Positions 1 to 64,000 of a DNA stretch of 64,000 bases are shown piece after piece. Source of the stretch: a virus; IMG/VR virus record IMGVR_UViG_3300035190_001334, positions 1 through 64,000 of that record; one strand, 5' to 3'. The translations under genes were made by a program, and so were the position numbers. Positions within the stretch are counted from its first letter, which is position 1, and the number at the start of each line of letters is the position of its first letter. The notes beneath the pieces were generated by a model, which was given only the letters and a program-made list of their open reading frames with translations, had not been told where the DNA came from and ran no database searches.

Positions 1-1
1 T

Positions 2-742
2 CCATTTGAGGGTGGGGCAGAATTAGCTAAGGCAATGATTGCTGCAAAACCAAATGACTTGCACTCTCTTAATGCTAAAAAACTCGGTATCAGTAGAGAT
101 GATGCAAAAAGTTTTAGCTACGCCTGTCTATATGGCGCTCAACCTGCCAAACTTGCAAAGATGTTGTCTATACCCTTAAGCAAGGCGAAACAACTCTACG
201 CCGATTTCTGGGATGGTATGCCAGCACTTAAGGCACTCAAAGAAAAACTTGAGAGATACTGGGAAAAATCTGGTAAACAATATATTCTGGGATTAGATGG
301 TCGTCGCATCTATACAAGAAGCAAGCACTCTCTTTTGAACGCAATGTTTCAAAGTGGTGGTGTGATTGCAACAAAATACACTACACTGTTTATGATGCAG
401 AGTTTTGAAGAACAAGGATATTGCACTGACCCATTCATAGGCAGACCTGATATATGCCCAATGATAGAGTACCACGATGAGGTTCAGCTATTAATCAGGA
501 AAGGTTTAGTAGAAATTCGTAATTTTGAGACTAAAGAATTAGCTGACCAGTTTATAGCTTCTTGGGATGGTGAGCAACTAAGCCCTAGTGCTGAAGGTAA
601 AAAAGGTCACTACGTTGCAATGCCTAGCCCTGTATCTATAACCGTCAAAGAATCTATACAAAAGGCAGTGGAAACATTAAAAATGAGAGTAAATCTTGGG
701 TTTGAGTATAAGCTCCATCGTACATGGGCTGGTTGCCACTAG
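2..742 (+). CDS. Family A DNA polymerase (T7-like), C-terminal part, cut by window edge
   Basis: The frame is already open at base 2, so the start lies outside the window; about 246 residues of the polymerase domain are visible. Motif B is seen as RDDAKSFSYACLYGA (bases ~93-140) with the O-helix Arg/Lys and the YG pair, and motif C as YHDEVQ (~469-486), the metal-binding carboxylate. The chain ends in WAGCH, as T7 gp5-type enzymes end in WAICH, so the 3' end is intact. It would replicate phage DNA. A homing endonuclease gene follows after two bases, a common arrangement next to polymerase genes. Confidence 0.93.
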   Translation, partial: PFEGGAELAKAMIAAKPNDLHSLNAKKLGISRDDAKSFSYACLYGAQPAKLAKMLSIPLSKAKQLYADFWDGMPALKALKEKLERYWEKSGKQYILGLDGRRIYTRSKHSLLNAMFQSGGVIATKYTTLFMMQSFEEQGYCTDPFIGRPDICPMIEYHDEVQLLIRKGLVEIRNFETKELADQFIASWDGEQLSPSAEGKKGHYVAMPSPVSITVKESIQKAVETLKMRVNLGFEYKLHRTWAGCH

Positions 743-744
743 GT

Positions 745-1743
745 ATGAAAAGATTTACCCCGTCTGAATTTATCTCTAAAGCATCGAGTAGGCACAATAA
801 CAGCTACGATTATTCTTTAGTCGATTATAAGAATACAAAAACTCCTATAACCATATTTTGTAAAACCCACAATACAAAATTTGTAACTACTCCAATGTCC
901 CACCTCAACGGTACAAGATGCCCGATTTGCGTGAGAGAAATCCCTCATACAACTGACAGACTTACTCACAAATTGTTTATGAGCAAATTGCTTGATGTAA
1001 ACAAAGGTAAGTTAAATTTCGAGGTGTTAAGCAGATGTCAAGGCGCAGATACCAAAATCACTTTGCAAGATAAGTACGGAACTTACGAAATCCTTGCTAG
1101 GGTGCTGCTTAGAGGCGCTCAGCCATCACTTATTTCTGCCACTGATAAGACAGCTAATGTGATAAATAGGTTCAAAGAAGTACATGGAGAAATTTACGAT
1201 TACAGTAAATATAAGTTCACTAATGCTAGAACCATGTCTACAGTTGTTTGTAAGTTGCATGATGAGGAGTTTGAAATCAATCCTAACGGTCATTTATCTG
1301 GTAATGGTTGCCCTATTTGCAGGTATGAAAAAGTTGCGGTAATAAATGCAGAAACTTCGACTGGTTGGGGATTGTCCCGATGGTCTGAAGTAGCAACTAC
1401 GTCAAAAACTTTTGATTCATTTAAGTTATATTTCTTAAAACTATCTGATGACAAAGAATCGTTTTATAAAATAGGTAGGACGTATAGAAAGTTGTCTGAG
1501 CGTACTTACAGATTACCCTACACTTGCGAAACACTGCAACTACTAGAACATAGTGACCCCAAGATTATCTTTGACCTAGAGGCGCATTTAAAGCGCACCT
1601 TTAAGATACACAAATACACACCACTAAAGAAATTTAATGGTATGGGAGAATGTTTCCAATTCGATGACCCTACAATACAATCCGTCTTGCGAGAGATGAC
1701 ACTCCCAAGCCCTTCCGACATAATACCCACATCAACTAAGTGA
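745..1743 (+). CDS. GIY-YIG-like homing endonuclease with two zinc-ribbon repeats
   Basis: The N-terminal half carries two copies of a pattern seen in phage free-standing endonucleases: a YDYS-type stretch, then CK.H and a CPIC knuckle (CKTH...CPIC and CKLH...CPIC), probably zinc-binding. The C-terminal ~90 residues fit the T5orf172/MUG113 branch of GIY-YIG nucleases: LYFLKL, then YKIGRT with the catalytic Arg, LEAHL with the metal-binding Glu, and a late ECFQF. I chose ATG 745 (MKRFTPSEF), which starts at the family's usual beginning; ATG 724 would overlap the polymerase. Likely targets the polymerase gene of related phages; target specificity is inference. Confidence 0.75.
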   Translation: MKRFTPSEFISKASSRHNNSYDYSLVDYKNTKTPITIFCKTHNTKFVTTPMSHLNGTRCPICVREIPHTTDRLTHKLFMSKLLDVNKGKLNFEVLSRCQGADTKITLQDKYGTYEILARVLLRGAQPSLISATDKTANVINRFKEVHGEIYDYSKYKFTNARTMSTVVCKLHDEEFEINPNGHLSGNGCPICRYEKVAVINAETSTGWGLSRWSEVATTSKTFDSFKLYFLKLSDDKESFYKIGRTYRKLSERTYRLPYTCETLQLLEHSDPKIIFDLEAHLKRTFKIHKYTPLKKFNGMGECFQFDDPTIQSVLREMTLPSPSDIIPTSTK

Positions 1744-1748
1744 CACAC

Positions 1749-2642
1749 ATGACTAACCAATTCATCAAACCACACATGACATTCCTAACTGAAGCCAAAC
1801 GAATCCTCTCCGAGTTTGTATCTGAAACTCGCGAATCTCTTCATTACGTTAAAACGGAGCTTCTTCGTCAGTACCACCTCTCAATCATCAAGGAAATCAA
1901 GGAAACGTATCCCACAACTTACCCGTATATCGATACGGTCTACAAGATTGTCGATGGATTGGCTCAAGATGACGCACCTGACACAACTTATTTTCGCGTA
2001 GTAGCGAAAGACACTCAAAGCAATTCAGCAGCCTCCCCAGTAAGTAAACTCGAAAATGGTGTGGTGACAACTATCGCCAACTCAATCATTGTGTGGGATT
2101 CAGGATTCGCGGATACAGTATATTCTGTAGGTGTCGTACTTGCCAAGGAAGGGGATTCTTACCGTATCTTGGATTATATTCGTGACAAGCTCGAAATTAT
2201 TGGACAGCTACAGGAAATCCGTAACTTTGCATCAAAATACCCTGAAGCTAAAGTAGGGATTGTTCCACAAGCTAACGGTGCAGCTATTCTTCGCTTGCTG
2301 CAATCTGAATTTCCAGACATTATAGAGGCAAAACTTGCTCTAGGGGATAGAACTAAAGTAGAACAAGCTATTATGGAACGCAAGCTGTTGACTGTACCTC
2401 CTAGTTTCAATGAGTTTGACGAGTGGAAACGTATTGTGAATTGGGGTATCGGCTATCTGGCTATTGACAGCCTTACGAACGTCGACCTTACGAACTTGAA
2501 AGAAGGCGACCGCTTAACAAATCGCTGGGGTAACGACTCAGCATTTGAAACACCAGAAGAAACTGAGTTCTTCAATAGCAAAATTGCCAACGATGGACTT
2601 AACGAGCCTGACTATCCCTACGATACGGAGCCAAGCGCATGA
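1749..2642 (+). CDS. Terminase large-subunit nuclease-like protein without ATPase domain
   Basis: About 297 residues. The middle (residues ~95-215) resembles the RNase H-fold nuclease half of phage terminase large subunits: a first strand with VWDSGFADT (likely first catalytic Asp), then YRILDYIRDK, a helix, a strand ending in ANGAAIL and a basic/helical stretch. In terminases the ANG motif is normally preceded by an acidic residue (IE.KANG); here it reads VPQANG, so one metal ligand seems lost. No Walker A or B is present. It could be half of a split terminase, or a decayed or repurposed nuclease. ATG 1749 is preferred over a GTG at 1740 that overlaps the previous stop. The assignment rests on motif reading only. 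Confidence 0.5.
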   Translation: MTNQFIKPHMTFLTEAKRILSEFVSETRESLHYVKTELLRQYHLSIIKEIKETYPTTYPYIDTVYKIVDGLAQDDAPDTTYFRVVAKDTQSNSAASPVSKLENGVVTTIANSIIVWDSGFADTVYSVGVVLAKEGDSYRILDYIRDKLEIIGQLQEIRNFASKYPEAKVGIVPQANGAAILRLLQSEFPDIIEAKLALGDRTKVEQAIMERKLLTVPPSFNEFDEWKRIVNWGIGYLAIDSLTNVDLTNLKEGDRLTNRWGNDSAFETPEETEFFNSKIANDGLNEPDYPYDTEPSA

Positions 2643-2836
2643 TAATGTTCCACTGGAGAAGACGCGAAGGTAACTGGGAAAAAGATAACACTGGACTTAT
2701 CCCCAGTCTCAAGAAGCATTTCTTAGATTCTACTTTCTATTACCATACTTTTAGATGGAGATGGTTTGAATTTACTGTCTACTCTCCCGAAGCCTCAGAG
2801 TATGTTTTGAATAAACTAAACGGAAAAATAAAATAG
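2639..2836 (+). CDS. Hypothetical protein, 65 aa
   Basis: Starts in an ATGA overlap with the preceding gene, which supports translational coupling. It is rich in aromatic and basic residues (WRRREGNWEKD near the start, FRWRWFEF in the middle). I do not recognise a family. Confidence 0.6.
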   Translation: MIMFHWRRREGNWEKDNTGLIPSLKKHFLDSTFYYHTFRWRWFEFTVYSPEASEYVLNKLNGKIK

Positions 2837-2837
2837 C

Positions 2838-3155
2838 ATGGAACCTGAAGTAGTAGTCACTTATCACATCTACCCTGAAGGTTGTGATGATTTACATCGT
2901 TTTGTGCTGGTAAGTGAATTTACAGACCCTGACTTAGAGGGTTTTAACGGTATAACTATCAGTTCCCAATACCGTAAAGATACTAATAAGTCGTATAGAA
3001 ATAGATGGACAGATAGCCTAGATTTAGAAGAAGCTAGAGCTTTTTATGATTGTTTAGGTAAAATTCTGGCTAGTAAGGAGGCTCTTGTTCAGGTTGAGGC
3101 TGACGCTGAGGCATCAAGGAACCCAACGCGGGAAGTACCATCGCGGCAGTTGTAA
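2838..3155 (+). CDS. Hypothetical protein, 105 aa, tail overlapping a convergent gene
   Basis: Follows the previous stop by one base. The first ~80 residues read like a compact mixed fold (MEPEVVVTYHIYPEGCDD at the start). The last ~28 codons overlap the convergent gene 3070-3456 over 86 bp. That tail (EADAEASRNPTREVPS) is low-complexity and may be read-through past an older stop. Family unknown. Confidence 0.55.
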   Translation: MEPEVVVTYHIYPEGCDDLHRFVLVSEFTDPDLEGFNGITISSQYRKDTNKSYRNRWTDSLDLEEARAFYDCLGKILASKEALVQVEADAEASRNPTREVPSRQL

Positions 3156-3456
3156 GTCCTCCGACCCAAGGCGCTGCTGCACCAATCGCTTTACCTCCAT
3201 AGTGCTTTGCTTTTCCGACTACACCAAGTCCCGCAACTCTTTTTGCTTCTGCTGCTGCTGCTCTCTTAGCTTGTACACCAGCTTGTGCATTCTGTGTGGC
3301 GGTATTCTGTCTGTTACTATCGAAGGCTTGCCTTTGTTGAGCTTTCATTTGGTCATACTGAGTACGGTCGCCAGTTTTTTTAGCTTTTTCGTATGCTTGC
3401 CGATTAAGGTTGCCTAATTCAGTGTCGCCAAGGGCAAAATTTGCAAAGTGTTGCAT
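3070..3456 (-). CDS. Small Ala/Gly/Gln-rich protein with N-terminal HFANF motif
   Basis: 128 residues starting MQHFANFALGD. A polar Gln/Lys/Arg-rich helical region follows (KAQQRQAFDSNRQNTATQ), then an Ala/Gly-rich possibly membrane-active stretch (GGKAIGAAAPWVGGLTTAAM) and a Pro/Gln tail. The QHFANF string is identical to one inside the protein at 46309-47055, and related forms occur at 32228-32920 and 40163-40330. Those genes sit among virion genes, so a minor virion or scaffold-associated role is inferred. It is the only minus-strand gene in the first 15 kb. Confidence 0.65.
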   Translation of the reverse strand: MQHFANFALGDTELGNLNRQAYEKAKKTGDRTQYDQMKAQQRQAFDSNRQNTATQNAQAGVQAKRAAAAEAKRVAGLGVVGKAKHYGGKAIGAAAPWVGGLTTAAMVLPALGSLMPQRQPQPEQEPPY

Positions 3457-3506
3457 ATTCTCTTTTCTGTGTTACTATATTCAACAATTCTACCATCTAC
3501 AAACAT

Positions 3507-3782
3507 ATGCTAGCATCCCCACCCCCCGATGAGCCTATCCACAATTTTGACTTTTCCCTACTAAGTAAGCGCATCGCTGAAGTAAAGGACGCGAACGCCA
3601 CAATGTCTCAAAAGCAACTCGCCAAATCTTTCATTAAAAACAGTATCTTACCTGTTCTAAATACCCCTCAAATCTACCAGATGCTTCAAAACCCTGCATT
3701 TGTAGACCAATTTACAGAATTACTCCTCGGATTCCTTATTACTGCACCTAAAGTTGCACCTCCTAAGCCCAATGAGCTATAA
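3507..3782 (+). CDS. Hypothetical protein, 91 aa
   Basis: Starts at ATG 3507 (MLASPPPDEP); the open frame extends upstream, but those codons fall in the divergent promoter region. The body is helical, with SQKQLAKSFIKNSILPV and a hydrophobic FTELLLGFLITAPKV near the end. It begins a run of plus-strand genes leading into nrdA. Function unknown. Confidence 0.6.
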   Translation: MLASPPPDEPIHNFDFSLLSKRIAEVKDANATMSQKQLAKSFIKNSILPVLNTPQIYQMLQNPAFVDQFTELLLGFLITAPKVAPPKPNEL

Positions 3783-3984
3783 AATAATCTGCTCTTATCG
3801 AGGCACACCGATGAAATCGACAGTCGGACTACCAATTGGCGTTCGACTGTTTCCTCCAGATGCAAATTACTCATACAGCCGCGTGGAAATTGAAACAAAA
3901 ACGCAGTTGACACCTGAACAAGAAACGAAGTTGTTCAAAATACTTGAGAATTGGTTCTTACAACTGAAAAAAGAGTCTGCATAA
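3772..3984 (+). CDS. Hypothetical protein, 70 aa
   Basis: ATG 3772 (MSYKIICSYRG) overlaps the end of the previous gene by 11 bp. It has a beta-rich start and a helical C-terminus (LTPEQETKLFKILENWFLQ). No family recognised. The nrdA promoter follows directly. Confidence 0.6.
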   Translation: MSYKIICSYRGTPMKSTVGLPIGVRLFPPDANYSYSRVEIETKTQLTPEQETKLFKILENWFLQLKKESA

Positions 3985-3988
3985 ATGC

Positions 3989-4018
3989 TTGCAGAAAAGA
4001 AAGTTTCGATGCTACACT
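3989..4018 (+). promoter_or_regulatory. Promoter of nrdA
   Basis: TTGCAG (3989-3994), an 18-base spacer, then TACACT (4013-4018) inside an extended -10 TGCTACACT. The ATG of nrdA lies 27 bases downstream. The -35/spacer also contains one copy of the repeated octamer GCAGAAAA. Confidence 0.6.
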
Positions 4019-4045
4019 AGATAAACCAAAACGACAAAAGACATA

Positions 4046-6289
4046 ATGCAAGTAACAAAACTCGACGGCTCGTTGCAAAATCTTGACTACCAAAAGATTC
4101 ACGCAATGGTTGAAATCTGTGCGGCTGGAATCGAAAATGTAAGTGTTTCAGACGTAATCATGGGCGCGAAACTTAACTTCTACGATGGCATCTCAACTCA
4201 AGACATTCAGACTGCACTAGTGAAAAGCGCTGAGAACTTGATGACTGCGCGTAACCCAAATTATTCACTGCTTGCTGGGCGTTTACTTCTTACTCAACTT
4301 CGTAAACAGGTGTGGGGCGAGTGGTCAGTACCCCATCTTTCGGACGTAGTTTTTGCCAATACTTTGCGCGGATTTTATGATGAGGAGCTACAAGGATTTT
4401 ACTCTGCTGAGGAGTGGAATGAACTTAACGACTACATCAATCACGACCGAGACTTAGATTACACTTCCGCTAGTATTCAGCAATTCAAAGACAAGTACAG
4501 CGTCAAGAATCGCGTCACTGGACAGATTTACGAGACTCCACAAGTAGCTTATATGCTCATTGCTGCTGCTGGGTTTGCTCACGAAGATAAGGCGATTCGG
4601 GTGCAGTTTGTCAAAGATGCCTACGACGCTTTCTCAACTGAAGCTATCTCGCTTGCCACACCTATCCGCGCAGGAATGCGTACAAGCTCCAAGCAATATG
4701 CAAGTTGTGTACTAATTGCGGCAGATGATGACCGTAAATCGATTGCTGCGGCTCAGTCTGCGATGATGGAGTATGTTTGTTTGCGAAGTGGTATTGGTGT
4801 TGACTTTGGAAGATGGAGAGCGCTCAATGCCCCTATCCGCAATGGCTCTGTCAAGCACACTGGAGCAATTGGTTTCCTCAAGTCCTACGAAGCTACAATC
4901 AATGCCTGTAGCCAAGGTGGGGTTCGGAAGGGTAGCGCGACAATGTTTTACCCTATCTGGCACAAGGACGTACTTTCTTTTCTGCCTCTGACGAACGGGA
5001 AGGGAACCGAAGAGACTCGTACTCGCGGATTGGATTACGGAATCGCCACTTCCAAGATTTTCTATGAAAGATTGCAAGATGAGGGGGAAATCTGTTTATT
5101 CGACCCCAACGATTTGAAAGCTAAGTATAACATCTATGAGAACTTCGGACTAGAATCTTTTGATAAATTGTACCTAAAAGCAGAAGTTGACCCTGATATC
5201 CCCAAGACAAGAATCAGTGCGGTAAAACTTTGGACATTGATTGCTCAAGAAAGAGCCGAGACAGGTCAAGTTTATATTCTAAATATTGACCATGCAAATA
5301 GCCACAGTTCTTTTACTGTACACATTTCCCAAAGCAATTTGTGTGTCGAAATAACAGAGCCAACTACACCTTTCTACTCTCTTGATGACCCAAATGGGGA
5401 GATTGCAACCTGTATTCTTGCTGCACTTAATCCTGCAAAAATAAGAAGTCGTTTAGATTACCAGAAATCTTCCCGTATCATTGTCCGTTTTCTTGATAAC
5501 GTTATTGAACATCAAGATTACCCTTTCATCATGGCTGAAAATGGTTCTAAGGCTCGTCGTTCAATTGGTGTAGGTTTTAATGACTTTGCACATTGGCTGG
5601 CTCTAAATGACTTCAAATGGGGTAGTGACGAGATGCTAGAGGAAGTACACAATCTAGCTGAAATGCACCAGTACTACTTACTTAAAGCTAGTAATGAATT
5701 AGCTATTGAAAAAGGAGCTTGCAGTAAATTCAATGAAACCAAGTACTCGAAAGGCATTCTCCCAATCGACACCTATTATAAAAATGTAGATAGCTTGGCG
5801 GCTCCTATTTATGTATATGACTGGGAGGCACTTCGAGCATCTATTTTAGAACACGGTCTTCGTAATAGCACTCTCACCGCGCAAATGCCTTGTGAGAGCA
5901 GTAGTTTGACGGGAAGTGGCTCTACAAACGGCATCGAGCCTCCACGTTCAGCTATTGGCATCAAAGATAGCAGCACCAACACACTCAAGTTCGCTATCCC
6001 TGATGTAGATAAAGTTGAGTATGAATATGCTTGGTCTTTCTCTTCTAACGAAGCTTACCTGAACACTGTCGCAGTCATTCAGAAGTTCTTTGACCAGTCC
6101 ATTAGTGCAAACACCTATTACAATCCTCTTCTGTACCCAGATTCAAAAGTACCTCTTCAGGTAGTTCTCGATGACCTCATTTATGCTTATAGTATTGGTC
6201 TGAAGAGTTTGTATTATCACAACACTCACGATATGTCCGACAACGGATTATCTTCTTCTTCTTGCAGTTCTGGAGCTTGTGCATTGTAA
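4046..6289 (+). CDS. nrdA: Ribonucleotide reductase class Ia, large (alpha) subunit
   Basis: 747 residues, normal family length, converting ribonucleoside diphosphates to deoxy forms in the cytoplasm. It has an N-terminal ATP-cone-like region (residues 1-~95). The active-site cysteine pair is visible in QYASCVL and IATCILAALN, and the radical cysteine in NLCVEIT (N.C.E). Typical NrdA loops GGVRKGSATMFYPIWH and NGIEPPR are present. The C-terminus is CSSGACAL, the same C-x4-C redox tail as E. coli NrdA (CESGAC), so reduction by a host or phage thiol carrier is expected. nrdB follows after three bases. Confidence 0.97.
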   Translation: MQVTKLDGSLQNLDYQKIHAMVEICAAGIENVSVSDVIMGAKLNFYDGISTQDIQTALVKSAENLMTARNPNYSLLAGRLLLTQLRKQVWGEWSVPHLSDVVFANTLRGFYDEELQGFYSAEEWNELNDYINHDRDLDYTSASIQQFKDKYSVKNRVTGQIYETPQVAYMLIAAAGFAHEDKAIRVQFVKDAYDAFSTEAISLATPIRAGMRTSSKQYASCVLIAADDDRKSIAAAQSAMMEYVCLRSGIGVDFGRWRALNAPIRNGSVKHTGAIGFLKSYEATINACSQGGVRKGSATMFYPIWHKDVLSFLPLTNGKGTEETRTRGLDYGIATSKIFYERLQDEGEICLFDPNDLKAKYNIYENFGLESFDKLYLKAEVDPDIPKTRISAVKLWTLIAQERAETGQVYILNIDHANSHSSFTVHISQSNLCVEITEPTTPFYSLDDPNGEIATCILAALNPAKIRSRLDYQKSSRIIVRFLDNVIEHQDYPFIMAENGSKARRSIGVGFNDFAHWLALNDFKWGSDEMLEEVHNLAEMHQYYLLKASNELAIEKGACSKFNETKYSKGILPIDTYYKNVDSLAAPIYVYDWEALRASILEHGLRNSTLTAQMPCESSSLTGSGSTNGIEPPRSAIGIKDSSTNTLKFAIPDVDKVEYEYAWSFSSNEAYLNTVAVIQKFFDQSISANTYYNPLLYPDSKVPLQVVLDDLIYAYSIGLKSLYYHNTHDMSDNGLSSSSCSSGACAL

Positions 6290-6292
6290 TTT

Positions 6293-7411
6293 ATGAAAGT
6301 CATTAACTTTGAGAAACAAAATCAAATCCAACCCCTCTTTTTGGGGGAAAATCTCGGTGTTCAGAAGTACCTCACACCACAGCACCCTAAGCTCGAAGCA
6401 TTGACCGTTCGCCAAATGGAATATTTCTGGCGACCCGAACGCCATGCAGCTAACATCGCTCAAGATAATCTTGACTACCCTAACTTAACCGAAGCCGAGC
6501 GTCACGTATTTCTTTCTAACATTCAATATCAGATTGTTCTTGACACTATTCAAGGTCGAGCAATTATCCCTGCACTCATGCCTTTTGTAAGTTGTGATGA
6601 ACTTGAATCTTGCATCACTGCTTGGCAATTCTTCGAGAACATTCATAGTCGCAGCTATTCTTTTATTCTCAAGAACGTGCTTCCACAGCCCGAAGATATT
6701 TTCGACGGTATTGATAAGGTTGAAGAGATTATTGCACGGTCTAACGACATTTGTACTCAGTACGAAGAACTTATTGGCTTTGCAAACAAATATTCCCTTA
6801 ATGATGGGCATGAGTTTGGTGCTTTTCTAGACAGATTAAAGCGCTCTATCTACCTAACCCTCATTTCTATCAACATTCTTGAAGGTGTTCGTTTTTACAA
6901 TTCATTTGCTTGCTCGTTTGCACTTGCAGAAAACAACAAGATGCTCGGTACTGGCAAGATTCTCAGTGAAATTGCGAGAGATGAAGCCTTGCATCTAAAT
7001 ATTACACAGTATTTAGTTAATTTTCTTAACTCAGACCCAGATTGGCAGCACATTGCTCAAGACCCAAAGATTCGCGCTCAAGTTGAAAGTATGTATCGCT
7101 CAGCCGTACAGCAAGAGGAAGACTGGGCAAAATACCTCTTTAGTAAGGGTTGCCTTTTAGGGCTTAATGAAGCTATACTGAGCGAGTTCATACGCTGGAT
7201 TTGCAATGTGCGTACAGATGTCATTGGATATGGCAAGTTGTACCCCGAATCGAAGTCTAACCCGATAACTTGGATTCTACGTCACCTTGGAGGTGCAGAG
7301 ACTCAATCTGCACTGCAAGAGACAGTCACCAATACTTATCTCGAAGGTGGTGGACTTGACCTCACCAAGCCATTAGATTTCAGTTCTAAAAAGAGGAAAT
7401 TTTCACTATGA
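6293..7411 (+). CDS. nrdB: Ribonucleotide reductase class Ia, small (beta) subunit
   Basis: 372 residues. The di-iron ligands expected from E. coli R2 are all visible: Asp in VLDTIQGR, Glu and His in FFENIHSRSY, Glu in ILEGVRFY, and Glu and His in RDEALHL. The radical Tyr is the last residue of IHSRSY, so this is a normal tyrosyl-radical class Ia enzyme. It is co-transcribed with nrdA (three-base gap) and ends in an ATGA overlap with the next gene. Confidence 0.97.
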   Translation: MKVINFEKQNQIQPLFLGENLGVQKYLTPQHPKLEALTVRQMEYFWRPERHAANIAQDNLDYPNLTEAERHVFLSNIQYQIVLDTIQGRAIIPALMPFVSCDELESCITAWQFFENIHSRSYSFILKNVLPQPEDIFDGIDKVEEIIARSNDICTQYEELIGFANKYSLNDGHEFGAFLDRLKRSIYLTLISINILEGVRFYNSFACSFALAENNKMLGTGKILSEIARDEALHLNITQYLVNFLNSDPDWQHIAQDPKIRAQVESMYRSAVQQEEDWAKYLFSKGCLLGLNEAILSEFIRWICNVRTDVIGYGKLYPESKSNPITWILRHLGGAETQSALQETVTNTYLEGGGLDLTKPLDFSSKKRKFSL

Positions 7412-7812
7412 GATTCTTCAACTATCGCTTTCACCAGATTCACGGCATCTCCAAAGCTAATTGGAATCCGTACACAATGACTGACTGGAAGCAACAAGGT
7501 CTTCCATTTATCGATTTTGGTACTCGCATTGATTTTGGGCAACATCATCCTGAATGTTTTCCTGACTATAACCAAGTACGACTTCGAGTTGGCAATTGGC
7601 GACTGACACTTCATTTTCATTTTGTAAACTGCGAGTTTGACGAACCTGTATGGGGCATATCAGAAACACAAAAGATGCTTTCATACTGGAAAACCTATAA
7701 AAATTCTGGCTGGTCGATTGAGGACATTAGGCAGGGTATTTCACTCTGGGATAGTCCTATGGTAACTACCGAAAAAGTCATTGAAAACATTAAGCGACTC
7801 ACAAGTAAATAG
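7408..7812 (+). CDS. Hypothetical protein, 134 aa, downstream of nrdB
   Basis: ATGA overlap with nrdB implies coupling. Rich in aromatic and His residues (LTLHFHFVNCEFDEPVWG). The C-terminal ~50 residues look helical. The family is not recognised; its position suggests an accessory nucleotide-metabolism gene, but nothing in the sequence proves this. Confidence 0.65.
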   Translation: MRFFNYRFHQIHGISKANWNPYTMTDWKQQGLPFIDFGTRIDFGQHHPECFPDYNQVRLRVGNWRLTLHFHFVNCEFDEPVWGISETQKMLSYWKTYKNSGWSIEDIRQGISLWDSPMVTTEKVIENIKRLTSK

Positions 7813-7813
7813 T

Positions 7814-7972
7814 ATGGAACTAACACTAGAAGACCTCAAGAAGCACGTAGAGAAATACTACGAAGTAAATGGTAAGTATCCTAGTAACATTCGTCTAGCG
7901 AAGAAGTTGAAGACTGGGAATGGCTTTCAAGCATATTGTACAGAAAAAGGTATTAAGGTGAGTTATGTCTAG
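7814..7972 (+). CDS. Small hypothetical protein, 52 aa
   Basis: Starts at ATG 7814 right after the previous stop (MELTLEDLKKHVEKYYEV). It has an amphipathic helix, then NGKYPSNIRLAKKLKTG, a shape reminiscent of small helix-turn-helix domains, but no family is assigned. It overlaps the next start by 8 bp. Confidence 0.6.
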   Translation: MELTLEDLKKHVEKYYEVNGKYPSNIRLAKKLKTGNGFQAYCTEKGIKVSYV

Positions 7973-8210
7973 TAGGGTAGTGTCGCTAGAAGATAAGACC
8001 AGTGAAACCTATTTTGTTCTAGAAAAGTATCGTCTCTGCGAGGATTACCAGATTAACCCTTGGTCAGCTTGGGGGTTAAGCCTCGAAGCTGCAAGAGAAC
8101 TCATTGAGAAAGAGCAAGCTTACGACCCGAAAATTGTCCCACAACGTAAGTGGCGCATTGTCAAGCAAACCATTGTAACTACCCACGAAATTATCGAGAG
8201 CTATGATTGA
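7965..8210 (+). CDS. Hypothetical protein, 81 aa
   Basis: Starts MSSRVVSLEDK. The middle has WSAWGLSLEAARELIEKE, and the C-terminus a beta-like RKWRIVKQTIVTTHEI. Such small 'W....EA...I' proteins are common filler genes in large phages. Coupled by overlap on both sides. Confidence 0.6.
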   Translation: MSSRVVSLEDKTSETYFVLEKYRLCEDYQINPWSAWGLSLEAARELIEKEQAYDPKIVPQRKWRIVKQTIVTTHEIIESYD

Positions 8211-8694
8211 CCCAAAAGAAGATGGTAAGACTCATATTAATATTTGGGCAAAGGGGGCAACTTTTATTGGCAAGTTTCTAGCTCCTCGCACTCTTTGTGA
8301 ATTAAATATGCCCGAAGGAAGATTCCTATGTGTAGCTGCATACTGGTATCATCTAACTTGCAAAGAAGACAGCCGCCTGAGTCGTGTTTACGATTGGGAA
8401 ACTGAACTTCTTGCTACCCAACTTTCGCCTCTACCTAAAAAACAACAACTTCCACCAACGGAGTTACAAGCGAAGCTGGAAAAAGCCATCGACCAAAAAA
8501 TCAAGTGGAGCGAATACTGGCAAGAAGAGTTCACGGACTCAACACTTCCTTTTCTGCAATATCATCTCGATGCTGAAGGTAATGTAGTTGACGAGAGTAG
8601 GAAATATCGGTGGCTGTTAAATCACCTCGAAGCAAGACGTACACTATTACAACAGAGGAGAGACAATGCAAATCTTATCAGCGAATGCGGTTAG
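8203..8694 (+). CDS. Hypothetical protein, 163 aa (INIWAKGxTxxGKFLA N-terminus)
   Basis: The N-terminus INIWAKGATFIGKFLAPRT, then GRFLCVAAYWYHL, resembles phage proteins that begin INIYSKGKTELGR-LSN and continue with an ESVEGYWY-like segment. I know these only as uncharacterised. The remainder is helical and charged. The real function is unknown. Confidence 0.6.
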   Translation: MIDPKEDGKTHINIWAKGATFIGKFLAPRTLCELNMPEGRFLCVAAYWYHLTCKEDSRLSRVYDWETELLATQLSPLPKKQQLPPTELQAKLEKAIDQKIKWSEYWQEEFTDSTLPFLQYHLDAEGNVVDESRKYRWLLNHLEARRTLLQQRRDNANLISECG

Positions 8695-8935
8695 AGCTAT
8701 ACCCAAACTTGAAATTAAAGACAGAATCAATAACCTAGAATATTTGTCTGCTTTATTCTTTCAATTACAGAGTGAAGGGCAAAATAGCGTTATCTACTCT
8801 ACTCTAGAAGGTGAATATCTTTTAGATGAAACTAGAGTTCGCTTAAAAGAGTTAGGCTACACTGTCAAAAATTCAGGAGTTGTCTACGTTTCTGGCAATC
8901 CTATTTATGAAATAGGTTGGAGTGAAACAACATGA
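8666..8935 (+). CDS. Hypothetical protein, 89 aa
   Basis: ATG 8666 lies inside the previous gene, preceded by GGAGAGACA, a usable Shine-Dalgarno. It is a small alpha/beta protein with RLKELGYTVKNSGVVYVSG and a terminal YEIGWSE, a layout seen in many short phage proteins of unknown role. It ends in an ATGA overlap. Confidence 0.6.
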   Translation: MQILSANAVRAIPKLEIKDRINNLEYLSALFFQLQSEGQNSVIYSTLEGEYLLDETRVRLKELGYTVKNSGVVYVSGNPIYEIGWSETT

Positions 8936-9090
8936 TAGTTTACGCAGTTTGGCGACAACAACGCAGTTACCACTACCCTGAATTAGTTGAAATTTTTCTA
9001 TCTAGACCATCAGCCGAAGCTTATGTAAAAGAGAAAAAAGAAGACTACGACTTAGACCACACTATTCAAGAACGAGAAGCAAAACCATGA
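8932..9090 (+). CDS. Small hypothetical protein, 52 aa
   Basis: Fills the gap between its neighbours, with an ATGA overlap at its start and ATG/TGA overlap with thyA at its end. It begins MIVYAVWRQQRSYHYPELVE, then a helical SRPSAEAYVKEKKEDYD. The pattern 'YAVW......E.F....AEAYV' recalls short phage proteins of unknown function. Confidence 0.6.
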   Translation: MIVYAVWRQQRSYHYPELVEIFLSRPSAEAYVKEKKEDYDLDHTIQEREAKP

Positions 9091-10028
9091 CAACTGCTAA
9101 CTACACTTCCGCCGACCTCACTTACGCTTTTTTACTACAAGATATTCTACGCCTCAACAACGTAGTCGAAACTCGCAACCATTCGTGCTACTGCAATCCA
9201 TTTCTCGATAACGTCACCTTCGACTCCCTACCACTAATTACCGTCCGTAAGACAACTTGGAAACTTGCATTGACTGAGATGGAGTGGTTCATGTCGGGTA
9301 GTCTCAAATGCCCTGAGAAGTTATCTAAGTGGTGGGCTGGTCAACTCGATGAAAATGGCTGTTATGGCGATGGTTACAGTTATCAGTTCAGAAATTCTTC
9401 CTATGGTTTGGATGAGCAAACTGGATATGCAATGGGAAGTCCTCTCGGCAGGTTTGACCAAATCGCTTATATTCTCGACGGTCTAAAAAATCACCAACAC
9501 TCTCGCCGTTTAGTTATGACATCTTGGAATACAGGTGAGATGGCTGAAATCACGAAGACCAACAACAACCCTCAAACTCCGTCCTGCTGCCACAGTACAG
9601 TGCTTCAGTTTTTTGTCGTCAACGGTGAGTTACATATCAAACACTACGCCAGAAGTCAAGATATGTTACTTGGTTTTCAGGCAAATATCGTACAGTACTG
9701 GGCTTTGCTCACTTACTTCGCTTTCCACAGCAATCTAAAAGTTGGCTCACTTACTTGGGTATTTGGTGATGCTCATATCTACAACGAAGAATCTCACATC
9801 AAAGCTGCTAGTGATATTATTCGTTTCGGTTTGTTAGCTGTACGGGTTAGGTCTTCGGGACTCTCTTCTCTCACAACTCCACCCAATCCAGAAATTAAAC
9901 TCAAACTCGTCTACAACTACTCTGGCGAACTTGACGCATTCGGCACACCTCGCTTTGCTGCTGCCGACTTCACTATCGAAGGTGAGATTCCTAAGCCAAC
10001 TGTGTTGACTAAACCCAAATTACTATAA
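9087..10028 (+). CDS. thyA: Thymidylate synthase (ThyA family)
   Basis: 313 residues; makes dTMP from dUMP with methylene-tetrahydrofolate. Visible motifs: the Arg pair HSRRLVMTSWN (~139-149), the catalytic cysteine in PSCCH (~166-169), RSQDMLLGFQANIVQYWAL (~189-207) and GDAHIYN (~227-233). The Asn of QANIVQY, which distinguishes thymidylate synthases from dCMP hydroxymethylases (Asp there), is retained. The N-terminus is slightly divergent from cellular ThyA. Together with nrdAB it supplies dNTPs. Confidence 0.92.
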   Translation: MTTANYTSADLTYAFLLQDILRLNNVVETRNHSCYCNPFLDNVTFDSLPLITVRKTTWKLALTEMEWFMSGSLKCPEKLSKWWAGQLDENGCYGDGYSYQFRNSSYGLDEQTGYAMGSPLGRFDQIAYILDGLKNHQHSRRLVMTSWNTGEMAEITKTNNNPQTPSCCHSTVLQFFVVNGELHIKHYARSQDMLLGFQANIVQYWALLTYFAFHSNLKVGSLTWVFGDAHIYNEESHIKAASDIIRFGLLAVRVRSSGLSSLTTPPNPEIKLKLVYNYSGELDAFGTPRFAAADFTIEGEIPKPTVLTKPKLL

Positions 10029-10034
10029 TCTATT

Positions 10035-10096
10035 CCTTTAGATAGATGAACTACTCCTTTAGATAGTGTTACTTTGAAATGAGTACTCTATCTAAA
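10035..10096. repeat. Direct and inverted repeats of TTTAGATAG after thyA
   Basis: CCTTTAGATAG occurs at 10035-10045 and 10056-10066, exactly 21 bp apart. The inverted form CTATCTAAA lies at 10088-10096 and is followed by TTTT. It may be paired operator sites two helical turns apart, or a long-loop terminator/attenuator. No protein is known to bind here. Confidence 0.55.
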
Positions 10097-10107
10097 TTTT
10101 CATATTT

Positions 10108-10206
10108 ATGGATATATTGGTTTTCCTCATTGCAACTTTCGGTACTGTAGCTGTATGTCCGTTGATTATCTGGCTTGTAGGCACTGACGGGAGCAACAAG
10201 TCTTAA
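10108..10206 (+). CDS. Tiny membrane protein, 32 aa
   Basis: MDILVFLIATFGTVAVCPLI starts a single predicted membrane helix, ending in a short polar GTDGSNKS tail. Its stop overlaps the next gene's start by one base (TAATG), which supports expression. One of six single-helix micro-proteins on this strand. Confidence 0.55.
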   Translation: MDILVFLIATFGTVAVCPLIIWLVGTDGSNKS

Positions 10207-10826
10207 TGGTAAAACATGACATTCGCCTTCGAGTCAGCAGCCTCATTCGACAACTAGACTACCCGCAAATCCGCCTCAAGCGCCTTGACATTGACCTACT
10301 TCGTGCTTGGTGCAACGCAAATTTACCCAAAGCTGTTGAGAAATTTAAACGCGACCGATTCGACCTTAACGAAGCAACGACTTGGGAAGAACTTGCTTGT
10401 TATAACACCATCTTACAAATCTATGGTCGTAAGGTAGCTATATATTTCACTTTCGGGTGGTTAGAGTATCAAGCTGTCAAGGAATTTATTCAGTCTAAGA
10501 AGGGGGCAAAGTTTCGCCAAGACTTTGAGCTTGACCATCATAGCGCTATCTTGCTTTCACCTACAACATTCTTTTCTGCCGAGTCGCTAGACGAATTTTG
10601 GGTGAGCTTCGACCTAAAAAGTGGTAAGGGCTACAACTTCCTCGACTACTCGCACTATAATGATGACGAAGACCTTGACAGCGATGATGAAAAATATCAG
10701 TGGCTTAACGAAGCCCTAGCTGAACAAGAAGACGCAAAAATCAAAAACCCCTACGAGGAAGCCACTCCTCGACGCTCCAGCACACCTCGCAAAACTAAAC
10801 CTAAAAATGCCACTCCTACAAAATAA
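10206..10826 (+). CDS. Hypothetical protein, 206 aa, acidic/basic tail
   Basis: An N-terminal helical basic region (RLRVSSLIRQLDYPQIRLKR) is followed by a globular core, then a very acidic linker (DDEDLDSDDEKYQW) and a Lys/Arg/Thr/Pro tail (TPRRSSTPRKTKPK) that could bind nucleic acid. The family is unknown. The next gene starts inside its last codons in another frame. Confidence 0.65.
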   Translation: MVKHDIRLRVSSLIRQLDYPQIRLKRLDIDLLRAWCNANLPKAVEKFKRDRFDLNEATTWEELACYNTILQIYGRKVAIYFTFGWLEYQAVKEFIQSKKGAKFRQDFELDHHSAILLSPTTFFSAESLDEFWVSFDLKSGKGYNFLDYSHYNDDEDLDSDDEKYQWLNEALAEQEDAKIKNPYEEATPRRSSTPRKTKPKNATPTK

Positions 10827-11229
10827 CAAGCGCTACACACGACCACAACCTCAGCCTCAGCAACAACAAGAATCTGAACCTCAACCTAATACAGTAGTAA
10901 TCGTACTGGAAGCGGAGGAGTCTCATCTTATCAATGCTATTTTAGACATCGAAGAAGCCAAAAGTCGCGAACATGACCTAAGATTGCGCCTCAACGTAGT
11001 TCAACAATCTTTGCAAGCATTCCGTGCCTTGGAAGCCGCGCCAGAACCTGCACAAGAAGCTCCTGTACCTGTTGTCAAGAATGTTCGGAAAGCTGCGACC
11101 AAAGTTCGGGTAACTGAACCGAAAAAAGCGGTAACACCTACCCAAAGAAGTATTGCGCCAGAACCAACTGTGAGTGATACTGAAAATATCAATCTTGTAC
11201 ACGATGACTTTGCAACATTTCCTGAATAA
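10807..11229 (+). CDS. Hypothetical protein, 140 aa, Gln/Pro-rich with coiled coil
   Basis: Overlaps the previous gene by 20 bp. The N-terminus is RPQPQPQQQQESEPQPN. The centre (LEAEESHLINAILDIEEAKS and on) is a likely coiled coil, followed by an Ala/Pro/Lys-rich disordered region. No family recognised. Confidence 0.6.
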   Translation: MPLLQNNKRYTRPQPQPQQQQESEPQPNTVVIVLEAEESHLINAILDIEEAKSREHDLRLRLNVVQQSLQAFRALEAAPEPAQEAPVPVVKNVRKAATKVRVTEPKKAVTPTQRSIAPEPTVSDTENINLVHDDFATFPE

Positions 11230-11232
11230 CTT

Positions 11233-11715
11233 ATGACCAACAGTTTTTATCTTTCTGAACTCATCGGTATTCCTATCCTCGAATCTTTTGCACAGGCAGC
11301 TAAAGACAGAGAGTTGAAGGAGTTGTCTGATTCTTTGTACGCCAAAGCATCTACAGCTAAGCGTGAAGAACTTCTCTCACCTACAGTTGTTTTCGAGAAC
11401 ACCTCAAAGTTAACCAGAGTGAAGTCTAAAAATTCTCAGTATTACGAAGATGCTAAAGAATTTTATGTTTCTCTCGGTATCTTCAAACTTGACACTACTT
11501 CAGCCACTGCCACAATCACAAAAGACAACAAACTTGAACTCACTTGGACTGAACGTGCAGGTAAAGGGAAATTCTCTAGTAAGATTCCTAACTACCTAGT
11601 CGCCACTTCAGCGCCTATATTAAGCTACGAAGGTGGCGTACTTGATATCCGAGTTCCAGTGGAGTCACGAAGCAAGAATGAAACGGTATTTATCGGTAAG
11701 CTTGAATCGAAGTAG
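11233..11715 (+). CDS. Hypothetical protein, 160 aa
   Basis: Starts three bases after the previous stop (MTNSFYLSELIGIP). A helical first half is followed by a beta-rich second half (ATITKDNKLELTWTERAGKG). A terminator follows at 11779, so this is the last gene of the thyA-side transcription unit. Function unknown. Confidence 0.65.
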   Translation: MTNSFYLSELIGIPILESFAQAAKDRELKELSDSLYAKASTAKREELLSPTVVFENTSKLTRVKSKNSQYYEDAKEFYVSLGIFKLDTTSATATITKDNKLELTWTERAGKGKFSSKIPNYLVATSAPILSYEGGVLDIRVPVESRSKNETVFIGKLESK

Positions 11716-11778
11716 TAAAGAATTACGAAGACTAATTCTCCCTATTTTTATTGAAAGGGTAAAGCAACAAATTTATAG

Positions 11779-11805
11779 GGGACGCTGCGGTGTCCCTTTT
11801 CTTTT
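11779..11805 (+). terminator. Rho-independent terminator
   Basis: Stem GGGACGC / GTGTCCC (one G-T pair), loop TGCG, then TTTTCTTTT. It closes the unit ending at 11715. Confidence 0.8.
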
Positions 11806-11821
11806 ACTAAGGAGAAAAATC

Positions 11822-11956
11822 ATGTTTAATTTCGATGAAATCTACAAGTTGATGCTGGAATATCTGCTAATAGTAGTATTGACGATTCTTGGGCTACAAG
11901 TTACACTTCTATTTACACAAACTATTTGGGAACTTTACAATTATGGCAGACCCTAG
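11822..11956 (+). CDS. Small membrane protein, 44 aa
   Basis: Preceded by a strong Shine-Dalgarno (AAGGAG, 7 bases before ATG). MFNFDEIYKLMLEYLLIVV opens into one hydrophobic helix ending near LLFTQTIWEL. First gene after the terminator; overlaps the next gene by 14 bp. Confidence 0.7.
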   Translation: MFNFDEIYKLMLEYLLIVVLTILGLQVTLLFTQTIWELYNYGRP

Positions 11957-12443
11957 ACACTACAGTATTTCAATTCTCGAAAACTTTTCAGATAAGCCGT
12001 TACAGGAAATTGCACTTGCAGTTGCAAAAAAGATTGAGAAAGATATCTCAGAAGATGACTTTACTCTTTGGGATGAAGCTGAAGACTTGGAGTTAGGTGC
12101 TAATTTCTTAACTACTGAAGAGGCTTATACTTGGTATTTTGTGGCTGACGACCTTTTACCGATATTCAAAGATTTTCCAGATACTTGTTTCTGTCTTTCG
12201 GTTAGCGACGGTGAGTGCGGTGGTCAGTACCGTGCCTTGTTCTTCAATGGGAAATATGTAAAACAATACCCTGAAATTCGTTACGAAGAGTTTCGCCCTA
12301 ACGACTTCGAGTACCAAGCTTCAGAGAAAACCCCCTTGGGAAGTGCAGAAAAGAATGTTGAAGAGCCTGACCCTGTAGAAATCGATTTTATTAAGAAGAG
12401 CTGGCAATATTATTTCGGAGAACGCACAAGATGCTTGACCTAG
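11943..12443 (+). CDS. Hypothetical protein, 166 aa
   Basis: ATG 11943 (MADPRHYSISILENF) lies inside the membrane-protein gene; the open frame extends upstream but this start fits best. Acidic, with a region like FVADDLLPIFKDFPDTCFCL followed by a beta hairpin (GGQYRALFFNGKYVKQYPE), similar in style to phage proteins of unknown function that sit next to regulators. Upstream of the macro-domain gene. Confidence 0.6.
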   Translation: MADPRHYSISILENFSDKPLQEIALAVAKKIEKDISEDDFTLWDEAEDLELGANFLTTEEAYTWYFVADDLLPIFKDFPDTCFCLSVSDGECGGQYRALFFNGKYVKQYPEIRYEEFRPNDFEYQASEKTPLGSAEKNVEEPDPVEIDFIKKSWQYYFGERTRCLT

Positions 12444-12550
12444 ATGTGACCATGATTGACCCGACCCAGCCTAGTACCAATATCGAAACAGCAAGTGTGG
12501 CTTCAGCAGACGACCCAGAGACTCATAAAATAATTAGGAGGCTTTTGACT

Positions 12551-13033
12551 ATGCCACAAGTAAATCTGCACTCAATGCCACAAGACGCGAACATTCTCGA
12601 CGTTGACCTCACTAACCCTGAGAACTCCATTTTTATCCCTGTGAACTGCGTAGGAGTGATGGGGAAAGGTTTGGCGCTTGATTTCAAGAAAATGTATCCA
12701 GCAAAATTTGAAATATACCAGACTCATTGTGAGGTAGGGCTTCTAGCTGTCGGTAATCCCAGTATATTGTGCGATTGGGGTTACAAAGGCTCGGTAGTAT
12801 TTTTCCCAACTAAAAACGATTGGCGCAATCCTTCAGAACTTATCTGGATTCGCGAAGGTCTAATTCGTCTTGCTACCCAACCTTCACATACACAATGGCG
12901 CAAACAAACACGTAATATCCATATCCCCAAACTTGGCTGCGGTCTTGGCGGTCTTGATTGGGTTGCCGTGAGGAAAATTATCGAGCAGTTTGCTGCTTGT
13001 ATGCCCGAACACGAAATCTACCTTTATGAATAG
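12551..13033 (+). CDS. DarG-type macro domain protein (candidate DNA ADP-ribosylglycohydrolase)
   Basis: 160 residues, essentially one macro domain. The ADP-ribose loop reads VNCVGVMGKGLALDF (31-45), a middle strand is VVFFPTKNDWR (82-92), and the second loop is LGCGLGGLDW (128-137). These three strings are the hallmark of the DarG branch, whose members remove ADP-ribose from thymine in DNA. I chose ATG 12551 because AGGAGG sits nine bases before it; an in-frame ATG at 12431 would add 40 unrelated residues. No DarT toxin lies beside it, so an anti-DarT (anti-defence) or NAD-metabolite role is inferred. Confidence 0.82.
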   Translation: MPQVNLHSMPQDANILDVDLTNPENSIFIPVNCVGVMGKGLALDFKKMYPAKFEIYQTHCEVGLLAVGNPSILCDWGYKGSVVFFPTKNDWRNPSELIWIREGLIRLATQPSHTQWRKQTRNIHIPKLGCGLGGLDWVAVRKIIEQFAACMPEHEIYLYE

Positions 13034-13035
13034 CG

Positions 13036-13440
13036 ATGCTAGGAAGTCTTCCTAATCCACAAGAATCTAGGATAATCCCTATCCCAGATAAACTAAACAA
13101 ACTTTATATAGATACCCACAACATTCTTCAGCAGTATAAAGATACAACTGCTCCACTACTTGCTAAAGAAATTATAAGGATATCTACTAATTTAGATTTT
13201 GTTTTTGAGAATCTATCTATAGCAGATGAGGAGTCTAAAATTGAACACTGTATTAGGCTTTATGAGTACTACTACAAACTACTTTCTTACTACGACTCAC
13301 TATTTTTGTCTGACGAAGTTGAAAAACATTTAACTGTAGAGGCAGAAAAAGAAAGGCTGCTTACGATAGAACGACAAGCTGAGCGTAAAATACGTAATGC
13401 CCTAGCAGAACAAGAAAAAATACTCTTAGGCTGGTTTTAG
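13036..13440 (+). CDS. Hypothetical helical protein, 134 aa
   Basis: Follows the macro domain by two bases. Almost entirely helical; the last 45 residues (EKHLTVEAEKERLLTIERQA) form a charged coiled coil. Co-expression with the macro domain is likely from spacing; function unknown. Confidence 0.65.
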   Translation: MLGSLPNPQESRIIPIPDKLNKLYIDTHNILQQYKDTTAPLLAKEIIRISTNLDFVFENLSIADEESKIEHCIRLYEYYYKLLSYYDSLFLSDEVEKHLTVEAEKERLLTIERQAERKIRNALAEQEKILLGWF

Positions 13441-13443
13441 TAG

Positions 13444-13472
13444 TTGACAACACATCCCTTTTCTGCAATACT
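13444..13472 (+). promoter_or_regulatory. Promoter with consensus TTGACA
   Basis: TTGACA (13444-13449), a 17-base spacer, then AATACT (13467-13472). The spacer contains a copy of the octamer TTTTCTGC. AAGGAG and the ATG at 13500 follow. Confidence 0.6.
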
Positions 13473-13499
13473 TTTTAGTAATATTTAAGGAGCAAATAG

Positions 13500-13781
13500 A
13501 TGTCACGCACCAAAAAGCACAGAGACTTGTTTTTTCTTCAGTTTCTTCGCAAACTTATCCGTTCTATCGGCAGCCCTTTCACACATCCTCGCGCATCTCG
13601 TTGGGCTAAAGTACGTCGTAGAGTCAGCAGACAGTACGGAGGCTCTAACTTGGGAGACAATCAACGTGTAGACACCAAATATAACTGGACACCATTCAAA
13701 CGTGCAGCTAAGCGAAGTGACCGTCGGCAAGCGCTACAACAAGCACATCAACAACTTGAGGAATACGAGTATGAAAATTAA
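13500..13781 (+). CDS. Small very basic protein, 93 aa
   Basis: Own promoter and a good Shine-Dalgarno (AAGGAG). The first 70 residues are dominated by Arg/Lys (RASRWAKVRRRVSRQYGG), and the end is acidic (QLEEYEYEN). Nucleic-acid or ribosome binding is plausible but not shown by any motif. Overlaps the next start. Confidence 0.6.
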   Translation: MSRTKKHRDLFFLQFLRKLIRSIGSPFTHPRASRWAKVRRRVSRQYGGSNLGDNQRVDTKYNWTPFKRAAKRSDRRQALQQAHQQLEEYEYEN

Positions 13782-13971
13782 ATTACTCCCTTCGTGGGGA
13801 TGCGCCGATATAATTGTCCTATCCATCTTTTCTGTTTATATTACTTTCGTATTCTTTACTATTGATTTTTGGGATTGGAAATGGAAGACTGATAAAGGCG
13901 AAAACTACTACACCATCATGCCGCCCACTTTTTCTGTCACTTTTGATTGGGATAGAATCTATGAAATTTAA
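13771..13971 (+). CDS. Small membrane protein, 66 aa
   Basis: ATG 13771 inside the previous gene. One hydrophobic helix, ADIIVLSIFSVYITFVFFTI, is followed by an aromatic/basic WDWKWKTDKG and a short soluble tail. Overlaps the next gene start by 11 bp. Function unknown. Confidence 0.6.
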   Translation: MKIKLLPSWGCADIIVLSIFSVYITFVFFTIDFWDWKWKTDKGENYYTIMPPTFSVTFDWDRIYEI

Positions 13972-14203
13972 ACTGCCACCAAGATTCAAAATTTTCCACA
14001 ATGTTTCAGAGGACTATTATCTCGTATATCAACGGTTTTACCTCTTTTGGTATATAGCAGAAAGAAGAGATGTTGGTTATGATGCAATGGAAGTAATTCG
14101 TTACGCAACACTTGAAGAAGCTGAAACTTATATCAACCAATTGCTTGAGCATGAAAAACAATCTAAAATTCCCGATGAAATTAAATTAGTAAAAGAACTA
14201 TGA
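13961..14203 (+). CDS. Hypothetical protein, 80 aa
   Basis: ATG 13961 (MKFKLPPRFKIF) in an overlap; the frame continues upstream but would leave this coupling unused. It has an aromatic core (YYLVYQRFYLFWYIAE) then ATLEEAETYINQLLEHE, a layout shared by several short phage proteins of unknown role. ATGA overlap with the RNA ligase gene. Confidence 0.6.
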   Translation: MKFKLPPRFKIFHNVSEDYYLVYQRFYLFWYIAERRDVGYDAMEVIRYATLEEAETYINQLLEHEKQSKIPDEIKLVKEL

Positions 14204-15330
14204 CTAACACCTCTATTGCTCCCGTCGAAATCGTTACAATCTCGCGTATTATCCCTATCTATAAAAATGGCGAAGAAGCCTCTGCTATCCAAGTTGTGAA
14301 CTTCAACTTTGCCAATGGTGATGAATGCGGCTATAACGTCATTTCACAAAAAGGTATCTATCAAGTAGGTTCCAAAGCGGTCTACATTCAACCTGACTAC
14401 TGCTTACCCGACTCTCCTTTGTTCGCAAGCTTCACGGCTCCTAACGGCGACCCCAACAAATCTCGACTTGGCAAGAACAACCGCATTCGAGCGCTCAAAT
14501 TCAACTTCAGCTTCGAGAACAGTTCTGACCCAATATACTCTGTTGGCATCTTACTTAACACAAACGAGCTACCTATCGAGTTACTGGCGACTGAAGACCT
14601 CGCAGCAGCTTTGGGCATCACTAAGTACGAAGAACCAGAGAAAGGCGCTACAGGACTAACTAGAGGCACATTACCTTCTTTTCTGTATTCCACTGATGAA
14701 GTCAACTGCGCGAACCTCAAGTCCCACATTAATCGTGTTCTTGCAAGCGGAGCAGAAGTTGCGTACACTATCAAAGTTGATGGAAGCTCGTTCACTGAGT
14801 ATTTCAAGAAAGATGCTGAAGGAAATTGGTACACAGGTATTTGCTCCCGTTCTCTTGAAAAGAAAATCACTGATGACACTGCTGATAGTTGGGTGAAGTT
14901 GGCTAAATCTTCGGGCTTGTATGAACGTGGCATGGAATACTGCAAGAAGCATAATGTCGAACTCGCTTTTCGTGGAGAAATCTACGGTCAAGGACTTAAA
15001 GGTAGCGGCAACAAGTTGAACCCAGATGCTAATAAAAAACAAGGACTCATTATTTTCGGCATCGATGATTTATCAAGTGGTTTCGCTACTCGCATCCATT
15101 ACGGAGAGCGACACAATCTTGACGATGTTTGTGAAGAGTTGGGAATTAATTATACTTCTGCGGCTGTTTTTCACCCTAAGAATTACGATGAGTTAGTTTC
15201 TATTGCATCTGATATTTTTAAAGATGAAAAAGAATCTGGCTATGTTGTTGAGGGTGTAGTTGTTCGCACCGTTTACTCGAATGATTTGTCCTGTAAGATT
15301 ATGAATCCTGAATATGATGCCAAAAAATAA
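14200..15330 (+). CDS. RNA ligase, Rnl5 / DRB0094-like
   Basis: 376 residues. The N-terminal ~150 residues look like the OB-type module of this family, followed by an adenylyltransferase domain. Motif I is YTIKVDGSSF (~187-196, Lys is the AMP acceptor), motif III-like is AFRGEIYGQG, motif IV is VEGVVVR, and motif V is SCKIMNPEYD near the C-terminus. It would seal nicks in RNA, for example tRNA cut by host defence nucleases; that substrate is inference. Last plus-strand gene of this block; its stop abuts the stop of the opposing adhesin gene. Confidence 0.87.
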   Translation: MTNTSIAPVEIVTISRIIPIYKNGEEASAIQVVNFNFANGDECGYNVISQKGIYQVGSKAVYIQPDYCLPDSPLFASFTAPNGDPNKSRLGKNNRIRALKFNFSFENSSDPIYSVGILLNTNELPIELLATEDLAAALGITKYEEPEKGATGLTRGTLPSFLYSTDEVNCANLKSHINRVLASGAEVAYTIKVDGSSFTEYFKKDAEGNWYTGICSRSLEKKITDDTADSWVKLAKSSGLYERGMEYCKKHNVELAFRGEIYGQGLKGSGNKLNPDANKKQGLIIFGIDDLSSGFATRIHYGERHNLDDVCEELGINYTSAAVFHPKNYDELVSIASDIFKDEKESGYVVEGVVVRTVYSNDLSCKIMNPEYDAKK

Positions 15331-15840
15331 TTAGTAACTCGTAACCGATTTCACGTAAATGAGATTGTTGATACAAACAAACTCAATAACTGCAAAGTTA
15401 CTCGAAAATGCAAACACAGGAAGAGAACCGAATCTGAAGCGTGAGTCCCATCCCGTAATCGTCCAAGCACCACTATTCCTATCCAACAATAAACTACCAG
15501 CACCATTTCTCAGCGTCGTCTGTAGATTAATGGTGCTATTTTGCGTAAAGACCACTCGAACCTGCTCTACGCTCGTAAAATCAGCTACAGTTGTCCCTGA
15601 TGTAGTTGTGACGCTCGTAATTGTGTTTAGTTTGTTCGTGGTATTATTTGACCTGAACCACCGACCAGCACCCGCAGTCGGAGCAAATATCTGCCCTGCG
15701 ACAATAGCATCTGAAGCCGTAGCATCGTATATTAACCAAGACTTGAGTTCGATACAGACTACCGCAAACCCTTGGGGAAGTGTGCTGACATCGAGATTGA
15801 GAACTTCAGTGAACGTAGAAAAAGAAATAGGGTGAGCCAA
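15331..15840 (-). CDS. Structural/adhesin protein with GRWF module, 169 aa
   Basis: Residues ~25-65 form a module FAVVCIELKSWLIYD...GAGRWFR, also found at 35423-36280 and twice in 52085-53683. It is typical of phage tail fibres whose N-terminal repeats end in GRW. The rest is beta-rich (TTSGTTVADFTSVEQVRVVF). The start lies two bases from the stop of the larger adhesin 15843-17615, so the two are co-transcribed. Confidence 0.7.
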   Translation of the reverse strand: MAHPISFSTFTEVLNLDVSTLPQGFAVVCIELKSWLIYDATASDAIVAGQIFAPTAGAGRWFRSNNTTNKLNTITSVTTTSGTTVADFTSVEQVRVVFTQNSTINLQTTLRNGAGSLLLDRNSGAWTITGWDSRFRFGSLPVFAFSSNFAVIEFVCINNLIYVKSVTSY

Positions 15841-15842
15841 AA

Positions 15843-17615
15843 TTATTCTCCATAAAAAACATCGGGAATGTAATCTCCAGTGTATCTCGCAGACTTAGTG
15901 ACCCGTAACTGTGGAATCTCAATCCAACTCCTACTGCGGAACAAAGAGGTATTAAGACTTGCTACTGCGCTATCTTGAGTGAAAGTACGTTTGATACTAA
16001 ATTCAGAGCTTGACGAGGCTGCATTCATCACTTCGCTTGTAGTTGCAGTTGATTCAAGTTCGCCATTCAAGAATAGAGAACAAGTTGCGCCAGATTTCAC
16101 AAAAGATACATCAACTAATGTACTGTCTGGAATATCGGTCACACCGTCCAAAGTGAAGCTACCAAAGGCGATGCGTAACTTGAGGTCATAGATTCCCCAC
16201 GTAAATCCACCTTCAACATCGATAATAGCTCCGCGAGTATTGCCAATCGGATTGTAAATTTTGGCTTCGAGAGTTACATTACCTGTTATCTCCAAGTTGC
16301 TGTTTGTATATCCAATATGCGAGTACTTATTGAGCCGTCCTGACGCGATAAGAGGTTGAACTGTAGTGTTTGAGGTAAAACTTCTTGTGAGGCTGTACTG
16401 AGCAAAATCCGTATCACCCACATTGAATTTGAGAAGTAGCACTGTGTTAGCTGTTAACGTATCTTTAGGCGGAACATCGTTAGTAGAAAAAGGAATGCTG
16501 GCTGCTGTATTGATGGTAAGTTGGCGCAAATATCCTTGCCAACTCTGAGAAGTCCATGACGGTGTTCCAGTAGCGTTTTTCAAGCTGCCGATACACAGTG
16601 GCTCAGTTGAGTTATTGTTGAAATTGTTAGCTGATTTGAGATGAGCGCTAAGTACACCATCAATAAATATTTTGTAAACTCGCCCGATTCGGTTAATAAC
16701 AATACCATGCTCCTTGACATCATCTGGTAAGGCGCATGAAAGCACGTTACTACCAAAGATAGCAAACAAGGTACTATCAGCCGCTACACCCACATAAAAC
16801 CCTATGCTGGATGCTTTGTGGCTACCCACGATACATCCATACTCGCCTACGCTCGTTTTGGCAGAAAAGAAGGAAATGGTGAAGTCAGTTTCGTCGAGGT
16901 CGAGAGTACTGGTTTTGGTTGCTTCGAGTCGCCCAGTGGAGCCAAGAAGGAGGCGCGACTTGCTGATGCTCGGAGTGCCTACAGTAGCCGCGATAGCCGA
17001 GATGCCAGCACCAGTGTATGCAGTTGTTGAGGAGCCGAACGCCAGATACAGAATTTCAGAGGCAGGAGCCGTGTACCCTATCTTTTCTGCCACACCGATT
17101 AAGCCGCTAGGCGAGATGTTGTCGCTGTAATTGATATTCGCGTAAAGTTTATTAACATATTGCAGTTCGAGGACTTGCTTGCCAAAATATGCAGTGAGAA
17201 GTGTTGCAAGGCTATATTGCTTAGGTAGCGCGAAGATATCAGTGAAATTCTTGATTATGTGACCATTTGGGACTAGCTCAATGAAATATTTGGTGTACTT
17301 GCCAGCATTGAGGATTGTGAGGGTCGTGTTGGCTGTTAGAGTGATACTGAGGTACTGAGTCGCGGTAGCGAGGTCAAGTGAGTATGTGTCGGTCGAGATG
17401 GTGATTGAAGTGAGAGCGTAGGCGCTGATTTGATTCTGGGGTATGTACTCGAAGCCTGAAGATGCGTTGAGACTGTTTGTTATGTTCGTGTAAACGCCCC
17501 AACATTTGCGGTCAAAGTTGATTAGCGGAGTGCTTGCAGGTAATAATGAGGAATCTAGTGCCGAAAGCTCTGAATCGCTGTTTACTGTATAGCCGTTGCG
17601 TGGAGGTCTTGCCAT
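15843..17615 (-). CDS. Adhesin with two LamG-like (concanavalin-type) domains, 590 aa
   Basis: The N-terminus (MARPPRNGYTVNSDSELSAL) is a likely virion-attachment module. LamG-like unit 1 spans ~220-400, with DFTISFFSA, IGFYVGVA, YKIFIDGVLSAHL and WQGYLRQLTI. Unit 2 spans ~440-590, ending in IPQLRVTKSARYTGDYIP, the standard close of phage LamG_3 domains. Probably binds host-surface glycan. The -10 box lies six bases before the ATG, so the mRNA may be leaderless. Confidence 0.82.
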   Translation of the reverse strand: MARPPRNGYTVNSDSELSALDSSLLPASTPLINFDRKCWGVYTNITNSLNASSGFEYIPQNQISAYALTSITISTDTYSLDLATATQYLSITLTANTTLTILNAGKYTKYFIELVPNGHIIKNFTDIFALPKQYSLATLLTAYFGKQVLELQYVNKLYANINYSDNISPSGLIGVAEKIGYTAPASEILYLAFGSSTTAYTGAGISAIAATVGTPSISKSRLLLGSTGRLEATKTSTLDLDETDFTISFFSAKTSVGEYGCIVGSHKASSIGFYVGVAADSTLFAIFGSNVLSCALPDDVKEHGIVINRIGRVYKIFIDGVLSAHLKSANNFNNNSTEPLCIGSLKNATGTPSWTSQSWQGYLRQLTINTAASIPFSTNDVPPKDTLTANTVLLLKFNVGDTDFAQYSLTRSFTSNTTVQPLIASGRLNKYSHIGYTNSNLEITGNVTLEAKIYNPIGNTRGAIIDVEGGFTWGIYDLKLRIAFGSFTLDGVTDIPDSTLVDVSFVKSGATCSLFLNGELESTATTSEVMNAASSSSEFSIKRTFTQDSAVASLNTSLFRSRSWIEIPQLRVTKSARYTGDYIPDVFYGE

Positions 17616-17621
17616 TAAATT

Positions 17622-17630
17622 ATTATACCA
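17622..17630 (-). promoter_or_regulatory. Extended -10 promoter of the 17615 adhesin gene
   Basis: On the minus strand TGGTATAAT, a perfect extended -10, ends six bases before the ATG. No clear -35. The predicted +1 coincides with the start codon. Confidence 0.65.
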
Positions 17631-17761
17631 AACTAAAGATACGTACTAGGGAGGATGATTTTGTCTTCTGGACGCTATACAATGCGGCAGGTGTACGCAA
17701 GAAACAACAGAGTTGATTCGAGTCTCTATACGCGCAGACGTTCGATATCAAACTAAAGATA
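17629..17761 (+). repeat. Two copies of CAAACTAAAGATA in the adhesin/phoH divergent region
   Basis: The 13-mer occurs at 17629-17641 and 17749-17761, 120 bp apart in the same orientation. The first copy overlaps the adhesin promoter, so a shared regulator is possible. Apart from the promoters, nothing else was recognised in this 258-bp gap. Confidence 0.5.
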
Positions 17762-17836
17762 TATTGTCATAGAGAGATTTTGTAGTTATTGAGTGATTTG
17801 CTGACAACAAGAGAAATCTTATTGCAAAAAGTTTAG

Positions 17837-17845
17837 TGCTAAAAT
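17837..17845 (+). promoter_or_regulatory. Extended -10 promoter of phoH
   Basis: TGCTAAAAT, a TGn-type extended -10, 28 bases before the TTG start of phoH. A TTGCAA upstream is too close (12 bases) to act as a normal -35. Confidence 0.5.
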
Positions 17846-17873
17846 CATTAAAACCTAGCAACAGGCGACGAAA

Positions 17874-18566
17874 TTGGCTAAACAACGAAATCAATCCACA
17901 GCGCTGTTTTCCGTAGACAAGCTCCTCACAGTAAAGCCGATGACGGCTAACCAGCAGAAAGCGTTTGATATGTGGGGTGAGAATTATAACCTCATCCTCA
18001 GTGGGTTTCAGGGTACTGGAAAGACTTACCTTGCTTTATACCTCGCTCTAAAATCTTTTTTATTGAGAAAGTACGAGAAAGTTGTAATCATCCGTTCGAT
18101 TGTCCCAACACGTAACATCGGCTTCCTCAAAGGGACACAGCAGGAGAAAGAGTGCGTGTATGAACAAACTTATTTGAATCTCGTCAACAAACTTCTACCC
18201 ACGATTCCTAATGCTTACGATGTGATGAAGAAGGAGAAAACGATTGAGTTTACGTCTACCAGTTTCATTCGCGGAAATAATATCGACAAGGCAGTGGTAA
18301 TTATTGATGAATTTTCCAACCTTACTTACCATGAGTTGAGTTCAGTAATAACGAGACTCGGAGAGAACGTTAGGGTAATATTTTCAGGAGATTTTTATCA
18401 ATCAGATTTACGATATTCTGACGAGAAAGAAGGTGTTTTAAAATTTTTAAAAGTTCTTTCACTAATGGAGGAAGATTTTAAACGTGTTGACTTTACTATT
18501 GATGACGTAGTTCGTAGCGGTTTAGTGAAAAGGTTCCTCCTTGCGGAGCATGAACTAAGACAATAG
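17874..18566 (+). CDS. phoH: PhoH-like ATPase
   Basis: 230 residues. The LTVKPMTANQQKAF segment precedes Walker A GFQGTGKT (44-51). Walker B is VVIIDEFSN (~141-149), followed by IFSGDFYQSDL, the family's sensor-like strand. TTG 17874 is chosen because an in-frame stop lies just upstream and ATG 17940 would cut the conserved N-terminal segment. PhoH proteins are frequent in cyanophages; they bind ATP and probably RNA, but their role in infection is not settled. It has its own promoter and a terminator, so it is a single-gene unit between adhesins. Confidence 0.9.
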   Translation: MAKQRNQSTALFSVDKLLTVKPMTANQQKAFDMWGENYNLILSGFQGTGKTYLALYLALKSFLLRKYEKVVIIRSIVPTRNIGFLKGTQQEKECVYEQTYLNLVNKLLPTIPNAYDVMKKEKTIEFTSTSFIRGNNIDKAVVIIDEFSNLTYHELSSVITRLGENVRVIFSGDFYQSDLRYSDEKEGVLKFLKVLSLMEEDFKRVDFTIDDVVRSGLVKRFLLAEHELRQ

Positions 18567-18598
18567 GGCAGCTTTAGTCCAAGCTATTTTACGATATG

Positions 18599-18624
18599 AC
18601 CCAGCAGCAATGTTGGGTTTTTGT
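18599..18624 (+). terminator. Rho-independent terminator of phoH
   Basis: Stem ACCCAGCA / TGTTGGGT (one G-T pair) closed by a GCAA tetraloop and followed by TTTTTG. Confidence 0.85.
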
Positions 18625-18696
18625 GTATATACCCTCAGATAGATGTTTTACAAAATTATACGTGCTTCAATGAAGTTGTTGTAAACAGCAAAACAA

Positions 18697-19392
18697 ATGT
18701 TTGAAGATTTAGTAAATAGCTCCAAGCGCGAAAACGACAATTATGTTAACGCTACGAAATGGTGTAAACAGTTTGGTAAGGGCAAAGAGTGGTCTAGATT
18801 TATGCAAGTCGAAACTACTATAAAGTTTGTCGAAGCTTGCTGTCAGAAATTAAACCTCTCCACAAAAGAGGTTATCCAAGCAAAGCAAGGACGCAATGGT
18901 GGTACTTGGGTTCACCCACTTATCGCAATCAAATTGGCTGAATGGCTTAGTCCAGATTTTGAAGTTTTTGTCAAGGAAGTATTTGTTGCCTACATCGAAG
19001 CAGATATTAGTTTGGCTGACTCTATCATTGAACGTACTGATGACCTCGAAGGACTCAAAAAGCACAACACCAAATCTGCTGCCAGACAAAAGCAGCTTGA
19101 GGGCTACCACGACTTGATGAACGAATTGCGTAAACACAAGTGCGAGGATATACACTTCGCAACCGTGAACAAACACAATAATCAACTTATTGGTGTGGAA
19201 ACTCGTAAAGCTGGGCTGACTAAAGATGAAGTCAGTGTAGTCACTATTTTGGAGAATTTCGAGAGGCTTCGACTGTCGGGCGAAATCCCTACAAAACCTT
19301 GGAAGGCTGTGAATCTGACCAAGGATGCAGGGAATCGCTTGATGCAGTTTCTAGCTGGGGAACTAATTCCAGAAACTAGAGCTACAACTTAA
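18697..19392 (+). CDS. KilA-N domain protein (putative antirepressor)
   Basis: 231 residues. The N-terminal ~110 residues are a KilA-N domain: DNYVNATKWCKQFGK, then RNGGTWVHPLIAIKLAEWLS and FEVFVKEVF. A basic/helical linker and a C-terminal domain (TRKAGLTKDEVSVV) of unknown type follow. KilA-N proteins bind DNA and often act as phage antirepressors. It overlaps the stop of the convergent small gene 19389-19622 by 4 bp. Confidence 0.85.
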   Translation: MFEDLVNSSKRENDNYVNATKWCKQFGKGKEWSRFMQVETTIKFVEACCQKLNLSTKEVIQAKQGRNGGTWVHPLIAIKLAEWLSPDFEVFVKEVFVAYIEADISLADSIIERTDDLEGLKKHNTKSAARQKQLEGYHDLMNELRKHKCEDIHFATVNKHNNQLIGVETRKAGLTKDEVSVVTILENFERLRLSGEIPTKPWKAVNLTKDAGNRLMQFLAGELIPETRATT

Positions 19393-19622
19393 AAACGCTT
19401 ACTATCTTCGGGAACGGGGTCGGGCTTATCAACAGGCTCGTCCTCGTCGTTATCATCTTCATCCCAGAAGACCTCACTCATTTCCAAAATCTGAAATAAT
19501 AACGAAAGATGTTCCGAGACTAATTCACTATTTTTCTCGCTTAAATCTACCAAAGCAAGCCCCTGAGCTTTCTCGGCAATTTTTATTTGATTTTCGGTTA
19601 ATTTACTAAAATCAAGTTCCAT
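19389..19622 (-). CDS. Small acidic protein, 77 aa
   Basis: MELDFSKLTENQIKIAEKAQ, a helical body and a strongly acidic Asp/Glu/Pro tail (FWDEDDNDEDEPVDKPD). Lies downstream of the adhesin at 19655 on the same strand (32-bp gap). Chaperone-like or packaging-related acidic tails are common in virion regions; function unknown. Confidence 0.6.
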   Translation of the reverse strand: MELDFSKLTENQIKIAEKAQGLALVDLSEKNSELVSEHLSLLFQILEMSEVFWDEDDNDEDEPVDKPDPVPEDSKRF

Positions 19623-19654
19623 GTTGTGACCTGCAAGGTTTTATTTATTCTACC

Positions 19655-21052
19655 CTAAAAGTAGCTTTTCAACTGCGGGAACTCTAGATTCAGCCAATTC
19701 CAAAAACTCACATCACTCCAGTTATACACTCTCTTTGGTAGCGGCTGGGACATCACACTGAAGGCACTCGCGCCACTTTCAAGGTAAATTCCGTTGCACA
19801 ACCCTAAAATACCTGAGCAGACAGAAAAGAGATTAGCGTTGCTTGCTATCGTTGTAGTGTATGCGGTCGTCACATTTATATCCGCGCTATTCACTTTTAA
19901 TGTTAAGGTGGTAGCGCTTTTTTGCACATATATATGATTCCATGCCCCAGTGACGGGAATCCACGAAGTTGAAATTACTACTACGCCATTGATTGACACC
20001 TCTAGGTTATTTGAGATTGTCTTTCTAAGAGCAAACACCCCATTTTTTTCTGCCAAGGCGACCAGCCGCCCCGAAGGATTTGTGTTGAAATATATAAAAG
20101 CATTCAGTGTAAATTCATTAGGAAAAACCACATCTTCATACTGCACATTGGTAGTCGAGCCACAAATAAGGCACTCCGTCCCAAACAACTTATTTTCTGA
20201 CTCATATTCAATACCAGACATTGAGGAGATTTTTGAATTGCTGCTTTGGTCAGAAAGTCGCCCATTGAAATCTAAGTGTAGGAGGCTCGAATTGTTGCTT
20301 GGCGAGGTATATGTCGTAAGATTTATATCTGGGTCGCTGACGCGCAATATTAAGCTATTGGAGTAGATAACTGAACTTGGCTTTAGCGTCGTGGGTATAG
20401 CTATATCTGCCTCGAACCAAATATTGTTGCTAGAATCTGTAATTCTTGCGAGATTTATTGTGCTGTTGATAGTAGGAAGTGTCTGTGTGTTACCGTACTC
20501 GAAAAATATCTCGCCAAGTGTGCCAATTTCGCGCTTCGACCACTTAGCGGCTGTCAGTGAGATTGTGGCTTGTAGTGCGTTGCTGTTGTTGTAATACTTG
20601 GCGCTCAGCGCGCTGGGAAAAGTGTCTAGCCCTTTGAAAATTAGCTGAAGTATTGCGTTGCTTAATTTAGTTGCACCAAAGTCTAATGTCAGTGTTACAC
20701 CTGTTCCAGAATAAAGTATTAGCTCGTTGCCGCTTTCAATTACAGTATCGAGAGGCGAAGCAGCAGCAAGAATAATGCCGTCAGAGGTAGTAAGGCGGAG
20801 GTAGAGGGGTAACGCATAATCAGTTAAGGCAGTTCCGAAATTTATATCGTTGCTATTATTACAGGTGTTGTCTGTAATTGTCCAGTAGCTTGCATCTAGA
20901 TTGAGCGCTGAGATGCCAAACAGTGTGTTGGTGATATTAGCTCCGCTTGTGTTATGCAGAGTGGCTAGAATTGGCAAAGAAGCTGCTGTGATGGTCTGCT
21001 GCTTGATTACTTTTTCGGCGATGTCAACGCAAGTTTGGAAGAGTGTGGTCAT
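19655..21052 (-). CDS. Adhesin with C-terminal LamG-like domain, 465 aa
   Basis: The N-terminal ~60 residues (CVDIAEKVIKQQTITAASLP) form a short helical attachment part. A beta-rich middle (~60-260) is followed by a LamG-like unit (~265-440): LLHLDFNGRLSDQSS, FTLNAFIYFN, FALRKTISNNLEVSINGVV and WNHIYVQKSATTLTLKVNS. Likely virion surface, host recognition. A -10 box ends six bases before the ATG. Confidence 0.75.
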   Translation of the reverse strand: MTTLFQTCVDIAEKVIKQQTITAASLPILATLHNTSGANITNTLFGISALNLDASYWTITDNTCNNSNDINFGTALTDYALPLYLRLTTSDGIILAAASPLDTVIESGNELILYSGTGVTLTLDFGATKLSNAILQLIFKGLDTFPSALSAKYYNNSNALQATISLTAAKWSKREIGTLGEIFFEYGNTQTLPTINSTINLARITDSSNNIWFEADIAIPTTLKPSSVIYSNSLILRVSDPDINLTTYTSPSNNSSLLHLDFNGRLSDQSSNSKISSMSGIEYESENKLFGTECLICGSTTNVQYEDVVFPNEFTLNAFIYFNTNPSGRLVALAEKNGVFALRKTISNNLEVSINGVVVISTSWIPVTGAWNHIYVQKSATTLTLKVNSADINVTTAYTTTIASNANLFSVCSGILGLCNGIYLESGASAFSVMSQPLPKRVYNWSDVSFWNWLNLEFPQLKSYF

Positions 21053-21058
21053 TGTTAT

Positions 21059-21067
21059 ATCTTACCA
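21059..21067 (-). promoter_or_regulatory. Extended -10 promoter of the 21052 adhesin gene
   Basis: Minus-strand TGGTAAGAT followed by six bases and the ATG, the same geometry as at 17622 and 53690. Confidence 0.55.
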
Positions 21068-21075
21068 GAGGAGCA

Positions 21076-21104
21076 TTGCAAAATTAGCACACTGAATATA
21101 CACT
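21076..21104 (+). promoter_or_regulatory. Promoter of gene 21129
   Basis: TTGCAA (21076-21081), 17-base spacer, TACACT (21099-21104); the same hexamers as the nrdA promoter. Divergent from the adhesin promoter at 21059. Confidence 0.5.
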
Positions 21105-21128
21105 AGCTGAACAACTTAAGTCAATATT

Positions 21129-21500
21129 ATGCAAGACACATTAGAATCGCTCGAAGAAGCACTAAATAAAAACTGCGCTATCACCGAATATCTCAACCAG
21201 CAGCAGAAAGAAAACAACGAAAATTTCGTAAAGCTGATGCGTAAAAAGTGGTGGTTGCTCAATCCTGATATCGTCGAGATTTCGTATGTTGCGGTCTATG
21301 AGACGAACTATGGACATTCAGAGTGGGAAACTTACCCTGAGATTTCTTGGCTGTCTGCGATTGATGTGCAGGGGAAAAATGTTTTGTGGGGGACTAGCCC
21401 GATACCAATCACTAACGACTATCCTGCACTTGAGTCGGAGATTACTGACGAGGAAACTGTGATTACTGTTCGGAATCCATACCTAGAGGTTGTCGCTTAA
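21129..21500 (+). CDS. Hypothetical protein, 123 aa
   Basis: A helical N-terminus (TLESLEEALNKNCAITEYL), then KKWWLLNP and a beta-rich rest. No family recognised. Starts the accessory block 21129-26192. Confidence 0.6.
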   Translation: MQDTLESLEEALNKNCAITEYLNQQQKENNENFVKLMRKKWWLLNPDIVEISYVAVYETNYGHSEWETYPEISWLSAIDVQGKNVLWGTSPIPITNDYPALESEITDEETVITVRNPYLEVVA

Positions 21501-21501
21501 C

Positions 21502-21888
21502 ATGAAAAAATTATTACGCAGTTGGATTGAATTTCTGTATGAAGCTACCGAGTCTTGGGTAGAAAAAGAAATACCAAATTATCGGAATCCTGCTGAGGAA
21601 GCAAAAGTGCGGTATATCGAAACGCTGCCTTGGCGTATGGCTGAAAGTCGTGTAAAGGCAGCTTACAAAATAATGCCTCGATACGATGAGCGTGATAAAG
21701 ACAGTCCTCCAGAATGGGTGCGCCCTTACTGGTACGTGATTCACAAGGCTACAGGCATCATTTGTGAGAAGCCGTATTGTTCAGAGCGTGAAGCTGAAAG
21801 AGCCATTACTGACTATTGGGAAAAATACTATAAAGAGTGGGTTCCCAAGAATTTACACAAGATTGAAATACCAAATCGAAGCTGGTAG
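21502..21888 (+). CDS. Hypothetical protein, 128 aa
   Basis: ATG 21502 directly after the previous stop; a TTG at 21490 is possible but would overlap. Rich in Trp, Tyr and charged residues (WVRPYWYVIHKATGIICEKP, EREAERAITDYWEKYYKEW). No known motif. Confidence 0.6.
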   Translation: MKKLLRSWIEFLYEATESWVEKEIPNYRNPAEEAKVRYIETLPWRMAESRVKAAYKIMPRYDERDKDSPPEWVRPYWYVIHKATGIICEKPYCSEREAERAITDYWEKYYKEWVPKNLHKIEIPNRSW

Positions 21889-21892
21889 TATC

Positions 21893-21943
21893 TCAAGCGC
21901 CGATGGGCTGTGAAGATTTTAGAGGGTAGAAGGAGAAAAAGTA
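21893..21943 (+). other. Leader element shared with 55395-55425
   Basis: CTCAAGCGCCGATGGGCTGT and, further on, GTAGAAGGAG lie about 240 bp upstream of gene 22135. A near copy (CTCAAGCGCCGTATGGCT, then AGTAGAAGG) lies about 290 bp upstream of gene 55684. Both genes are similarly built and isolated, so a common regulatory or RNA element is suspected. The rest of this 246-bp gap shows nothing else but the promoter at 22120. Confidence 0.5.
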
Positions 21944-22119
21944 AGAATAAAGGCACACTCAAAACTAGTATTATTCAACGTGTTTATTGGGTTTGAGGCT
22001 TGTCTAAAATTATGCAAATTTAAACATAACTGTAGAAAAATCCTAGATAACCCTAGCAATCTACAACATAATTATTAGCTTATTGGCAGAATATGGCAGC
22101 AGGTCGTTGCTGTTACTTA

Positions 22120-22128
22120 TGCTATAGT
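22120..22128 (+). promoter_or_regulatory. Extended -10 promoter of gene 22135
   Basis: TGCTATAGT followed by six bases and ATG 22135; predicted leaderless start. Confidence 0.55.
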
Positions 22129-22134
22129 AATATT

Positions 22135-22833
22135 ATGTTAAAAATAGTGGCAATGAAATCAGCAAACCCCTCCGATGTGACCAGCATAGAAACTTCGCTT
22201 TCACTTAGACCTCTAGATACAGAAGCTATCCTAGACATACTAACACCCGAAAATTATAGGTATACTACAGCTATAATTCTTAGCTCGTATGAAAGGTTGG
22301 TTGCGAGTCAAGAACAAACGAACAAAATTCTACAGGAGCATCAAAAATTACTTCTAGAGTTAACTCAGAACTCAAAAGATACTAGAATTACCGAAACTAA
22401 GTTAGCTAAGTTTTTTGTAGCTCTGCCCCACCTTCTAGATAAGTTTAGTTACGACATTGAAACTAAGCAATTATTCTACAAAAATGAGCCTATCCGAGAT
22501 GGTGACGACAGCATCAATTTCCTTTCTATAGACCTTCAGAACTACTTTGCAGGGCATATTCCTTATTCTGTACTGCTTACGTCGATGAAGAGGTATTTTG
22601 CCATTCTTCGTCGGCAAGATAATGTACTTGTTGATTTTGTGGAAGAGTTTCTAAAAGATTACTTCTCAACTTACACAACAAAAAAACGCACTAGAGTTTA
22701 CCTGAAAGAAATAAAGAAAGCTTGCAAAGACCATCCAGATGCTGACCAGAAGACTTTAAAAGCTATTATGGTCAATCTAGGCTATATCGAAGACAAAGAC
22801 ACCTCTAGAGTTATTTTCTACACAAAACCATGA
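22135..22833 (+). CDS. Unknown protein, 232 aa, related in layout to 55684-56409
   Basis: Residues ~45-90 are a coiled coil (LVASQEQTNKILQEHQKLLL). A central globular part has FSYDIETKQLFYK and HIPYSVLLTSMKRYF. The C-terminal ~50 residues run KEIKKACKDHPDADQKTLK, then LGYI and VIFYTKP, which fits a winged-helix-like motif also seen at the end of 55684-56409 and in the remnant at 56411-56607. DNA binding or replication/regulation is plausible, unproven. ATG 22153 is an alternative start. Confidence 0.6.
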   Translation: MLKIVAMKSANPSDVTSIETSLSLRPLDTEAILDILTPENYRYTTAIILSSYERLVASQEQTNKILQEHQKLLLELTQNSKDTRITETKLAKFFVALPHLLDKFSYDIETKQLFYKNEPIRDGDDSINFLSIDLQNYFAGHIPYSVLLTSMKRYFAILRRQDNVLVDFVEEFLKDYFSTYTTKKRTRVYLKEIKKACKDHPDADQKTLKAIMVNLGYIEDKDTSRVIFYTKP

Positions 22834-23159
22834 CCAACAAAGTACTCACAAATTTCCGCGACCACCCAGCACTCCGCTATGATGACCCACAATCTGTATT
22901 CAAAATCGACGATAAAGTGTATCTTATCAGTGAAGGTGTTGTGCGCCAAATTCCACCTTCATATATATATATAACCCACACCAACATTAGTGAGCCTTAC
23001 GCAAAATTAGTGGGACTTTATTTCCTATTTGCTGACGACGACACCGTGAAGCTCGAATACTCGCATGAAGAGTGTATTGACTTTGCCCCAGAAGATGAAG
23101 AAGCTCTGAGGCAACTAATCAGCCCTGAGACAGATGCAGAAAAGAGAATTGGCGCTTAA
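22830..23159 (+). CDS. Hypothetical protein, 109 aa
   Basis: ATGA overlap with the preceding gene. It has a small beta-rich core (SVFKIDDKVYLISEGVVRQ) and an acidic C-terminal region (FAPEDEEALRQLISPETDAE). Unknown family. Confidence 0.6.
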   Translation: MTNKVLTNFRDHPALRYDDPQSVFKIDDKVYLISEGVVRQIPPSYIYITHTNISEPYAKLVGLYFLFADDDTVKLEYSHEECIDFAPEDEEALRQLISPETDAEKRIGA

Positions 23160-23187
23160 TATTAGTTTGTTGTGATTCGAGGTGCTA

Positions 23188-23310
23188 ATGCTGACATTAC
23201 TGCTTAATTTATTTTTATTTCTTCTCTGCCTCATTGTTACTCTCGCTATCTCATTTTTCGCCTTGTTGATTTGGGTTTTTATTCTTGCAATTTTGGACAT
23301 AACACGCTAA
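23188..23310 (+). CDS. Tiny membrane protein 1 of 3, 40 aa
   Basis: MLTLLLNLFLFLLCLIVTLA begins one long hydrophobic helix that runs to a short basic end (DITR). The stop overlaps the next ATG (TAATG). Confidence 0.55.
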   Translation: MLTLLLNLFLFLLCLIVTLAISFFALLIWVFILAILDITR

Positions 23311-23402
23311 TGCTTGATGTAATTATTTTCGCTTTGCTTTTCTTCGGTTTAGGTTTTGGTGTTGCTTGGGCTATATTCTCACCGTATTCAGACAACAGCT
23401 AG
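23310..23402 (+). CDS. Tiny membrane protein 2 of 3, 30 aa
   Basis: MLDVIIFALLFFGLGFGVAW is a single helix with a polar SPYSDNS tail. Translationally coupled to the previous micro-gene. Confidence 0.55.
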   Translation: MLDVIIFALLFFGLGFGVAWAIFSPYSDNS

Positions 23403-23403
23403 T

Positions 23404-23496
23404 ATGTTCCTACACCTAATCCTGCCACTCACATTGGCACTCATCGTTCCCGCGCTTCTCGGTTACATTGCACTTCGACTTTATTTTGGAGGCTAA
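23404..23496 (+). CDS. Tiny membrane protein 3 of 3, 30 aa
   Basis: MFLHLILPLTLALIVPALLG opens a single helix ending LRLYFGG. One base after the previous stop; its 3' end carries the Shine-Dalgarno (GGAGG) of the next gene. Confidence 0.55.
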   Translation: MFLHLILPLTLALIVPALLGYIALRLYFGG

Positions 23497-23497
23497 C

Positions 23498-23737
23498 TTG
23501 GAAAAACTATTTGTAGCTGTATTTTCAATTGAATCTGGTGTATTTGTTAATGTAGATACTGTATTGGTGTTTGCGAGAAACAAAGCTGATGCAGCAAATA
23601 TAGCTACAGAGTTATTAGCACGTAAATTCGAGTTTCTAGAAGAAAAACCAAAACGTTATCTTCAACAACTCATTGAGGTTGATGACCAACTCATCACCAA
23701 AGCCTACAACAACTTACCTTCGACCAACAACAACTAA
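23498..23737 (+). CDS. Hypothetical protein, 79 aa, TTG start
   Basis: GGAGG lies five bases before TTG 23498, which gives MEKLFVAVFSIESGVF; no ATG occurs at a useful place. A beta strand start is followed by a helical NKADAANIATELLARKF. Unknown family. Confidence 0.6.
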   Translation: MEKLFVAVFSIESGVFVNVDTVLVFARNKADAANIATELLARKFEFLEEKPKRYLQQLIEVDDQLITKAYNNLPSTNNN

Positions 23738-23738
23738 T

Positions 23739-24218
23739 ATGACCGCACCACAAATTCTCGCTGTCTCGAATACCACCACCGAACTCTCACCCGAAGAGAA
23801 CGAACTACTCCTTTCCGCAATCAATCTCAGCAGCCAAGAAAAGAGCGTACAAGCCGAGTTGAAGGACGTAAAGGTAAAAGTAACCGAACTATTTACAAAA
23901 CGCTTTGACACCGCAACTACTGGCACAATCGCGAAGCTTGGTAAATCAAGCATTCAGGTCAAGCGCAAATCTGGCAAAGTTGTGCTGACCGATGAGCTAC
24001 TCGAACTGAGAGAAACTATTGATGGCGCAATCACAGACTACATTGCATCCAACGAAGGTGAAATTCTAAAGCTGAAAGAGCAAATCGAAGCTTTGCAACA
24101 ACAGATTCTAGCACTGCAAATTAGTGATGAAATCTTGATGATGGAGTTTGACTTCAAACAACGTGTTGCTGCACTGCCTGAGCCTGAAGCGACCTACGAA
24201 GTAGCTATTAAGGTGTAG
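23739..24218 (+). CDS. Hypothetical coiled-coil protein, 159 aa
   Basis: ATG 23739. Mostly helical, with two coiled coils: SSQEKSVQAELKDVKVKVTE and EGEILKLKEQIEALQQQILA. Between them is a basic GKSSIQVKRKSGKV. It resembles small phage recombination or scaffold helpers only in composition. Unknown. Confidence 0.65.
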   Translation: MTAPQILAVSNTTTELSPEENELLLSAINLSSQEKSVQAELKDVKVKVTELFTKRFDTATTGTIAKLGKSSIQVKRKSGKVVLTDELLELRETIDGAITDYIASNEGEILKLKEQIEALQQQILALQISDEILMMEFDFKQRVAALPEPEATYEVAIKV

Positions 24219-24220
24219 CT

Positions 24221-24442
24221 ATGAAAGCCTATTGTTACGGCTCAGCTTTTAAGAAGGAGCGTGTAGCTACTACAGAGTGGTTTTTCGGGGTAATTGTTTC
24301 TAAAGACCCCTCATCTGTAAGAGCAGACGTTATTGCAACCGAACAATCCCAAATAATGCTTCGTTTGGGTTACTACCTAGCTAAGTTTGACTGTTTTGAG
24401 ATTGACCAGAACATCGCACCAATGAACCGTGAGGACACATGA
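24221..24442 (+). CDS. Hypothetical protein, 73 aa
   Basis: Two bases after the previous stop; ATGA overlap with the next. It has a beta-rich start (AYCYGSAFKKERVATTEWFF) and a helical end. Unknown. Confidence 0.55.
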   Translation: MKAYCYGSAFKKERVATTEWFFGVIVSKDPSSVRADVIATEQSQIMLRLGYYLAKFDCFEIDQNIAPMNREDT

Positions 24443-24789
24443 ACATCATAGAATCCTCTAGACCAGATACAGAATTTGAAGAACTGAAAGCTGAGCGCTC
24501 CTACTATAGAGGCATATTAGATGACCTTACTAACCGAGCTAATCTGTATAGTGCTGATGCGTTTAGTCAATTGAAAAATCATATCGTACCCAGAGACAGT
24601 ATAATCAACACCTCATTCCAACTCAAAGCTAGAAAGAAAACCTTCTGGTTTTTTACTCAGGACTATGACATCGGCTCTTTTCGTGGTGATGGTGATATGT
24701 CTCGTAAAATTGTCGAGTTGCAAGGCTGGGGCTTTTTTGATTTCAGAGTGTTTCCAAATATTAGTCAAAGTGACAGGATTGTAGAATGA
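24439..24789 (+). CDS. Hypothetical protein, 116 aa
   Basis: Helical N-terminus (TEFEELKAERSYYRGILDDL) and an aromatic C-terminal half (KTFWFFTQDYDIGSFRGDG). Coupled by ATGA overlaps on both sides. Unknown. Confidence 0.6.
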   Translation: MNIIESSRPDTEFEELKAERSYYRGILDDLTNRANLYSADAFSQLKNHIVPRDSIINTSFQLKARKKTFWFFTQDYDIGSFRGDGDMSRKIVELQGWGFFDFRVFPNISQSDRIVE

Positions 24790-24938
24790 AAGACGCACAT
24801 CAAGTTGAAGTAGGTGACAAAATCGACGGTAAGACTGTTACAAATATTGAATACTACGACACCGAACATGAGTGGAGGATTATCTTTACTTTTGAAGACG
24901 GTACTACTTTAGATGTGGAGGAATACGAAAGTGTATAA
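24786..24938 (+). CDS. Small hypothetical protein, 50 aa
   Basis: MKDAHQVEVGDKIDGKTVTN begins a compact all-beta chain, with WRIIFTFEDGTTLDVEE later: the VGD.I.G..V......F.DG.... layout of small phage SH3-like proteins. Contains the next gene's Shine-Dalgarno. Confidence 0.6.
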   Translation: MKDAHQVEVGDKIDGKTVTNIEYYDTEHEWRIIFTFEDGTTLDVEEYESV

Positions 24939-25212
24939 AAGCGACCCCCGTATCAAGCACCGATTTGTTAAGGTGTTTCCTGTAGATTTACTTCGTGGCA
25001 AACACAAATGTCGTGATGGAGTTGAGCGTAGTGTTGTATGGCATAAACCTTGGAAACTAGGCGGAGTGATTTTTATTCCTTTATTTCAGTTCAAAGTTCA
25101 GCCCCGATTTACTATCGATGGTAAAAAGTTAAGCGATAACAGTAGCTTTTGTTATTTCACTGCCAGATTTATTTGGTGGCAAATTAATGCGACATTTTGG
25201 TACAGTAAATGA
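24931..25212 (+). CDS. Hypothetical protein, 93 aa, GTG start
   Basis: GGAGG at 24917-24921 is nine bases before GTG 24931 (MYKSDPRIKHRF), which decides the start over ATG 24913. Basic and aromatic, with WHKPWKLGGVIFIPLFQFKV. Unknown. Confidence 0.6.
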   Translation: MYKSDPRIKHRFVKVFPVDLLRGKHKCRDGVERSVVWHKPWKLGGVIFIPLFQFKVQPRFTIDGKKLSDNSSFCYFTARFIWWQINATFWYSK

Positions 25213-25505
25213 TTATGGAAACACAAACTAAAAACAGATTCTACGTTGTCGCAGTCTACGCCGAAATTAGAAATAGCGAGGACACGTACAACAATATCTA
25301 CACAGTTCTGCTCGATGAGCCAGATGAAACCGAGCAAGATGCAATCAACATGGGTAGAATACTTTTCGTCGCTGATGTACTGAGAGACTCAAAACTTGAT
25401 GTCATGGGTGAGACTGTGATAAGTAAAGACGACATTCGCATCTGCTACATCGGATGCAGAGAAATCACTGCTGAAGACCTTGACCCTGAGAGCTATGGAA
25501 CCTGA
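25209..25505 (+). CDS. Hypothetical protein, 98 aa
   Basis: ATGA overlap; ATG 25215 is an alternative start. The strand RFYVVAVYAEI is followed by an acidic helical part (DEPDETEQDAINMGRILFVA) and CYIGCREIT. Unknown family. Confidence 0.55.
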   Translation: MIMETQTKNRFYVVAVYAEIRNSEDTYNNIYTVLLDEPDETEQDAINMGRILFVADVLRDSKLDVMGETVISKDDIRICYIGCREITAEDLDPESYGT

Positions 25506-25683
25506 AATATATTATCGTGTGCAAGTAAAAGACCATACACAAGCTGACTGGGAGTATACGTTCAACCCGTTATACAAAGAAGATGGAGCGCGTTACTTTC
25601 TAAACAGCCTTATCACCAATCACCCTGAAAGAATGTGGAGACTTTTAAGGATTACAACTACATTTGAAGAACTGCCCCTTTAA
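25495..25683 (+). CDS. Hypothetical protein, 62 aa
   Basis: ATG 25495 overlaps the previous gene by 11 bp. MEPEIYYRVQVKDHTQADWE, then KEDGARYFLNSLITNHPERM, a common layout of small phage proteins of unknown role. Confidence 0.55.
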   Translation: MEPEIYYRVQVKDHTQADWEYTFNPLYKEDGARYFLNSLITNHPERMWRLLRITTTFEELPL

Positions 25684-25700
25684 CCATAAAGCGACTTTCC

Positions 25701-25709
25701 TGATACACT
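25701..25709 (+). promoter_or_regulatory. Extended -10 promoter of gene 25734
   Basis: TGATACACT, with the same TACACT hexamer as nrdA and gene 21129, 24 bases before the ATG. Confidence 0.5.
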
Positions 25710-25733
25710 ACAACATACACACAAATTAAAAAC

Positions 25734-26192
25734 ATGACAATTACAACACAATCTGAAATCGAAGCAATCATCTCACAACAAGACTTCCTAATCCGCCTTG
25801 AAGTTTATGAATCTGGCTCAATCTCTCTATTCGCTAACAATCGAAATATTATTATCGACTTACCTACAGAAGAAGATTATGTAGCAAAATTGTTCAAGTA
25901 TCTTGAAACAGGTGAGCAGGTCAACCCACTCAAGACCTTTTATATACTTTCTTTCCCTACCATCGAACATAGACTTGATGACGTTCATTTTGAAAATGCT
26001 TTTGGCAATGGTTTTCAACTCAAGACGATTTGTGTTCGTGCTGACCAGAATTATCGAGAGTTCACCAACTGGCATCCTGCTCTAATCGAGGAACTTAATG
26101 ACGCTATGGACAAGTACTTCGAGGGTAAGGACGAGTTTGACGAAGCCAAGTTCAAAGAGTTTGTCTATAAGGGATTAGGACTTCAAGCATAA
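25734..26192 (+). CDS. Hypothetical protein, 152 aa
   Basis: A mixed alpha/beta chain (SQQDFLIRLEVYESGSISLF near the start, TNWHPALIEELNDAMDKYF near the end), acidic. Single gene with its own promoter; overlaps the convergent adhesin gene by 10 bp. Unknown family. Confidence 0.65.
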   Translation: MTITTQSEIEAIISQQDFLIRLEVYESGSISLFANNRNIIIDLPTEEDYVAKLFKYLETGEQVNPLKTFYILSFPTIEHRLDDVHFENAFGNGFQLKTICVRADQNYREFTNWHPALIEELNDAMDKYFEGKDEFDEAKFKEFVYKGLGLQA

Positions 26193-29100
26193 AACGACCT
26201 CTCCGCCAACCCAAGGTACTCGTAGATGTTTGTTTCGACTCCCTGAATCTCAGCCGTAGTAAGCTGTCTGTTGTACATCAAGCAACCCAACCACAGCCCC
26301 TGAATATCTGTAGCGATAGAGTCAATCGTCAACGCGCTGCTTGAACTAAATACTAATACTTGAGCGTCTGTGTTATCTAAGTTTGTACTTAGAGTCACAG
26401 GCGCTTTTTTTTGCCTCACATCTGTAATTATCTGAGGAATACTGGCTCCATCGCTACTATAAAACTCTAGTTGGTCTGTGTAGTTGCTTATCAGGACACT
26501 ATCAGCCGTTAGAGCGTTAGCATAGCCATATAGTCCAGTACTTACGAAGCTTTTTGGCACAGTCCAGTTATCAGAAAAAGAGTACAGAAAAGAAGTACTT
26601 TCATTTGGGCTACCCACCAGCAAGTCATAGGCAGAATTGAATGACAACGAGTATCCAAAGTTAGTGGTCGCGCTTGTGATGGTCTTCACTACACTCCAAG
26701 CGCCAGTTTCGTATTTCCAAATTTTTACCTGACCAGAGAAGTTAGCGGTCGCCAAGTAGTCGCCCTTCAGTGCAAAATCTAAATCTGTGCCTGTGATTGT
26801 TTGGGTGAGCGTGTCCGAGTCAAAAACCCGAACATTACCTGAATTGTCCTGCGCCGCCCATCGCGACAAAGAAGAATTGCCCAGAATTTTTTTCCCAAAA
26901 AAGTTGAAGACGTTACTAGGGGTCGTATTGTAGATGCCAGCAGTAGAAGTGAACTTGTAAATGTGGTTACTGCCCTGAACTGAAGCAAGAAGCGCCGTGT
27001 TGTCATCCTTTACAAGTGCCGCCAGACCGAAGCCATCTATATAAGGTACAGGACTAGTTTGCCCCAAGTTCAGGCTAGATGTCCAAGTAGACACACCTGT
27101 TCGACTGAAGTGAAGTACGCGACCTTCACCCAAATTGCTATTCTTGACACCAATACAAATCAAATCGCCAGCGCTATTTATTTGAAGCGAGGCGTTAGCC
27201 AGAGCAGCCGCATCACCAGAAGTCAAAGGCAAAGTTACCGCAGACCCGAACGCCCAAATACCAGAGATTCGTCGCACTACTTTGACTGTGTTTGCTAAGT
27301 CATCGATGTAGACCAGATTACTTTCATCTTCCGAAATCACTACTTTACTGAATCGACCCGACTGCGTAGAAACTTTTACAAAATCGCCTTCATTAAATTG
27401 AAGTGCGCCGACCAACTGAGTACCAGAGCCACCATTGAAGGTGTACCCAGAATTTGAGCCAACATATTTGCGATAAGCTTTTTCCGCCAACTCTCGATAA
27501 ACAAAAAACAAAGTGCGGACACCGACCACTGGAGCCGCAAGATTTATCTTCTGCCCTGAGCTTGCGATGTTGTAGGTCTTTTCGTATAGAAGCGAAGTTT
27601 CCAATGTCGCGCTTGTTGTTGCATTGGCTGTTGCAGTGAGATTTGGTATTGTGCCGCTAATTACACTTGATTTAGCAAAGTAGCCGTCGAGATAGCCAGA
27701 TATGTTTGTGATACCAAAGCTGCGCGATTCGTTGAGACTTACTTCATAATCTTGATAGTAAGTGCTGTTTGAAATTCTTATGGTAATTGGTGTTCGGGCT
27801 GGTCGTACTGCAAAATTACTAAGAACTAGCTGGAAAGTTGCTGTCGTGGAATTTGGTGCTACTGATACGCTACTGACATTTAGAGTTGCTTCGTTTGTCT
27901 GCCAGTCAGAATTATCAGGAATTAATAAGTGTAGAAAATAAACTGTGGAATCTGAGTATGAGCCAGCTTGGGTAATTGTATATGTGGTGGTTGAATTAGG
28001 AGCGACAGAAGTTGCGCCAGCAACGGAAAAAATTCGCCTAGAAAAAATCCCCTGAAAAGTTGAAGACGTTTTGTTCCTGAACTTAATAGGGTAAAATTGC
28101 TCAACCTTAGCTTTGGGCAAAATTGGGTCGATTTGAGGGAAATATTGGTCGAGGTTGGTCACACTCTCCCAGACAGAAAAAGAAATTAGGCTGAAGTTTC
28201 CTGTAGGTGTTTGGTACTTGCTTGAATTAAACCAAAACTTGTAGCTCGGTAGTTTGATTTGCAGCGTAGTAGTAAGCTTTAATACGCCGTTGAGCCACAC
28301 TTTAACTGCATACTGGCTAAACTCTAACCGAAGCACTTGAACAAGCTCTGAGGAGTCAAAAGTGCCAATGTCCTGTAGGTTGATAGCACTTGAGTTAAGT
28401 CTGCCAAATTTGATTAGGTTGTCTAGTTTTCTTACAAAAAAACTGAGGTTAGGTGAATCCCAGTAGCTTAGTAGCTCTACATTTGCGCCGATATTGGCAG
28501 AAAGAAATCGTAGCTCGACTGTAAAACTTGATGTTAAAGGTCGGGCGCTTTGTAGGACAAGGGAATTGGGCGTTACTAGCTTCGTCTGTGTTTTATAGTC
28601 GTTTGTAGTTGTGTCAGTCAGTTTTGTGAAGTTGCCGATTTCGTCAGCATATTTTAGATAGCAGATTTGGTTGTTGCTTGGTTTGTACGCGCCCAATGCG
28701 GAGCCGAAAACATCTGCACTTATTGATAAAAGCCAAGGTAATGCCACAGACTTGTAGCCAATATTTTTGACATCACCAGTAAAATTGCCCCCTATCTTGA
28801 AAGTGCCAGACTGAATCTTGTAGTTGAAGGTGAGAGTAGCCGCCGACTCATTCACTTTAATACTAAGCACATTTCCTTTTCTGACAACGCGCAGCAGCGC
28901 CCATGTGAGCGTAGTAAAGGTTAGCCCAGTACTTATAGTCTCAAACACTGCCGAAGCTATCTGACGCTTAATTACTAGCACACCAGAGACAATTGCAAAC
29001 ACGAAGTTATCCGCTACAGTGAATAAAGTCTGATTTATAACTCCAGAGGGATAAAATTGCCCAAAGAAAGAGAAATCGTACTTGTTTGTGACTGATGAAT

Positions 29101-29227
29101 AACTTGTAGATGAAGCGGTGTACGAAGTTGTGCTGCTATCGTATACGTCCAGAGGAGTAGGAAGACAGTTTTGCTCAGTTTCGGTTAATTGAAATGGTTC
29201 AGGAGAATATGTGTGTCTGGGAAACAT
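26183..29227 (-). CDS. Large adhesin with LamG-like domains and a beta-propeller, 1014 aa
   Basis: LamG-like units occupy roughly residues 45-190 and 200-370 (FTVELRFLSANIGANVELLS, YAVKVWLNGVLKLTT). An Ig-like region (~390-560) follows. Residues ~640-930 form blade repeats (VVISEDESNLVYID, LQINSAGDLICIGV, DYLATANFSGQVKIWKYE, SAYDLLVGSPNESTSF) typical of FG-GAP/WD-type propellers. The last ~60 residues (LWLGCLMYNRQLTTAEIQGV and YEYLGL) match the closing helix of LamG tail proteins. Likely virion adhesin. Confidence 0.78.
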   Translation of the reverse strand: MFPRHTYSPEPFQLTETEQNCLPTPLDVYDSSTTSYTASSTSYSSVTNKYDFSFFGQFYPSGVINQTLFTVADNFVFAIVSGVLVIKRQIASAVFETISTGLTFTTLTWALLRVVRKGNVLSIKVNESAATLTFNYKIQSGTFKIGGNFTGDVKNIGYKSVALPWLLSISADVFGSALGAYKPSNNQICYLKYADEIGNFTKLTDTTTNDYKTQTKLVTPNSLVLQSARPLTSSFTVELRFLSANIGANVELLSYWDSPNLSFFVRKLDNLIKFGRLNSSAINLQDIGTFDSSELVQVLRLEFSQYAVKVWLNGVLKLTTTLQIKLPSYKFWFNSSKYQTPTGNFSLISFSVWESVTNLDQYFPQIDPILPKAKVEQFYPIKFRNKTSSTFQGIFSRRIFSVAGATSVAPNSTTTYTITQAGSYSDSTVYFLHLLIPDNSDWQTNEATLNVSSVSVAPNSTTATFQLVLSNFAVRPARTPITIRISNSTYYQDYEVSLNESRSFGITNISGYLDGYFAKSSVISGTIPNLTATANATTSATLETSLLYEKTYNIASSGQKINLAAPVVGVRTLFFVYRELAEKAYRKYVGSNSGYTFNGGSGTQLVGALQFNEGDFVKVSTQSGRFSKVVISEDESNLVYIDDLANTVKVVRRISGIWAFGSAVTLPLTSGDAAALANASLQINSAGDLICIGVKNSNLGEGRVLHFSRTGVSTWTSSLNLGQTSPVPYIDGFGLAALVKDDNTALLASVQGSNHIYKFTSTAGIYNTTPSNVFNFFGKKILGNSSLSRWAAQDNSGNVRVFDSDTLTQTITGTDLDFALKGDYLATANFSGQVKIWKYETGAWSVVKTITSATTNFGYSLSFNSAYDLLVGSPNESTSFLYSFSDNWTVPKSFVSTGLYGYANALTADSVLISNYTDQLEFYSSDGASIPQIITDVRQKKAPVTLSTNLDNTDAQVLVFSSSSALTIDSIATDIQGLWLGCLMYNRQLTTAEIQGVETNIYEYLGLAERSFYA

Positions 29228-29580
29228 TAGATGGTTACAATCTCATTAACAAATCCATACGCAACAATAGCTCCAGTCGTTGCAGCCCAAGCTTTTATTA
29301 CTACAGAGCCTGTATATACTAAGCCATTTATCACAGGTACAAGTCCTCTGCCAGCAGGAATTGTAATAGGAATTAAATTAGTAGAGCCAGTTCCGCCAAT
29401 TGCAAGAGTTACAAGCACATCATTCGCACTATTATTGCAAAATGCGACCCAACATTCGTGCAAATTTGTCGGATGACTCGTATGAATCGTGTTAGCCGAA
29501 CCTGATGTAGTGGCGTTGATAGGAATACCAATTCCATTTGTGCTTCCACTTAAGATTATTTTCTGGAAAGAATCAGCCAT
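29227..29580 (-). CDS. Small beta-rich virion protein, 117 aa
   Basis: Gly/Ser/Thr-rich beta strands (STNGIGIPINATTSGSANTI, VLVTLAIGGTGSTNLIPITI). Length and layout are like 36285-36665. Its stop abuts the ATG of the 1014-residue adhesin, so it is probably an accessory or trimerising partner. Unknown exact role. Confidence 0.6.
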   Translation of the reverse strand: MADSFQKIILSGSTNGIGIPINATTSGSANTIHTSHPTNLHECWVAFCNNSANDVLVTLAIGGTGSTNLIPITIPAGRGLVPVINGLVYTGSVVIKAWAATTGAIVAYGFVNEIVTI

Positions 29581-29680
29581 TTTTTATATTTACTCATCTA
29601 TATGTAGATATCATACCGTAAAATACAAAGTCATCTATTAGTAAAAATATTTTATTAGGTGTGGGATTAGTATTTTTATG

Positions 29681-29689
29681 TGCTATAGT
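29681..29689 (+). promoter_or_regulatory. Extended -10 promoter of gene 29721
   Basis: TGCTATAGT, identical to the box at 22120, 31 bases before the ATG. The 140-bp gap 29581-29720 otherwise shows only short AT-rich inverted repeats (ATCTA...TAGAT). Confidence 0.5.
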
Positions 29690-29720
29690 GGGTACAAGTA
29701 AAAATTACCTACTAATTAAT

Positions 29721-30542
29721 ATGGAAACAGTAAGTCCTGTCATTGTCGAAGATATTGAGTTATATGTAAGTGCCGACGGGCAAGAATCAGGAATGTCCAT
29801 CAGTGCATTAGCTCGGTTTATTGGTAAGACTGAAGCTAGTCTGCGTACAAGAATTTTGTCTAATATTGACAAGTCAGATGAAGACCGTGCAAAACCCCTA
29901 CCAAAAACCTTAGAACCCTTTGCTGGTAAGGCTTTTAGCACCGTGCTTGCTGGAGTAAATGGTGCTAAGATTGTTCCTGCTAAAACTTGCGAAGCTCTTA
30001 TTTTTTACTATGCTTTTGAGAAACAAGATTCTCAGGCGCTATTTGCATATAGAAAATTTGCACAAAAAGGTCTGCACCAGTGGATTAAAGAGGCAACTAA
30101 CAGTATTGAAGATAGAAACGATTCTAGGTTGCTTGCTACTGTGCAAGAAATTCTCTCTGAAGTTCGCGGTCTTAAAGAAGTTTCAAAACGATACACCGCA
30201 ATTCGTGAAAAGACTTCAACATACATGACTGGCACAGATGAGTTGTTAAATTTATTGGAAGACAATTCTGGTATGCTGCCCAGCGCCCATGATGGTTTAT
30301 TTACAGATGGCAAGATGTCTCTTGAAGCTTGGTTATATTACAAAAAAGATGGTTTGACTCTTCCTCGACCACTATTCAGACGACTTGCAAGCATTGTTGC
30401 TGAAACATATCGCTCTTTGGTTAAAGATGACCCTGAAAAACGCCATTGCATTGTCGCTGGCAAGAAAAAATATAATGTGTCTGTGTATTCTGAGATTCAT
30501 TTTCCTATTTTGCAAGTTGCTTTAAATAAGGTTATGGCTTAG
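29721..30542 (+). CDS. Cyanobacterial-type regulator-like protein, 273 aa
   Basis: The N-terminus ELYVSADGQESGMSISALAR, then PAKTCEALIFYYAFE and an Ala/Phe-rich helix followed by LHQWIKEAT, matches a family I know from filamentous cyanobacteria and their phages (VSEDG.ESGIS..GLAR... / IPAKVCE.II.YYA). It is thought to be a KilA-N/Bro-like DNA-binding regulator. ATG 29721 is used because the upstream in-frame GTG falls before the promoter box. C-terminal role unknown. Confidence 0.65.
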   Translation: METVSPVIVEDIELYVSADGQESGMSISALARFIGKTEASLRTRILSNIDKSDEDRAKPLPKTLEPFAGKAFSTVLAGVNGAKIVPAKTCEALIFYYAFEKQDSQALFAYRKFAQKGLHQWIKEATNSIEDRNDSRLLATVQEILSEVRGLKEVSKRYTAIREKTSTYMTGTDELLNLLEDNSGMLPSAHDGLFTDGKMSLEAWLYYKKDGLTLPRPLFRRLASIVAETYRSLVKDDPEKRHCIVAGKKKYNVSVYSEIHFPILQVALNKVMA

Positions 30543-30545
30543 ATT

Positions 30546-30821
30546 ATGAAAAATTCAGTAATTCTTGACATGTATTTAAAAAGTTGTTTAGGAGTTGTTG
30601 GTGAACGGAAAGATGTTTCTTGTGAAATTGTAAAATCGCCTGAAGCTATACGCCTTACTCGTAAAGTGCGTACTACTGATGGCAAGACCTACAACTTGCA
30701 AATAACTTATACTCCTGAAGAGTTTTCCACAAAACCAGACCGCAAAAAGATGCAAAGTAGCGTTGATATGAATGTTGGTAGATTACTCTACAAACTTATG
30801 AATCCGCAATCTGAATTTTAG
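30546..30821 (+). CDS. Hypothetical protein, 91 aa
   Basis: Three bases after the previous stop. A beta-rich middle (RLTRKVRTTDGKTYNLQITY) and a helical end. Overlaps the convergent resolvase gene by 26 bp. Unknown. Confidence 0.6.
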   Translation: MKNSVILDMYLKSCLGVVGERKDVSCEIVKSPEAIRLTRKVRTTDGKTYNLQITYTPEEFSTKPDRKKMQSSVDMNVGRLLYKLMNPQSEF

Positions 30822-31281
30822 TTTTGTAAATGTGACAAAGCGCCACTGCCGTACTATCCGCGCAGTGGTTGTCTCTTAAAGGGAACTTACGTTCTGGAAA
30901 TACTTTTTCAACTGCATCAATCACCTGCTGCTTATCTGCTCCACCCCCCGATGTAACTGCTTTTTTTACTTCGGTAGGCTTATAACAAAACTCAGCTAAT
31001 TCATATTTATACGACAAATACCTAAGTACCCCAATTACTTGATTCAACTTTGCCCCAGTCGCGCCTTTCATTACAGGGTCTTCAAAAATGTAAGTGTTTG
31101 GTTTATATTGTTTAACTAGTTGCTTGAAATGTGTCGCTATTTCACTAAGATTCTCAGAGATAGTTTTGCCAGTTGTGACAAAATTTTCAGCATACAATAA
31201 CTTCAGATTTTCTTTTTCTGCCTCTATTACAGAAAATCCGAGATTGCGGTATCCTATGTCACAAGAAAGCAAAATGGTCAT
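30796..31281 (-). CDS. RuvC-like Holliday junction resolvase
   Basis: 161 residues, the usual RuvC length. Acidic residues expected for the RNase H-like active site are visible: Asp8 in SCDIGYRNLGF, Glu67 in YIFEDPV, and Asp137/Asp142 in RDNHCADSTAVALCH. KPTEVKKAVTSGGGADKQQV matches RuvC's DNA-binding stretch. It would cut branched DNA before packaging or during recombination. It lies alone between structural genes. Confidence 0.87.
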   Translation of the reverse strand: MTILLSCDIGYRNLGFSVIEAEKENLKLLYAENFVTTGKTISENLSEIATHFKQLVKQYKPNTYIFEDPVMKGATGAKLNQVIGVLRYLSYKYELAEFCYKPTEVKKAVTSGGGADKQQVIDAVEKVFPERKFPLRDNHCADSTAVALCHIYKTKIQIADS

Positions 31282-31315
31282 AATAGTAAAATATAAATAA
31301 TAACAAGCCTAACAC

Positions 31316-32224
31316 ATGACACTATCGCTCGATTATATCGCAGACAACGCACTTCCATGCCGCAGTTATCTTGACTTCACTAATGTTGCATATAGTAGCG
31401 TGAGTGGGTCAACTTTCACTCAGCTAAATTTAATTGGCAACACAGATTACGACTTTATCTCTACAGGCGCACTAAACTTTCCGCAACGAGGCGACTTTGG
31501 TGCTACCTTCACTTCTACCCAGAAACTATCTCCTCGCGTCTCAGGCATCATTGGGGCTGGCGCTTCTAGCTACTCTTTACTCGTCGTTTCCAAAAACTCG
31601 GACAACTCGCTGCTAAAAGTTGGCAAAACCAACCCAAATCTACCAAAACTGCTTGAAATCGACTACACTACTACAAACTTCTCACAAAATTACTCACGAC
31701 TTAATGTTGCTGACCGAGAATTAACTATTGGCGACCTTGAAACTACCCAAGTCTGCCTACTTTCGCATAATGTTGTTACTGGAGTGACAAATACATCGAT
31801 AAATTTAACTGATTTTCAACAAAACACCAAACTTGATGCTGGATATATGCTGCCAAACTTATCATCATTTGTTTTAGGTGAGGGATTTGGCGGCGAACTG
31901 CTTAATTTTTTGCTTTTTGTGCCAGCTATTGAAAATGTGCATCTTTTGGAGCTTGGGCGGCGGGTATCTGATTATATTCCGCAATCAGAGTTAAAATTCG
32001 ACAAACTACTGCTGACAACTGAGAGCAAACTAGAGTTAGCAACTTCACTTCTTTCTGCATCACACGTTAGATTTAATTTACCTGTAAAAGTCAGACACTT
32101 AGAAACAAATTCGAGCCTGTTGTTTAGTAGCTCACTAATAGTAATTGCAAGCTACCTATGGGATTCTTTGTCAGAAATCAATTGGGATTCTATTTCTGAT
32201 TCACTGTGGGACAATCTCGGTTAA
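31316..32224 (+). CDS. Tail fibre/adhesin-like protein, 302 aa
   Basis: Beta-rich LamG-like body (SYSLLVVSKNSDNSLLKVG; FGGELLNFLLFVPAIE closes it as in LamG tail proteins). The C-terminus carries a W-D-S repeat: SYLWDSLSEINWDSISDSLW. Divergent from ruvC; probable surface protein. Confidence 0.65.
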   Translation: MTLSLDYIADNALPCRSYLDFTNVAYSSVSGSTFTQLNLIGNTDYDFISTGALNFPQRGDFGATFTSTQKLSPRVSGIIGAGASSYSLLVVSKNSDNSLLKVGKTNPNLPKLLEIDYTTTNFSQNYSRLNVADRELTIGDLETTQVCLLSHNVVTGVTNTSINLTDFQQNTKLDAGYMLPNLSSFVLGEGFGGELLNFLLFVPAIENVHLLELGRRVSDYIPQSELKFDKLLLTTESKLELATSLLSASHVRFNLPVKVRHLETNSSLLFSSSLIVIASYLWDSLSEINWDSISDSLWDNLG

Positions 32225-32227
32225 TCC

Positions 32228-32920
32228 CTAGTATATAAACCCGTTATAACGGCGCACTTTAAAATTAGCAAAAGGAGAAGTTTTACGCGATGCATCCATT
32301 GTTCTCTGCCTGCCTCTTCTTCTGACACTTCCTTCAGGTTCGTTTGGTTTTAGTTCCTCAGGCTTTATTTTCTGCGACTTAGGACTAATTCTTTCTGTGG
32401 TAGCGCCAACTGGATTAAGATTATTCAAATCAGTAGGTCTAGAAGCACCAGATTGAGTTTGACCACTTGCATTTGGCACAGTAATAGCTGTAGTGTCGAT
32501 AGTTTGTTGACTTGCAGGTAATTGTGCTTGCTGCTTAGGCGCGTTTGGAGTAAATGGCTGATTGTTAATCGGTGTCTGGGTTACATTTGTAGCTGAAGCA
32601 TTTGTAGTAGCAGGTAAAAGAGCCTGATTACCAACTTGACCAGCTTTACGCGCTTGCCAAGCATTTCTAAGGCTTGAACCGCCATAACCAGCAGCACCTC
32701 CTAATGCAGCACCACCAGCTACTTGACCAGCAAGATTACCAATCGATTTATCATCACTGCCAAGGTAATTAATAGCACCAACACCTGCACCGATGCCAGC
32801 ACCAATTTTAGCCGCACCACCAGAAGTAGATAATGCTTTGCCAGCTAATCCTGCCCAATCAAAAGGTGCAAAATTTGCATTTTTATATTTAGTTGCTCTT
32901 GCGTATGCTGAAATTCTCAT
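32228..32920 (-). CDS. Ala/Gly-rich virion candidate with FANF-type motifs, 230 aa
   Basis: An N-terminal ANFAPFDWAGLAGKAL is followed by a Gly/Ala-rich helical stretch like that of 46309-47055 (GGAAKIG shared exactly), a long disordered Gln/Asn/Pro/Thr region, and a C-terminus SPFANFKVRRYNGFIY. The FANF string at both ends links it with 3070-3456, 40163-40330 and 46309-47055. Lies next to tail-like genes; role inferred. Confidence 0.65.
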   Translation of the reverse strand: MRISAYARATKYKNANFAPFDWAGLAGKALSTSGGAAKIGAGIGAGVGAINYLGSDDKSIGNLAGQVAGGAALGGAAGYGGSSLRNAWQARKAGQVGNQALLPATTNASATNVTQTPINNQPFTPNAPKQQAQLPASQQTIDTTAITVPNASGQTQSGASRPTDLNNLNPVGATTERISPKSQKIKPEELKPNEPEGSVRRRGRQRTMDASRKTSPFANFKVRRYNGFIY

Positions 32921-32938
32921 GTTTTAGGCAGTAAATTG

Positions 32939-33379
32939 CTAAAGTAATGCATCTATTGTATCCTGTAGGCTCAAAGAATCAAAACCAGCAGCCACGTACA
33001 TAGGCACTTTTACTGTTGGTTGCCAGTTAGGGTCAGGTTCAGTTTCAGCCATTAATGCGCCTAATGCCTGTGCAGTTTCAGGCGACATTACACCGCCAGC
33101 AACAAGGGTGGTGATGTTATCCTGAATAAATCCAATATCTCCATTTTGAAGGGCAGGAATCAAGCCTTGCCTGTAAGTTAAGCTCTCGCTAATAGGGTGC
33201 TTTTCAGCGTCAGGGATGAGCGTGAATGCTTCTCTGATATCAATTGGTTTAGGCACATCAAGTCTAGGTACTGTGTTTGCAACTTCCACTTCAGTTGCTA
33301 ACAGATAACTCCACAAATCATTGGGATTTGTGATGTTTAGGGCTTCAGATTGAGAAAGAATCCACTGTTGTTTGTTCAT
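32939..33379 (-). CDS. Hypothetical protein, 146 aa, in adhesin operon
   Basis: Helical with Asp/Pro-rich loops (NITNPNDLWSYLLATEVEVA). Its start abuts the stop of the LamG gene 33380-34231. A tail-fibre assembly helper would suit the position, but there is no motif. Confidence 0.6.
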   Translation of the reverse strand: MNKQQWILSQSEALNITNPNDLWSYLLATEVEVANTVPRLDVPKPIDIREAFTLIPDAEKHPISESLTYRQGLIPALQNGDIGFIQDNITTLVAGGVMSPETAQALGALMAETEPDPNWQPTVKVPMYVAAGFDSLSLQDTIDALL

Positions 33380-34231
33380 TTATATCACCGTAATTCCAAA
33401 ATAAGCGCCTTGATTTCGTTCTAGTAGTTGGCGGTCATTGCCAGATAAAACGGATGGGAAAAAAGTAATCTCTTGTACGAACAAATTCCCCCACTCTATC
33501 GCATTTGGAGAAACACCAACACGGAAAAAATCCCCTGTAGTATTGAGAGACCTAGCGTTTGACGCGAATTGAGTGCCATCTCGAAATAAGGTTACAGTTG
33601 TTGAATCAAAAGTAACACTTGCTACTTTTGCTGCAAGTGTAGGCGATTGGTTATCTGTCACATCTTGGTTAAACCCAGCAAAATAAGGGTTCCCAGAGGG
33701 GGAAGCTCTATTTTGCAATAGGAACCAATTGCCTACTCCTCCAGTAGAGCCTTGCCCACAAATTGAATTTGTCCCTAAAGTAGTTTCGGGCTTATAGACG
33801 ACATTCATAGTTCTAGGATTTGCGCCAATAGGAAGCCCAACAGAACCATTAACTAAGGATGTACTTGTCCCGTTGAATCTAATTGCTGGTCTGCCATTTA
33901 CAAGATTTACTACGCCACTTGTTACAATTTGAGGCTGAATCGCAGTGGTTGGTTGAGGTAAATTCCTCGAATTGCCTGATTGGTCGAGCCAAGTAGCAGC
34001 AAACCCATTCCCAACGCCAACAAAGTCAATCAAATCAGGTATATTTAAGTCCCCATTTGAGATAGAGCCAATCCCTCTCACTTCGTTATCGCTAGAGCGG
34101 CGAACAGTCATCAGCGACCCCAAATAATTAGAGTAGAAGCGGCGCACACTATACACCGCAGAGGCGCTTACGGATAATGAATCACCTATAAATTGAGAAC
34201 CACTATCTCTCAATAATCTTCTAGCAAACAT
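33380..34231 (-). CDS. Tail protein with WLDQSG-type concanavalin fold, 283 aa
   Basis: Contains AVYSVRRFYSNYLGS, MTVRRSSDNEVRGIG, then WLDQSGNSRNL and RPAIRFNGTS. This order is the signature of arabinofuranosidase-like/LamG beta-sandwich modules widespread in phage tail proteins. It ends with a helix like other LamG tail proteins (FPSVLSGNDRQLLERNQGAY). ATG overlaps the stop of the next upstream gene by one base. Confidence 0.75.
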   Translation of the reverse strand: MFARRLLRDSGSQFIGDSLSVSASAVYSVRRFYSNYLGSLMTVRRSSDNEVRGIGSISNGDLNIPDLIDFVGVGNGFAATWLDQSGNSRNLPQPTTAIQPQIVTSGVVNLVNGRPAIRFNGTSTSLVNGSVGLPIGANPRTMNVVYKPETTLGTNSICGQGSTGGVGNWFLLQNRASPSGNPYFAGFNQDVTDNQSPTLAAKVASVTFDSTTVTLFRDGTQFASNARSLNTTGDFFRVGVSPNAIEWGNLFVQEITFFPSVLSGNDRQLLERNQGAYFGITVI

Positions 34232-35373
34232 CAGTACACCTCACAAGATGCTTTTGCTGTAAGTGTTTCAGAGTTGGCAGCAGGAGTAAAAGCTGCATTA
34301 CAGCGCAGGTAAAACCACAAGCTAGTAGCCTCTAGAGGAGTGATAAATTTGATGTTTTTGGCAACCGCAAATACTTTATCCCCAATCACAGTAATAGTAA
34401 GCGGATACCCATCGGCAGGTGCAGCTGCATTAGGGAGTGTAGCTGTGAGCAGTGAATTATCAGATACTGGAGAGCCTGCTACTTGAGTATCAGCTTCAGT
34501 TGTAAAAAAACGTACTGAAAGCGCCATATTTGTAGGGATAGCGGTGATATCAATAATCACTTGGAAATCATTGATAAACAATGATTGACCATTAGCACCC
34601 ACATTAGCAAATACACCTCTACCACCATAACTATCCCCTATTGAGTATTGTGCAAGACCAGAGGTGCGAGTGATTAGGGCTGATGTTAGTTCTTTTACTT
34701 TTGGGGTAAAAGGGGTAAGTGCTGATAGTTGTGCAGCAGGGAGGACTACAGGTACTGAACTAGCGACTAAGGCTTGTCCTAGGGCTGGTGTCTTACTATC
34801 TATAGAAGTAAGAGAAGCATTTCCAGTTGTTTGATTCGCTGCTGTAGATACACCCGCAACGCTTACTTGTGAAGTATTTGCCGCCGCTCTTAAAGCTACT
34901 GTAGCTGTACCTGTGACGGCTGCAAGAGCGCTCAATCTAAATTTTGCGTGTCCTATAACTTCAATCTGCCAAATCCCCACAGACGCGCTTGGAATAGTAG
35001 CACTATTCGCACCTGTGACCATATTTTTAAATACGGCATTCGTAGGAGTAACCCAATTAGTCCCATCGGTGGTGATTTGTGCTGATAGAGCGCCTGTATA
35101 AGTTCCAGTTACTTGAATCGTAACTGTACCTTTGCTATCAAGGTCTATAGATACAGTGGAGCCAGCCGTTGCAGCACCAGTGGGAACTAGATTTTGAGTG
35201 GTAATTGTACCTGTTGCAGTTGTATCAGCAACACCACCAGAACCTATACCTAGCAGACTATTTAACGTATCTAGCCTATCTATTTGACTTTGCTCAAGCT
35301 TAGCCCCACGCTCAGAATCTAAATACGACTCTAGCCCAGCTTTCTCTGCGGTTAATTTATCTGTGAGCGACAT
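34231..35373 (-). CDS. Tail/baseplate-type protein, 380 aa
   Basis: Begins with a short coiled coil (LTDKLTAEKAGLESYLDSER). Residues ~70-180 (GSTVSIDLDSKGTVTIQVTG, ALSAQITTDGTNWV) match a beta domain frequent in phage proteins with the 'GTWSGTL-F..S-DG..W' pattern. The C-terminal half is another beta domain. First gene of the minus-strand cluster 34231-32228. Confidence 0.7.
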   Translation of the reverse strand: MSLTDKLTAEKAGLESYLDSERGAKLEQSQIDRLDTLNSLLGIGSGGVADTTATGTITTQNLVPTGAATAGSTVSIDLDSKGTVTIQVTGTYTGALSAQITTDGTNWVTPTNAVFKNMVTGANSATIPSASVGIWQIEVIGHAKFRLSALAAVTGTATVALRAAANTSQVSVAGVSTAANQTTGNASLTSIDSKTPALGQALVASSVPVVLPAAQLSALTPFTPKVKELTSALITRTSGLAQYSIGDSYGGRGVFANVGANGQSLFINDFQVIIDITAIPTNMALSVRFFTTEADTQVAGSPVSDNSLLTATLPNAAAPADGYPLTITVIGDKVFAVAKNIKFITPLEATSLWFYLRCNAAFTPAANSETLTAKASCEVY

Positions 35374-35408
35374 CCGCTTACCAATTTATTAATTTTCTAC
35401 TTCTATTG

Positions 35409-35414
35409 TATACT
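35409..35414 (+). promoter_or_regulatory. -10 box of gene 35423
   Basis: TATACT, preceded by TTG, ends eight bases before the ATG; predicted leaderless or nearly so. Confidence 0.4.
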
Positions 35415-35422
35415 ATTAAAAT

Positions 35423-36280
35423 ATGACAGTAAAAATTGGATATTCCATCAGCGATGTTTCAGCAATCAAAGCTCTTCCGACAGCTTTGCTTCTAAATGGC
35501 TATGCACGTTTATGTAGGTCAGTCAATGCGTGGTTTAGCTATAATTCCGCCTCTACGGCTACTGCTGATGATGTGTCGATATTATTACCAGCTTCAGGTA
35601 TCGGTAGATGGTTTAAGCTAAAAGCTGACGTAGCTGCGACTGATGTACTTAATTTTAGCGAAGCAGTAGATGACCGAGTTGCTTCGCTTATACAAAATAG
35701 CTCGACAATTAGTGCTAGTTATAATGACACTGCTAATACACTTACTTTTTCTGTGGTAAACGCAAGTATTGGTGATACGCAGGTTAGTAGTCTCAGCCAG
35801 TCAAAAATAACAAATTTAACGAGCGACCTAGCAAGTAAACTTTCAGCAAATCAAAATATTACTGTGTCTGGGGATGCAACTGGAAGTGGGGCAACAAGCA
35901 TTACTCTAACACTTGGAAATTCGGGTGTGACCGCAGGAAGCTATACAAATGCAAATATCACTGTGGATGCTAAAGGAAGAGTGACAAGTGCCGCTAATGG
36001 CACTGAATCAATTCAAGATGAGATAGCTAATACTTTAGTTGCTGGTACAAATATTTCTTTAAACTACAATGACACCGCAGGTACTTTGACTATTAATTCT
36101 ACTGCTGGAAGTTCTGGCACTAACGTAGAAATTAGAGATGGGGGTATAACATTGACTTCTGCGGCGACAAGTCTTAATTTTGTGGGTAATGGTGTAGTAG
36201 TCTCAAATACTGGAAGCGATGTGACTGTTACAATAGAAGGTAACAAAGCAGGACTTTATGAATTTTTTAATTTAATTTAA
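35423..36280 (+). CDS. Tail fibre with GRWF module and repeat shaft, 285 aa
   Basis: The N-terminal module (AWFSYNSASTATADDVSILL, then GIGRWFKL) is the GRWF unit. The shaft has GSYTNANITVDAKGRVTSAA, a segment typical of tail fibres, and two related repeats (ISASYNDTANTLTFSV and ISLNYNDTAGTLTINS). Homotrimeric fibre is likely. Confidence 0.75.
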   Translation: MTVKIGYSISDVSAIKALPTALLLNGYARLCRSVNAWFSYNSASTATADDVSILLPASGIGRWFKLKADVAATDVLNFSEAVDDRVASLIQNSSTISASYNDTANTLTFSVVNASIGDTQVSSLSQSKITNLTSDLASKLSANQNITVSGDATGSGATSITLTLGNSGVTAGSYTNANITVDAKGRVTSAANGTESIQDEIANTLVAGTNISLNYNDTAGTLTINSTAGSSGTNVEIRDGGITLTSAATSLNFVGNGVVVSNTGSDVTVTIEGNKAGLYEFFNLI

Positions 36281-36284
36281 TTTT

Positions 36285-36665
36285 ATGGCAGCATCACCAG
36301 CATATACAGCTACACCAAGAACAGAAAGAGCCGAAATATCTATTGCTAATACTAATCGCGATGGTACAGGTACTATTGTCAATCTTTTTACTGCTGGAAC
36401 TGGCGGTAGTAGACTAGAAAGAATTACAATTTGTGCTACGGGAACAACTACGGATGGAATAATCCGTTTGTATCTATATGACGGAACAAATACAGATTTA
36501 TGGAAAGAATTACCAGTTACCGCAGTAACTCCAAGTGGAACTGTTTTGGCATACACTATCCAACTAGTATCTTTGGCTTTTATACTTAGTAATGGAAAGA
36601 GTATAAAAGTATCTACGCAAAATGCCGAAAATTTTCGAGTTATTGCTGAAGGAGGTGATTTTTAA
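36285..36665 (+). CDS. Small beta-rich virion protein, 126 aa
   Basis: GTIVNLFTAGTGGSRLERIT, then GIIRLYLYDGTNTDLWKELP is a jelly-roll-like layout seen in small phage tail accessory proteins. Four bases after the previous stop; overlaps the next ATG by one base. Confidence 0.65.
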   Translation: MAASPAYTATPRTERAEISIANTNRDGTGTIVNLFTAGTGGSRLERITICATGTTTDGIIRLYLYDGTNTDLWKELPVTAVTPSGTVLAYTIQLVSLAFILSNGKSIKVSTQNAENFRVIAEGGDF

Positions 36666-37459
36666 TGAATTTTGGTACTTTTGGTATACCTGTAGGATTG
36701 GGACTTAACTCTGGCTTGTTTAGTTTGCCTACCTATAAAAATTTATGGACTCCAACTTATATTACAACTCAATTATGGCTAGACTCTGCTGCACTAGAAA
36801 CAATCACTATTAGCTCTGGAATTGTAAACCAATGGAAGGATAAATCTGGGAATAATCACACTTTTTCTAATGGGGATTCTTCTGCTTGTCCATCTTATGT
36901 AGCTAATTCCTTAAATAATTTACCAGCGTTAATGTTTGATGGAGTTAATGATACCTTGAGTACTAGTATTATTAATACTCAATCGACTAATACAAGTACT
37001 TTTGTAGTGTCGAAACCTTCTTCAATTAATGTAAAAGGACACACTTTTAAAAATGGGGATTCTGACGGCTATGCAATAGGCTATGGTAGTAGTACATCAG
37101 ATAATAATGGGAATAGTTTTATTTATTTGAGAGAAGCAATACAATGGCATCCCTCTTTGTCCTATGGTGGTACTGCATCAAACATAGTCTCTTCTATATT
37201 GGGAGATAGTACTATTGTTAATTACTTAAATGGTAATAATATACAAACAATAGCAGGTAGCCCTTTAGCTCCTTCAGGAAATACTTATATTGGTGGTTCA
37301 CGACATTTTAGCGGGAATGTATTTGAGGTAATATTTTGTTCTTCAGTTCTTACAAATATAGACCGCCAAAAAGTAGAAGGATACCTAGCCCATAAATGGG
37401 GATTAACAGCTAGCTTACCAAATACTCATCTTTACAAATCTTTACCACCCCTTTTATAA
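36665..37459 (+). CDS. LamG-like tail protein, 264 aa
   Basis: A canonical LamG tail pattern: TTQLWLDSAALETITIS, VNQWKDKSGNNHTF, LPALMFDGVNDTL, and the closing IDRQKVEGYLAHKWGLTASL. Likely binds a host carbohydrate. TAATG overlap with the FN3 protein gene. Confidence 0.82.
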   Translation: MNFGTFGIPVGLGLNSGLFSLPTYKNLWTPTYITTQLWLDSAALETITISSGIVNQWKDKSGNNHTFSNGDSSACPSYVANSLNNLPALMFDGVNDTLSTSIINTQSTNTSTFVVSKPSSINVKGHTFKNGDSDGYAIGYGSSTSDNNGNSFIYLREAIQWHPSLSYGGTASNIVSSILGDSTIVNYLNGNNIQTIAGSPLAPSGNTYIGGSRHFSGNVFEVIFCSSVLTNIDRQKVEGYLAHKWGLTASLPNTHLYKSLPPLL

Positions 37460-40158
37460 TGACCTTAATTAAACCGTCTACGACATACTACTATCGCACT
37501 AAAGCTGTCAATCTTGATGGTGAATCTGCATATTCAAATATAGTCTCCGTGACTACTCCAGTTTCATCAATTGGCGTAAATATTACACCTCCATCTCCGT
37601 CAGCACCGATAATCATCGCTTCAGAAAAAAATAGTAATTCTATCAAAGTCGAGATACAAAAAAATCTACCAAACGAATACATAAAAGAGCTAAAACTTGA
37701 TGTATCGTTAAACGCCGACTTCAGCGCACCCCTTTATTCTGGACTGACATTTTTACTCCCAGATAACGTAGTTGGGACAGAAAAAGAAACTCTAGCACTC
37801 ACTATTGGCGGCTTGGCGGCAAATACACTCTACTACTACCGATTACGTTTCTCAAATGCAACTGGACTATCTGCGTGGACTTCTACTTCGCTTTCAACAA
37901 CCACGAACTTCCCTATTCCAGACGCTTTAGGCACAACGAACCTCACTGCTATTGCCGCCCGACTTAATTGGGGCAAAGTAACTGGCGCGACCACCTATTT
38001 TGTAGATTTGGCGACCAATTCTAGTTTTACATCCTTAATTCTTGATAATGTCAATGTAGGAGATGTAAGTTTTCGAGATGTAGGGTCGCTTACTGCTGAA
38101 AACCAATACTACTATCGGGTAAGAGCTTCAAATGGAACTATAACCTCAGCCAATAGTAATATAGTAACTTTTACAACACTTAGGGATGTAGAAACTTATA
38201 ATGAGCAGTTTCAAAATCTTGCCACACCGACAATTAGCAATATTACTGATATATATTTAACTTCTTTTTCTACCTCTTGGAACGCAGTGGATTTGGCGGA
38301 TAGCTATAGTGTTCAAGTATCGGCAGCTTCAGATTTTAGCTCGATTGCTCAAACTATTGCAACCAAGAATACGTCGGTCATCTTTACGGGACTAACTGCG
38401 GCAACTGTCTACTATGTGCGAGTACGGGCAATTTCTGTATGGCAAACGACTGCATATTCCGCTACACAAGTTGTAACTACTCTTTCACTTAATACTTCTC
38501 TCAATCCCCCTCAACTGCTCACACCGACAACAATCACTTCTCGTAGTATCTTATTTCAATGGGTTCTACGCAGTTATGCAACTCGATATTTGTTTGAGTT
38601 AAGTACTTCATCCGTATTTGCTTCGGTTGCTTATTCTACTATCGTAGGGAATGTCGGGTCTTTGTTGTTGGATGAAGGCATTAGCCCTGCAACAATCTAT
38701 TATTCACGTATTAGGGCGCTCAATTCTAGTCAGTCCTCAGATTACTCCAATGCAGTTACTACAACAACTTCAGCAGCCCTTACAAGCATCACTGGAATCA
38801 CTACAACTAGCATTACCGATACTTCGGCAGTTATTGGGTGGACTTTGAATGGCAGCTACACCAATTATTTGCTGTCAGTATGGAAAACAGAGTCAAATGC
38901 TTACTTAGGGGTCAACTTCTACCGCAACAAGAGCCTCGGCAACACCAACACACATACAATTGACCTATTCTTAGAGCCAAGTAGCAACTACAACTACACA
39001 ATCACTGGAAAAACAGCATCTGGCGACACAAAAACAACTGCGATACAGACATTTTCGACAAAAGCCGCCGCCCCAATACTGCAACTAGCCAAAAACCTCC
39101 TAACTTGGACATACAATCTCAACAATCTTGAAGTTAGCACTGATTCTGACTTCAAGTTCTTGCTTAGGGGGTATCCAAGAACGGTTACGGACAATGGCAG
39201 CTTCAATATAGAGAATTTGCTCGATTCCAACAACAATTACTATATTCGCGGCAACTTTAACGGCGGCATTTACTCCAATGTGGTCAGTACATCAGCTTTG
39301 GCGGTCTACAAGGGCATCGTTGGCAAAACTTCCTTTTCTGCCATCTGGAAGCGCAGTGCTGGAGCTACTTCATACAGTGTCCAACTAAAAGTGCTAGATA
39401 CTGGCAACTATGTGCCTGTAAGTGGCTTCACGTTCCCTAAGAATGTAGGCGACGTTAATAGCTACACATTTGAATCTCTTTCTGCTGACACACAATATCA
39501 GGTAATTGTATATGACTCCAATTCAAACGTTTCTACTCCATACCTATTCAAAACTAATTTGTTTAGTGATACAGAAGAACCTAGTACTGCATCTCTTACG
39601 GTTCCTACAGTAACTCTTAGTGGAAGTGCTGATTTTGACCGAGCAAACGTAGTATTAACTGGCTATTCTAAGTATCTAGTCAATTTGGCGCGAGATAGTG
39701 CATTCACACTCGACAATACCTATTTTGAGAGCAGTTCCAATAATATCGAGCTTTTACTCAAACCTAATCGTACATATTATTTACGCGCCTATGGTTACAA
39801 CGGTACTAATCGCACAGCTTCACCATCAACTACACTTACTATCAATACACCAGCAGAGCCATACACAGCGTTAGCCATCTCTTCTGCACCAAGTATTACT
39901 AACGTCAATATACTTGATGAATCACAGGTTGAAATTAAGTTCGCTCAAGTAAGTAATGCTACCGATTATAAGTTGGAGATTAGTCGTGCAAGTACTTTCA
40001 CAATTCTCGAAGAGCTTAGTGTTACTAGGTCTGCTGATAACAAATTCTTAATCTTCGGATTGAGTGGAACGACTGTATATTATGCTAGGTTGTATGCTTT
40101 CAATAGCACCAAAATCAGCGCTTACTCTGGAACCACAATAATCGATACTACCCCATAA
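37459..40158 (+). CDS. Fibronectin type III repeat adhesin, 899 aa
   Basis: About ten FN3-like units of ~90 residues, each closing with a YYYR/VYYARL-type strand and a SAYSNIV-like turn (e.g. TTYYYRTKAVN, NTLYYYRLRFSN, IYYSRIRALNS, VYYARLYAFNS). Linkers NVGDVNS and NVGDVSF recur and are shared with the 1643-residue adhesin. FN3 repeats are common in virion surface proteins and aid weak carbohydrate adhesion. Confidence 0.85.
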   Translation: MTLIKPSTTYYYRTKAVNLDGESAYSNIVSVTTPVSSIGVNITPPSPSAPIIIASEKNSNSIKVEIQKNLPNEYIKELKLDVSLNADFSAPLYSGLTFLLPDNVVGTEKETLALTIGGLAANTLYYYRLRFSNATGLSAWTSTSLSTTTNFPIPDALGTTNLTAIAARLNWGKVTGATTYFVDLATNSSFTSLILDNVNVGDVSFRDVGSLTAENQYYYRVRASNGTITSANSNIVTFTTLRDVETYNEQFQNLATPTISNITDIYLTSFSTSWNAVDLADSYSVQVSAASDFSSIAQTIATKNTSVIFTGLTAATVYYVRVRAISVWQTTAYSATQVVTTLSLNTSLNPPQLLTPTTITSRSILFQWVLRSYATRYLFELSTSSVFASVAYSTIVGNVGSLLLDEGISPATIYYSRIRALNSSQSSDYSNAVTTTTSAALTSITGITTTSITDTSAVIGWTLNGSYTNYLLSVWKTESNAYLGVNFYRNKSLGNTNTHTIDLFLEPSSNYNYTITGKTASGDTKTTAIQTFSTKAAAPILQLAKNLLTWTYNLNNLEVSTDSDFKFLLRGYPRTVTDNGSFNIENLLDSNNNYYIRGNFNGGIYSNVVSTSALAVYKGIVGKTSFSAIWKRSAGATSYSVQLKVLDTGNYVPVSGFTFPKNVGDVNSYTFESLSADTQYQVIVYDSNSNVSTPYLFKTNLFSDTEEPSTASLTVPTVTLSGSADFDRANVVLTGYSKYLVNLARDSAFTLDNTYFESSSNNIELLLKPNRTYYLRAYGYNGTNRTASPSTTLTINTPAEPYTALAISSAPSITNVNILDESQVEIKFAQVSNATDYKLEISRASTFTILEELSVTRSADNKFLIFGLSGTTVYYARLYAFNSTKISAYSGTTIIDTTP

Positions 40159-40162
40159 AAAT

Positions 40163-40330
40163 ATGATGAAACACTTCACTCATTTCGCTAAGGCTCATTC
40201 GTCGGGCGCTAACTTTGCAAATATTTATCAAACAGGGCTACAAAATTTGATTAGTCCTGTTGTAGAAAAAGAAACTAAAAAATACGTCAGAAAAAAGAAA
40301 GAGCAAGCAGAGGCAGAAAAGGAGGGTTAG
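40163..40330 (+). CDS. Small protein with HF.HFA / ANFAN motif, 55 aa
   Basis: MMKHFTHFAKAHSSGANFAN, then a hydrophobic YQTGLQNLISPVV and a Lys/Glu-rich tail. The N-terminus resembles MQHFANFAL of 3070-3456. Four bases after the FN3 gene; its last codon overlaps the convergent portal gene. Too short to classify. Confidence 0.55.
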   Translation: MMKHFTHFAKAHSSGANFANIYQTGLQNLISPVVEKETKKYVRKKKEQAEAEKEG

Positions 40331-41859
40331 GCTTGCGGCGCTCCATCTTGAGGAGGATATTGCTCAGCTTGTCCTTCAATTGGGGCTGGAGGAGCCTGAA
40401 GTTGATTAATTTGCGCCTGTAGAGCCAATACTTCACTTTGTTTTTGCAACTCTTTTTGTATCTCAGCTTTGAGTGCATCTTCTTGTTTCTTGGCTTTCTC
40501 ATCTTCATCGAGTGAAGGTAATCCAAGGTTCTTACGGATAAGGCTAAGTACCTCAACGTCATCGGCAGGAATGATGCCAGATGCAATGAGCGAGGTAATG
40601 GTGCTGAGACGACCATTAACTGTTGCTTGGTCTTCTTCGACATCGAATACAAACTCGCCCCAATCTTCGCTGAACCAACTTGAAGGGAAGTTGTCGTGCA
40701 ATAAACCACGAATCATTTTGTGGATAATTTCGTGCTTGAGTGTGGTAGTTAGTGCGAAGATGGTTGAGTCAAAGGTCATCTTGAAATTTTGACCAAAGCC
40801 GTTATTACCTAGATTTGTCGTTCCTGAGCCGCTATTAACGTCAAAGATGCCTGAAGGTATGGCGAAACTGGATTGAATGCCTCTGTCGATGTATTCTAGC
40901 GCTTTGAAATGGTTTTCGCTAGTGTTTTGTATTTGGATGCGAGTAAGTTCAACGTCGCTATCCGTAACAATGAATCCTCGCTTTTGGATATCTTTTAGTT
41001 GGTGCGAAAGAGCAGCTTGTTTTGTTAGTTGGAGTGGCTTGCCCTTGTTGTCTTTTTTGACGTTACCTTTGGTGTCAACCATTGTGGTCGTACCGTTGTT
41101 GGGTGTTTTTGCCCAGAGTAGACCTTCGCTATCGTTTTTGATGCGAAGTGCTAAGTGGGTGAGTACTACTTTTTTTAATTTGTAATATGAATTTGCCGCA
41201 AACCCGTCCCCCACACCCCATACGGCGGTTTTGTCAAAGGCTGCTCCGCTTGTGTTTGTGATGTGTAAGAGCTTCTGATATGGAATTTTTACTTGCTTCC
41301 CATTTCCATTATCGTACAAAACCCACTCAATCTTCCCAGAACTTTTAGATGACTTTCCAAAAGATATGATTTGCTCAGGATTTAAAACGTGGATGTTGCC
41401 GATTCTCCACTGACCACGATAACCTCTGATTTTAGCTGACTTAGTGAACTCAGCAAGAGCTATTCCATAGAGGATTACTGAGCTAAACATCTGGAATATG
41501 ATTTTTTTAAAGCTTTTTGGTAAAGTTTTTAGGTTGGAATTTATAAAAACTTCTATTTCTTTCTTGCTATGTTTATATTCGCCAAATGAGCTTGTACATC
41601 TTAACGCTTTGAAACTTAAGCACTGTTTGGCTACGGGGTCGCGATTACCTAGCTCACTTAACTGTTTTATGCTAGGGCGCTCGTTTTCATTGGGGTGCGC
41701 TATTTCAGCATGAGCATCTGCCGTCAATGACTGAATTTCTACGCTATACATTCCTTGTACGCCAGCATTCATAGGGACTGGAGTGTTGGCGAATAAAAGC
41801 TCGTCGTCTAGCTCTGCTAAATTAAGTGATAGTTGTGTGGCTTCTGCTTCGAGAGGCAT
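40327..41859 (-). CDS. Portal protein
   Basis: 510 residues, usual for portals. Helical wing/stem features are visible: FKKIIFQMFSSVILYGIALA, WRIGNIHVLNPEQIISFGK, a DGFAANSYYKLKKVVLTHLA crown/stem helix, and IDRGIQSSFAIPSGIFDV, the layout of Mu-type/DUF935-like portals. The C-terminus is a Gln/Pro-rich coiled coil (KAEIQKELQKQSEVLALQ). It would form the head-vertex ring for DNA packaging. Confidence 0.82.
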   Translation of the reverse strand: MPLEAEATQLSLNLAELDDELLFANTPVPMNAGVQGMYSVEIQSLTADAHAEIAHPNENERPSIKQLSELGNRDPVAKQCLSFKALRCTSSFGEYKHSKKEIEVFINSNLKTLPKSFKKIIFQMFSSVILYGIALAEFTKSAKIRGYRGQWRIGNIHVLNPEQIISFGKSSKSSGKIEWVLYDNGNGKQVKIPYQKLLHITNTSGAAFDKTAVWGVGDGFAANSYYKLKKVVLTHLALRIKNDSEGLLWAKTPNNGTTTMVDTKGNVKKDNKGKPLQLTKQAALSHQLKDIQKRGFIVTDSDVELTRIQIQNTSENHFKALEYIDRGIQSSFAIPSGIFDVNSGSGTTNLGNNGFGQNFKMTFDSTIFALTTTLKHEIIHKMIRGLLHDNFPSSWFSEDWGEFVFDVEEDQATVNGRLSTITSLIASGIIPADDVEVLSLIRKNLGLPSLDEDEKAKKQEDALKAEIQKELQKQSEVLALQAQINQLQAPPAPIEGQAEQYPPQDGAPQA

Positions 41860-41886
41860 TTTAAAGTGGTATATGAAAGTATTAGT

Positions 41887-42552
41887 CTATTCTAGCGCAT
41901 TATAAGCATAGGCTAATTTCTCTTCGTCAGTGGCATTGCGCCAGCCCTCCCATTTAGGTTTTGTATTCCTTATTCTGCGATACAAAGTATTAAGCAATAC
42001 TTGTTCCGCTTCGGCTGCAATTTTTCTTGTTGGGTAGTATTTCCCGTTTATCATAACTGGCAAAGTTCTCCAGTGGTTCTCCCCACTAATTTTCTCTAGA
42101 GTTTCTTTAGATTTAAGCTTGCCGAGTTTTGCTATATGCTCTGGACTAAGTTTTCTACCCTTTTTCGCCTTGCTTAGCTTCTTCTTGTGTTCCTCGGTGA
42201 ATTTCTTACCCTTTTTCACAGCACTAAGTTTAGCCCTCATTTCTGGGGTTTGAATGCCCCCACCATAACCTCCAAGACAGATATTATAGGTATCGGGACG
42301 CTCTATAAATTCCTGAGTGACCATTTCAGCTTCAGCCAAATAAGCACCCTCAGCACAGGAAAATTCTGCAAGAGTAATCCTGCTAAAATTAGCTCTTCCA
42401 TATTTTTCAATAGCTGGTTTTAAGGCATAGCCACTGCCAAGATAGCGTTTGGAGTCAAAGGTATCGGTCAGTCTATGTACCCCAACATAAATCCTGCCAT
42501 TGCAAACGTTCGTAGTTTGATATAAAATCCAAGTCTCTTTATCTGTTTCCAT
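41887..42552 (-). CDS. GIY-YIG homing endonuclease with NUMOD3 motifs (cassette copy 1)
   Basis: 221 residues starting METDKETWILYQT. GIY-YIG core: RIYVGVHRL, YLGSGYALK, AIEKYGRANF, a Glu in AEAEMV, and NICLGGYGGG. Three NUMOD3-like DNA-binding repeats follow (TPEMRAKLSAVKKGKKF, TEEHKKKLSKAKKGRK, SPEHIAKLGKLKS), then a C-terminal domain KYYPTRKIAAEAEQV and WEGWRNATDEEKL. Homologous over its whole length to 53893-54672. Divergent from an RHH gene; promoter TGTTATACT lies 32 bases upstream. Confidence 0.88.
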   Translation of the reverse strand: METDKETWILYQTTNVCNGRIYVGVHRLTDTFDSKRYLGSGYALKPAIEKYGRANFSRITLAEFSCAEGAYLAEAEMVTQEFIERPDTYNICLGGYGGGIQTPEMRAKLSAVKKGKKFTEEHKKKLSKAKKGRKLSPEHIAKLGKLKSKETLEKISGENHWRTLPVMINGKYYPTRKIAAEAEQVLLNTLYRRIRNTKPKWEGWRNATDEEKLAYAYNALE

Positions 42553-42584
42553 TGCAAATATACCTTACCTGAGTTATAATAATA

Positions 42585-42593
42585 AGTATAACA
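42585..42593 (-). promoter_or_regulatory. Extended -10 promoter of endonuclease copy 1
   Basis: Minus-strand TGTTATACT with 32 bases between the hexamer and the ATG. Identical box and identical 32-base leader length as at the second cassette (53852). Confidence 0.65.
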
Positions 42594-42608
42594 CACTGTG
42601 AGTACAAA

Positions 42609-42752
42609 ATGCGTCCTGATAAAAGTAAAAGATTGAATGTGAAATTGTCCGTAAAAAGACACGAAAAATTAGTAAAGTATGCCGAGTCTCAAGATAAAGA
42701 TATGACCTCTGTTATTGAGTGTTTTATTGATTCTCTTCCCAACATAGAATAA
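42609..42752 (+). CDS. Ribbon-helix-helix DNA-binding protein (cassette copy 1), 47 aa
   Basis: MRPDKSKRLNVKLSVKRHEK starts with the basic strand RLNVKLS of Arc/CopG-type proteins, followed by two helices (HEKLVKYAESQ, MTSVIECFIDSL). Its paralog lies at 53688-53834 in the same divergent relation to an endonuclease. Likely represses the shared intergenic promoter; that is inference. The next gene starts three bases later. Confidence 0.75.
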   Translation: MRPDKSKRLNVKLSVKRHEKLVKYAESQDKDMTSVIECFIDSLPNIE

Positions 42753-42755
42753 ACG

Positions 42756-43502
42756 ATGCCAGATTTCACCTTCCCTAAAATCTCAGGTTACGAGTTCCTT
42801 GCGCCCCGCAACCAAGTGAGCTTCCCCTTTCAAACAATCTTTGCTGCTGATGACTTTGCCTTACACGATAGCTTAAACGGTTCGTATGATAAACATTTCC
42901 CCCTTTATACCCTTACCAACATAAAAAATGCAGGTAGCGACTGGCGACCCAGCATCAACCTTATCAGCGCCACAGGAACTGAAAAAAAACTAACAGGCGC
43001 ACTCACACCAATAATCTACAAAGACAAAATCAACAGGCGAGAATATGGTCGCAAAGAACAGGTGCATCCCCAACTTGGCAACAGTAAACTAGTCTTGAAC
43101 CGCATATACTACCGAGAATTTCTGATACCTAAATTTGACCCTCGATATTCCTTAATTATCGATAAAAAGTTCATCACCAACACAATTCAAAGACCAGCAG
43201 AGCAAGCTATAGACATCGGTAAAGCCACTTCTAGCGTCCTAGAGGCGTTTCCAAGAGGTAGTCTCGTCAAATACTCCAACTATTACTGGAGATGCCTTAA
43301 AGCCACTAAAGCCTACCCTACAGCTACCGATTCTGACTGGCAGCAACTTCCTGAACGACAATCCATTTTCACTGCTGACATTTACTCAATTTTTGGCAGT
43401 GATGTGCAATATTTGCAAACTTACAGCGAAGACCGTAATTTTCGACCTGAACAACAAGATACCTCTCTGGTTACATATAATGTTTCGTGCTTTTATGGTT
43501 AG
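42756..43502 (+). CDS. Structural protein with CBM5/12-like segment, 248 aa
   Basis: The first ~150 residues are unassigned. Residues ~165-205 (PRGSLVKYSNYYWRCLKATK, then DSDWQQL) match the 'G..V.Y.G..Y......T....P...W..L' layout of carbohydrate-binding modules of families 5/12. Probable surface or tail component, immediately downstream of the RHH gene. Confidence 0.65.
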   Translation: MPDFTFPKISGYEFLAPRNQVSFPFQTIFAADDFALHDSLNGSYDKHFPLYTLTNIKNAGSDWRPSINLISATGTEKKLTGALTPIIYKDKINRREYGRKEQVHPQLGNSKLVLNRIYYREFLIPKFDPRYSLIIDKKFITNTIQRPAEQAIDIGKATSSVLEAFPRGSLVKYSNYYWRCLKATKAYPTATDSDWQQLPERQSIFTADIYSIFGSDVQYLQTYSEDRNFRPEQQDTSLVTYNVSCFYG

Positions 43503-43510
43503 ATAGAGAT

Positions 43511-43609
43511 ATGATTACAATAATTTTGATTGTGTTAGCAGTGCTTGGCGCTGGAGTTAGGATTTACTTCTACAAAGAAATTTTAGATTTAATTGAGAAA
43601 AATAAATGA
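43511..43609 (+). CDS. Tiny membrane protein, 32 aa
   Basis: MITIILIVLAVLGAGVRIYF is one hydrophobic helix with a charged tail (KEILDLIEKNK). ATGA overlap with another 18-codon frame. Confidence 0.5.
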   Translation: MITIILIVLAVLGAGVRIYFYKEILDLIEKNK

Positions 43610-43662
43610 TTACTTGGATTTTGGCTGTTTGGCAACTTATGAAGTTTGTTCCTTGGAGATAA
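43606..43662 (+). CDS. Possible 18-residue micro-peptide
   Basis: MITWILAVWQLMKFVPWR, ATGA-coupled to the preceding micro-gene. Too short to judge; kept because of the coupling. Confidence 0.3.
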   Translation: MITWILAVWQLMKFVPWR

Positions 43663-43679
43663 TATACTTCTTAAGATAG

Positions 43680-43697
43680 ATATACATAAGTGTATAT
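43680..43697. promoter_or_regulatory. Palindrome upstream of the tRNA array
   Basis: ATATACA-TAAG-TGTATAT, a perfect 7-bp inverted repeat lying just before the -10 box; operator-like position. Confidence 0.5.
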
Positions 43698-43699
43698 TG

Positions 43700-43708
43700 T
43701 GCTATATT
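43700..43708 (+). promoter_or_regulatory. Promoter of the tRNA array
   Basis: TGCTATATT, extended -10, with the first tRNA base eight bases after the hexamer, as expected for direct transcription of a tRNA 5' end. Confidence 0.6.
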
Positions 43709-43715
43709 GAAAATA

Positions 43716-43793
43716 AGCAGAGATTAAGCTATGATGCGCTTCTGAGTCTCATAAACTTTTGCATATTGGGTTTGAATCCCAACTCTGCTACCA
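43716..43793 (+). tRNA. tRNA-Met(CAT) or tRNA-Ile2(CAT), CCA encoded
   Basis: Acceptor AGCAGAG/CTCTGCT, D stem AAGC/GCTT, anticodon loop CTCATAA, T arm TTGGG/CCCAA, discriminator A and an encoded CCA. Could be Met or lysidine-modified Ile(AUA); the sequence alone does not decide. Confidence 0.88.
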
Positions 43794-43796
43794 AAA

Positions 43797-43868
43797 CCGA
43801 AAGTAATTCATTGGTAGAAGTGCCGCCTTGGACGCGGAGAGTAGTTAGTTCGATTCTAACCTTTCGGA
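43797..43868 (+). tRNA. tRNA-Pro(TGG)
   Basis: Acceptor CCGAAAG/CTTTCGG, anticodon loop CTTGGAC, T arm GTTAG-TTCGATT-CTAAC. No encoded CCA. Anticodon stem has one G-A mismatch. Confidence 0.88.
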
Positions 43869-43870
43869 TT

Positions 43871-43953
43871 GGCTTGATTGCCAAAACAAAACACCCTTCC
43901 GAGTGTCTCGGATTGCTTAGTGAAAGTGGCAGCTTCAACGCTGCATCAAGCCT
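43871..43953 (+). other. Degenerate tRNA-like segment in the array
   Basis: Outer pairing GGCTTGA/TCAAGCC looks like an acceptor stem. Inside are hairpins TCCGAG-TGT-CTCGGA and GCAGC-TTCAAC-GCTGC, but no normal cloverleaf with a seven-base anticodon loop can be drawn. Two copies of CTAATATTGGT follow in the 43954-44005 spacer. Probably a rearranged or decayed tRNA, or an unusual structured RNA. Confidence 0.45.
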
Positions 43954-44005
43954 AATATTGGTTTGGTTCCCACAGGTGGTCATGGAAACTAATATTGGTG
44001 TTCAT

Positions 44006-44078
44006 GCGGCTTTAACTCAGAGGCAGAGTGCTTCGCTTCCAACGAAGAAGTCGGTGATTTCAAAATTCCCAAGCCGCT
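44006..44078 (+). tRNA. tRNA-Gly(TCC)
   Basis: Acceptor GCGGCTT/AAGCCGC, D arm ACTC/GAGT, anticodon arm CTTCG-CTTCCAA-CGAAG. The T arm is weak (two mismatches). No CCA. Confidence 0.82.
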
Positions 44079-44081
44079 TAA

Positions 44082-44153
44082 TCCTAATTAGCTTAATGGT
44101 AAAGCGTCATTCTGTTAAAATGAAAGATTTTAGTTCGAGTCTAAAATTAGGAG
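44082..44153 (+). tRNA. tRNA-Asn(GTT)
   Basis: Acceptor TCCTAAT/ATTAGGA, D stem GCTT/AAGC, anticodon loop CTGTTAA, T arm TTTAG-TTCGAGT-CTAAA. Confidence 0.93.
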
Positions 44154-44156
44154 TCT

Positions 44157-44228
44157 GGGTAATTCGCTCAGTGGGAGAGCATACGGCTTTTAACCGTACA
44201 TTCCTGAGTTCAAATCTCAGATAACCCT
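44157..44228 (+). tRNA. tRNA-Lys(TTT)
   Basis: Acceptor GGGTAAT/ATAACCC (one mismatch), D stem GCTC/GAGC, anticodon arm TACGG-CTTTTAA-CCGTA, T arm CTGAG-TTCAAAT-CTCAG. Abuts the next tRNA. Confidence 0.92.
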
Positions 44229-44306
44229 TTGTGCTTAGCTCAGTTGGATTAGAGCATTGAGTTTCTACCTCAAGAGTCGCTGGTTCGAGTCCAGCAGCAC
44301 AAGCCA
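44229..44306 (+). tRNA. tRNA-Arg(TCT), CCA encoded
   Basis: Acceptor TTGTGCT/AGCACAA, D stem GCTC/GAGC, anticodon arm TTGAG-TTTCTAC-CTCAA, T arm GCTGG-TTCGAGT-CCAGC, discriminator G then CCA. Confidence 0.92.
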
Positions 44307-44309
44307 AAT

Positions 44310-44381
44310 GCCCAAATAGCTCAGTGGGAGAGCAGTGGTTTTGTAAACCAAAGGTTGTCAGTCCGAATCTGACTTTGGGCT
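44310..44381 (+). tRNA. tRNA-Thr(TGT)
   Basis: Acceptor GCCCAAA/TTTGGGC, D stem GCTC/GAGC, anticodon loop TTTGTAA, T arm GTCAG-TCCGAAT-CTGAC. Its last base is also the last base of the convergent virion gene. Confidence 0.92.
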
Positions 44382-46309
44382 TAATCCTTAATTTCAATAT
44401 TTTCTCGCCCATTCTCCACAAAGCCGCTTGGGAAGAGCGACGGCTGTTCCCCTAGCTCTGCTTGCTGTTCAGGGTTTGGCGCGAACACCAGAAGTGATTC
44501 CGAGTCATTTGCAGCAATAGGTCTGTACCCAATATTGTAAGTACTAATTCCTCCAGCACCAAAGCTCCCTAATATCTGATTGTAGACGTTTATATAAGCG
44601 TTCTGGCTATTAAGTGCATTTGGGGGATAGAAGCCTGACACAGCCGCAAAACCCGACTGAGGTATTGTAACTGAGCTATCGTAATACCTATCGCCAGAGG
44701 ACGAATTACTAACAACTCTACGTGGATTTACTTGATAGTAGTAACAGCCATCGTGCGAAAATAGTGGCGGCATCGAGTATTTCAACACAAACTCAAAAAT
44801 ACCTTGCCTGACAGCAAAAAAGCCACTCTCAGGGTTTATTGGCGTACTCCAAGTAGTCATAGCTCTATTGGGTATGTCCGTCTTTATGAGCGCACCATAA
44901 GGGTTAGTACCATCTACGAATAGCTGCCCTTTCATTTTTTCACCTGTAAGACGATTAATACCGTAAGTGAACTGATTTTTAACTGTTGGGTAGACATCTA
45001 AAATTTTTCCATAAGCCCACCAATACTGATATCCCCAAGAATAACTAACGCCCCTCTCACCTTGCGCGTGTTTGATGTCATAAGGTTGCTCAATTTTTCC
45101 TTCTGCCATGCCCATATCAAGTCGCAGCATATTTACACCTTCCTTAGAAGCCGCTAGTACTCCAAAAGGATTAGGTCGCAACACATTTGATTCTTGCTTA
45201 TATTTGTGTAAACTGAATCTAGCTTCATCAGTCCCGTAGTCAGGGTCTTTTCGCTTAGATGCAAGTCGATAGTTGGTATTTCCGACATAAGTGGCTTGGG
45301 AGTTGCAGGTTTCAGTGATTGTTTTTTGAGTCAGGTAATTAGCTGACATTTCAGGACGCAAACACAAGTCAAGGGCATAGTTCGAGTTCCTTTTCTGCAC
45401 AAGTACCGAAGTTTCGTCAAAAGCTTGTTGGTCAAATTGCACGGAGGCATTTCTACTGCGTTTCCTAAGTACTGACTGCCCTCTGCACCAAGTAAATGAA
45501 TATGTTGGTGTAACACTGTAGGAAACAACCGTAACACCTAATCTTGACTTACCGTTACTGATTTGCTTATATCTGCTATCATCTCTCGGCGCAAACCCGT
45601 AAACAGGAATTTTGTCGTCTGAGTCGATAGCTAAAGCGCCCCAAATACCTCCCCCCAAGTATTTAAGTGACTCCAGAGAGAAATTCTCCTTGAAACAACT
45701 AGGAACTCCAGTATCATCAAGGTTAAGCTCATATACTGTCTTTTCTGTAACAGCTATTCCGTCGTTAGCTGGTGATATGTCTGCGTTGTCGATAGTAACC
45801 AAACGCCAGTCCACATCTTTTAAGCCATATTGCCTAGTAACAACAGATTTAACATAGGCAAGATGTACAGACCACCCTTCTCGGTTTCTAGAGTTTGCTG
45901 TGACGTAAGCGCGAATTTGGGTCTGGTAGCTATCACAGAAAAAAGTGAAGATTGGTTCGTTAACGCCGTACAGGTCTTCATCGACGAAAACTGAGAAGTA
46001 GTTGATAAGGTCTTCTTCTGTCTCTGGGAACTTAACTGGCGCTGGCAGAGGGAATTGGGCTAGCACAGCGCTTCTCTCTAGGTTGGCTTGAGCTATACGC
46101 AATCTAGCAGTTACTGTTTCAAGTGACAACCCTTCAAGTTTGCGAACAGTCACAAGTTTAAAGAGCGACTCATTGGATGTTTTTTGCTTTGTTCGTTTTT
46201 GTACTTTCGTATCTACCGTCGATTGGTTGGAAACTAGAAGCCACTCATTCGTCTGGCTTTCTTGTAACCAAATTTTTCCTGTGGAATCACGTTTAATAAA
46301 TCTTCCCAT
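44381..46309 (-). CDS. Large unassigned virion protein, 642 aa
   Basis: Begins MGRFIKRDSTGKIWLQESQT. The middle is beta-rich with many Tyr/Asn residues, and the C-terminus is Pro/Glu-rich. There is no recognised domain. Position between portal/tRNAs and the FANF protein, with a one-base overlap of stop and start (46309), suggests a virion protein. Confidence 0.65.
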   Translation of the reverse strand: MGRFIKRDSTGKIWLQESQTNEWLLVSNQSTVDTKVQKRTKQKTSNESLFKLVTVRKLEGLSLETVTARLRIAQANLERSAVLAQFPLPAPVKFPETEEDLINYFSVFVDEDLYGVNEPIFTFFCDSYQTQIRAYVTANSRNREGWSVHLAYVKSVVTRQYGLKDVDWRLVTIDNADISPANDGIAVTEKTVYELNLDDTGVPSCFKENFSLESLKYLGGGIWGALAIDSDDKIPVYGFAPRDDSRYKQISNGKSRLGVTVVSYSVTPTYSFTWCRGQSVLRKRSRNASVQFDQQAFDETSVLVQKRNSNYALDLCLRPEMSANYLTQKTITETCNSQATYVGNTNYRLASKRKDPDYGTDEARFSLHKYKQESNVLRPNPFGVLAASKEGVNMLRLDMGMAEGKIEQPYDIKHAQGERGVSYSWGYQYWWAYGKILDVYPTVKNQFTYGINRLTGEKMKGQLFVDGTNPYGALIKTDIPNRAMTTWSTPINPESGFFAVRQGIFEFVLKYSMPPLFSHDGCYYYQVNPRRVVSNSSSGDRYYDSSVTIPQSGFAAVSGFYPPNALNSQNAYINVYNQILGSFGAGGISTYNIGYRPIAANDSESLLVFAPNPEQQAELGEQPSLFPSGFVENGRENIEIKD

Positions 46310-47055
46310 TATGCAATAGGAATTTTTGTAGAAACTGGAGATTGTGTTGCAAATTTATTACGAATATATCTTGCGCCTTTAGTGATGCCAGTTCCATCTG
46401 CTGTGGCACGACCAGCAGCACCTAGAAATGCCCCTGTAACTGCACCTTGAGCGCCACGTCCAATCATCTTGCCAACCCGACCTAAGCCAGATGTATTAGC
46501 CATCTCTTCTTCTGACTCTCCAAGACCGCCTCCTTTAGCCAATCCCGCACCAAGACCGACAAGACTGCCAATTTTAGCTGCTCCGCCAATGCCGAAATTT
46601 GCAAAATGCTGGAAATTACCTGAAAATCCTCCATATTGACCAGTTTGGAATTGTTGTTGACTTTTCCAATTTCCGACACTCATCTTCTTGCGAACCACAC
46701 CTCCTGCATCATAAAATTCATCAGGAGCAAGAGGTTTTTGACCGTTTCTAGGCGCTTGTTGCTTGCTAAGACCTCTACCTACCGATTGCGATGCCAAAGC
46801 TTCTGTACGTGCGTCTGGAGCAGTGCCATATTTAATATTTGCAGAACGTTGGTCGCGAGTTAATGAAAATGGCGAGTTATTTAGCTTCTGATTGCCAATG
46901 GCAGCTACATTTTTCTGGTTGAAAGCATCTATAACACCTTGCTTTGTTTTAGGTTGATTAGCAAATTGTTGACCTTTGTTTTTCAAAGTGTTTAGTACTG
47001 CTTGACCTTGAGTAGCCAAGTTTTTAAAGAAGAAGTCGGAGGTTTGGTATGCCAT
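46309..47055 (-). CDS. Gly/Ala-rich virion candidate with QHFANF motif, 248 aa
   Basis: An N-terminal helical Gln/Lys-rich half (KNLATQGQAVLNTLKNKGQQ) is followed by NFQHFANFGIGGAAKIGSLV, a Gly/Ala-rich membrane-like region (GAQGAVTGAFLGAAGRATA) and a short tail. It shares QHFANF with 3070-3456 and GGAAKIG with 32228-32920. Could be an internal virion or membrane-penetration protein; inference only. Confidence 0.65.
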   Translation of the reverse strand: MAYQTSDFFFKNLATQGQAVLNTLKNKGQQFANQPKTKQGVIDAFNQKNVAAIGNQKLNNSPFSLTRDQRSANIKYGTAPDARTEALASQSVGRGLSKQQAPRNGQKPLAPDEFYDAGGVVRKKMSVGNWKSQQQFQTGQYGGFSGNFQHFANFGIGGAAKIGSLVGLGAGLAKGGGLGESEEEMANTSGLGRVGKMIGRGAQGAVTGAFLGAAGRATADGTGITKGARYIRNKFATQSPVSTKIPIA

Positions 47056-47097
47056 TATTTAATTGGTAGTGAAAGTCTTTACTCTAGTTTATCATTG

Positions 47098-50000
47098 CTA
47101 GTTTTTCGGCAAAGGTAAATTTGGAGGGAGAAAGTCAGTAGTGTACCGAGATTGACCTAGCGTGACTCTGAATGATTGAATATATCCTGAAAAATTGGTT
47201 ATGCTATAACCAATATTTAAATTTTCCGTCCAATTCATATTTATATTCTTAGTTTTGTCGCGAAGCTCTCCCTCGACAAAAAGACGAGAGTAGCCATTTT
47301 TATTCGTAAGAGCTAAATGGAACCACTTTTTCGGTTCTATGTCTTCAGCAACCATCGGACTTGTATAGTTCGGTTGGCTCTTGTAACAGCGAATGGTCGC
47401 CTCATCATTGAATGCAAATATTCTGGGATTATGTTGACCTGAAGACAAAATACCTTGCAAAATTGAATCAGAATTATATGAACTACCGCTTAAAGAGTTT
47501 ACATCACCTACTATCGGCTCTGGAACATACTCAACCGCATCTGCTGCGCTCCCAATCACTATATTGTTGCTCCGAGTAAATAATCCCGAAACGGCTTGGA
47601 TACTTGTGTTGAAAGTGCTGGATAACGAGGTGTAAACTTTATACCCTATACTTCCTGCACGTTTTTGCCACTCCGCAACAAACCCATTAGCTCCCTTAAC
47701 TCTATTTTCTGCCACTTCTGGAGATTCAATCGCTGAATCACTAGTAACCGAAACGCTATTAACATCGCCAACCAATTTATTGTCAAATCCATCTACTTTC
47801 CTTGAAAAATCACTCGTATTTGATATATCAACAACATAATCAGTAGCTCCAACAATATCGCTCCAACTAATATCAAACGATGTAGGAGTAACCGACGATG
47901 CAGGGCTTGCAATAGGGGCAGAAAGAGAGAATGTGGTCAGCGAGGATAAATAGATGTAGAACTCAATGCAATAGTCCTGATTGGCGCTCAGTGGCTGCTG
48001 AAGCGTGGCAACAATGCTTGAACCCTGACCATTAAACCGCATAGACTTTAACAAGCCAGTAGGATACTCATCTCCGACTACATCGACATTATTTACTGCA
48101 AGTGTGACCTCATACTGGCTCTCGTCAACGATATTCGTTCCAGTGGGTTGAAGCAGCAGCAATGTTTGGTTGTAGTACGGGTCGGGCAAATAATCAGGAA
48201 CCACAGCAGTCCTAGTAAGTGTGTTTGACGCTTGATTCAAAGTGCCAATTGCCGATGCGACCGTATTTGCCGCCACTGAGACTGAAAAAGTACCACTTGT
48301 GAGCGCCTGAATTTCAAACGAGTAGCTATTGTTGTTACTTGCCTTGAGAAGACCACCCACAATACAATTAGTCAGTGTCAGAGCCGCCAAACTGAAGGCT
48401 GGAGCATCTTTGTTGAGAGTAACTGTCGCATATAGCTTGTAGCTGTTATCGTTAGACTGAGTAGTGGCAAAAACAATAGTGAAAGGACTATTCTCTACAA
48501 AAACGGCTGTATTGTTGGTAGTTGCGCTGAAATCCTTGTTTGGTAAGCTTGGCTCATTGTGAATTGCTATGTTGAAGTACACTTTCTGGTCAGTTACTTC
48601 GTTTTCCAATAATAGCGTTGCAACATAAGTGTTGTACTGAGTATTCACAACGTCAGCAGATTGCCCTAGAATCGTCACTACAGGCAAGTTAGTAAGCTCG
48701 ATGATGCTATTGAAGGTCAGCGACAGTGTATTGCCATTGACAGCCTTATTTGACACGTAGTTGTCCGATACCAATGAAATGTAGTCGAGCAATTCTGTTA
48801 CATCAAGAATATTTGTAACAAGTGGGTATGGTATTAGAGGTACATCGTGTTGGTAAGCTGTGTAGAGAGCTTTTCCAACTGTGAGGCGTAAGTTCGACAA
48901 AAAGTACGGTGCTTGAGTGACGCGATTTTTGTAGTAGCCAATTTTTAGGTCGCCACTAGAGATGTTGATAACATTACCTGACTGCACAAGCCCAATTCGT
49001 ACTCCATTACGATAAAACCGATAGACATTGCCTTTTTTCGTAATTGCAAAATGAGGGAATTTCTGCTGTAAGGTGTATGCTCCATTCTCGTATGCTGGAT
49101 AAACTGGATTGTTACCTGAAAATACGTCTGTCTCAGCTAAAGTAACCCCAGAGAACAAGCTAGTAGGTAAGTCGATGCTTCGAGCCATGACTATGTTGCC
49201 ATTAACCGCTAGAACTGCAAAACCAAAACCAGACTTCTCGACAGAAAAGAGATGAGCTGTATTCTGAGGGCTAAAAGTGTTGCCGCGATAGTGAAATTCG
49301 ATAGTCCAATCCCCAGTAAGCACTAACGATGAACTTTGACCAATGGCTTCAAAATTATCGTAAGTCAGTCCAGACTGCTCTAATTGAGGCACTACCGCCA
49401 AAGAACTATCTGTACCTATAGGAAACACCGTAGAAGAAAATAACGTGTTGTTGGTGACTATTTCAGCTAGTTGATATTGGTTTGGTGAAACATCATTGAT
49501 TGTGGTTGATAACTGAAAAGGTAGTTGCAAAATTGGGAAAGATTCAGCATAAATCCGTGCAAGCAAGTTACTTTTTGATGAGCTAATGTTAGAGTCCGTT
49601 ATACCAGCACCTTCTAGCGCCTGAACATACACCACACCTTGTTTTTCGGGAGTTATGTTGAATTGGTAAGTCTGCTTCAACTCGTCAATCAAATTTAGGT
49701 TGGACAAAACGCCATTTGAAACACCTATTTTGCTAATGTCGAACGTAGTGATAGCTGCATCCCAAGTAATTGTGCAACTGAAAGCTTCGTTAATGTAAGG
49801 GCTTGAACCGCTTGTTATGGTGGGTACAGGTGCATTTTTGTTGATGACATACGATTGACCTTCAAAGCTTAACTCACCTGTGTAATTCGATATAAGTGTT
49901 GAGATGCCTTTATATCTGACCGTTCTCCTATCTACAAAATTTAAGCCTAGTTTGCCATTACCAGTTCCAGTTGTGGCTGTAACAACGTACTCAAGCTCGT

Positions 50001-52029
50001 TATTTTTGACAATGGTAGTCAGTGCCGCGCCAGCCACACCTTCTATCTGAGAAAGGCTAAAATCCGCAAGAACCAAGTTATCAACTGCTTGTGCAAGGTA
50101 AACATACCACTGACAAGTGCTGGTGCTAATAGATGGGGTAGTGACGACAGTAACAATAGCCAAAATTCGTGCTTTGGGGTGGGTCAGCACGTTAGTTGTC
50201 AAAGGCAGAGGTTGTAGGCAGTGATTATAGAAATAGTCGTTAGGGACGGTCGAACTTACAAAGCGGTTGGCATTGGTGACGCGCAAACCCTTAACACCTA
50301 AAGTTCTTGTAGCCCCTCCACTAGATGATACCCAAGGCTGATACAGACTGCCAAATTTAAGTTCGAGTTTGTTTGTCTCTTGATACAGAGTGCCAGCGTA
50401 GGCAACCGTTTTTACATTGACTCCGTTGATATAGAAGTACAAAAAGCCGTCTTCCCTTGAAACAGCTAAATGAGTGTTAGGTTCGCCAAAAACCGACGCA
50501 ATTTTCACTGTGCTGGTAGTGATATTAGAGTTGATGGAGCCATTGTTGTAGAAAAGAATGTCTGTGCTAGGTAAAACGTAATCGGTCAAAGTACTGCCCC
50601 GTCGAGTTACTAAGTTGCCAGTTTCAGAGCTAAAAGTCTTCCAATTAATGCCATCTTCGCTGCAACTAAAGCTGAGATATGCCCCAAGCCTTCTGCTACT
50701 ATTTTGTAAGTCAGAGTAAAAGCTAAAGTCAATGCTGGCAACTAGTTTGTTATTAGAGGTGAGCGACAGCAGATTAACCTTTTCAACACCATCTGTATCT
50801 GAAATATTGAGACTTAGCCATTCCTCTAAAGTTTTGTTCTGCAAAAGACCAGCATTATTCTCAAAAAGACCAAGATAAAGCTCCATAGTCCATCGGGAAG
50901 TAGATAAATTGGTCGTAATCTGCTCAGAGGTGTAAGTGGTGTTGCCTTCAAGTTCTAAGAAGCCGCTATTGAAGTTTGGTACTTTCTTGCGTAGCTCTGT
51001 GTTACTAAGTCGCTTGAAATTTGGTGCATAGTTGTAGGCATCAAACTGTAGAGGGAAATTGAACAAAGTATCTGCATAACTAGCATCAACTCTGTTAGCT
51101 ACAGCGTTTTTTGGCAGTGGTAGTGTGTAATTGTAGAAAGAGGAAGGATATCTAGAGACAGTTTTGGTGATTCTGAAGTTGGAGATGCCGCCACTAAAAC
51201 TTGCATCAATCATATTGGTCGAAATAAAACCAATCAGTGAGTCAGCAAGAAGTGGCGCTCCCAAAGAAAGCCTTGTTAGCGCAGTGTCAGCGTTGTCAGC
51301 AGCATTGAAAGTTAAGTTGTAGGAAAAAGCGTAGATGTTTGTTTGTGTGAAATTGATGTAAGTTTTTAGTTGATTAGCTTCCCTGACAATTGCGACTGTG
51401 TAAAACTGATTGACGGCTATTGGTGAGGTGTTTATTTTGAAGGTCGCACCTTTAGAGTAGAAATAAAGGTCTGTGTTCAGTAAAAATAGTCCGTAGCCGT
51501 TGGTGCTATTGTTACCAGTAGAAATAATTGGTGTTTGTCTGTAATCACCTGCATTGATTTGTATACAAGCCCCCATACCAAAAACAGTTTGAACTGGGTA
51601 AATTGTGTCTACATAAAAAGACAAGTCAATAGTGAAATTATCCGTACCTAAACTAAACCCCTCAGAATATCCACTTAGTTGCACATCACAGTAGCTTGGC
51701 TTGACTAACGATTCACCTTGCCCTAGATTAAGTTCCGCAGCCCTACTGATGCGATTTACTGCGTTTGGGATGCGTAGACATGAACTGACACCTGCAAGAG
51801 TCGGTATTCCTGTGGTTGGGTAATTTATTGCAGAATCGATGCTTGTTCCAGTGAAATTTTTGACATGGCGCTGAAAACGTGAATAATCACGGCTAAATGG
51901 CAGACCTCGGCTGTTATCGCTGGCGCTTCCTGAGATGAGCAAGATAACGTCATTGAAATATACGTCCTCGACCACAGAGTTAGTGGCATCAGCGCTTGCT
52001 AGGTATTTTGCGAGAGTCTTTCCTTCCAT
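47098..52029 (-). CDS. Giant multidomain adhesin (LamG, Ig-like, FN3), 1643 aa
   Basis: Several LamG-like units are visible, each closing with a strand such as FRITKTVSRYPSSFYNY, LRVTNANRFVS, LRLTVGKALY or FRVTLGQSRYTTDF. Two of them end in LPLPKN. Ig-like units lie at ~640-840 and ~1120-1330 (TITWDAAITTFDISKIGVSN). FN3-like pieces near ~1430-1540 carry the LVGDVNS/IVGDVNS linkers of the 899-residue protein. Surface adhesin is very likely. The -10 box TATAAT ends six bases before the ATG. Confidence 0.82.
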   Translation of the reverse strand: MEGKTLAKYLASADATNSVVEDVYFNDVILLISGSASDNSRGLPFSRDYSRFQRHVKNFTGTSIDSAINYPTTGIPTLAGVSSCLRIPNAVNRISRAAELNLGQGESLVKPSYCDVQLSGYSEGFSLGTDNFTIDLSFYVDTIYPVQTVFGMGACIQINAGDYRQTPIISTGNNSTNGYGLFLLNTDLYFYSKGATFKINTSPIAVNQFYTVAIVREANQLKTYINFTQTNIYAFSYNLTFNAADNADTALTRLSLGAPLLADSLIGFISTNMIDASFSGGISNFRITKTVSRYPSSFYNYTLPLPKNAVANRVDASYADTLFNFPLQFDAYNYAPNFKRLSNTELRKKVPNFNSGFLELEGNTTYTSEQITTNLSTSRWTMELYLGLFENNAGLLQNKTLEEWLSLNISDTDGVEKVNLLSLTSNNKLVASIDFSFYSDLQNSSRRLGAYLSFSCSEDGINWKTFSSETGNLVTRRGSTLTDYVLPSTDILFYNNGSINSNITTSTVKIASVFGEPNTHLAVSREDGFLYFYINGVNVKTVAYAGTLYQETNKLELKFGSLYQPWVSSSGGATRTLGVKGLRVTNANRFVSSTVPNDYFYNHCLQPLPLTTNVLTHPKARILAIVTVVTTPSISTSTCQWYVYLAQAVDNLVLADFSLSQIEGVAGAALTTIVKNNELEYVVTATTGTGNGKLGLNFVDRRTVRYKGISTLISNYTGELSFEGQSYVINKNAPVPTITSGSSPYINEAFSCTITWDAAITTFDISKIGVSNGVLSNLNLIDELKQTYQFNITPEKQGVVYVQALEGAGITDSNISSSKSNLLARIYAESFPILQLPFQLSTTINDVSPNQYQLAEIVTNNTLFSSTVFPIGTDSSLAVVPQLEQSGLTYDNFEAIGQSSSLVLTGDWTIEFHYRGNTFSPQNTAHLFSVEKSGFGFAVLAVNGNIVMARSIDLPTSLFSGVTLAETDVFSGNNPVYPAYENGAYTLQQKFPHFAITKKGNVYRFYRNGVRIGLVQSGNVINISSGDLKIGYYKNRVTQAPYFLSNLRLTVGKALYTAYQHDVPLIPYPLVTNILDVTELLDYISLVSDNYVSNKAVNGNTLSLTFNSIIELTNLPVVTILGQSADVVNTQYNTYVATLLLENEVTDQKVYFNIAIHNEPSLPNKDFSATTNNTAVFVENSPFTIVFATTQSNDNSYKLYATVTLNKDAPAFSLAALTLTNCIVGGLLKASNNNSYSFEIQALTSGTFSVSVAANTVASAIGTLNQASNTLTRTAVVPDYLPDPYYNQTLLLLQPTGTNIVDESQYEVTLAVNNVDVVGDEYPTGLLKSMRFNGQGSSIVATLQQPLSANQDYCIEFYIYLSSLTTFSLSAPIASPASSVTPTSFDISWSDIVGATDYVVDISNTSDFSRKVDGFDNKLVGDVNSVSVTSDSAIESPEVAENRVKGANGFVAEWQKRAGSIGYKVYTSLSSTFNTSIQAVSGLFTRSNNIVIGSAADAVEYVPEPIVGDVNSLSGSSYNSDSILQGILSSGQHNPRIFAFNDEATIRCYKSQPNYTSPMVAEDIEPKKWFHLALTNKNGYSRLFVEGELRDKTKNINMNWTENLNIGYSITNFSGYIQSFRVTLGQSRYTTDFLPPNLPLPKN

Positions 52030-52035
52030 CAGACC

Positions 52036-52041
52036 ATTATA
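52036..52041 (-). promoter_or_regulatory. -10 box of the 1643-residue adhesin gene
   Basis: Minus-strand TATAAT, six bases, then ATG; predicted leaderless. Confidence 0.5.
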
Positions 52042-52084
52042 ACTTGCTGGCGCTCATTTCTTTCTGTCTACGAACGTCAGTGAG

Positions 52085-53683
52085 CTACCCTGCATCAGTA
52101 GTAGCAATCTTACCACGCTTCTTTACCACTCCAACACTATCCTTACGGGCTGAAAAAAGTATGATGTCAGATTTGCCATTTCCCGACAAAACTGGAGTTG
52201 TCCCACTAGGGAACAAGATAGTGTTGTCAAAAGCTACCGCACCTGTATTCTGTACCAATTCGACAATAAGTGCTTTAGTTTGATTATTGGCAAGCGTAGC
52301 GGTAAAGTTAATGTTAGTGATGGTGTTGCTTATATCTGCAACTGGAGTTTTTAAGATGAGGTAGTCATAATCTGCGTCAAGGTCGATTGTGTAGTTTGTC
52401 GGTGAGGATATTGTCACGGTGTTGGTCTTTATTTGGTCGCCAAGAGCCGTTATCACTTCGTTAGATAGCTTTGCCAGTCCAACGCTTCCGTCGGGCAATG
52501 CAGGATTAAAAACGACCCATCTACCAGTGGTCGGATTAGTGTTAGGAATCAGAACTGTGTCGCCGTTGTCGGACGCAGTGGATGCAGCATCGTACTTGTA
52601 AGGTCTATTGACCGATTCAACCAAACGCACTTGACCAGACTTGTATTGCACTGAGTTCAAGCTCTTGAGCGCCGCAATGTTGTCCACTGGCGCGTCCCAG
52701 AAAAGAAGGTCTTGTAGAAGCGCGTAATTGACCAGCTTGGGGTAGATACTGATGAAACTTTGTGCCGATACTCCGTCTAGAAGCTGTGAAGATGGTGTGA
52801 CTTCAATTACCACTGCTGAACCATCGGGGATGCCCTTGTTGAGCGCAATATCAAGCGTAGGGTACTCTTGCACCACTCCAAGGTTGTCGATACCAGTTGT
52901 ATCCAAGGCGAAAGAGGTGAGGTTTAAGTATCCAATAATCTTGACACCAAAGACGAGCCGTATAGCTGGGTCAGAGGTGTATTCGCTTAGATTGAGACGT
53001 AAACCCGTCAAAGTACCGCCAGTGTCGTTCACAATCCAGTATTTGATAGGGACTGGAATGGAATTGATGTTTTCGAGTGGGGCAACGAGTAGTGTCTCTT
53101 GGTCAGCGCTGATTACGTCAATTTCGGCTAACGAAGTGGTTTCGTAGAGGCTTGCTTCTCTAGTCTTGAACCAGCGACCGCTATTGTGTGCTAACACAGT
53201 AATATTATCGACACTTTCTACCGAACCGCTAACAAATTCGTAGCAGAAACCATTGGAATTTAAAGCTGCCCTAGTTCCCGTCAACAACCCAGTAAGATTA
53301 CTGATATCTGAAGGATTATTATATGTAGAGTTATTTAAAACAGATAAAGTTACATTAGTCGGAGTAACAGGTGTTATATAGTCTGCGGCAAAATGAGAAA
53401 ATTTGTATATTACCCTACTAGTTGTATAAGTATTGGTACTAGATATAGAAATAAGAGACTCTTTTACATCTTCATAGCCCAACGTGGTGAAGGTATCCGA
53501 AGAAATTACTATCGAGCCACTAGAAGATACTGTAATACTTGCAGATGGGGATGGTACAGTATACCCAGCCCTATTTCGCCTAACAAGCCACAGATAATAT
53601 GTCCCAGCCGCAAGGCTACCTCCTCCTACTGTTGATACTGTAGGGGCTACCAGTGTTTTACTTGAAGCATAGATAGTTTTCAT
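52085..53683 (-). CDS. Tail fibre-like protein with GRWF modules, 532 aa
   Basis: The N-terminus MKTIYASSKTLVAPTVSTVG is followed by a beta domain (GTYYLWLVRRNRAGYTVPSP). Two GRW modules occur: NITVLAHNSGRWFKT and YKYDAASTASDNGDTVLIPN then TGRWVVF. The C-terminal beta domain ends with SARKDSVGVVKKRGKI. A homologous N-terminal remnant lies at 54655-54724. Follows the RHH gene by four bases. Confidence 0.72.
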   Translation of the reverse strand: MKTIYASSKTLVAPTVSTVGGGSLAAGTYYLWLVRRNRAGYTVPSPSASITVSSSGSIVISSDTFTTLGYEDVKESLISISSTNTYTTSRVIYKFSHFAADYITPVTPTNVTLSVLNNSTYNNPSDISNLTGLLTGTRAALNSNGFCYEFVSGSVESVDNITVLAHNSGRWFKTREASLYETTSLAEIDVISADQETLLVAPLENINSIPVPIKYWIVNDTGGTLTGLRLNLSEYTSDPAIRLVFGVKIIGYLNLTSFALDTTGIDNLGVVQEYPTLDIALNKGIPDGSAVVIEVTPSSQLLDGVSAQSFISIYPKLVNYALLQDLLFWDAPVDNIAALKSLNSVQYKSGQVRLVESVNRPYKYDAASTASDNGDTVLIPNTNPTTGRWVVFNPALPDGSVGLAKLSNEVITALGDQIKTNTVTISSPTNYTIDLDADYDYLILKTPVADISNTITNINFTATLANNQTKALIVELVQNTGAVAFDNTILFPSGTTPVLSGNGKSDIILFSARKDSVGVVKKRGKIATTDAG

Positions 53684-53687
53684 TATC

Positions 53688-53834
53688 TTATTTTAACACT
53701 ACCACTTCAGGCAAAGAATCAATCCAGTCTTCAAAAAGTACCGTCATGGCTCTGTCTCTGGACTCGGCGTAATTTTTAAGCTTTGTCATGCGTTTCTCTG
53801 ACAAAGTGGCGTTGAATCTCTTATCTTTACTCAT
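53688..53834 (-). CDS. Ribbon-helix-helix DNA-binding protein (cassette copy 2), 48 aa
   Basis: MSKDKRFNATLSEKRMTKLK starts with strand RFNATLS, followed by helices KLKNYAESRD and MTVLFEDWIDSLPEV. About half its residues match the RHH protein at 42609-42752, including YAES.D and IDSLP. It is divergent from the endonuclease and directly upstream of a structural gene, exactly as in copy 1. Confidence 0.75.
   Translation of the reverse strand: MSKDKRFNATLSEKRMTKLKNYAESRDRAMTVLFEDWIDSLPEVVVLK
53690..53698 (-). promoter_or_regulatory. Extended -10 promoter of gene 53683
   Basis: Minus-strand TGTTAAAAT overlapping the RHH stop codon; six bases to the ATG. Confidence 0.5.
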
Positions 53835-53851
53835 GATTAGTGTCAATGTTA

Positions 53852-53860
53852 TGTTATACT
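53852..53860 (+). promoter_or_regulatory. Extended -10 promoter of endonuclease copy 2
   Basis: TGTTATACT, 32 bases before ATG 53893; same box and spacing as cassette copy 1. Confidence 0.65.
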
Positions 53861-53892
53861 TACTATTATATCCTAGAAAACGATATTACGCA

Positions 53893-54672
53893 ATGACAAA
53901 AGATAAAGATACATGGATTTTGTATAAAACTGAAAATTTGGTAAATCATAGAAGTTATGTTGGAGTGCATAAACTTGCCGACAACCTACGCTCTAAGAAT
54001 TACCTTGGTAGTGGAAATAATATAAAGACAGCTATAAAGAAATACGGAAGAGAAAATTTCATTAGAACTACACTTGCAGAGTTTGCTTGTGCCGAAGACG
54101 CTTACTCGGCTGAAGAAAAGATGGTAACTGAGGAATTTATTAAACGTAAAGATACTTATAACATAAGTCTTGGTGGTCGTGGTAGTTCCAAACATACGGA
54201 AGAAGCTAAGGCGAAAATTGCTATTTCACACAAGGGGAGAGAGTTTACGGAGCAACATAGGGCAAAAATCAGCGCGTCAGCAAAAGGTAGAAAGATGACT
54301 GAAGAAACAAAAATGAAAATTGCGATTGCAAACACAGGAAAAAAGCATACAGAAGAAACAATGAAAAAACTTCGAGGTAGAATTGTCAGCGAAGAGACTA
54401 GAGCAAAAAGTGCGGAGATATTTAGGGGTAAAACGCACACAGAGGAGGCAAAAAGTAGGATGAGCGAGGCAGCTAAACTTAGAACTGGTGCTAAAAATCA
54501 TTCAAGTATAGCAGTAGTGATAAATGGTAAATATTATGAAAATGCACATATAGCATCCCCCTTAGAACAAACACATTATCAAACTATAGTAAGTAGACTA
54601 AAATCGCCAACAGCTAAATGGTCTGAATGGCGCTATGCTACTGAAGAGGAAAAATTGTCCCACCAGATGTAG
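53893..54672 (+). CDS. GIY-YIG homing endonuclease with NUMOD3 motifs (cassette copy 2)
   Basis: 259 residues starting MTKDKDTWILYKTENL. Core: RSYVGVHKL, YLGSGNNIK, AIKKYGRENF, AEEKMV and NISLGGRGS. About five NUMOD3-like repeats follow (e.g. TEEAKAKIAISHKGREF, TEETKMKIAIANTGKKH), two more than copy 1. Homology to copy 1 ends at EEKL; the last four residues (SHQM) and stop are read from antisense of a structural-gene remnant, marking the insertion edge. The longer frame upstream starts before the promoter and is not used. Confidence 0.88.
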   Translation: MTKDKDTWILYKTENLVNHRSYVGVHKLADNLRSKNYLGSGNNIKTAIKKYGRENFIRTTLAEFACAEDAYSAEEKMVTEEFIKRKDTYNISLGGRGSSKHTEEAKAKIAISHKGREFTEQHRAKISASAKGRKMTEETKMKIAIANTGKKHTEETMKKLRGRIVSEETRAKSAEIFRGKTHTEEAKSRMSEAAKLRTGAKNHSSIAVVINGKYYENAHIASPLEQTHYQTIVSRLKSPTAKWSEWRYATEEEKLSHQM

Positions 54673-54724
54673 TTGTGATGGTCGGTACAGGTAAGGTCTT
54701 TGACGCTGCGTAGGTAGTCTTCAT
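54655..54724 (-). pseudogene. 5' remnant of a tail-fibre gene at the cassette edge
   Basis: Read on the minus strand: MKTTYAASKTLPVPTITTTS, then GGTI, closely resembling the start of the intact gene 52085-53683 (MKTIYASSKTLVAPTVSTVG). After ~23 codons it runs into the 3' end of the endonuclease gene. It begins two bases after the stop of 54727-54897. Best read as a gene cut by the cassette. Confidence 0.65.
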
Positions 54725-54726
54725 AT

Positions 54727-54897
54727 TTACTTCATAATAGTTGTATTTGTGACGGACGTGACTATATTAAAAGTAAACGTATCACTGCCTTGTGTGAGTT
54801 TTACCCGATTTCCTTCTTGGACGACTCGCGGAACCACATTTTGCAGCCCAGCTTTGATGGCGGCTAGCGCCTCTGTGTAGTCGATGTCTTGGTTCAT
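54727..54897 (-). CDS. Small hypothetical protein, 56 aa
   Basis: MNQDIDYTEALAAIKAGLQN, then VVQEGNRVKLTQGSDTFTFN: a helix plus a beta sheet. Upstream partner of the fibre-gene remnant; probable small virion or chaperone protein of that old operon. Confidence 0.55.
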   Translation of the reverse strand: MNQDIDYTEALAAIKAGLQNVVPRVVQEGNRVKLTQGSDTFTFNIVTSVTNTTIMK

Positions 54898-54969
54898 TTG
54901 ATTATTATACCTTGTTCCCTATTTCTTTTCTGCAAGCTAACGCAGTGACGAGCGCAAGCGAGTGGTACG

Positions 54970-54978
54970 TGTTATCAT
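54970..54978 (+). promoter_or_regulatory. Extended -10 promoter of gene 55004
   Basis: TGTTATCAT, 25 bases before the ATG. Confidence 0.45.
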
Positions 54979-55003
54979 AACAAGTAAACATACACCAAAC
55001 AAT

Positions 55004-55306
55004 ATGACCTATCCAATTTCTGCATTTGTCGAAGCAGCCGAAGCGTTACGTGAAGAATACGAAAATGCTGAAGTTACGTCGTCCGATACGTCGATTACAG
55101 TCTCTCGTACTGTTGTCTCTGAAGAAGGTGCTACATATACTTATGGCATCGAGTTTACACCCCCTGATGCTGAATATGATGAAGAGCTTGTCGAATTGTA
55201 CGTCGAAGACTTGTACGAGTCACTTTATGGTGAGGATGTCGAGTACGAAGATGAAGAAGGTGAAGATGACGAGGAATATGATGAAAACGGTTATGTTGTA
55301 GCATAG
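55004..55306 (+). CDS. Small acidic protein, 100 aa
   Basis: ATG 55004 (MTYPISAFVEAAEALREEYE). The first 70 residues have a compact beta core (TSITVSRTVVSEEGATYTYG); the end is extremely acidic (Asp/Glu/Tyr runs). Single gene with its own promoter and terminator. DNA-mimic behaviour is conceivable from the charge, but nothing shows it. Confidence 0.65.
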   Translation: MTYPISAFVEAAEALREEYENAEVTSSDTSITVSRTVVSEEGATYTYGIEFTPPDAEYDEELVELYVEDLYESLYGEDVEYEDEEGEDDEEYDENGYVVA

Positions 55307-55333
55307 CTTTTAGTTTGTATGCTCGAAACTGTG

Positions 55334-55363
55334 ACCCTCGGTTGTAATGACTGGGGGTTTCTT
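55334..55363 (+). terminator. Rho-independent terminator of gene 55004
   Basis: Stem ACCCTCGGT / ACTGGGGGT (two G-T pairs), loop TGTAATG, then TTCTT. Confidence 0.75.
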
Positions 55364-55394
55364 GTTGCACAAGGCTATATAAGGAAATTGGATT

Positions 55395-55425
55395 GAACTC
55401 AAGCGCCGTATGGCTAGTAGAAGGG
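55395..55425 (+). other. Leader element shared with 21893-21943
   Basis: CTCAAGCGCCGTATGGCT, then AGTAGAAGG, a near copy of the element upstream of gene 22135. The surrounding 55364-55683 gap is very AT-rich and shows no other gene I can support. Confidence 0.5.
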
Positions 55426-55670
55426 ATTGTTCAATAAAAATAATACTAATATAAGAAACTTTGTAAAAATACAAAAATAGAGCTTGAAACCCTTTAAATA
55501 CGTTACTCGTTACAAGACTTACACATGGAAAATTTAAAAAATACAAAATTTATAACAAAGCTTGTAAGTGCCTAAACATATACCTAAGATGATAAAAACG
55601 AAATTATACTAAACAAAAATTACAAAAAATATAACATGGTCTGGAGTGTGTTATTATTAAAATACAAATG

Positions 55671-55676
55671 TATAAT
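55671..55676 (+). promoter_or_regulatory. -10 box of gene 55684
   Basis: TATAAT preceded by TG; seven bases to the ATG, predicted leaderless. Confidence 0.5.
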
Positions 55677-55683
55677 AGTAAAT

Positions 55684-56409
55684 ATGATTTCAGATGAACC
55701 TTTAGCAATTACACCAGTAGAAATTGTGGGTGCCTTAAACAAGATACCTACAGATACCGATTTTGTAGAAAAAGCTATTACCAAATGGGAAAGGGCTGGA
55801 GACAATGCTCAGCTTGCTGCTACTAGTTTGATAATGTTACATCAGTTGGCAGACATCAAGACAACTTTAGCTGCTCTCAACAACACCGTACAAAATTTAA
55901 ACGACACAATCGGCAACCCCAAAGAAGTTAGCGTAGTAAAGTTGACTACTAAATTTGTGAGGGAGCCAGAGCTTCGGGAAGGGTTTTCTGTTTTTGTAGA
56001 CGAAAAAGACGGTAAGCAGAAATTGCAATACCAAGGCAAGACAGATACCTACATCATTTTTGAGGCTTTTGATAGACTTCATCTAAAACTGAAAAACTAC
56101 TACGGTTTGAAAGAGATAACTCATAAGACAATGAACAACGCCTTGATTAAGTCTTTCAACTGGTCTAAAGCAGAGGCTCAGGATTGGGATGAAGCTACCA
56201 AGAAGACTACAATCTTGCAAACTGCTGATTTACTTTACCTAAAGAAAAAAAGTAAAAAACTGACTATTCCAGAAATCAAACTTGCCCTCAGTCCTTTAGA
56301 GGAGACAACAAGATTCATCAAAAATACTTTACTTGACGCTGGTTGGGTTACTTTGAGGCAAGGTACTTGCAACACTATTTTCTATACACATTCAAACGGA
56401 GACTACTAA
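55684..56409 (+). CDS. Unknown protein, 241 aa, related in layout to 22135-22833
   Basis: A helical N-terminus is followed by a coiled coil (ADIKTTLAALNNTVQNLNDT), a central part (LREGFSVFVDEKDGKQKLQY, then KNYYGLKEITHKTMNNALIK) and a C-terminal winged-helix-like end (LTIPEIKLALSPLEETTRFI, GWVTLRQGTCNTIFYTH). Same order of parts, isolated position, tight promoter and shared leader element as 22135-22833. Probable DNA-binding protein; function unknown. Confidence 0.6.
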   Translation: MISDEPLAITPVEIVGALNKIPTDTDFVEKAITKWERAGDNAQLAATSLIMLHQLADIKTTLAALNNTVQNLNDTIGNPKEVSVVKLTTKFVREPELREGFSVFVDEKDGKQKLQYQGKTDTYIIFEAFDRLHLKLKNYYGLKEITHKTMNNALIKSFNWSKAEAQDWDEATKKTTILQTADLLYLKKKSKKLTIPEIKLALSPLEETTRFIKNTLLDAGWVTLRQGTCNTIFYTHSNGDY

Positions 56410-56410
56410 A

Positions 56411-56607
56411 ATGACTCAAACATTTATTTATGCTATCTACTGCCCAAATAAACAGGAAGTTAAAATTGGTCAAAAGAAGAAATTACAGATTTACTTTTAG
56501 GTAACGGCTATATATTAAAAACTTATCCTTCAAATCGAGTTAAATACTTTAAAAACCATGACACACAACCCAAAATCAGGTTACTCCTGCAACATGATTA
56601 TTATCGA
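56411..56607 (+). pseudogene. Remnant: GIY-YIG-like start fused out of frame to a winged-helix-like end
   Basis: ATG 56411 gives FIYAIYCPNKQEVKIGQ, which looks like the start of a T5orf172/GIY-YIG protein, and stops after 29 codons. In another frame, from about 56469, the sequence reads WSKEEITDLLLGNGYILKTY, then SNRVKYFKN, which matches the C-terminal pattern of 55684-56409. A deletion joining two genes explains both pieces. Confidence 0.55.
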
Positions 56608-57083
56608 TGACGTGATTACCCCATTTCCAACACCAGAGCAGAAAGCCAGTATGCTTCGATTGTACCAAGAACATTTAGATAGTCAAATCGCAAGTGTTTT
56701 TCGTACTGCCAATTACAACCATAATTTTGGAGTTGCCAACACTGCTGACCTACAAAGCCAGTTGGTTGCTAAGAAGCTTCATGAAGAACTACAAAAAACT
56801 TGAGGTTGCAACTACTAATATGATTAAATGGCATGAACCTGAAAATACCAACAAATTTCTCACCTTTGAAGATGTAGACAAAATGATGAAAAGCTACAAT
56901 CCGACAGAGTTCAAACAACAATACCTGAATATGCCTGAACCCAGTGAGCCTCCTTGTATCTCATCAGAAGTTCTGGACAAAGCAAAAGAAAGTTGGATGT
57001 TAAGAACTGCCGACTATAGACGAGGCAAGATGCGCGAAATTTTCAATGTGCTGGAAACAGAATTTAGGGGAGAAGAGCATTAA
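56558..57083 (+). pseudogene. Terminase large-subunit-like fragment, broken by a frameshift at an A6 run
   Basis: Two overlapping frames, 56558-56803 and 56781/56820-57083, become one if a single A is removed from AAAAAA at 56793-56798. The joined ~174-residue product has NMIIIDDVITPFPTPEQKAS (Walker-B-like), a mid part TADLQSQLVAKKL, and FLTFEDVDKMMKSYNPTEFK then QQYLNMPEPSEPP. The order recalls the segment from Walker B to the interdomain linker of terminases. No Walker A or nuclease is here. It may be decayed, or read through by slippage on A6. Confidence 0.5.
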
Positions 57084-59764
57084 AGCCCACTTGAACCAGA
57101 ATTTACCCACCTTCCCATGCCATAAGGAACCCCTGAAACATCTACTCCGATTGAGTTCGGCAAACCTGTTACGTTCACAGTTGTCACCAGCCCACCTTTA
57201 ATACTATTTAGCGCTGTAGCGGTCGTACTAACTGCCGTGAGGGTAACTGGCACTACTTCGCCGAATGTGACATTGACGGGCTGATTAAGCGCACCTCCGT
57301 TGATTATCTGCGTAGTGAACGTACTCGACTTAGCAGCCCACTTTTGCCCAAAGTATTGAAACACACTATTAGGCTTTATTGCGTTTTGTGTCCACGTAAA
57401 TGATGTGGTTAAGCTGGCTCCGTCGAACACATCTTTATGCAGCTTGAATGTAGCGCCCTTGATTGCTTCTTGTAAGTTCTGCGCCCCAGTAATTGTCACA
57501 TCGCTCAATATGTTGCGGTCACGTACATTTGAGGTCAGATAAGTCAGCGAGTCTTTGAGTCCATTCTTGTCCTGAATAGGGTTAAGTTGGTTCACTGGCT
57601 TGCGTACTGTAGCGCTAGGAGGTCGCCCCAAAGCTGTACTAAAGCTTGAACTCTGTATGTTGCCCTTGAAGCTGGCATCAGCAACTGTGCGGATTGTTCC
57701 GTAGATTGAGTAGGAGTCGTCTTTGAAACTGGCATCATTAGCTGCGGTTGAATAGGATGGTACTGCTGAACCATCTTTTTTCTGCTGTGTTGGAATCACC
57801 TTGTTGACATCAATGCTCGGCGGAACGCCCTGACCAATTACTGCATCATCAGGCACATCCATATAACTGAATGGACGATAATAAGTACCACTATATGTCT
57901 CGTTTGCGTTAATTGAACCTAAGAGTCCATTTAGGTCATTGAATGTTTCATAAATTCTATCGATATTTGGCTTAGTTGTCTTGCTTGGGCGAATCATGTA
58001 GCGAGTATGCTCGTAAACTTCTTCACCAGTGGTCAAATAGATAGGGTTCTTGCCCCAGAGTGAAGCTGCTTGGTCATTATACTCAGGGTTGCCACTAACA
58101 GCCGCAGAAATCGAATATCTCGACTTACTAACTATCATCAAATTAGGAACCCAATCAGGACTAGGGAACAAAACTGCTACAGGGTCTTGAGTGCTTGGGG
58201 AGTTAGGTAGTTGTGCCTTGGGAATATACTCGACATTCCAATCAACTTTGTCGCCATCTTTGTAATATTTGCTAAACGGCTCGATGAAATAGTCTACGCG
58301 CTCGGTAATAGGGATTTTGCGATATAGGAAGCTTTCAAGTTTGCATTTTGCCTTGTAAACAGAAAGATAGTAGTGTTGGAGGCTGATGGGGTCGTTTGCA
58401 ATTAGATTACCAATTTGCAGCAGGAAAGTAAGGTTGATGTATGCCTGAATACTCCCTTGCGACCAACTTGCAGCATCCTCATTAGCAAAACGCTTAATTG
58501 TCCAACCTTCAGTCTGTTCAGCGACCAAAACTTGTGAATTAGACTTGAGGAGGTTCTGGTACTGCTCTGGAACTTCAATTTTGACGTAGTTCCCATACGC
58601 ATCCTTCACTTGAGGCTTGATGTCAAGTTCAAGCGGCTGATAAATGAAATCGGTCTGCTTAATGCTAGTTACGCGCCACACGATAGGACGCGCAAAGATA
58701 TTCTGTCCCACCATACCCATAGCTTGATTTACAAGGTCGCCAAGCAGTCCTTTCAATGCGTTACGTTGTGCTGCTGGATTACTTTGCATCCTGTTAAGAA
58801 TTGAAGTGTCAATATTGATTGGAGCCATCGGGTCAGTAACTAGTTCTAGCGCCGAGTGACTAAAACCGTAAGTGCCACTAATTTCCGACTGCGGTTGCCC
58901 GTATTTGTAAAGCGTAATCTTAAATTGCTTACTTAAACCACCGTTATCAACAAACACACTAAGGTCGCGAGGAACTAAGCTACCATCTCCGACTTCTACT
59001 GGAGGTAAGTGGGGATTAGGGTCGCCATCGTAAAGTACATACTCATCATCGGTCACTTGGACGTAAGTATTTTGTAGTCCATAATTAGTTCCACCATTCC
59101 AGTTCAGTAATGTATTTTTGTAGCAAGGTGTCTCGTTGTCCGTCAAAGTAATTTCAGTAAGAGGCGTAGCCGTAATTGAGCGTCCAGAACCAAGTGCAAC
59201 GTAATCGATGCCAGATTGTGAGTAAATAGCTACTTTGCCGTCAAGGATAGCGCGTTCATCTAAAAAAGACCGCAAGGTGAAGAAATCTGTGTTGGCTGGT
59301 CGGTAAGGAAGATTGACAAAGCCACTTAAACCTGTGATTGGGCAGTTGATGCCAGTGAAAAGAGATACTTGAGATAAGAGCGAAGCTAGACTGAAGCGGT
59401 AGAACTGTTCACCAATAATTTGCGCTGAACGCCCATAAGCCAAAACAAACTTAGCTGTGTTGATTGGTTTTTCTGTAAAGAGCTTGCTTACATGAGAATA
59501 GCTAAGTGAAACTTCGTATTTTACAAATATATTACCTACTTTCTGCACTTGAGGTGATTCTTTGTAGCTGTAGTTAGTCAGATAAAAATTGTAGTTACCA
59601 AAGGTTAAGTCACTTCCCAAATCAGGTATTTCATTCAGAGTTGCCACGTAAATGACGGCAGAAAGAGATGGAGGTTGGTCAAGCTCCTGATTTAGCGTGT
59701 AGGTACCTACAACGGCTCTGAGAGGATTTTCGGCGCTACTGGTAAGATTTGTGACTAAGGACAC
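57080..59764 (-). CDS. Large tail/baseplate protein, 894 aa
   Basis: Begins MSLVTNLTSSAENPLRAVVG. The N-terminal ~330 residues are beta-rich and resemble tail-hub-type proteins in position (after the tape measure). The middle is helical (WSQGSIQAYINLTFLLQIGN). The last 250 residues are Thr/Ser/Gly-rich beta with NVTFGEVVPVTLTAV and MGRWV near the end. It overlaps the upstream gene by 10 bp. Exact role unknown. Confidence 0.65.
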   Translation of the reverse strand: MSLVTNLTSSAENPLRAVVGTYTLNQELDQPPSLSAVIYVATLNEIPDLGSDLTFGNYNFYLTNYSYKESPQVQKVGNIFVKYEVSLSYSHVSKLFTEKPINTAKFVLAYGRSAQIIGEQFYRFSLASLLSQVSLFTGINCPITGLSGFVNLPYRPANTDFFTLRSFLDERAILDGKVAIYSQSGIDYVALGSGRSITATPLTEITLTDNETPCYKNTLLNWNGGTNYGLQNTYVQVTDDEYVLYDGDPNPHLPPVEVGDGSLVPRDLSVFVDNGGLSKQFKITLYKYGQPQSEISGTYGFSHSALELVTDPMAPINIDTSILNRMQSNPAAQRNALKGLLGDLVNQAMGMVGQNIFARPIVWRVTSIKQTDFIYQPLELDIKPQVKDAYGNYVKIEVPEQYQNLLKSNSQVLVAEQTEGWTIKRFANEDAASWSQGSIQAYINLTFLLQIGNLIANDPISLQHYYLSVYKAKCKLESFLYRKIPITERVDYFIEPFSKYYKDGDKVDWNVEYIPKAQLPNSPSTQDPVAVLFPSPDWVPNLMIVSKSRYSISAAVSGNPEYNDQAASLWGKNPIYLTTGEEVYEHTRYMIRPSKTTKPNIDRIYETFNDLNGLLGSINANETYSGTYYRPFSYMDVPDDAVIGQGVPPSIDVNKVIPTQQKKDGSAVPSYSTAANDASFKDDSYSIYGTIRTVADASFKGNIQSSSFSTALGRPPSATVRKPVNQLNPIQDKNGLKDSLTYLTSNVRDRNILSDVTITGAQNLQEAIKGATFKLHKDVFDGASLTTSFTWTQNAIKPNSVFQYFGQKWAAKSSTFTTQIINGGALNQPVNVTFGEVVPVTLTAVSTTATALNSIKGGLVTTVNVTGLPNSIGVDVSGVPYGMGRWVNSGSSGL

Positions 59765-60414
59765 AATAATATATCCCCCTGCGAAGTGAAGAAACTATTT
59801 TTGCCAAACTTCAAGAACTTGTCGTATCGGTAAACCTGCCCGTAGTAACTGACGCTCTCAGTATCAACCGCCGCCCCTGCCAGCCTGAGTAACTTCTTTT
59901 TCTGCACAAGCGAAGCGAATCCGAGAAATGGTGAAAGTATGTCAAAATCAAGACGTACTCTGATGGTCGTGCGGTCAGTGATTGAAAAGCCTTTGATGTC
60001 CGAAACTTTATATGCGGTCGTGTCTCGGTCTTTAAAAATAATTGCGTTCGGGAAGTATACAGTCCAGTCTAAATCTGTGTGGCTGTTGAGGTCAGTGAAA
60101 TGGAAATCGAGCGTAGCCGTCTTGGAAATAGGGTAATCGCCAGTTGTCAAGTAGTAGCAAGCATTGAGGTCAGGTGTGGCAAAGCGAGAGCCTGAGTTAT
60201 TGTATCCATCAGCGCCGAGAGAGACAAAGTTGAAACCGACAAGAAAAGGTAACTTGAATTTCTGGTCTAACTTGATTACAGTCAGATAAGAGGCTTGTGC
60301 TGTATATGTGTCAAGATTTACAGTATTAGTAGATTCGCTTGTATATGGCGACACGGCTGCACCTCCAACCCAAGTTGGCAATCGTTTGGGCGTATCTTTA
60401 AGTAGTTTCCACAT
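59755..60414 (-). CDS. Tail-region protein, 219 aa
   Basis: Beta-rich, with FLVGFNFVSLGADGYNNSGS and TLDFHFTDLNSHTDLDWTVY. One base from the stop/start of the next upstream gene, between the small tail proteins and the hub-like protein. Possibly a distal tail or baseplate component by position. Confidence 0.62.
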   Translation of the reverse strand: MWKLLKDTPKRLPTWVGGAAVSPYTSESTNTVNLDTYTAQASYLTVIKLDQKFKLPFLVGFNFVSLGADGYNNSGSRFATPDLNACYYLTTGDYPISKTATLDFHFTDLNSHTDLDWTVYFPNAIIFKDRDTTAYKVSDIKGFSITDRTTIRVRLDFDILSPFLGFASLVQKKKLLRLAGAAVDTESVSYYGQVYRYDKFLKFGKNSFFTSQGDILLCP

Positions 60415-60783
60415 CTAACTTATCGCAAATTCTGGACTATTTAACTCGACTCCTGTAAGAGTGTAATTACGATAGCATTGTTCGGAGCCTACCGTGTATA
60501 TGCCACTATAGTCTACAGCTATAACTACCCAATTCTGTCCCCTAAATGAGAATGATTGAGAACCAAATTGTTGTAAAGAAGGTTTTTGAAATGGAATACC
60601 AGCTACTTTAATTCCTTCAAAATTTATTGTTACTGTTTCATAAGTAACAGAACCAGCCAACAAGGAAGAGTTGTTGAGCAGAAAGAAAGCATTCGCGTTC
60701 TGAGCATTAATTTTCCCAAAAGAAACTGCTCCCGATTTTAACGGAAAGCCAAAAAGCTTCTCTTGGGAATAACTAAGACCCAC
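60415..60783 (-). CDS. Small tail-region protein, 122 aa
   Basis: Starts MGLSYSQEKLFGFPLKSG, parallel to MALNVQQTKLYGIPVPSD of its neighbour 60789-61196. Both continue with a VTI/VTW.F.FEGI.. strand, so the two appear to be a tandem duplication that diverged. Tail tube/baseplate position. Confidence 0.62.
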   Translation of the reverse strand: MGLSYSQEKLFGFPLKSGAVSFGKINAQNANAFFLLNNSSLLAGSVTYETVTINFEGIKVAGIPFQKPSLQQFGSQSFSFRGQNWVVIAVDYSGIYTVGSEQCYRNYTLTGVELNSPEFAIS

Positions 60784-60788
60784 TAGGA

Positions 60789-61196
60789 TTACCCAATCTT
60801 AGAGCGATATTCGTTGGTAACGAAAGTAACAGGGAAGCTCTTGAGAGATTCATCACTTGCCCCAACTCGGATACCACCTTTTTCTTCAAAGGAGAAAGGA
60901 TATAGGGTGTACTCACGGTAAGTTTGACCACCGACAAGACCAGTTCCTGCTGTCAAGTTGACTTGGTTCAGCAACATGGCTTCAGAGTTGGCGTTTGCAT
61001 CAGCTTTGATTTCTTGCACTTTAGTAAGGGAGATACCTCCAAAATCAAAAGTCCAAGTAACAGCAACTACCGATGCGCCGATAGAGAAGTCACCTAAGTT
61101 GGCGATGGTACTATCGATTGCCAGTTCCCCAGCCGTAATTTTGTCCGACGGCACTGGTATGCCGTAGAGCTTGGTTTGTTGGACGTTTAATGCCAT
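60789..61196 (-). CDS. Small tail-region protein, 135 aa
   Basis: MALNVQQTKLYGIPVPSDKI, then VAVTWTFDFGGISLTKVQEI and REYTLYPFSFEEKGGIRVG. Related to 60415-60783. Lies directly downstream of the tape measure gene with its own extended -10, so it can be expressed at a higher level than the tape measure. Confidence 0.65.
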   Translation of the reverse strand: MALNVQQTKLYGIPVPSDKITAGELAIDSTIANLGDFSIGASVVAVTWTFDFGGISLTKVQEIKADANANSEAMLLNQVNLTAGTGLVGGQTYREYTLYPFSFEEKGGIRVGASDESLKSFPVTFVTNEYRSKIG

Positions 61197-61223
61197 AGTT
61201 GTTTTTCTTCACTATTTTCTCTA

Positions 61224-61232
61224 AGTATATCA
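61224..61232 (-). promoter_or_regulatory. Extended -10 promoter of gene 61196
   Basis: Minus-strand TGATATACT, 27 bases before the ATG, in the gap after the tape measure gene. Confidence 0.55.
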
Positions 61233-61239
61233 CTCTGGA

Positions 61240-63999
61240 TTAAGTGACATAACTCTTGGTCAAATCATTAAAGTCTCTACCGAACTTGGTAAATGCTTTC
61301 ACAGCTATATCATTGAATTGTTTCGAGATATCGCCAAATCTACCAGCAGCGTCTCCAGTTAGTGTAGTTTTCACACCGTCAATCGTGACTTGGTTGTTAA
61401 TTGTCAAGTTGAGGCTCTGTTGACCAGAAATTGAGCTAGTGGTTTGAGGCTTGTTAGGCGAAGCGTCACGAAAATCATTAGTAATCTTGCGAGTTTCTTT
61501 GTTTATCTGGTCTTGAAGTTGCTGTGCTTGCTGTTGAACGGAATCTCTAGTGCTGCCGCCAATAGTTTGCAGTTGTCTTTGAGTTGCCTCGAAGTCTGCC
61601 CCAAAGGGTGTACGGTTAGTGATATTTTGGATAGGCTGTTGAGTAGCAAAGCCAGTACTTAGTGCTTTACTAACAAGGTCAATAGATACCAAGCCACCAC
61701 TAGGGTTTCGTTGGGCAATATCGAGAATTTGACTCTGACCATTTAAGCCAATGTTGTTGATTTTGCTGAACGTATCTTGTCTTACAAAACTTTGCGTCTC
61801 CCTATTCAGAGCTAAGGAACCAAGAGTCTGTTTCTGAGCGTCAGCGATGTTTTTGGGGATGTCACCGATGAATTGATTTACACCACTAATGTCGCCAACT
61901 TGAATACCGCTACTTGGGTCAAGCTTAGAAACCAGTACCGATAGCAACTTAGTCTGAGTCAGCGCATTGACCAACATTGTCTCTTCAGTCTTTAGTTGTT
62001 GCTCCTGAACTTGAAGTGTGTTAAGTTCTTTCTCACCAGCACGACCAGCTTCATTCTTATCAGCCTGTGTTTTCTCGATAGTCGCAAGAATTTCGTTACG
62101 ACCAATAAGAGCTTGGGCAGCAGGATTATTTTGACCGAACAGACCGAGAACCGAAGAACTGAAACCTCGCGTAGCTTGATTGCTTTGGACTGTGGAAGCC
62201 TCTCTACGTCCTTGCAGGTCTAATCGAGCGTTAGCCAATGTTGCTACCTTCTCAAGCTTATCTGAGCCTTCCCTTGCTGTTGCCGAAAATCTTTCTAATG
62301 AAGCATTGACACCTTCAAGAATTGTTTTTTGCTTAATGTATTGGAAGTCACGGTCAGCTTCGGCTCTTGCAGTTTTAAGTTGGCGCTCAATGTCTGCTTG
62401 TTGCTTTTTAAGTTCAGGATTGTTAACTCCGTTCCTTGTCGCATCAGCATTAGCACTTGCAACTCGGTCACGAACTGCTTGAACAGTATTGACTCTGGCA
62501 GTTACTTTACTAATTTCCTTATTCGCATCAAGTAATAATTGGCTAGTTTTATCAGCTAGTTTTGCACCAATATTACTGAACACTGCACCAAGCGAAGAGG
62601 CAGAAAAGAGAGATGATGCAGTAGAGCCAAGTGAACTGAATGCGTCGCCTACTCCTTTTGAGATATCCGCAAGACGTTGTTGAGGTGCGAACGATGCATC
62701 AATGGCAGCTTCATTACGTGCAATAGTCTCGGCTAACGCGCCAATTTCTTGTTTGAGGCGATTAGCAACAACTGTGAACTTGAGGTCTTGTTCGGCTTGC
62801 TGGACAACTTTCTTGGCACTTTCGATATCAATGTTACCAACGCGCTCTTTTAGTTGGTCAGAGGCTCCAGTTATAGAGGTTTTTCTATTTTTGGCACTAT
62901 CTACTTTCTTTTGAAGGTCGTCTATTTCTTTTTTTGCGTTTTCTATCGCTTTTACAGTCAGTTCAGTTACTGCGGTAGAATTAAGTTTTCGAGAAACTCC
63001 TGTATTTAAAAAACTATTACCAACACTATCAGTGTTTACAAGCAAAGCGATTTTAGCATCAACCTCTTTTTGGACTCTATCTTCAAGCCTAAAACCAGTA
63101 TCACTTCTACCCTTTCTATTTGCGTAAGACTTGTCAACCTCTTCTCTAAAGAATTGCTCTTTTAGTGCTGGTAACGCCGAGGCATCTATTTTTATTTGCC
63201 CTTTCGATAATAATTGTTTACTCCTATCAACTTGACTCTGCGCTAAGTTTATATCTGCTTCTGCCCTAGCTGTTTCTTTAGCTACAGCCGCTTTGTCAGC
63301 TAAATTGATTTTGTTGTTTATGCCAAATTTAGACCCAGCATCCTTTTCAGAGATGTTGCCAGATTTGAGAACTTGTTGTAGCAGTTTTGTGCGATTGCCA
63401 ACCTCAGCTTGTGCCGCTTGTAAAATATTGCCCTTAGTTATTTCCTCTTCCCGCGCCGATATAGCTAAGGACTCTTGCTTGACAGACAATTCTTTTTCTG
63501 CCGCAGCCAGCTTTGCTTGCGCCAACGAGACTGACAACGAACCAAATTTACTTTCCTGAGCAAATGTGGAGACTATGTTTTTCTGCACCTCCAATAGCCC
63601 TTGATTGAAGCTGAGTAGTTGTTTACGCTTACCAAGTTCTTCGGTGATTTGCCCAGAGTTTTTGATATTAAAAGCTTCGGCACTAAGGTCAGCAATTTTA
63701 CTTAGTCGGTCTGCATAGTCTTGGGCGCTAATATTAGGTGCATCTAGAGACTTGCGAAGAGCATCGATGTTGCTTTGTATACCTTGAAGACTTCGTTTAG
63801 TAGATTGCCCGATAGCTTCTCCTCCAATTGCCCCAGCACTTGAAAGAACAGAAAAAAGTCTACCGTAAGAGTTTGTTACTGCATTGTTATAGCTAATTAT
63901 TTTGTCTGTAGCTACCTTGAAAGCCTCGTCCATAGCTCTTTGTGCAGTAGGGTCAGAAGCAACAAACTGCATTACCTTTACGTCTTCTGTAAGTCTTTT
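61240..63999 (-). CDS. Tail tape measure protein, 5' end cut by window edge
   Basis: At least 919 residues, and the frame stays open to the window end, so the Met at 63972 is probably internal. Dominated by long coiled coils (SDQLKERVGNIDIESAKKVV; EKELSVKQESLAISAREEEI) with Ala/Leu-rich hydrophobic stretches (LGSTASSLFSASSLGAVFSN). The C-terminal part has a Gln-rich region and SLNLTINNQVTIDG, common near the ends of tape measures. It sets tail length and leads the tail gene order. Confidence 0.82.
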   Translation of the reverse strand, partial: KRLTEDVKVMQFVASDPTAQRAMDEAFKVATDKIISYNNAVTNSYGRLFSVLSSAGAIGGEAIGQSTKRSLQGIQSNIDALRKSLDAPNISAQDYADRLSKIADLSAEAFNIKNSGQITEELGKRKQLLSFNQGLLEVQKNIVSTFAQESKFGSLSVSLAQAKLAAAEKELSVKQESLAISAREEEITKGNILQAAQAEVGNRTKLLQQVLKSGNISEKDAGSKFGINNKINLADKAAVAKETARAEADINLAQSQVDRSKQLLSKGQIKIDASALPALKEQFFREEVDKSYANRKGRSDTGFRLEDRVQKEVDAKIALLVNTDSVGNSFLNTGVSRKLNSTAVTELTVKAIENAKKEIDDLQKKVDSAKNRKTSITGASDQLKERVGNIDIESAKKVVQQAEQDLKFTVVANRLKQEIGALAETIARNEAAIDASFAPQQRLADISKGVGDAFSSLGSTASSLFSASSLGAVFSNIGAKLADKTSQLLLDANKEISKVTARVNTVQAVRDRVASANADATRNGVNNPELKKQQADIERQLKTARAEADRDFQYIKQKTILEGVNASLERFSATAREGSDKLEKVATLANARLDLQGRREASTVQSNQATRGFSSSVLGLFGQNNPAAQALIGRNEILATIEKTQADKNEAGRAGEKELNTLQVQEQQLKTEETMLVNALTQTKLLSVLVSKLDPSSGIQVGDISGVNQFIGDIPKNIADAQKQTLGSLALNRETQSFVRQDTFSKINNIGLNGQSQILDIAQRNPSGGLVSIDLVSKALSTGFATQQPIQNITNRTPFGADFEATQRQLQTIGGSTRDSVQQQAQQLQDQINKETRKITNDFRDASPNKPQTTSSISGQQSLNLTINNQVTIDGVKTTLTGDAAGRFGDISKQFNDIAVKAFTKFGRDFNDLTKSYVT

Positions 64000-64000
64000 A

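Follow-up and report, generated by a model that had tools for sequence, protein, structure and literature searches.

A selected DNA word specific to a lineage of Pseudanabaena phages, a possible mark of start points for viral DNA replication

Introduction

Short iterated DNA words that are kept by selection are known from bacterial chromosomes, namely Chi, KOPS, HIP1, and the uptake sequences. Chi is a host word, which is GC-rich and in E. coli is oriented along replication. HIP1, a palindromic word found in host chromosomes, is linked to methyltransferases in the available part of PMC4390886. Sites of another kind are those of primases: according to the accessible portions of PMC6163395 and PMC12839067, CTG is the site of E. 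coli DnaG and DnaG primers have a length of ~10 nt, and T7 Okazaki fragments of ~3 kb are reported in the latter source.

Here, an iterated word is described from a viral contig of 145,466 bases, a relative of the Pseudanabaena phages Pam2 and PA-SR01, whose family comprises large viruses that infect freshwater cyanobacteria. No description of its octamer GCAGAAAA was found in the searched literature on phage words, Chi, primases, and nicks (a search largely confined to papers outside subscription), and the available parts of the PA-SR01 and Pam2 papers (PMC7431792, PMC9382816) contain nothing on it.

Results

Form and copy number of the word

An exact count on both strands of the window (the whole stretch of DNA that was analysed, 64,000 nucleotides) yielded 24 copies of GCAGAAAA, 8 on the plus and 16 on the minus strand. 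The 23 positions listed in the initial annotation were all exact, but its total has to be raised by the overlooked minus-strand copy at 32368-32375. The over-representation that it described was confirmed; its expectation of 2-3 copies matches an order 0 model (2.5), but 4.6 and 5.5 copies are expected under Markov models of order 2 and order 3, respectively, and dinucleotide shuffles of the window (n = 100) contained 5.2 copies on average and 12 at most. The flanks are biased as had been noted, with G or T before 22 and A or G after 21 of the 24 copies. The enrichment stands in the Markov-corrected count over the whole contig (59 copies, compared to 12.4 expected at order 3), where GCAGAAAA takes rank 2 among 27,301 octamers and only the overlapping CAGAAAAG stands above it.

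GCAGAAAA is itself part of a longer motif, and 19 of the 24 copies lie inside strict KRCAGAAARRR sites, 33 of which occur in the window. The word sites and the octamers outside strict sites are:

3990-4000, plus: word site, intergenic/edge, upstream of nrdA
4976-4986, minus: word site, antisense in nrdA
6926-6933, plus: octamer only, no strict site
7939-7949, plus: word site, sense
8548-8558, minus: word site, kept in 7/7 relatives
10570-10580, minus: word site, antisense
12344-12354, plus: word site, sense
13341-13351, plus: word site, sense
13457-13467, minus: word site, intergenic/edge
13928-13938, minus: word site, antisense
14677-14687, minus: word site, antisense in RNA ligase gene
16860-16870, plus: word site, kept in 7/7 relatives
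17081-17091, minus: word site, core kept in 7/7 relatives
19820-19830, plus: word site, poorly conserved
20044-20054, minus: word site, sense
23135-23145, plus: word site, sense
26583-26593, plus: word site, kept in 7/7 relatives
28172-28182, plus: word site, kept in 7/7 relatives
28496-28506, plus: word site, poorly conserved
31212-31222, minus: word site, sense
32049-32059, minus: word site, kept in 7/7 relatives
32368-32375, minus: overlooked octamer, no strict site
37776-37786, plus: word site, kept in 7/7 relatives
39332-39342, minus: word site, core kept in 7/7 relatives
40312-40322, plus: word site, intergenic/edge
45389-45399, minus: word site, sense
45739-45749, minus: word site, kept only in G001
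47705-47712, minus: octamer only, no strict site
47917-47927, plus: word site, core kept in 7/7 relatives
49240-49250, plus: word site, kept in 6/6 aligned
52058-52068, minus: word site, intergenic/edge
54924-54934, minus: word site, intergenic/edge
57778-57785, minus: octamer only, no strict site
59657-59667, plus: word site, kept in 6/6 aligned
59896-59906, minus: word site, sense
62599-62609, plus: word site, kept in 6/6 aligned
63492-63502, minus: word site, core kept in 6/6 aligned
63579-63586, minus: octamer only, no strict site

In place of the proposed extended consensus KGCAGAAAAR, the true word is the longer, degenerate, and asymmetric KRCAGAAARRRR. Over its 15 nt it reads (G/T)(G/A)CAGAAA(A/G)(A/G)(A/G)(A/G), and the avoidance of C extends to about +12. 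The context of CAG followed by AAA is enriched 4.0 fold; no other follower of CAG exceeds 1.8 fold, and no trinucleotide but CAG exceeds 1.3 fold before AAARRR, save AGA, which is the same word shifted. Strict copies number 70-87 per near-complete family genome and ~40 to 90 per genome across the family. The contig under study carries 40 on each strand in random runs, and neither strand counts nor runs gave any sign of an orientation bias along the genome. Mean same-strand spacing is 3.0-4.4 kb and near random, the largest same-strand gaps are 10-19 kb, and only 1 of 16 strand tests for even spacing had p<0.05. The check on strand and spacing bias suggested in the initial annotation therefore revealed no clear rule for either.

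Coding and non-coding DNA

Against a synonymous-codon null, the contig contains 72 coding copies compared to 8.9 expected (maximum 14 in 30 shuffles), and in the coding DNA of the lineage, where a simple longest-ORF rule served to call genes in place of a trained gene finder, the word is 5.5-8 fold over-represented and enriched in all six codon phases. The non-coding DNA of eight family genomes contains 83 sites; an order-3 null gives 3.9, with no more than 9 in any of 50 replicates. The synonymous null is not perfect, because other, GC-rich words also lie 5-7 fold above it in family genomes, none of them reaching the score of the word. Synonymous shuffles, both inside genes and across the genome, lead together with the six phases and the non-coding null to the rejection of an origin in codons or proteins. 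The initial annotation had argued that codon use and protein repeats are not the cause and that the word is a functional iterated DNA word, and both claims are supported by these results and by the conserved positions of the word.

Conservation across the family

The octamer ranks first or second among all octamers in each of the eight family genomes read, which answers the question of whether related phages share it; these genomes are related and hence not independent, and two of them (G005 and G006) are partial contigs. Relatives matched by capsid and portal all had at least 76% identity, and those matched by primase in viral contigs reached down to 61%. The core is kept at 51 of the 60 sites aligned to Pam2; for CAGAAA outside the motif the figure is 41 of 94, and for permuted hexamers it is 656 of 2052 (32%). 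The substitution ratio is 0.23-0.39 from C0 to A+5 and rises to ~1 at +13, and the footprint is one-sided; exchange of A and G is almost free at -1 and +7 and frequent at +6. This analysis omitted the pairs Pam2/PA-SR01 and own contig/G001 as too close, and it covered sites at which at least 9 of the 11 positions could be aligned. Word density in genome-private DNA (20 per 100 kb) is a third of that in shared DNA (60). Individual word positions are kept by purifying selection, both within and between genes.

Other phages and cyanobacteria

A comparable density was found in none of T4, T5, T7, S-CRM01, S-N03, and Pan5. The first 80 kb of T5 contained the strict word somewhat more often than expected (6 compared to 1.9, with at most 5 in any of 30 shuffles), an argument against its being wholly unique to the lineage, but they contained no word of comparable strength. 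Neither did T4, with a raw count of five strict sites given without a null, nor S-CRM01, whose word ACGGAACTC is probably a peptide repeat because it occurs 24 times in sense and never in antisense. In S-N03, a pattern count gave one strict site. Among the counted phages of the host genus, Pam1, Pam3 (first 50 kb), Pan1 (first 45 kb), Pan3, and Pan4 contained 0, 0, 0, 1, and 0 strict sites, which is uninformative because their GC content of 54-64% leaves a null of at most 0.5; the sole informative case is Pan5 (GC 44%; 4 strict sites compared to 2.1).

On the proposed check of whether the host chromosome shares the word, phage-like density occurred in 0 of 244 cyanobacterial genomes (at most 7 per Mb, compared to 54-103 in the phages), among which Pseudanabaena was not identified. 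A Pseudanabaena genome was also sought with the PA-SR01 TnpB in genome contigs and plasmids; none was among the matches listed. Based on the enrichment, the site conservation, and the lack of comparable density in the other phages and cyanobacterial genomes counted, the word is specific to one phage lineage, selected, and not of the HIP1 type, and it is as good as certain that a selected DNA word is spread through the genomes of the Pseudanabaena-phage lineage.

A putative primase

All eight genomes encode a putative TOPRIM/zinc primase next to a DnaB-like helicase protein, and the zinc-like Cys pattern and the EGEK/DND residues of the putative primase are present in all eight. Its profile matches are weak (PHROG, E 8e-7; Toprim, E 0.0026, below the Pfam cut-off), hhalign against T7 gp4 gave no significant match, and the structure model is poor (mean pLDDT 44.7). 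Its N-terminal zinc region varies among the genomes, while the word does not, and the protein is not set apart from other genes common to all eight. Weak matches of the putative primase to Wolbachia phages (28-34% identity, E ~0.003-0.007) and distant terminase matches were also seen.

Discussion

The word may mark start points for the replication of the viral DNA. As best mechanism we tentatively propose, as a real possibility that falls short of being probable, that the phage's own primase initiates at the word, a role that the initial annotation had not named and that suits the anatomy of the word best. The template strand would read 5'-YYYYTTTCTGYM-3', in which CTG would be recognised; its 3' G would stay uncopied, and synthesis would begin at T, so that the primer, 5'-AGAAARRRR with a length of ~12 nt, would consist of purines only. 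Lagging-strand fragments would thereby start at set positions about every 3.5 kb per strand, with replication forks crossing the genome in both directions. The enriched context of CAG (CTG on the template strand) followed by AAA, the strict start of the word, its fading purine run with mostly A-to-G exchange, and its extent of ~12 nt after C would fit a primer, and the mean spacing per strand, near the T7 Okazaki fragment size, was counted in favour of priming. The balanced orientation counts against it, as no lagging-strand template bias was seen in the contig, and so do the near-random spacing with its large same-strand gaps, the weak profile matches and poor model of the putative primase, its variable zinc region beside an unchanged word, and its being no different from other genes common to all eight genomes. 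As a control, the known T7 priming pentamers exceeded their null in T7 (TGGTC 126 compared to 88.9, GGGTC 84 compared to 62.6), but so did many other pentamers, and the two ranked only 7 and 39 of 512 pentamers. The fullest version, in which the genome is written around a 15-nt priming word, the phage's own primase reads the extended site and makes purine-only primers of ~12 nt, and the map of Okazaki starts is fixed by selection at dozens of conserved positions, is doubtful.

A Chi-like site, which would stop or redirect a nuclease or helicase (a phage exonuclease or the host AddAB/RecBCD) and thereby protect ends or start recombination, is unlikely. The word is short, asymmetric, individually conserved, and without preference for gene orientation, and all eight genomes encode a RuvC-like protein as well as a conserved exonuclease, and five of them an Erf annealing protein; however, Erf had no match in G005-G007 (the first two being the partial contigs), the contig lacks any Chi-type orientation bias along the genome, and the degenerate purines and 15-nt footprint differ from Chi octamers. 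A host Chi should moreover be enriched in the host, and none of the 244 cyanobacterial genomes, Pseudanabaena not being identified among them, was phage-like.

There is likewise a small chance that the word binds a double-strand DNA-binding protein (for nucleoid formation, packaging, or genome folding) requiring numerous scattered sites. By default, sites of this kind would be balanced in orientation and randomly spaced, and the lineage encodes a small conserved HTH protein as well as conserved basic proteins of unassigned function, such as that at contig positions 84535-85092 (87-98% identity in 5/5 near-complete relatives). The HU/IHF likeness of this protein was seen by eye only, with no Pfam or PHROG match, its model is all-helical and of low confidence (mean pLDDT 58.3), and a fading one-sided footprint with interchangeable purines appears less typical of base-specific duplex reading.

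A programmed single-strand nick site, as in T5 or Pseudomonas phage tf, is very improbable: conserved sequence at many dispersed places and a small conserved protein present in 8/8 genomes, annotated as endonuclease in Pam2, would suit it, but the sites are equally numerous on both strands, the known nick consensus sequences differ from the word, and the first 80 kb of T5 lack a word of such strength. A methylation site or HIP1-type host word, as compared in the initial annotation, is scarcely tenable. The family infects cyanobacteria, where HIP1-type words are common according to the available part of PMC4390886, but the word is not palindromic, GCGATCGC has no copy in the contig, and none of the 244 cyanobacterial genomes had a phage-like density; the exchange of purines at several positions leaves no fixed base-specific recognition and makes methylation unlikely. 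That the word is a side effect of codon use, repeats in peptides, or mutational bias can practically be dismissed. Ala-Glu-Lys (GCA-GAA-AAR) is its most frequent reading, with 20 of the 59 octamers, and some other words exceed the synonymous null as well; however, most of the excess remains after synonymous nulls, the results from the two strands, every phase, non-coding DNA, and conserved positions concur, and the word is much rarer in genome-private DNA.

In a lytic phage, a strong word of this kind that is specific to one lineage and conserved site by site would show that one phage function can shape genome-wide codon choice. If it is a priming site, lagging-strand starts would be directly testable in vivo in an isolated pair (Pam2 or PA-SR01 with Pseudanabaena), and if the 15-nt priming word is true, primer starts would be readable from the genome sequence.

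Among the known iterated words, the phage word resembles Chi as an asymmetric, octamer-like word that is over-represented genome-wide, but Chi is a GC-rich, oriented word of the host, whereas the phage word is lineage-specific, purine-rich, and unoriented. With HIP1 (GCGATCGC) it shares iteration within and between genes, but not the palindromic form of that host-chromosome word. Like KOPS and DNA uptake sequences it is a short iterated word kept by selection; KOPS, however, are strand-skewed along replichores, whereas the phage word is balanced at 40 to 40, and uptake sequences mark competent bacteria, whereas it occurs in phages. As far as the accessible accounts go, it shares with DnaG- and T7-type primase sites (CTG in E. 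coli, (G/T)2GTC in T7) a strict trinucleotide at what would be the start, asymmetry, dependence on flanks, and many copies per genome, and the ~12-nt primer proposed here is similar to the ~10 nt known for DnaG; unlike these sites of 3-5 nt with looser flank effects, the phage word is conserved over 15 nt and leads the octamers of its genomes.

Enrichment of the Word in the Phage Family

The iterated DNA word represented by the octamer GCAGAAAA is real, is under selection, and is specific to this phage lineage; the functional iterated word proposed in the initial annotation was borne out in a stronger and better defined form. The window contains 24 copies on both strands: all 23 positions listed initially were exact, and one further copy (32368) had been overlooked. 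About 5 copies are expected (4.6 and 5.5 under Markov models of order 2 and 3, respectively), and 100 dinucleotide shuffles of the window gave a mean of 5.2 and a maximum of 12. The enrichment withstood Markov correction: among the 23,213 octamers in the window it ranked third under order 1, first under order 2, and second under order 3. It is invisible to an order-6 model (21.7 expected, rank 7132) because the octamer's own sub-words are enriched along with it.

The window covers bases 1–64000 of a contig of 145,466 bases, whose ribonucleotide reductase and portal proteins had close matches only in the Pseudanabaena phages Pam2 (91 and 85% identity, respectively) and PA-SR01 (85 and 95%) among 50,697 phage records. 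The portal was found at 14 IMG/VR loci; five IMG/VR contigs (G001, G004, G005, G006, G007) were analyzed in full together with this contig, Pam2, and PA-SR01. The octamer is shared by these relatives and has rank 1 or 2 among octamers in each of the eight genomes, with 9.5–12.6 copies expected per genome. Six more portal-locus records (G002, G003, G008–G011; 9–48 kb, pattern counts only) contain 1–15 copies each of the extended consensus KGCAGAAAAR and at most one copy per record of the same pattern read backwards.

Copies of the octamer and of the strict site KRCAGAAARRR (total and plus/minus strand) in eight family genomes; contigs G006 (93 kb) and G005 (116 kb) are incomplete
Genome	Octamer	Strict site	Plus/minus
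This contig	59	80	40/40
Pam2	60	82	42/40
PA-SR01	58	72	36/36
G007	61	70	35/35
G006	38	41	20/21
G005	53	63	33/30
G004	71	83	39/44
G001	59	87	40/47

Contig bases 1–127 recur at 144238–144364 and bases 124–215 at 145375–145466, at the contig ends (both 100% identity). These repeats make a circular genome probable, with an insert of ~1 kb and a 4-base repeat in one of the copies. This insert adjoins a DNA polymerase A-like fragment (window 53–325; E 2.4e-9, below the family's cut-off) and an ORF with a MUG113 domain; an Rfam search of contig 144238–145466 (L007) yielded no match. The Pam2-type DNA polymerase and its neighbor gp121 occur in PA-SR01 and G007, but this contig, G001, G004, G005, and G006 gave no match to them; the polymerase appears to have been exchanged within the family. 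A free-standing 300-aa ORF (window 1740–2642) resembles part of a large terminase subunit (Pam2 TerL residues 332–421, 46% over 90 aa; phrog_5909, E 0.0011). The ORF at window 29661–30542 has 34% identity to a Pam2 protein annotated as sigma factor and matches phrog_6287 (BstA-like; E 0.00024). In ON014754, two ORFs, gp03 and gp54, were deposited as "botulinum neurotoxin"; one lies close to the terminase, the other to a tail fibre gene, and the names look like spurious automatic labels.

Definition of the Word

Within-gene synonymous-codon shuffling of this contig, Pam2, and PA-SR01 was used to define the word. Against this null, CAGAAAAGA had 104 copies (11.9 expected) and GGCAGAAAA 74 (10.2 expected), and any one-base change within CAGAAA led to near-chance counts (ratios 0.5–1.6). 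G or A is tolerated upstream and A or G downstream. In the same three genomes a mixture model assigned 389 of 679 CAGAAA to the motif K-R-CAGAAA-R-R-R-R, with cytosine scarce as far as +12 or +13 (counted from the C as 0). The reversed strict pattern had 3, 2, and 3 copies, respectively. CAG followed by AAA was 4.0 fold enriched and AGA in place of CAG, which is the word offset by one base, 2.6 fold; no other trinucleotide before the A run exceeded 1.3 fold, and nothing else after CAG exceeded 1.8 fold. In all eight genomes the strands are balanced, orientation runs lack significance, and spacing is near Poisson (mean 3.0–4.4 kb per strand).

Codon use as origin of the word, already discounted in the initial annotation, is rejected by the following observations. 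Coding DNA of this contig contains 72 strict copies, where 30 synonymous shuffles gave 8.9 and at most 14, and the other seven genomes exceed the synonymous null 5.5–8 fold. Over the eight genomes all six strand and codon-phase classes are enriched (observed/expected 58/14.6, 180/35.6, and 34/6.6 in sense; 59/3.7, 159/13.3, and 7/1.9 in antisense). In the 113,353 bases of non-coding DNA there are 83 sites, or 73 per 100 kb (coding: 52); an order-3 null predicts 3.9, with no more than 9 in any of 50 runs.

Other, mostly GC-rich words also exceeded the synonymous null with lower scores (GGCGCTCA and GGTCGCCA 5 fold). Over eight genomes the GC-rich GGCGCTCA, GGTCGCCA, and CTCGCGCC were 5–7 fold enriched; at places aligned to Pam2 they were kept in 3/12, 7/14, and 2/4 cases, and GGCAGAAA in 17/29.

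Selection on Individual Sites

Sixty of the 80 strict sites in this contig could be aligned to Pam2, which retained the core in 51 and the full motif in 44, compared to 41/94 for non-motif CAGAAA and 656/2052 for permuted hexamers. Six other comparisons had the same direction (core 0.68–0.90, non-motif CAGAAA 0.37–0.71, permuted hexamers 0.29–0.61). In 2448 site comparisons, which are not independent, and with the expected rate taken from positions of the same base and codon phase, substitutions were 0.23–0.39 of expectation from C0 to A+5, 0.54–0.59 at +6, +8, and +9, and 0.79 at +7, where most changes exchanged A and G. The ratio was 0.84–0.89 at +10 to +12, 0.90 at −1, 0.61 at −2, and ~1 (0.8–1.3) from +13 onward and upstream of −2. 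Sequence comparison thus indicates that individual sites are under selection. Pooled over the eight genomes, 31 sites fall in the 153,686 bases of DNA found in a single genome (20 per 100 kb; 0–34 by genome) and 547 in the 917,568 bases of shared DNA (60 per 100 kb; 50–69), and the word therefore seems to build up with time resident in the phage lineage. Synonymous shuffling of this contig gives a background of ~7 sites per 100 kb.

Distribution Outside the Phage Family

None of 244 genomes drawn from the cyanobacterial phylum, among which Pseudanabaena may not be represented, had GGCAGAAAAGRR at phage-like density. The highest count was 20 in 2.9 Mb (7 per Mb; reversed pattern 4), compared to 54–103 per Mb in the eight phages, and the likening to HIP1 was not upheld. 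Strict sites numbered 5 in T4 (169 kb), 10 in T5 (122 kb), 11 in S-CRM01 (179 kb), 1 in S-N03 (167 kb), and 1 in T7 (40 kb). Compared to the synonymous null, S-CRM01 (80 kb) had 5 sites with 3.4 expected, T7 had 1 with 0.5 expected, and T5 (80 kb) had a mild excess (6 vs. 1.9). Pan5, from the same host genus (44% GC), had 4 sites with 2.1 expected; five other Pseudanabaena phages were too GC-rich for the strict count to inform. In GC-rich Pan1 (L016, first 45 kb) the palindrome GTTTAAAC, possibly an operator or restriction-related word, occurs 20 times with 0.2 expected (both strands counted).

Possible Function

The best single reading of the word, a possible rather than a probable one, is a priming site. 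Its strict CAG (CTG opposite), A run, and purines with A/G exchange, fading over 12 nt, have the anatomy of a one-sided start. Two genes bear on this reading:

Contig 139009–139947, outside the window: putative primase (weak assignment), in all eight genomes
Contig 139920–141584, after the putative primase: DnaB-like helicase protein, in all eight genomes

In the mechanism that we infer, the primase template strand would be 5'-YYYYTTTCTGYM-3', and synthesis from the central T of its CTG would give a purine-only product, 5'-AGAAARRRR. Several observations speak against priming, however. The strand balance is unexpected for simple bidirectional replication from a single origin and would require forks travelling in both directions; the primase zinc region is more variable than the word; and in T7, the positive control, known priming sites did not stand out. 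Since the putative primase is no more widespread among the eight genomes than exonuclease, RuvC, SSB, and other genes, a Chi-like role and a site for a duplex-binding protein stay serious rivals to priming. A methylation site is probably not involved.

The word is not placed in any known family, because in each a tested feature was either lacking or unsettled. The priming reading finds its parallel in E. coli DnaG, which, as described in sections of PMC12839067 and PMC6163395, uses the site CTG, starts at the central base, and leaves the 3' base uncopied; the same sections give primers of ~10 nt and T7 Okazaki fragments of ~3 kb. The trinucleotide CTG is common to the DnaG site and the template strand of the phage word.

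Follow-up and report, generated by a model that had tools for sequence, protein, structure and literature searches.

The window, i.e. the whole 64-kb stretch of viral DNA analysed here, contains two copies of a cassette that is likely a self-contained homing unit: an endonuclease and a minimal ribbon-helix-helix (RHH) repressor would share a divergent promoter, and the unit would spread and at the same time limit itself. The tiny RHH protein probably keeps the endonuclease in check. Including relatives found in cyanobacteria, the best reading is an RHH autorepressor module that two unrelated families of mobile nucleases carry.

Results

Two endonuclease-RHH cassettes in a cyanophage genome

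The window holds two GIY-YIG/NUMOD3 endonuclease genes, and from each of them an RHH gene (47-48 aa) diverges. The two cassettes and the adjoining genes are arranged as follows:

41887 to 42552, minus strand: cassette A endonuclease, GIY-YIG/NUMOD3 homing-type, 221 aa (ORF; NUMOD3; PHROG 314, E 3.7e-47)
42609 to 42752, plus strand: cassette A RHH protein, 47 aa, RLN type (ORF, alignment, AlphaFold pLDDT 90, predicted CopG/Arc/ParG-like fold)
42756 to 43502, plus strand: site S248, occupied; structural-region gene, 248 aa, immediately 3' of the RHH gene (ORF)
52085 to 53683, minus strand: site S532; structural-region gene, 532 aa, 3' of the cassette B RHH gene, with a hybrid 5' end (ORF and comparison with phage record G016)
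53688 to 53834, minus strand: cassette B RHH protein, 48 aa, RFN type (ORF, alignment)
53893 to 54672, plus strand: cassette B endonuclease, GIY-YIG/NUMOD3, 259 aa (ORF; NUMOD3; PHROG 314)

A preliminary description of this DNA had reported a repeated arrangement, which is indeed present at both loci: 3 nt separate the RHH stop from the structural gene ATG (42756) in cassette A, and 4 nt separate it from the ATG (53683) of the 532-aa gene in cassette B. The homology that it claimed between the cassettes was also found, with 44% identity of the endonucleases over 258 aligned positions and 55% identity of the RHH proteins over 42 aa. A 294-aa version of the cassette B endonuclease (ORF-list start 53788) was rejected as upstream read-through. 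No third copy of either gene was detected in the 145-kb record (G000) to which the window belongs. The genome is that of a cyanophage; among named phages, the Pseudanabaena phages PA-SR01 and Pam2 come closest to it in cassette and gene order.

Properties of the two proteins

Both endonucleases possess NUMOD3 DNA-binding repeats (2 and 5 stretches, Pfam) and match PHROG 314, annotated as 'homing endonuclease', with E-values of 4e-47 and 2e-44. Their GIY-YIG domain scores below the Pfam threshold. A catalytic domain of the GIY-YIG type with conserved residues is nevertheless recognizable, in which Y11, Y22, G24, E74 and N90 are unchanged in 19 endonuclease homologues. We infer a free-standing, Seg-like GIY-YIG homing endonuclease, which is predicted to cleave the cassette-less allele.

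For the RHH protein AlphaFold gave a model with a pLDDT of 90, consisting of an extended N-terminus followed by two helices. The N-terminal strand is not formed because the model is that of a monomer. The top PDB matches in Foldseek (ParG, ORF56, PutA-RHH, AmrZ and CopG, with Arc also matched) are nearly all RHH repressors, at E-values none of which was below 0.001, as is unsurprising for 47 residues. In a profile search the best PDB match was ParG at an E-value of 0.023, i.e. the similarity to known RHH families is weak. The predicted fold is CopG/Arc/ParG-like, and the phage protein is a bare RHH domain with no tail beyond it, including no toxin-binding tail. Pairwise comparison of the RHH genes provided dN/dS values of about 0.01-0.13 at a dS of mostly about 1 or higher. 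The protein is under strong purifying selection, and the dN of the endonuclease is several-fold above that of the RHH protein.

Linkage of both genes across phages

Profiles of the two proteins were run against 28 phage records and yielded 31 RHH matches and 41 endonuclease loci. The adjacency of the two genes, which the preliminary description had proposed to look for in other phages, proved to be common: a divergent endonuclease is found on the opposite strand at 28 of the 31 RHH loci. The gap between both genes is 55-71 bp when taken from the match ends, and 54-60 bp from start codon to start codon (21 measured). Among the exceptions, G007 has suffered a deletion that removed the endonuclease together with the RHH N-terminus and fused the stop of the upstream gene to the C-terminal RHH half, while G018 carries two RHH genes that are each divergent from a pRha gene. 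Thirteen of the 41 endonuclease loci have no RHH gene, so that the RHH protein is a frequent but not an obligatory partner; it is not essential for endonuclease mobility. Some of these RHH-less endonucleases are divergent from the very same structural genes (G019 at S248, G022 at S532) and have a different promoter motif.

The sequence identity of the RHH proteins correlated with that of the intergenic regions (r 0.61), compared to 0.30 and 0.18 for the endonuclease identity. Recent swapping of the RHH/promoter half between endonucleases was considered for this pattern. It is weakened by a synonymous divergence that is approximately saturated or above in most pairs, which points to slow evolution of the RHH protein rather than to a recent exchange. 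Grouping of the RHH-plus endonucleases into one clade was likewise rejected: the tree required 6 changes compared to 7.1 in shuffles, such that RHH status is not clustered, with most of the deep forks being unsupported.

Insertion sites and the history of cassette B

Cassettes occur at five different genes, which we name by protein length: S248, S532, S632, S135 and S77. PA-SR01 has no cassette at S248 or S532, and S532 is also cassette-free in G016 and G009. One further site is empty in the window itself:

47055 to 47098, no strand: S135 cassette position, occupied in PA-SR01, G003, G005, G008 and G009

Single sites are thus polymorphic for presence and absence among relatives. Where a site is empty, both genes are absent while the structural genes are kept, from which it follows that endonuclease and RHH gene arrive together. 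A comparison with relatives lacking the cassette had been suggested as a check of the earlier claim of a mobile unit; the empty sites in PA-SR01, in G016 and, for S135, in the window uphold this half of the claim.

These sites also bear on two alternative explanations. The RHH gene could be an ordinary member of the structural operon that lies next to an endonuclease by coincidence, as its co-directional and close spacing to the structural gene would suggest. We rejected this hardly credible explanation based on the endonuclease linkage and on the empty sites of relatives, which have no RHH gene; within the 28 phage records no full-length RHH gene was found at these structural genes without an endonuclease, the one C-terminal remnant being that of G007. 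Alternatively, the RHH protein could be a regulator by which the phage sets the timing of its structural genes, and the endonuclease merely inserted alongside the RHH gene. That RHH genes always lie 5' of structural-region genes, and that similar ones are divergent from pRha genes in another phage, fits such a role. We regard it as quite unlikely, since the structural genes are kept at cassette-less sites without RHH (S248 and S532 of PA-SR01, S532 of G016, S135 of the window) and since the RHH gene is found at five genes that are unrelated to each other, and hardly ever without an endonuclease.

For cassette B the insertion history can be reconstructed by comparison with G016 (L088), a near relative that is 94% identical over the 6 kb adjoining S532 and carries no cassette there. 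Two remnants of the event were identified:

53243 to 53683, minus strand: replaced 5' tract of the 532-aa gene, about 440 bp, about 53-66% identical to G016 (adjoining flank 94%)
54658 to 54724, minus strand: relic of the 5' end that the 532-aa gene had before the insertion (MKTTYAASKTLPVPTITTTSGGTI), 67 bp, 92.5% identical to the intact gene start of G016

The relic and the divergent 5' tract indicate that cassette B brought along a foreign gene 5' end on its RHH side. The opposite join, next to the endonuclease, falls near codon 24 of the original gene; TCCCA is common to both sides there, and the last codons of the cassette B endonuclease are antisense of the native 532-aa gene. According to this reconstruction copy B entered the 5' end of the structural gene via a microhomology join. 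The replaced tract beside it is consistent with homing. The preliminary description had placed both insertions upstream of structural genes. This stands with regard to the RHH genes, which lie directly upstream, but falls short for copy B, which went into the 5' end of the gene itself. Copy B thereby illustrates one route by which a homing unit gets into the 5' end of a structural gene with the reading frame being re-supplied, and the pre-insertion state is preserved in a close relative such as G016.

Overlapping divergent promoters and a proposed operator

The promoters were compared for 21 cassettes from 15 records (including one identical pair), with G016 being read by eye. In all 21 cassettes the intergenic region of 54-60 bp is conserved and starts with CATTG, in which the TTG of the RHH -35 element comes from the strand complementary to the endonuclease start codon. 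The RHH promoter consists in each case of TTGnnn, a spacing of 16-17 nt and TATAAT or TATACT (TATA[AC]T). On the opposite strand TGNTATANT is found across the 21 cassettes 30-34 nt before the endonuclease ATG. For the window we assigned the following elements:

42552 to 42580, plus strand: cassette A RHH promoter, -35 TTGCAA over the endonuclease start codon, 17-nt spacer, -10 TATAAT (motif reading)
42575 to 42608, no strand: cassette A proposed RHH operator, extending from the RHH start over both -10 elements (conserved intergenic region; binding inferred)
42585 to 42593, minus strand: cassette A endonuclease extended -10, TGTTATACT (box scan and 21-cassette comparison)
53835 to 53870, no strand: cassette B proposed RHH operator, extending from the RHH start over both -10 elements (conserved intergenic region; binding inferred)
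53852 to 53860, plus strand: cassette B endonuclease extended -10, TGTTATACT (box scan and 21-cassette comparison)
53865 to 53893, minus strand: cassette B RHH promoter, -35 TTGCGT over the endonuclease start, 17-nt spacer, -10 TATAAT (motif reading)

The two -10 boxes are close together on opposite strands, and the divergent promoters therefore overlap. The coordinates of TGTTATACT, 42593-42585 (-) and 53852-53860 (+), confirm that it lies 32 nt before each endonuclease ATG as initially claimed. The 9-mer alone is not significant (3 matches in the 64-kb window, 0.67 expected), while the extended 19-nt box TGTTATACTTAYTATTATA occurs in the window at only these two places (0.12 expected, 3 mismatches allowed). 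Chance recurrence of the box is thus countered by its extended form and by the comparison of the 21 cassettes, not by the 9-mer itself.

Within the phage intergenic regions an 11-bp periodicity is moderate (z 3.2), with a lag of 14 scoring z 3.8. The RHH type (RLN or RFN in the presumed strand) agrees with one operator letter in all 21 phage cassettes, an agreement that simple linkage could explain. A palindromic operator was discarded as a candidate for the phages: its half-elements are the two -10 boxes, such that the symmetry is inseparable from the promoter constraint.

RHH relatives beside TnpB in cyanobacteria

Scanning GTDB genome contigs with the RHH profile, not conditioned on neighbours, provided 34 loci that were all cyanobacterial by title. 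A divergent partner aligning to TnpB is present at 27 of them (one a fragment), and TnpB domains were confirmed in such partners by Pfam in five cases and by NCBIfam in one. The cyanobacteria with RHH homologues beside TnpB are filamentous. That the family is shared with TnpB was absent from the preliminary description. The nuclease of the window is of the GIY-YIG type; TnpB is found only beside the cyanobacterial RHH relatives.

Scytonema NIES-4073 alone has 61 RHH matches. We inspected 40 of these: for 24 the TnpB profile matches the opposite strand at a distance of 62-107 bp, another 4 are divergent from a gene for a TnpB-like protein (28/40 overall), and the remaining copies include solo RHH genes. 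Two pairs of TnpB-RHH copies share 99.7-100% identity across stretches of 1,578 and 1,575 bp that comprise TnpB, RHH and short flanks. Since these near-identical duplicates span both genes, the RHH gene moves with TnpB.

The TnpB units contain direct repeats 11 bp apart between the -10 element and the RHH start, the sequence of which varies by unit. Arc operators also have an 11-bp spacing. For 50 non-redundant units the repeats reached a z of 11.1 against mononucleotide shuffles, a value inflated by shared ancestry. Identity of the N-terminal strand predicts operator similarity beyond helix identity (partial r 0.32, permutation maximum 0.15). Taken together, the predicted fold, the purifying selection, the overlapping divergent promoters and the repeats and covariation of the TnpB relatives strongly suggest that the RHH protein represses the shared promoter.

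An alternative to repression is that the RHH gene mainly repairs the invaded gene by providing the displaced gene with a promoter and with a coupled, translated leader, any DNA binding being incidental. Such a function would agree with the distance between the RHH stop and a phage gene of the same direction, which is -1 to 25 nt in 21/21 cassettes and often takes the form TAATG, and with G007, which keeps the C-terminal RHH half before the structural gene after loss of the rest. The strong purifying selection on the protein argues against it, as do the endonucleases that manage without RHH at the same genes. Furthermore, the cyanobacterial RHH genes usually have no closely coupled gene 3', yet the divergent nuclease and the 11-bp repeats are kept. 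We consider repair as the main function to be improbable.

RHH proteins are also common antitoxins (PMC2812701), and an unpartnered nuclease might do harm, such that the two genes might form a toxin-antitoxin-like pair in which the RHH protein neutralises the nuclease through protein binding. This is very unlikely: the 47-48 aa of the RHH protein are a DNA-binding domain alone, the genes are divergent rather than forming a co-directional operon, one RHH type serves the unrelated nuclease folds of GIY-YIG and TnpB, and endonucleases without RHH exist. Membership in the type II toxin-antitoxin systems was rejected for the bare DNA-binding domain and the divergent genes.

Whether the minimal RHH family is more generally a portable regulatory partner of selfish nucleases (GIY-YIG homing endonucleases in cyanophages, the RNA-guided TnpB in cyanobacteria), with operators and DNA-contact strands that co-diversify such that the dozens of copies of a genome like that of Scytonema NIES-4073 can each be regulated independently, we judge to be evenly balanced.

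Discussion

Proposed mechanism

In the proposed unit a free-standing GIY-YIG endonuclease gene, a divergent promoter of 54-60 bp and the gene of a minimal CopG/Arc-type RHH repressor would act together. With the RHH -35 element on the endonuclease start codon and the extended -10 of the endonuclease just 5' of the RHH gene, a polymerase at one promoter, or RHH dimers bound in between, would exclude polymerase from the other promoter. Upon entry into a cell without RHH protein a brief burst of endonuclease would occur and cassette-less alleles would be cut, with repair of the cut allele copying the cassette in. As RHH protein accumulates, expression of the endonuclease and of the RHH gene itself would be shut down. 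The RHH gene runs directly into the structural gene; its promoter may therefore re-supply expression of the gene displaced by the insertion, with transcript and reading frame feeding into it. In cyanobacteria the same RHH family would regulate TnpB, another mobile nuclease.

Selfish nucleases such as homing endonucleases and TnpB persist only if their cutting spreads them without harming the host. If two families of nucleases that are unrelated to each other indeed share a dedicated repressor partner, this would explain in general how such nucleases set their own dose. This question becomes testable with a proposed repressor and operator region, for which the RHH-minus versions at the same genes serve as controls.

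Comparison with known systems

The minimal RHH repressors CopG, Arc and ParG resemble the cassette protein in length, predicted fold and autoregulatory gene position. To our knowledge none of these cases is linked to a mobile nuclease. In the open-access papers that were searched we found no description of an RHH/CopG partner of TnpB or of a homing endonuclease, and the novelty of the RHH-nuclease module is accordingly provisional.

RelBE and other RHH toxin-antitoxin loci likewise pair an RHH autorepressor with a nuclease, and for RelB, RHH dimers are known to occupy adjacent half-sites on the same face of the DNA (PMC2812701). In contrast to such loci, the cassettes have no toxin-binding tail, are divergent and encode a homing-type DNA endonuclease rather than an RNase toxin.

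The seg genes of phage T4 (PHROG 314/SegE-like) are similar in being free-standing GIY-YIG genes with NUMOD3 between phage genes, and in being missing from relatives with a replaced tract alongside (excerpts of PMC2988022). These excerpts mention no partner repressor gene for them. In their account, the free-standing T4 endonucleases are expressed from phage promoters in the vicinity or from promoters of their own and, segD excepted, point the same way as their neighbours, whereas in cassettes of the window type the endonuclease gene mostly lies antisense to the gene it invaded, with an RHH gene diverging from it. I-TevI, according to the same excerpts, represses itself, such that here too a GIY-YIG endonuclease gene is limited by a repressor on its own promoter. 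While I-TevI is its own repressor, the cassettes would employ a separate RHH protein that may be re-usable across endonuclease specificities.

Finally, the TnpB units of the IS200/IS605 type provide a parallel within the same RHH family: in cyanobacteria they hold it divergent from TnpB and within the duplicated unit, unlike the window, where the nuclease is of the GIY-YIG type.

Further features of the window

724-1743: gene for a protein of 339 aa in which zinc-ribbon-like CPIC motifs recur
43797-44381: five tRNA genes, with the 248-aa structural-region gene S248 on one side and the 642-aa gene on the other
46309-47055: another 248-aa gene, missing at the same place in the near relative G016

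The CPIC-motif protein, whose gene overlaps the end of a polymerase-like gene, is perhaps a further mobile endonuclease. The tRNA stretch differs in length between relatives. At the position of the gene at 46309-47055, G016 has a 7-bp gap, while elsewhere it is 90-94% identical to the window.

RHH genes and endonucleases outside the window

L015, 11426-11587 (-): scar of cassette loss, joining the stop of the upstream gene to the RHH C-terminal half
L033 (virus record G018), 1250-2266 and 4532-5473: two RHH genes, each divergent from a Phage_pRha protein gene
L033, 7088-7804: third pRha copy
ON014754.1, 80698-80841: RHH gene of Pseudanabaena phage Pam2, without annotation in the GenBank record

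At the scar the remaining RHH half still runs into the 632-aa gene. The RHH genes of L033 belong to the cassette RHH family or a related one, and their pairing with pRha suggests that the partners of the RHH module extend beyond nucleases.

The RHH-less endonucleases of four loci (L048, L092, L050, L035) are divergent from the invaded gene and share a different promoter motif upstream, approximately TTTTACACCATTATATCTTAGAATATA in the two clearest cases.

Solo RHH copies in Scytonema (L104, L105, L107, L128-L130) carry upstream repeats in the absence of TnpB. Two of them, L128 and L129, are nearly identical across 612 bp and resemble non-autonomous elements.
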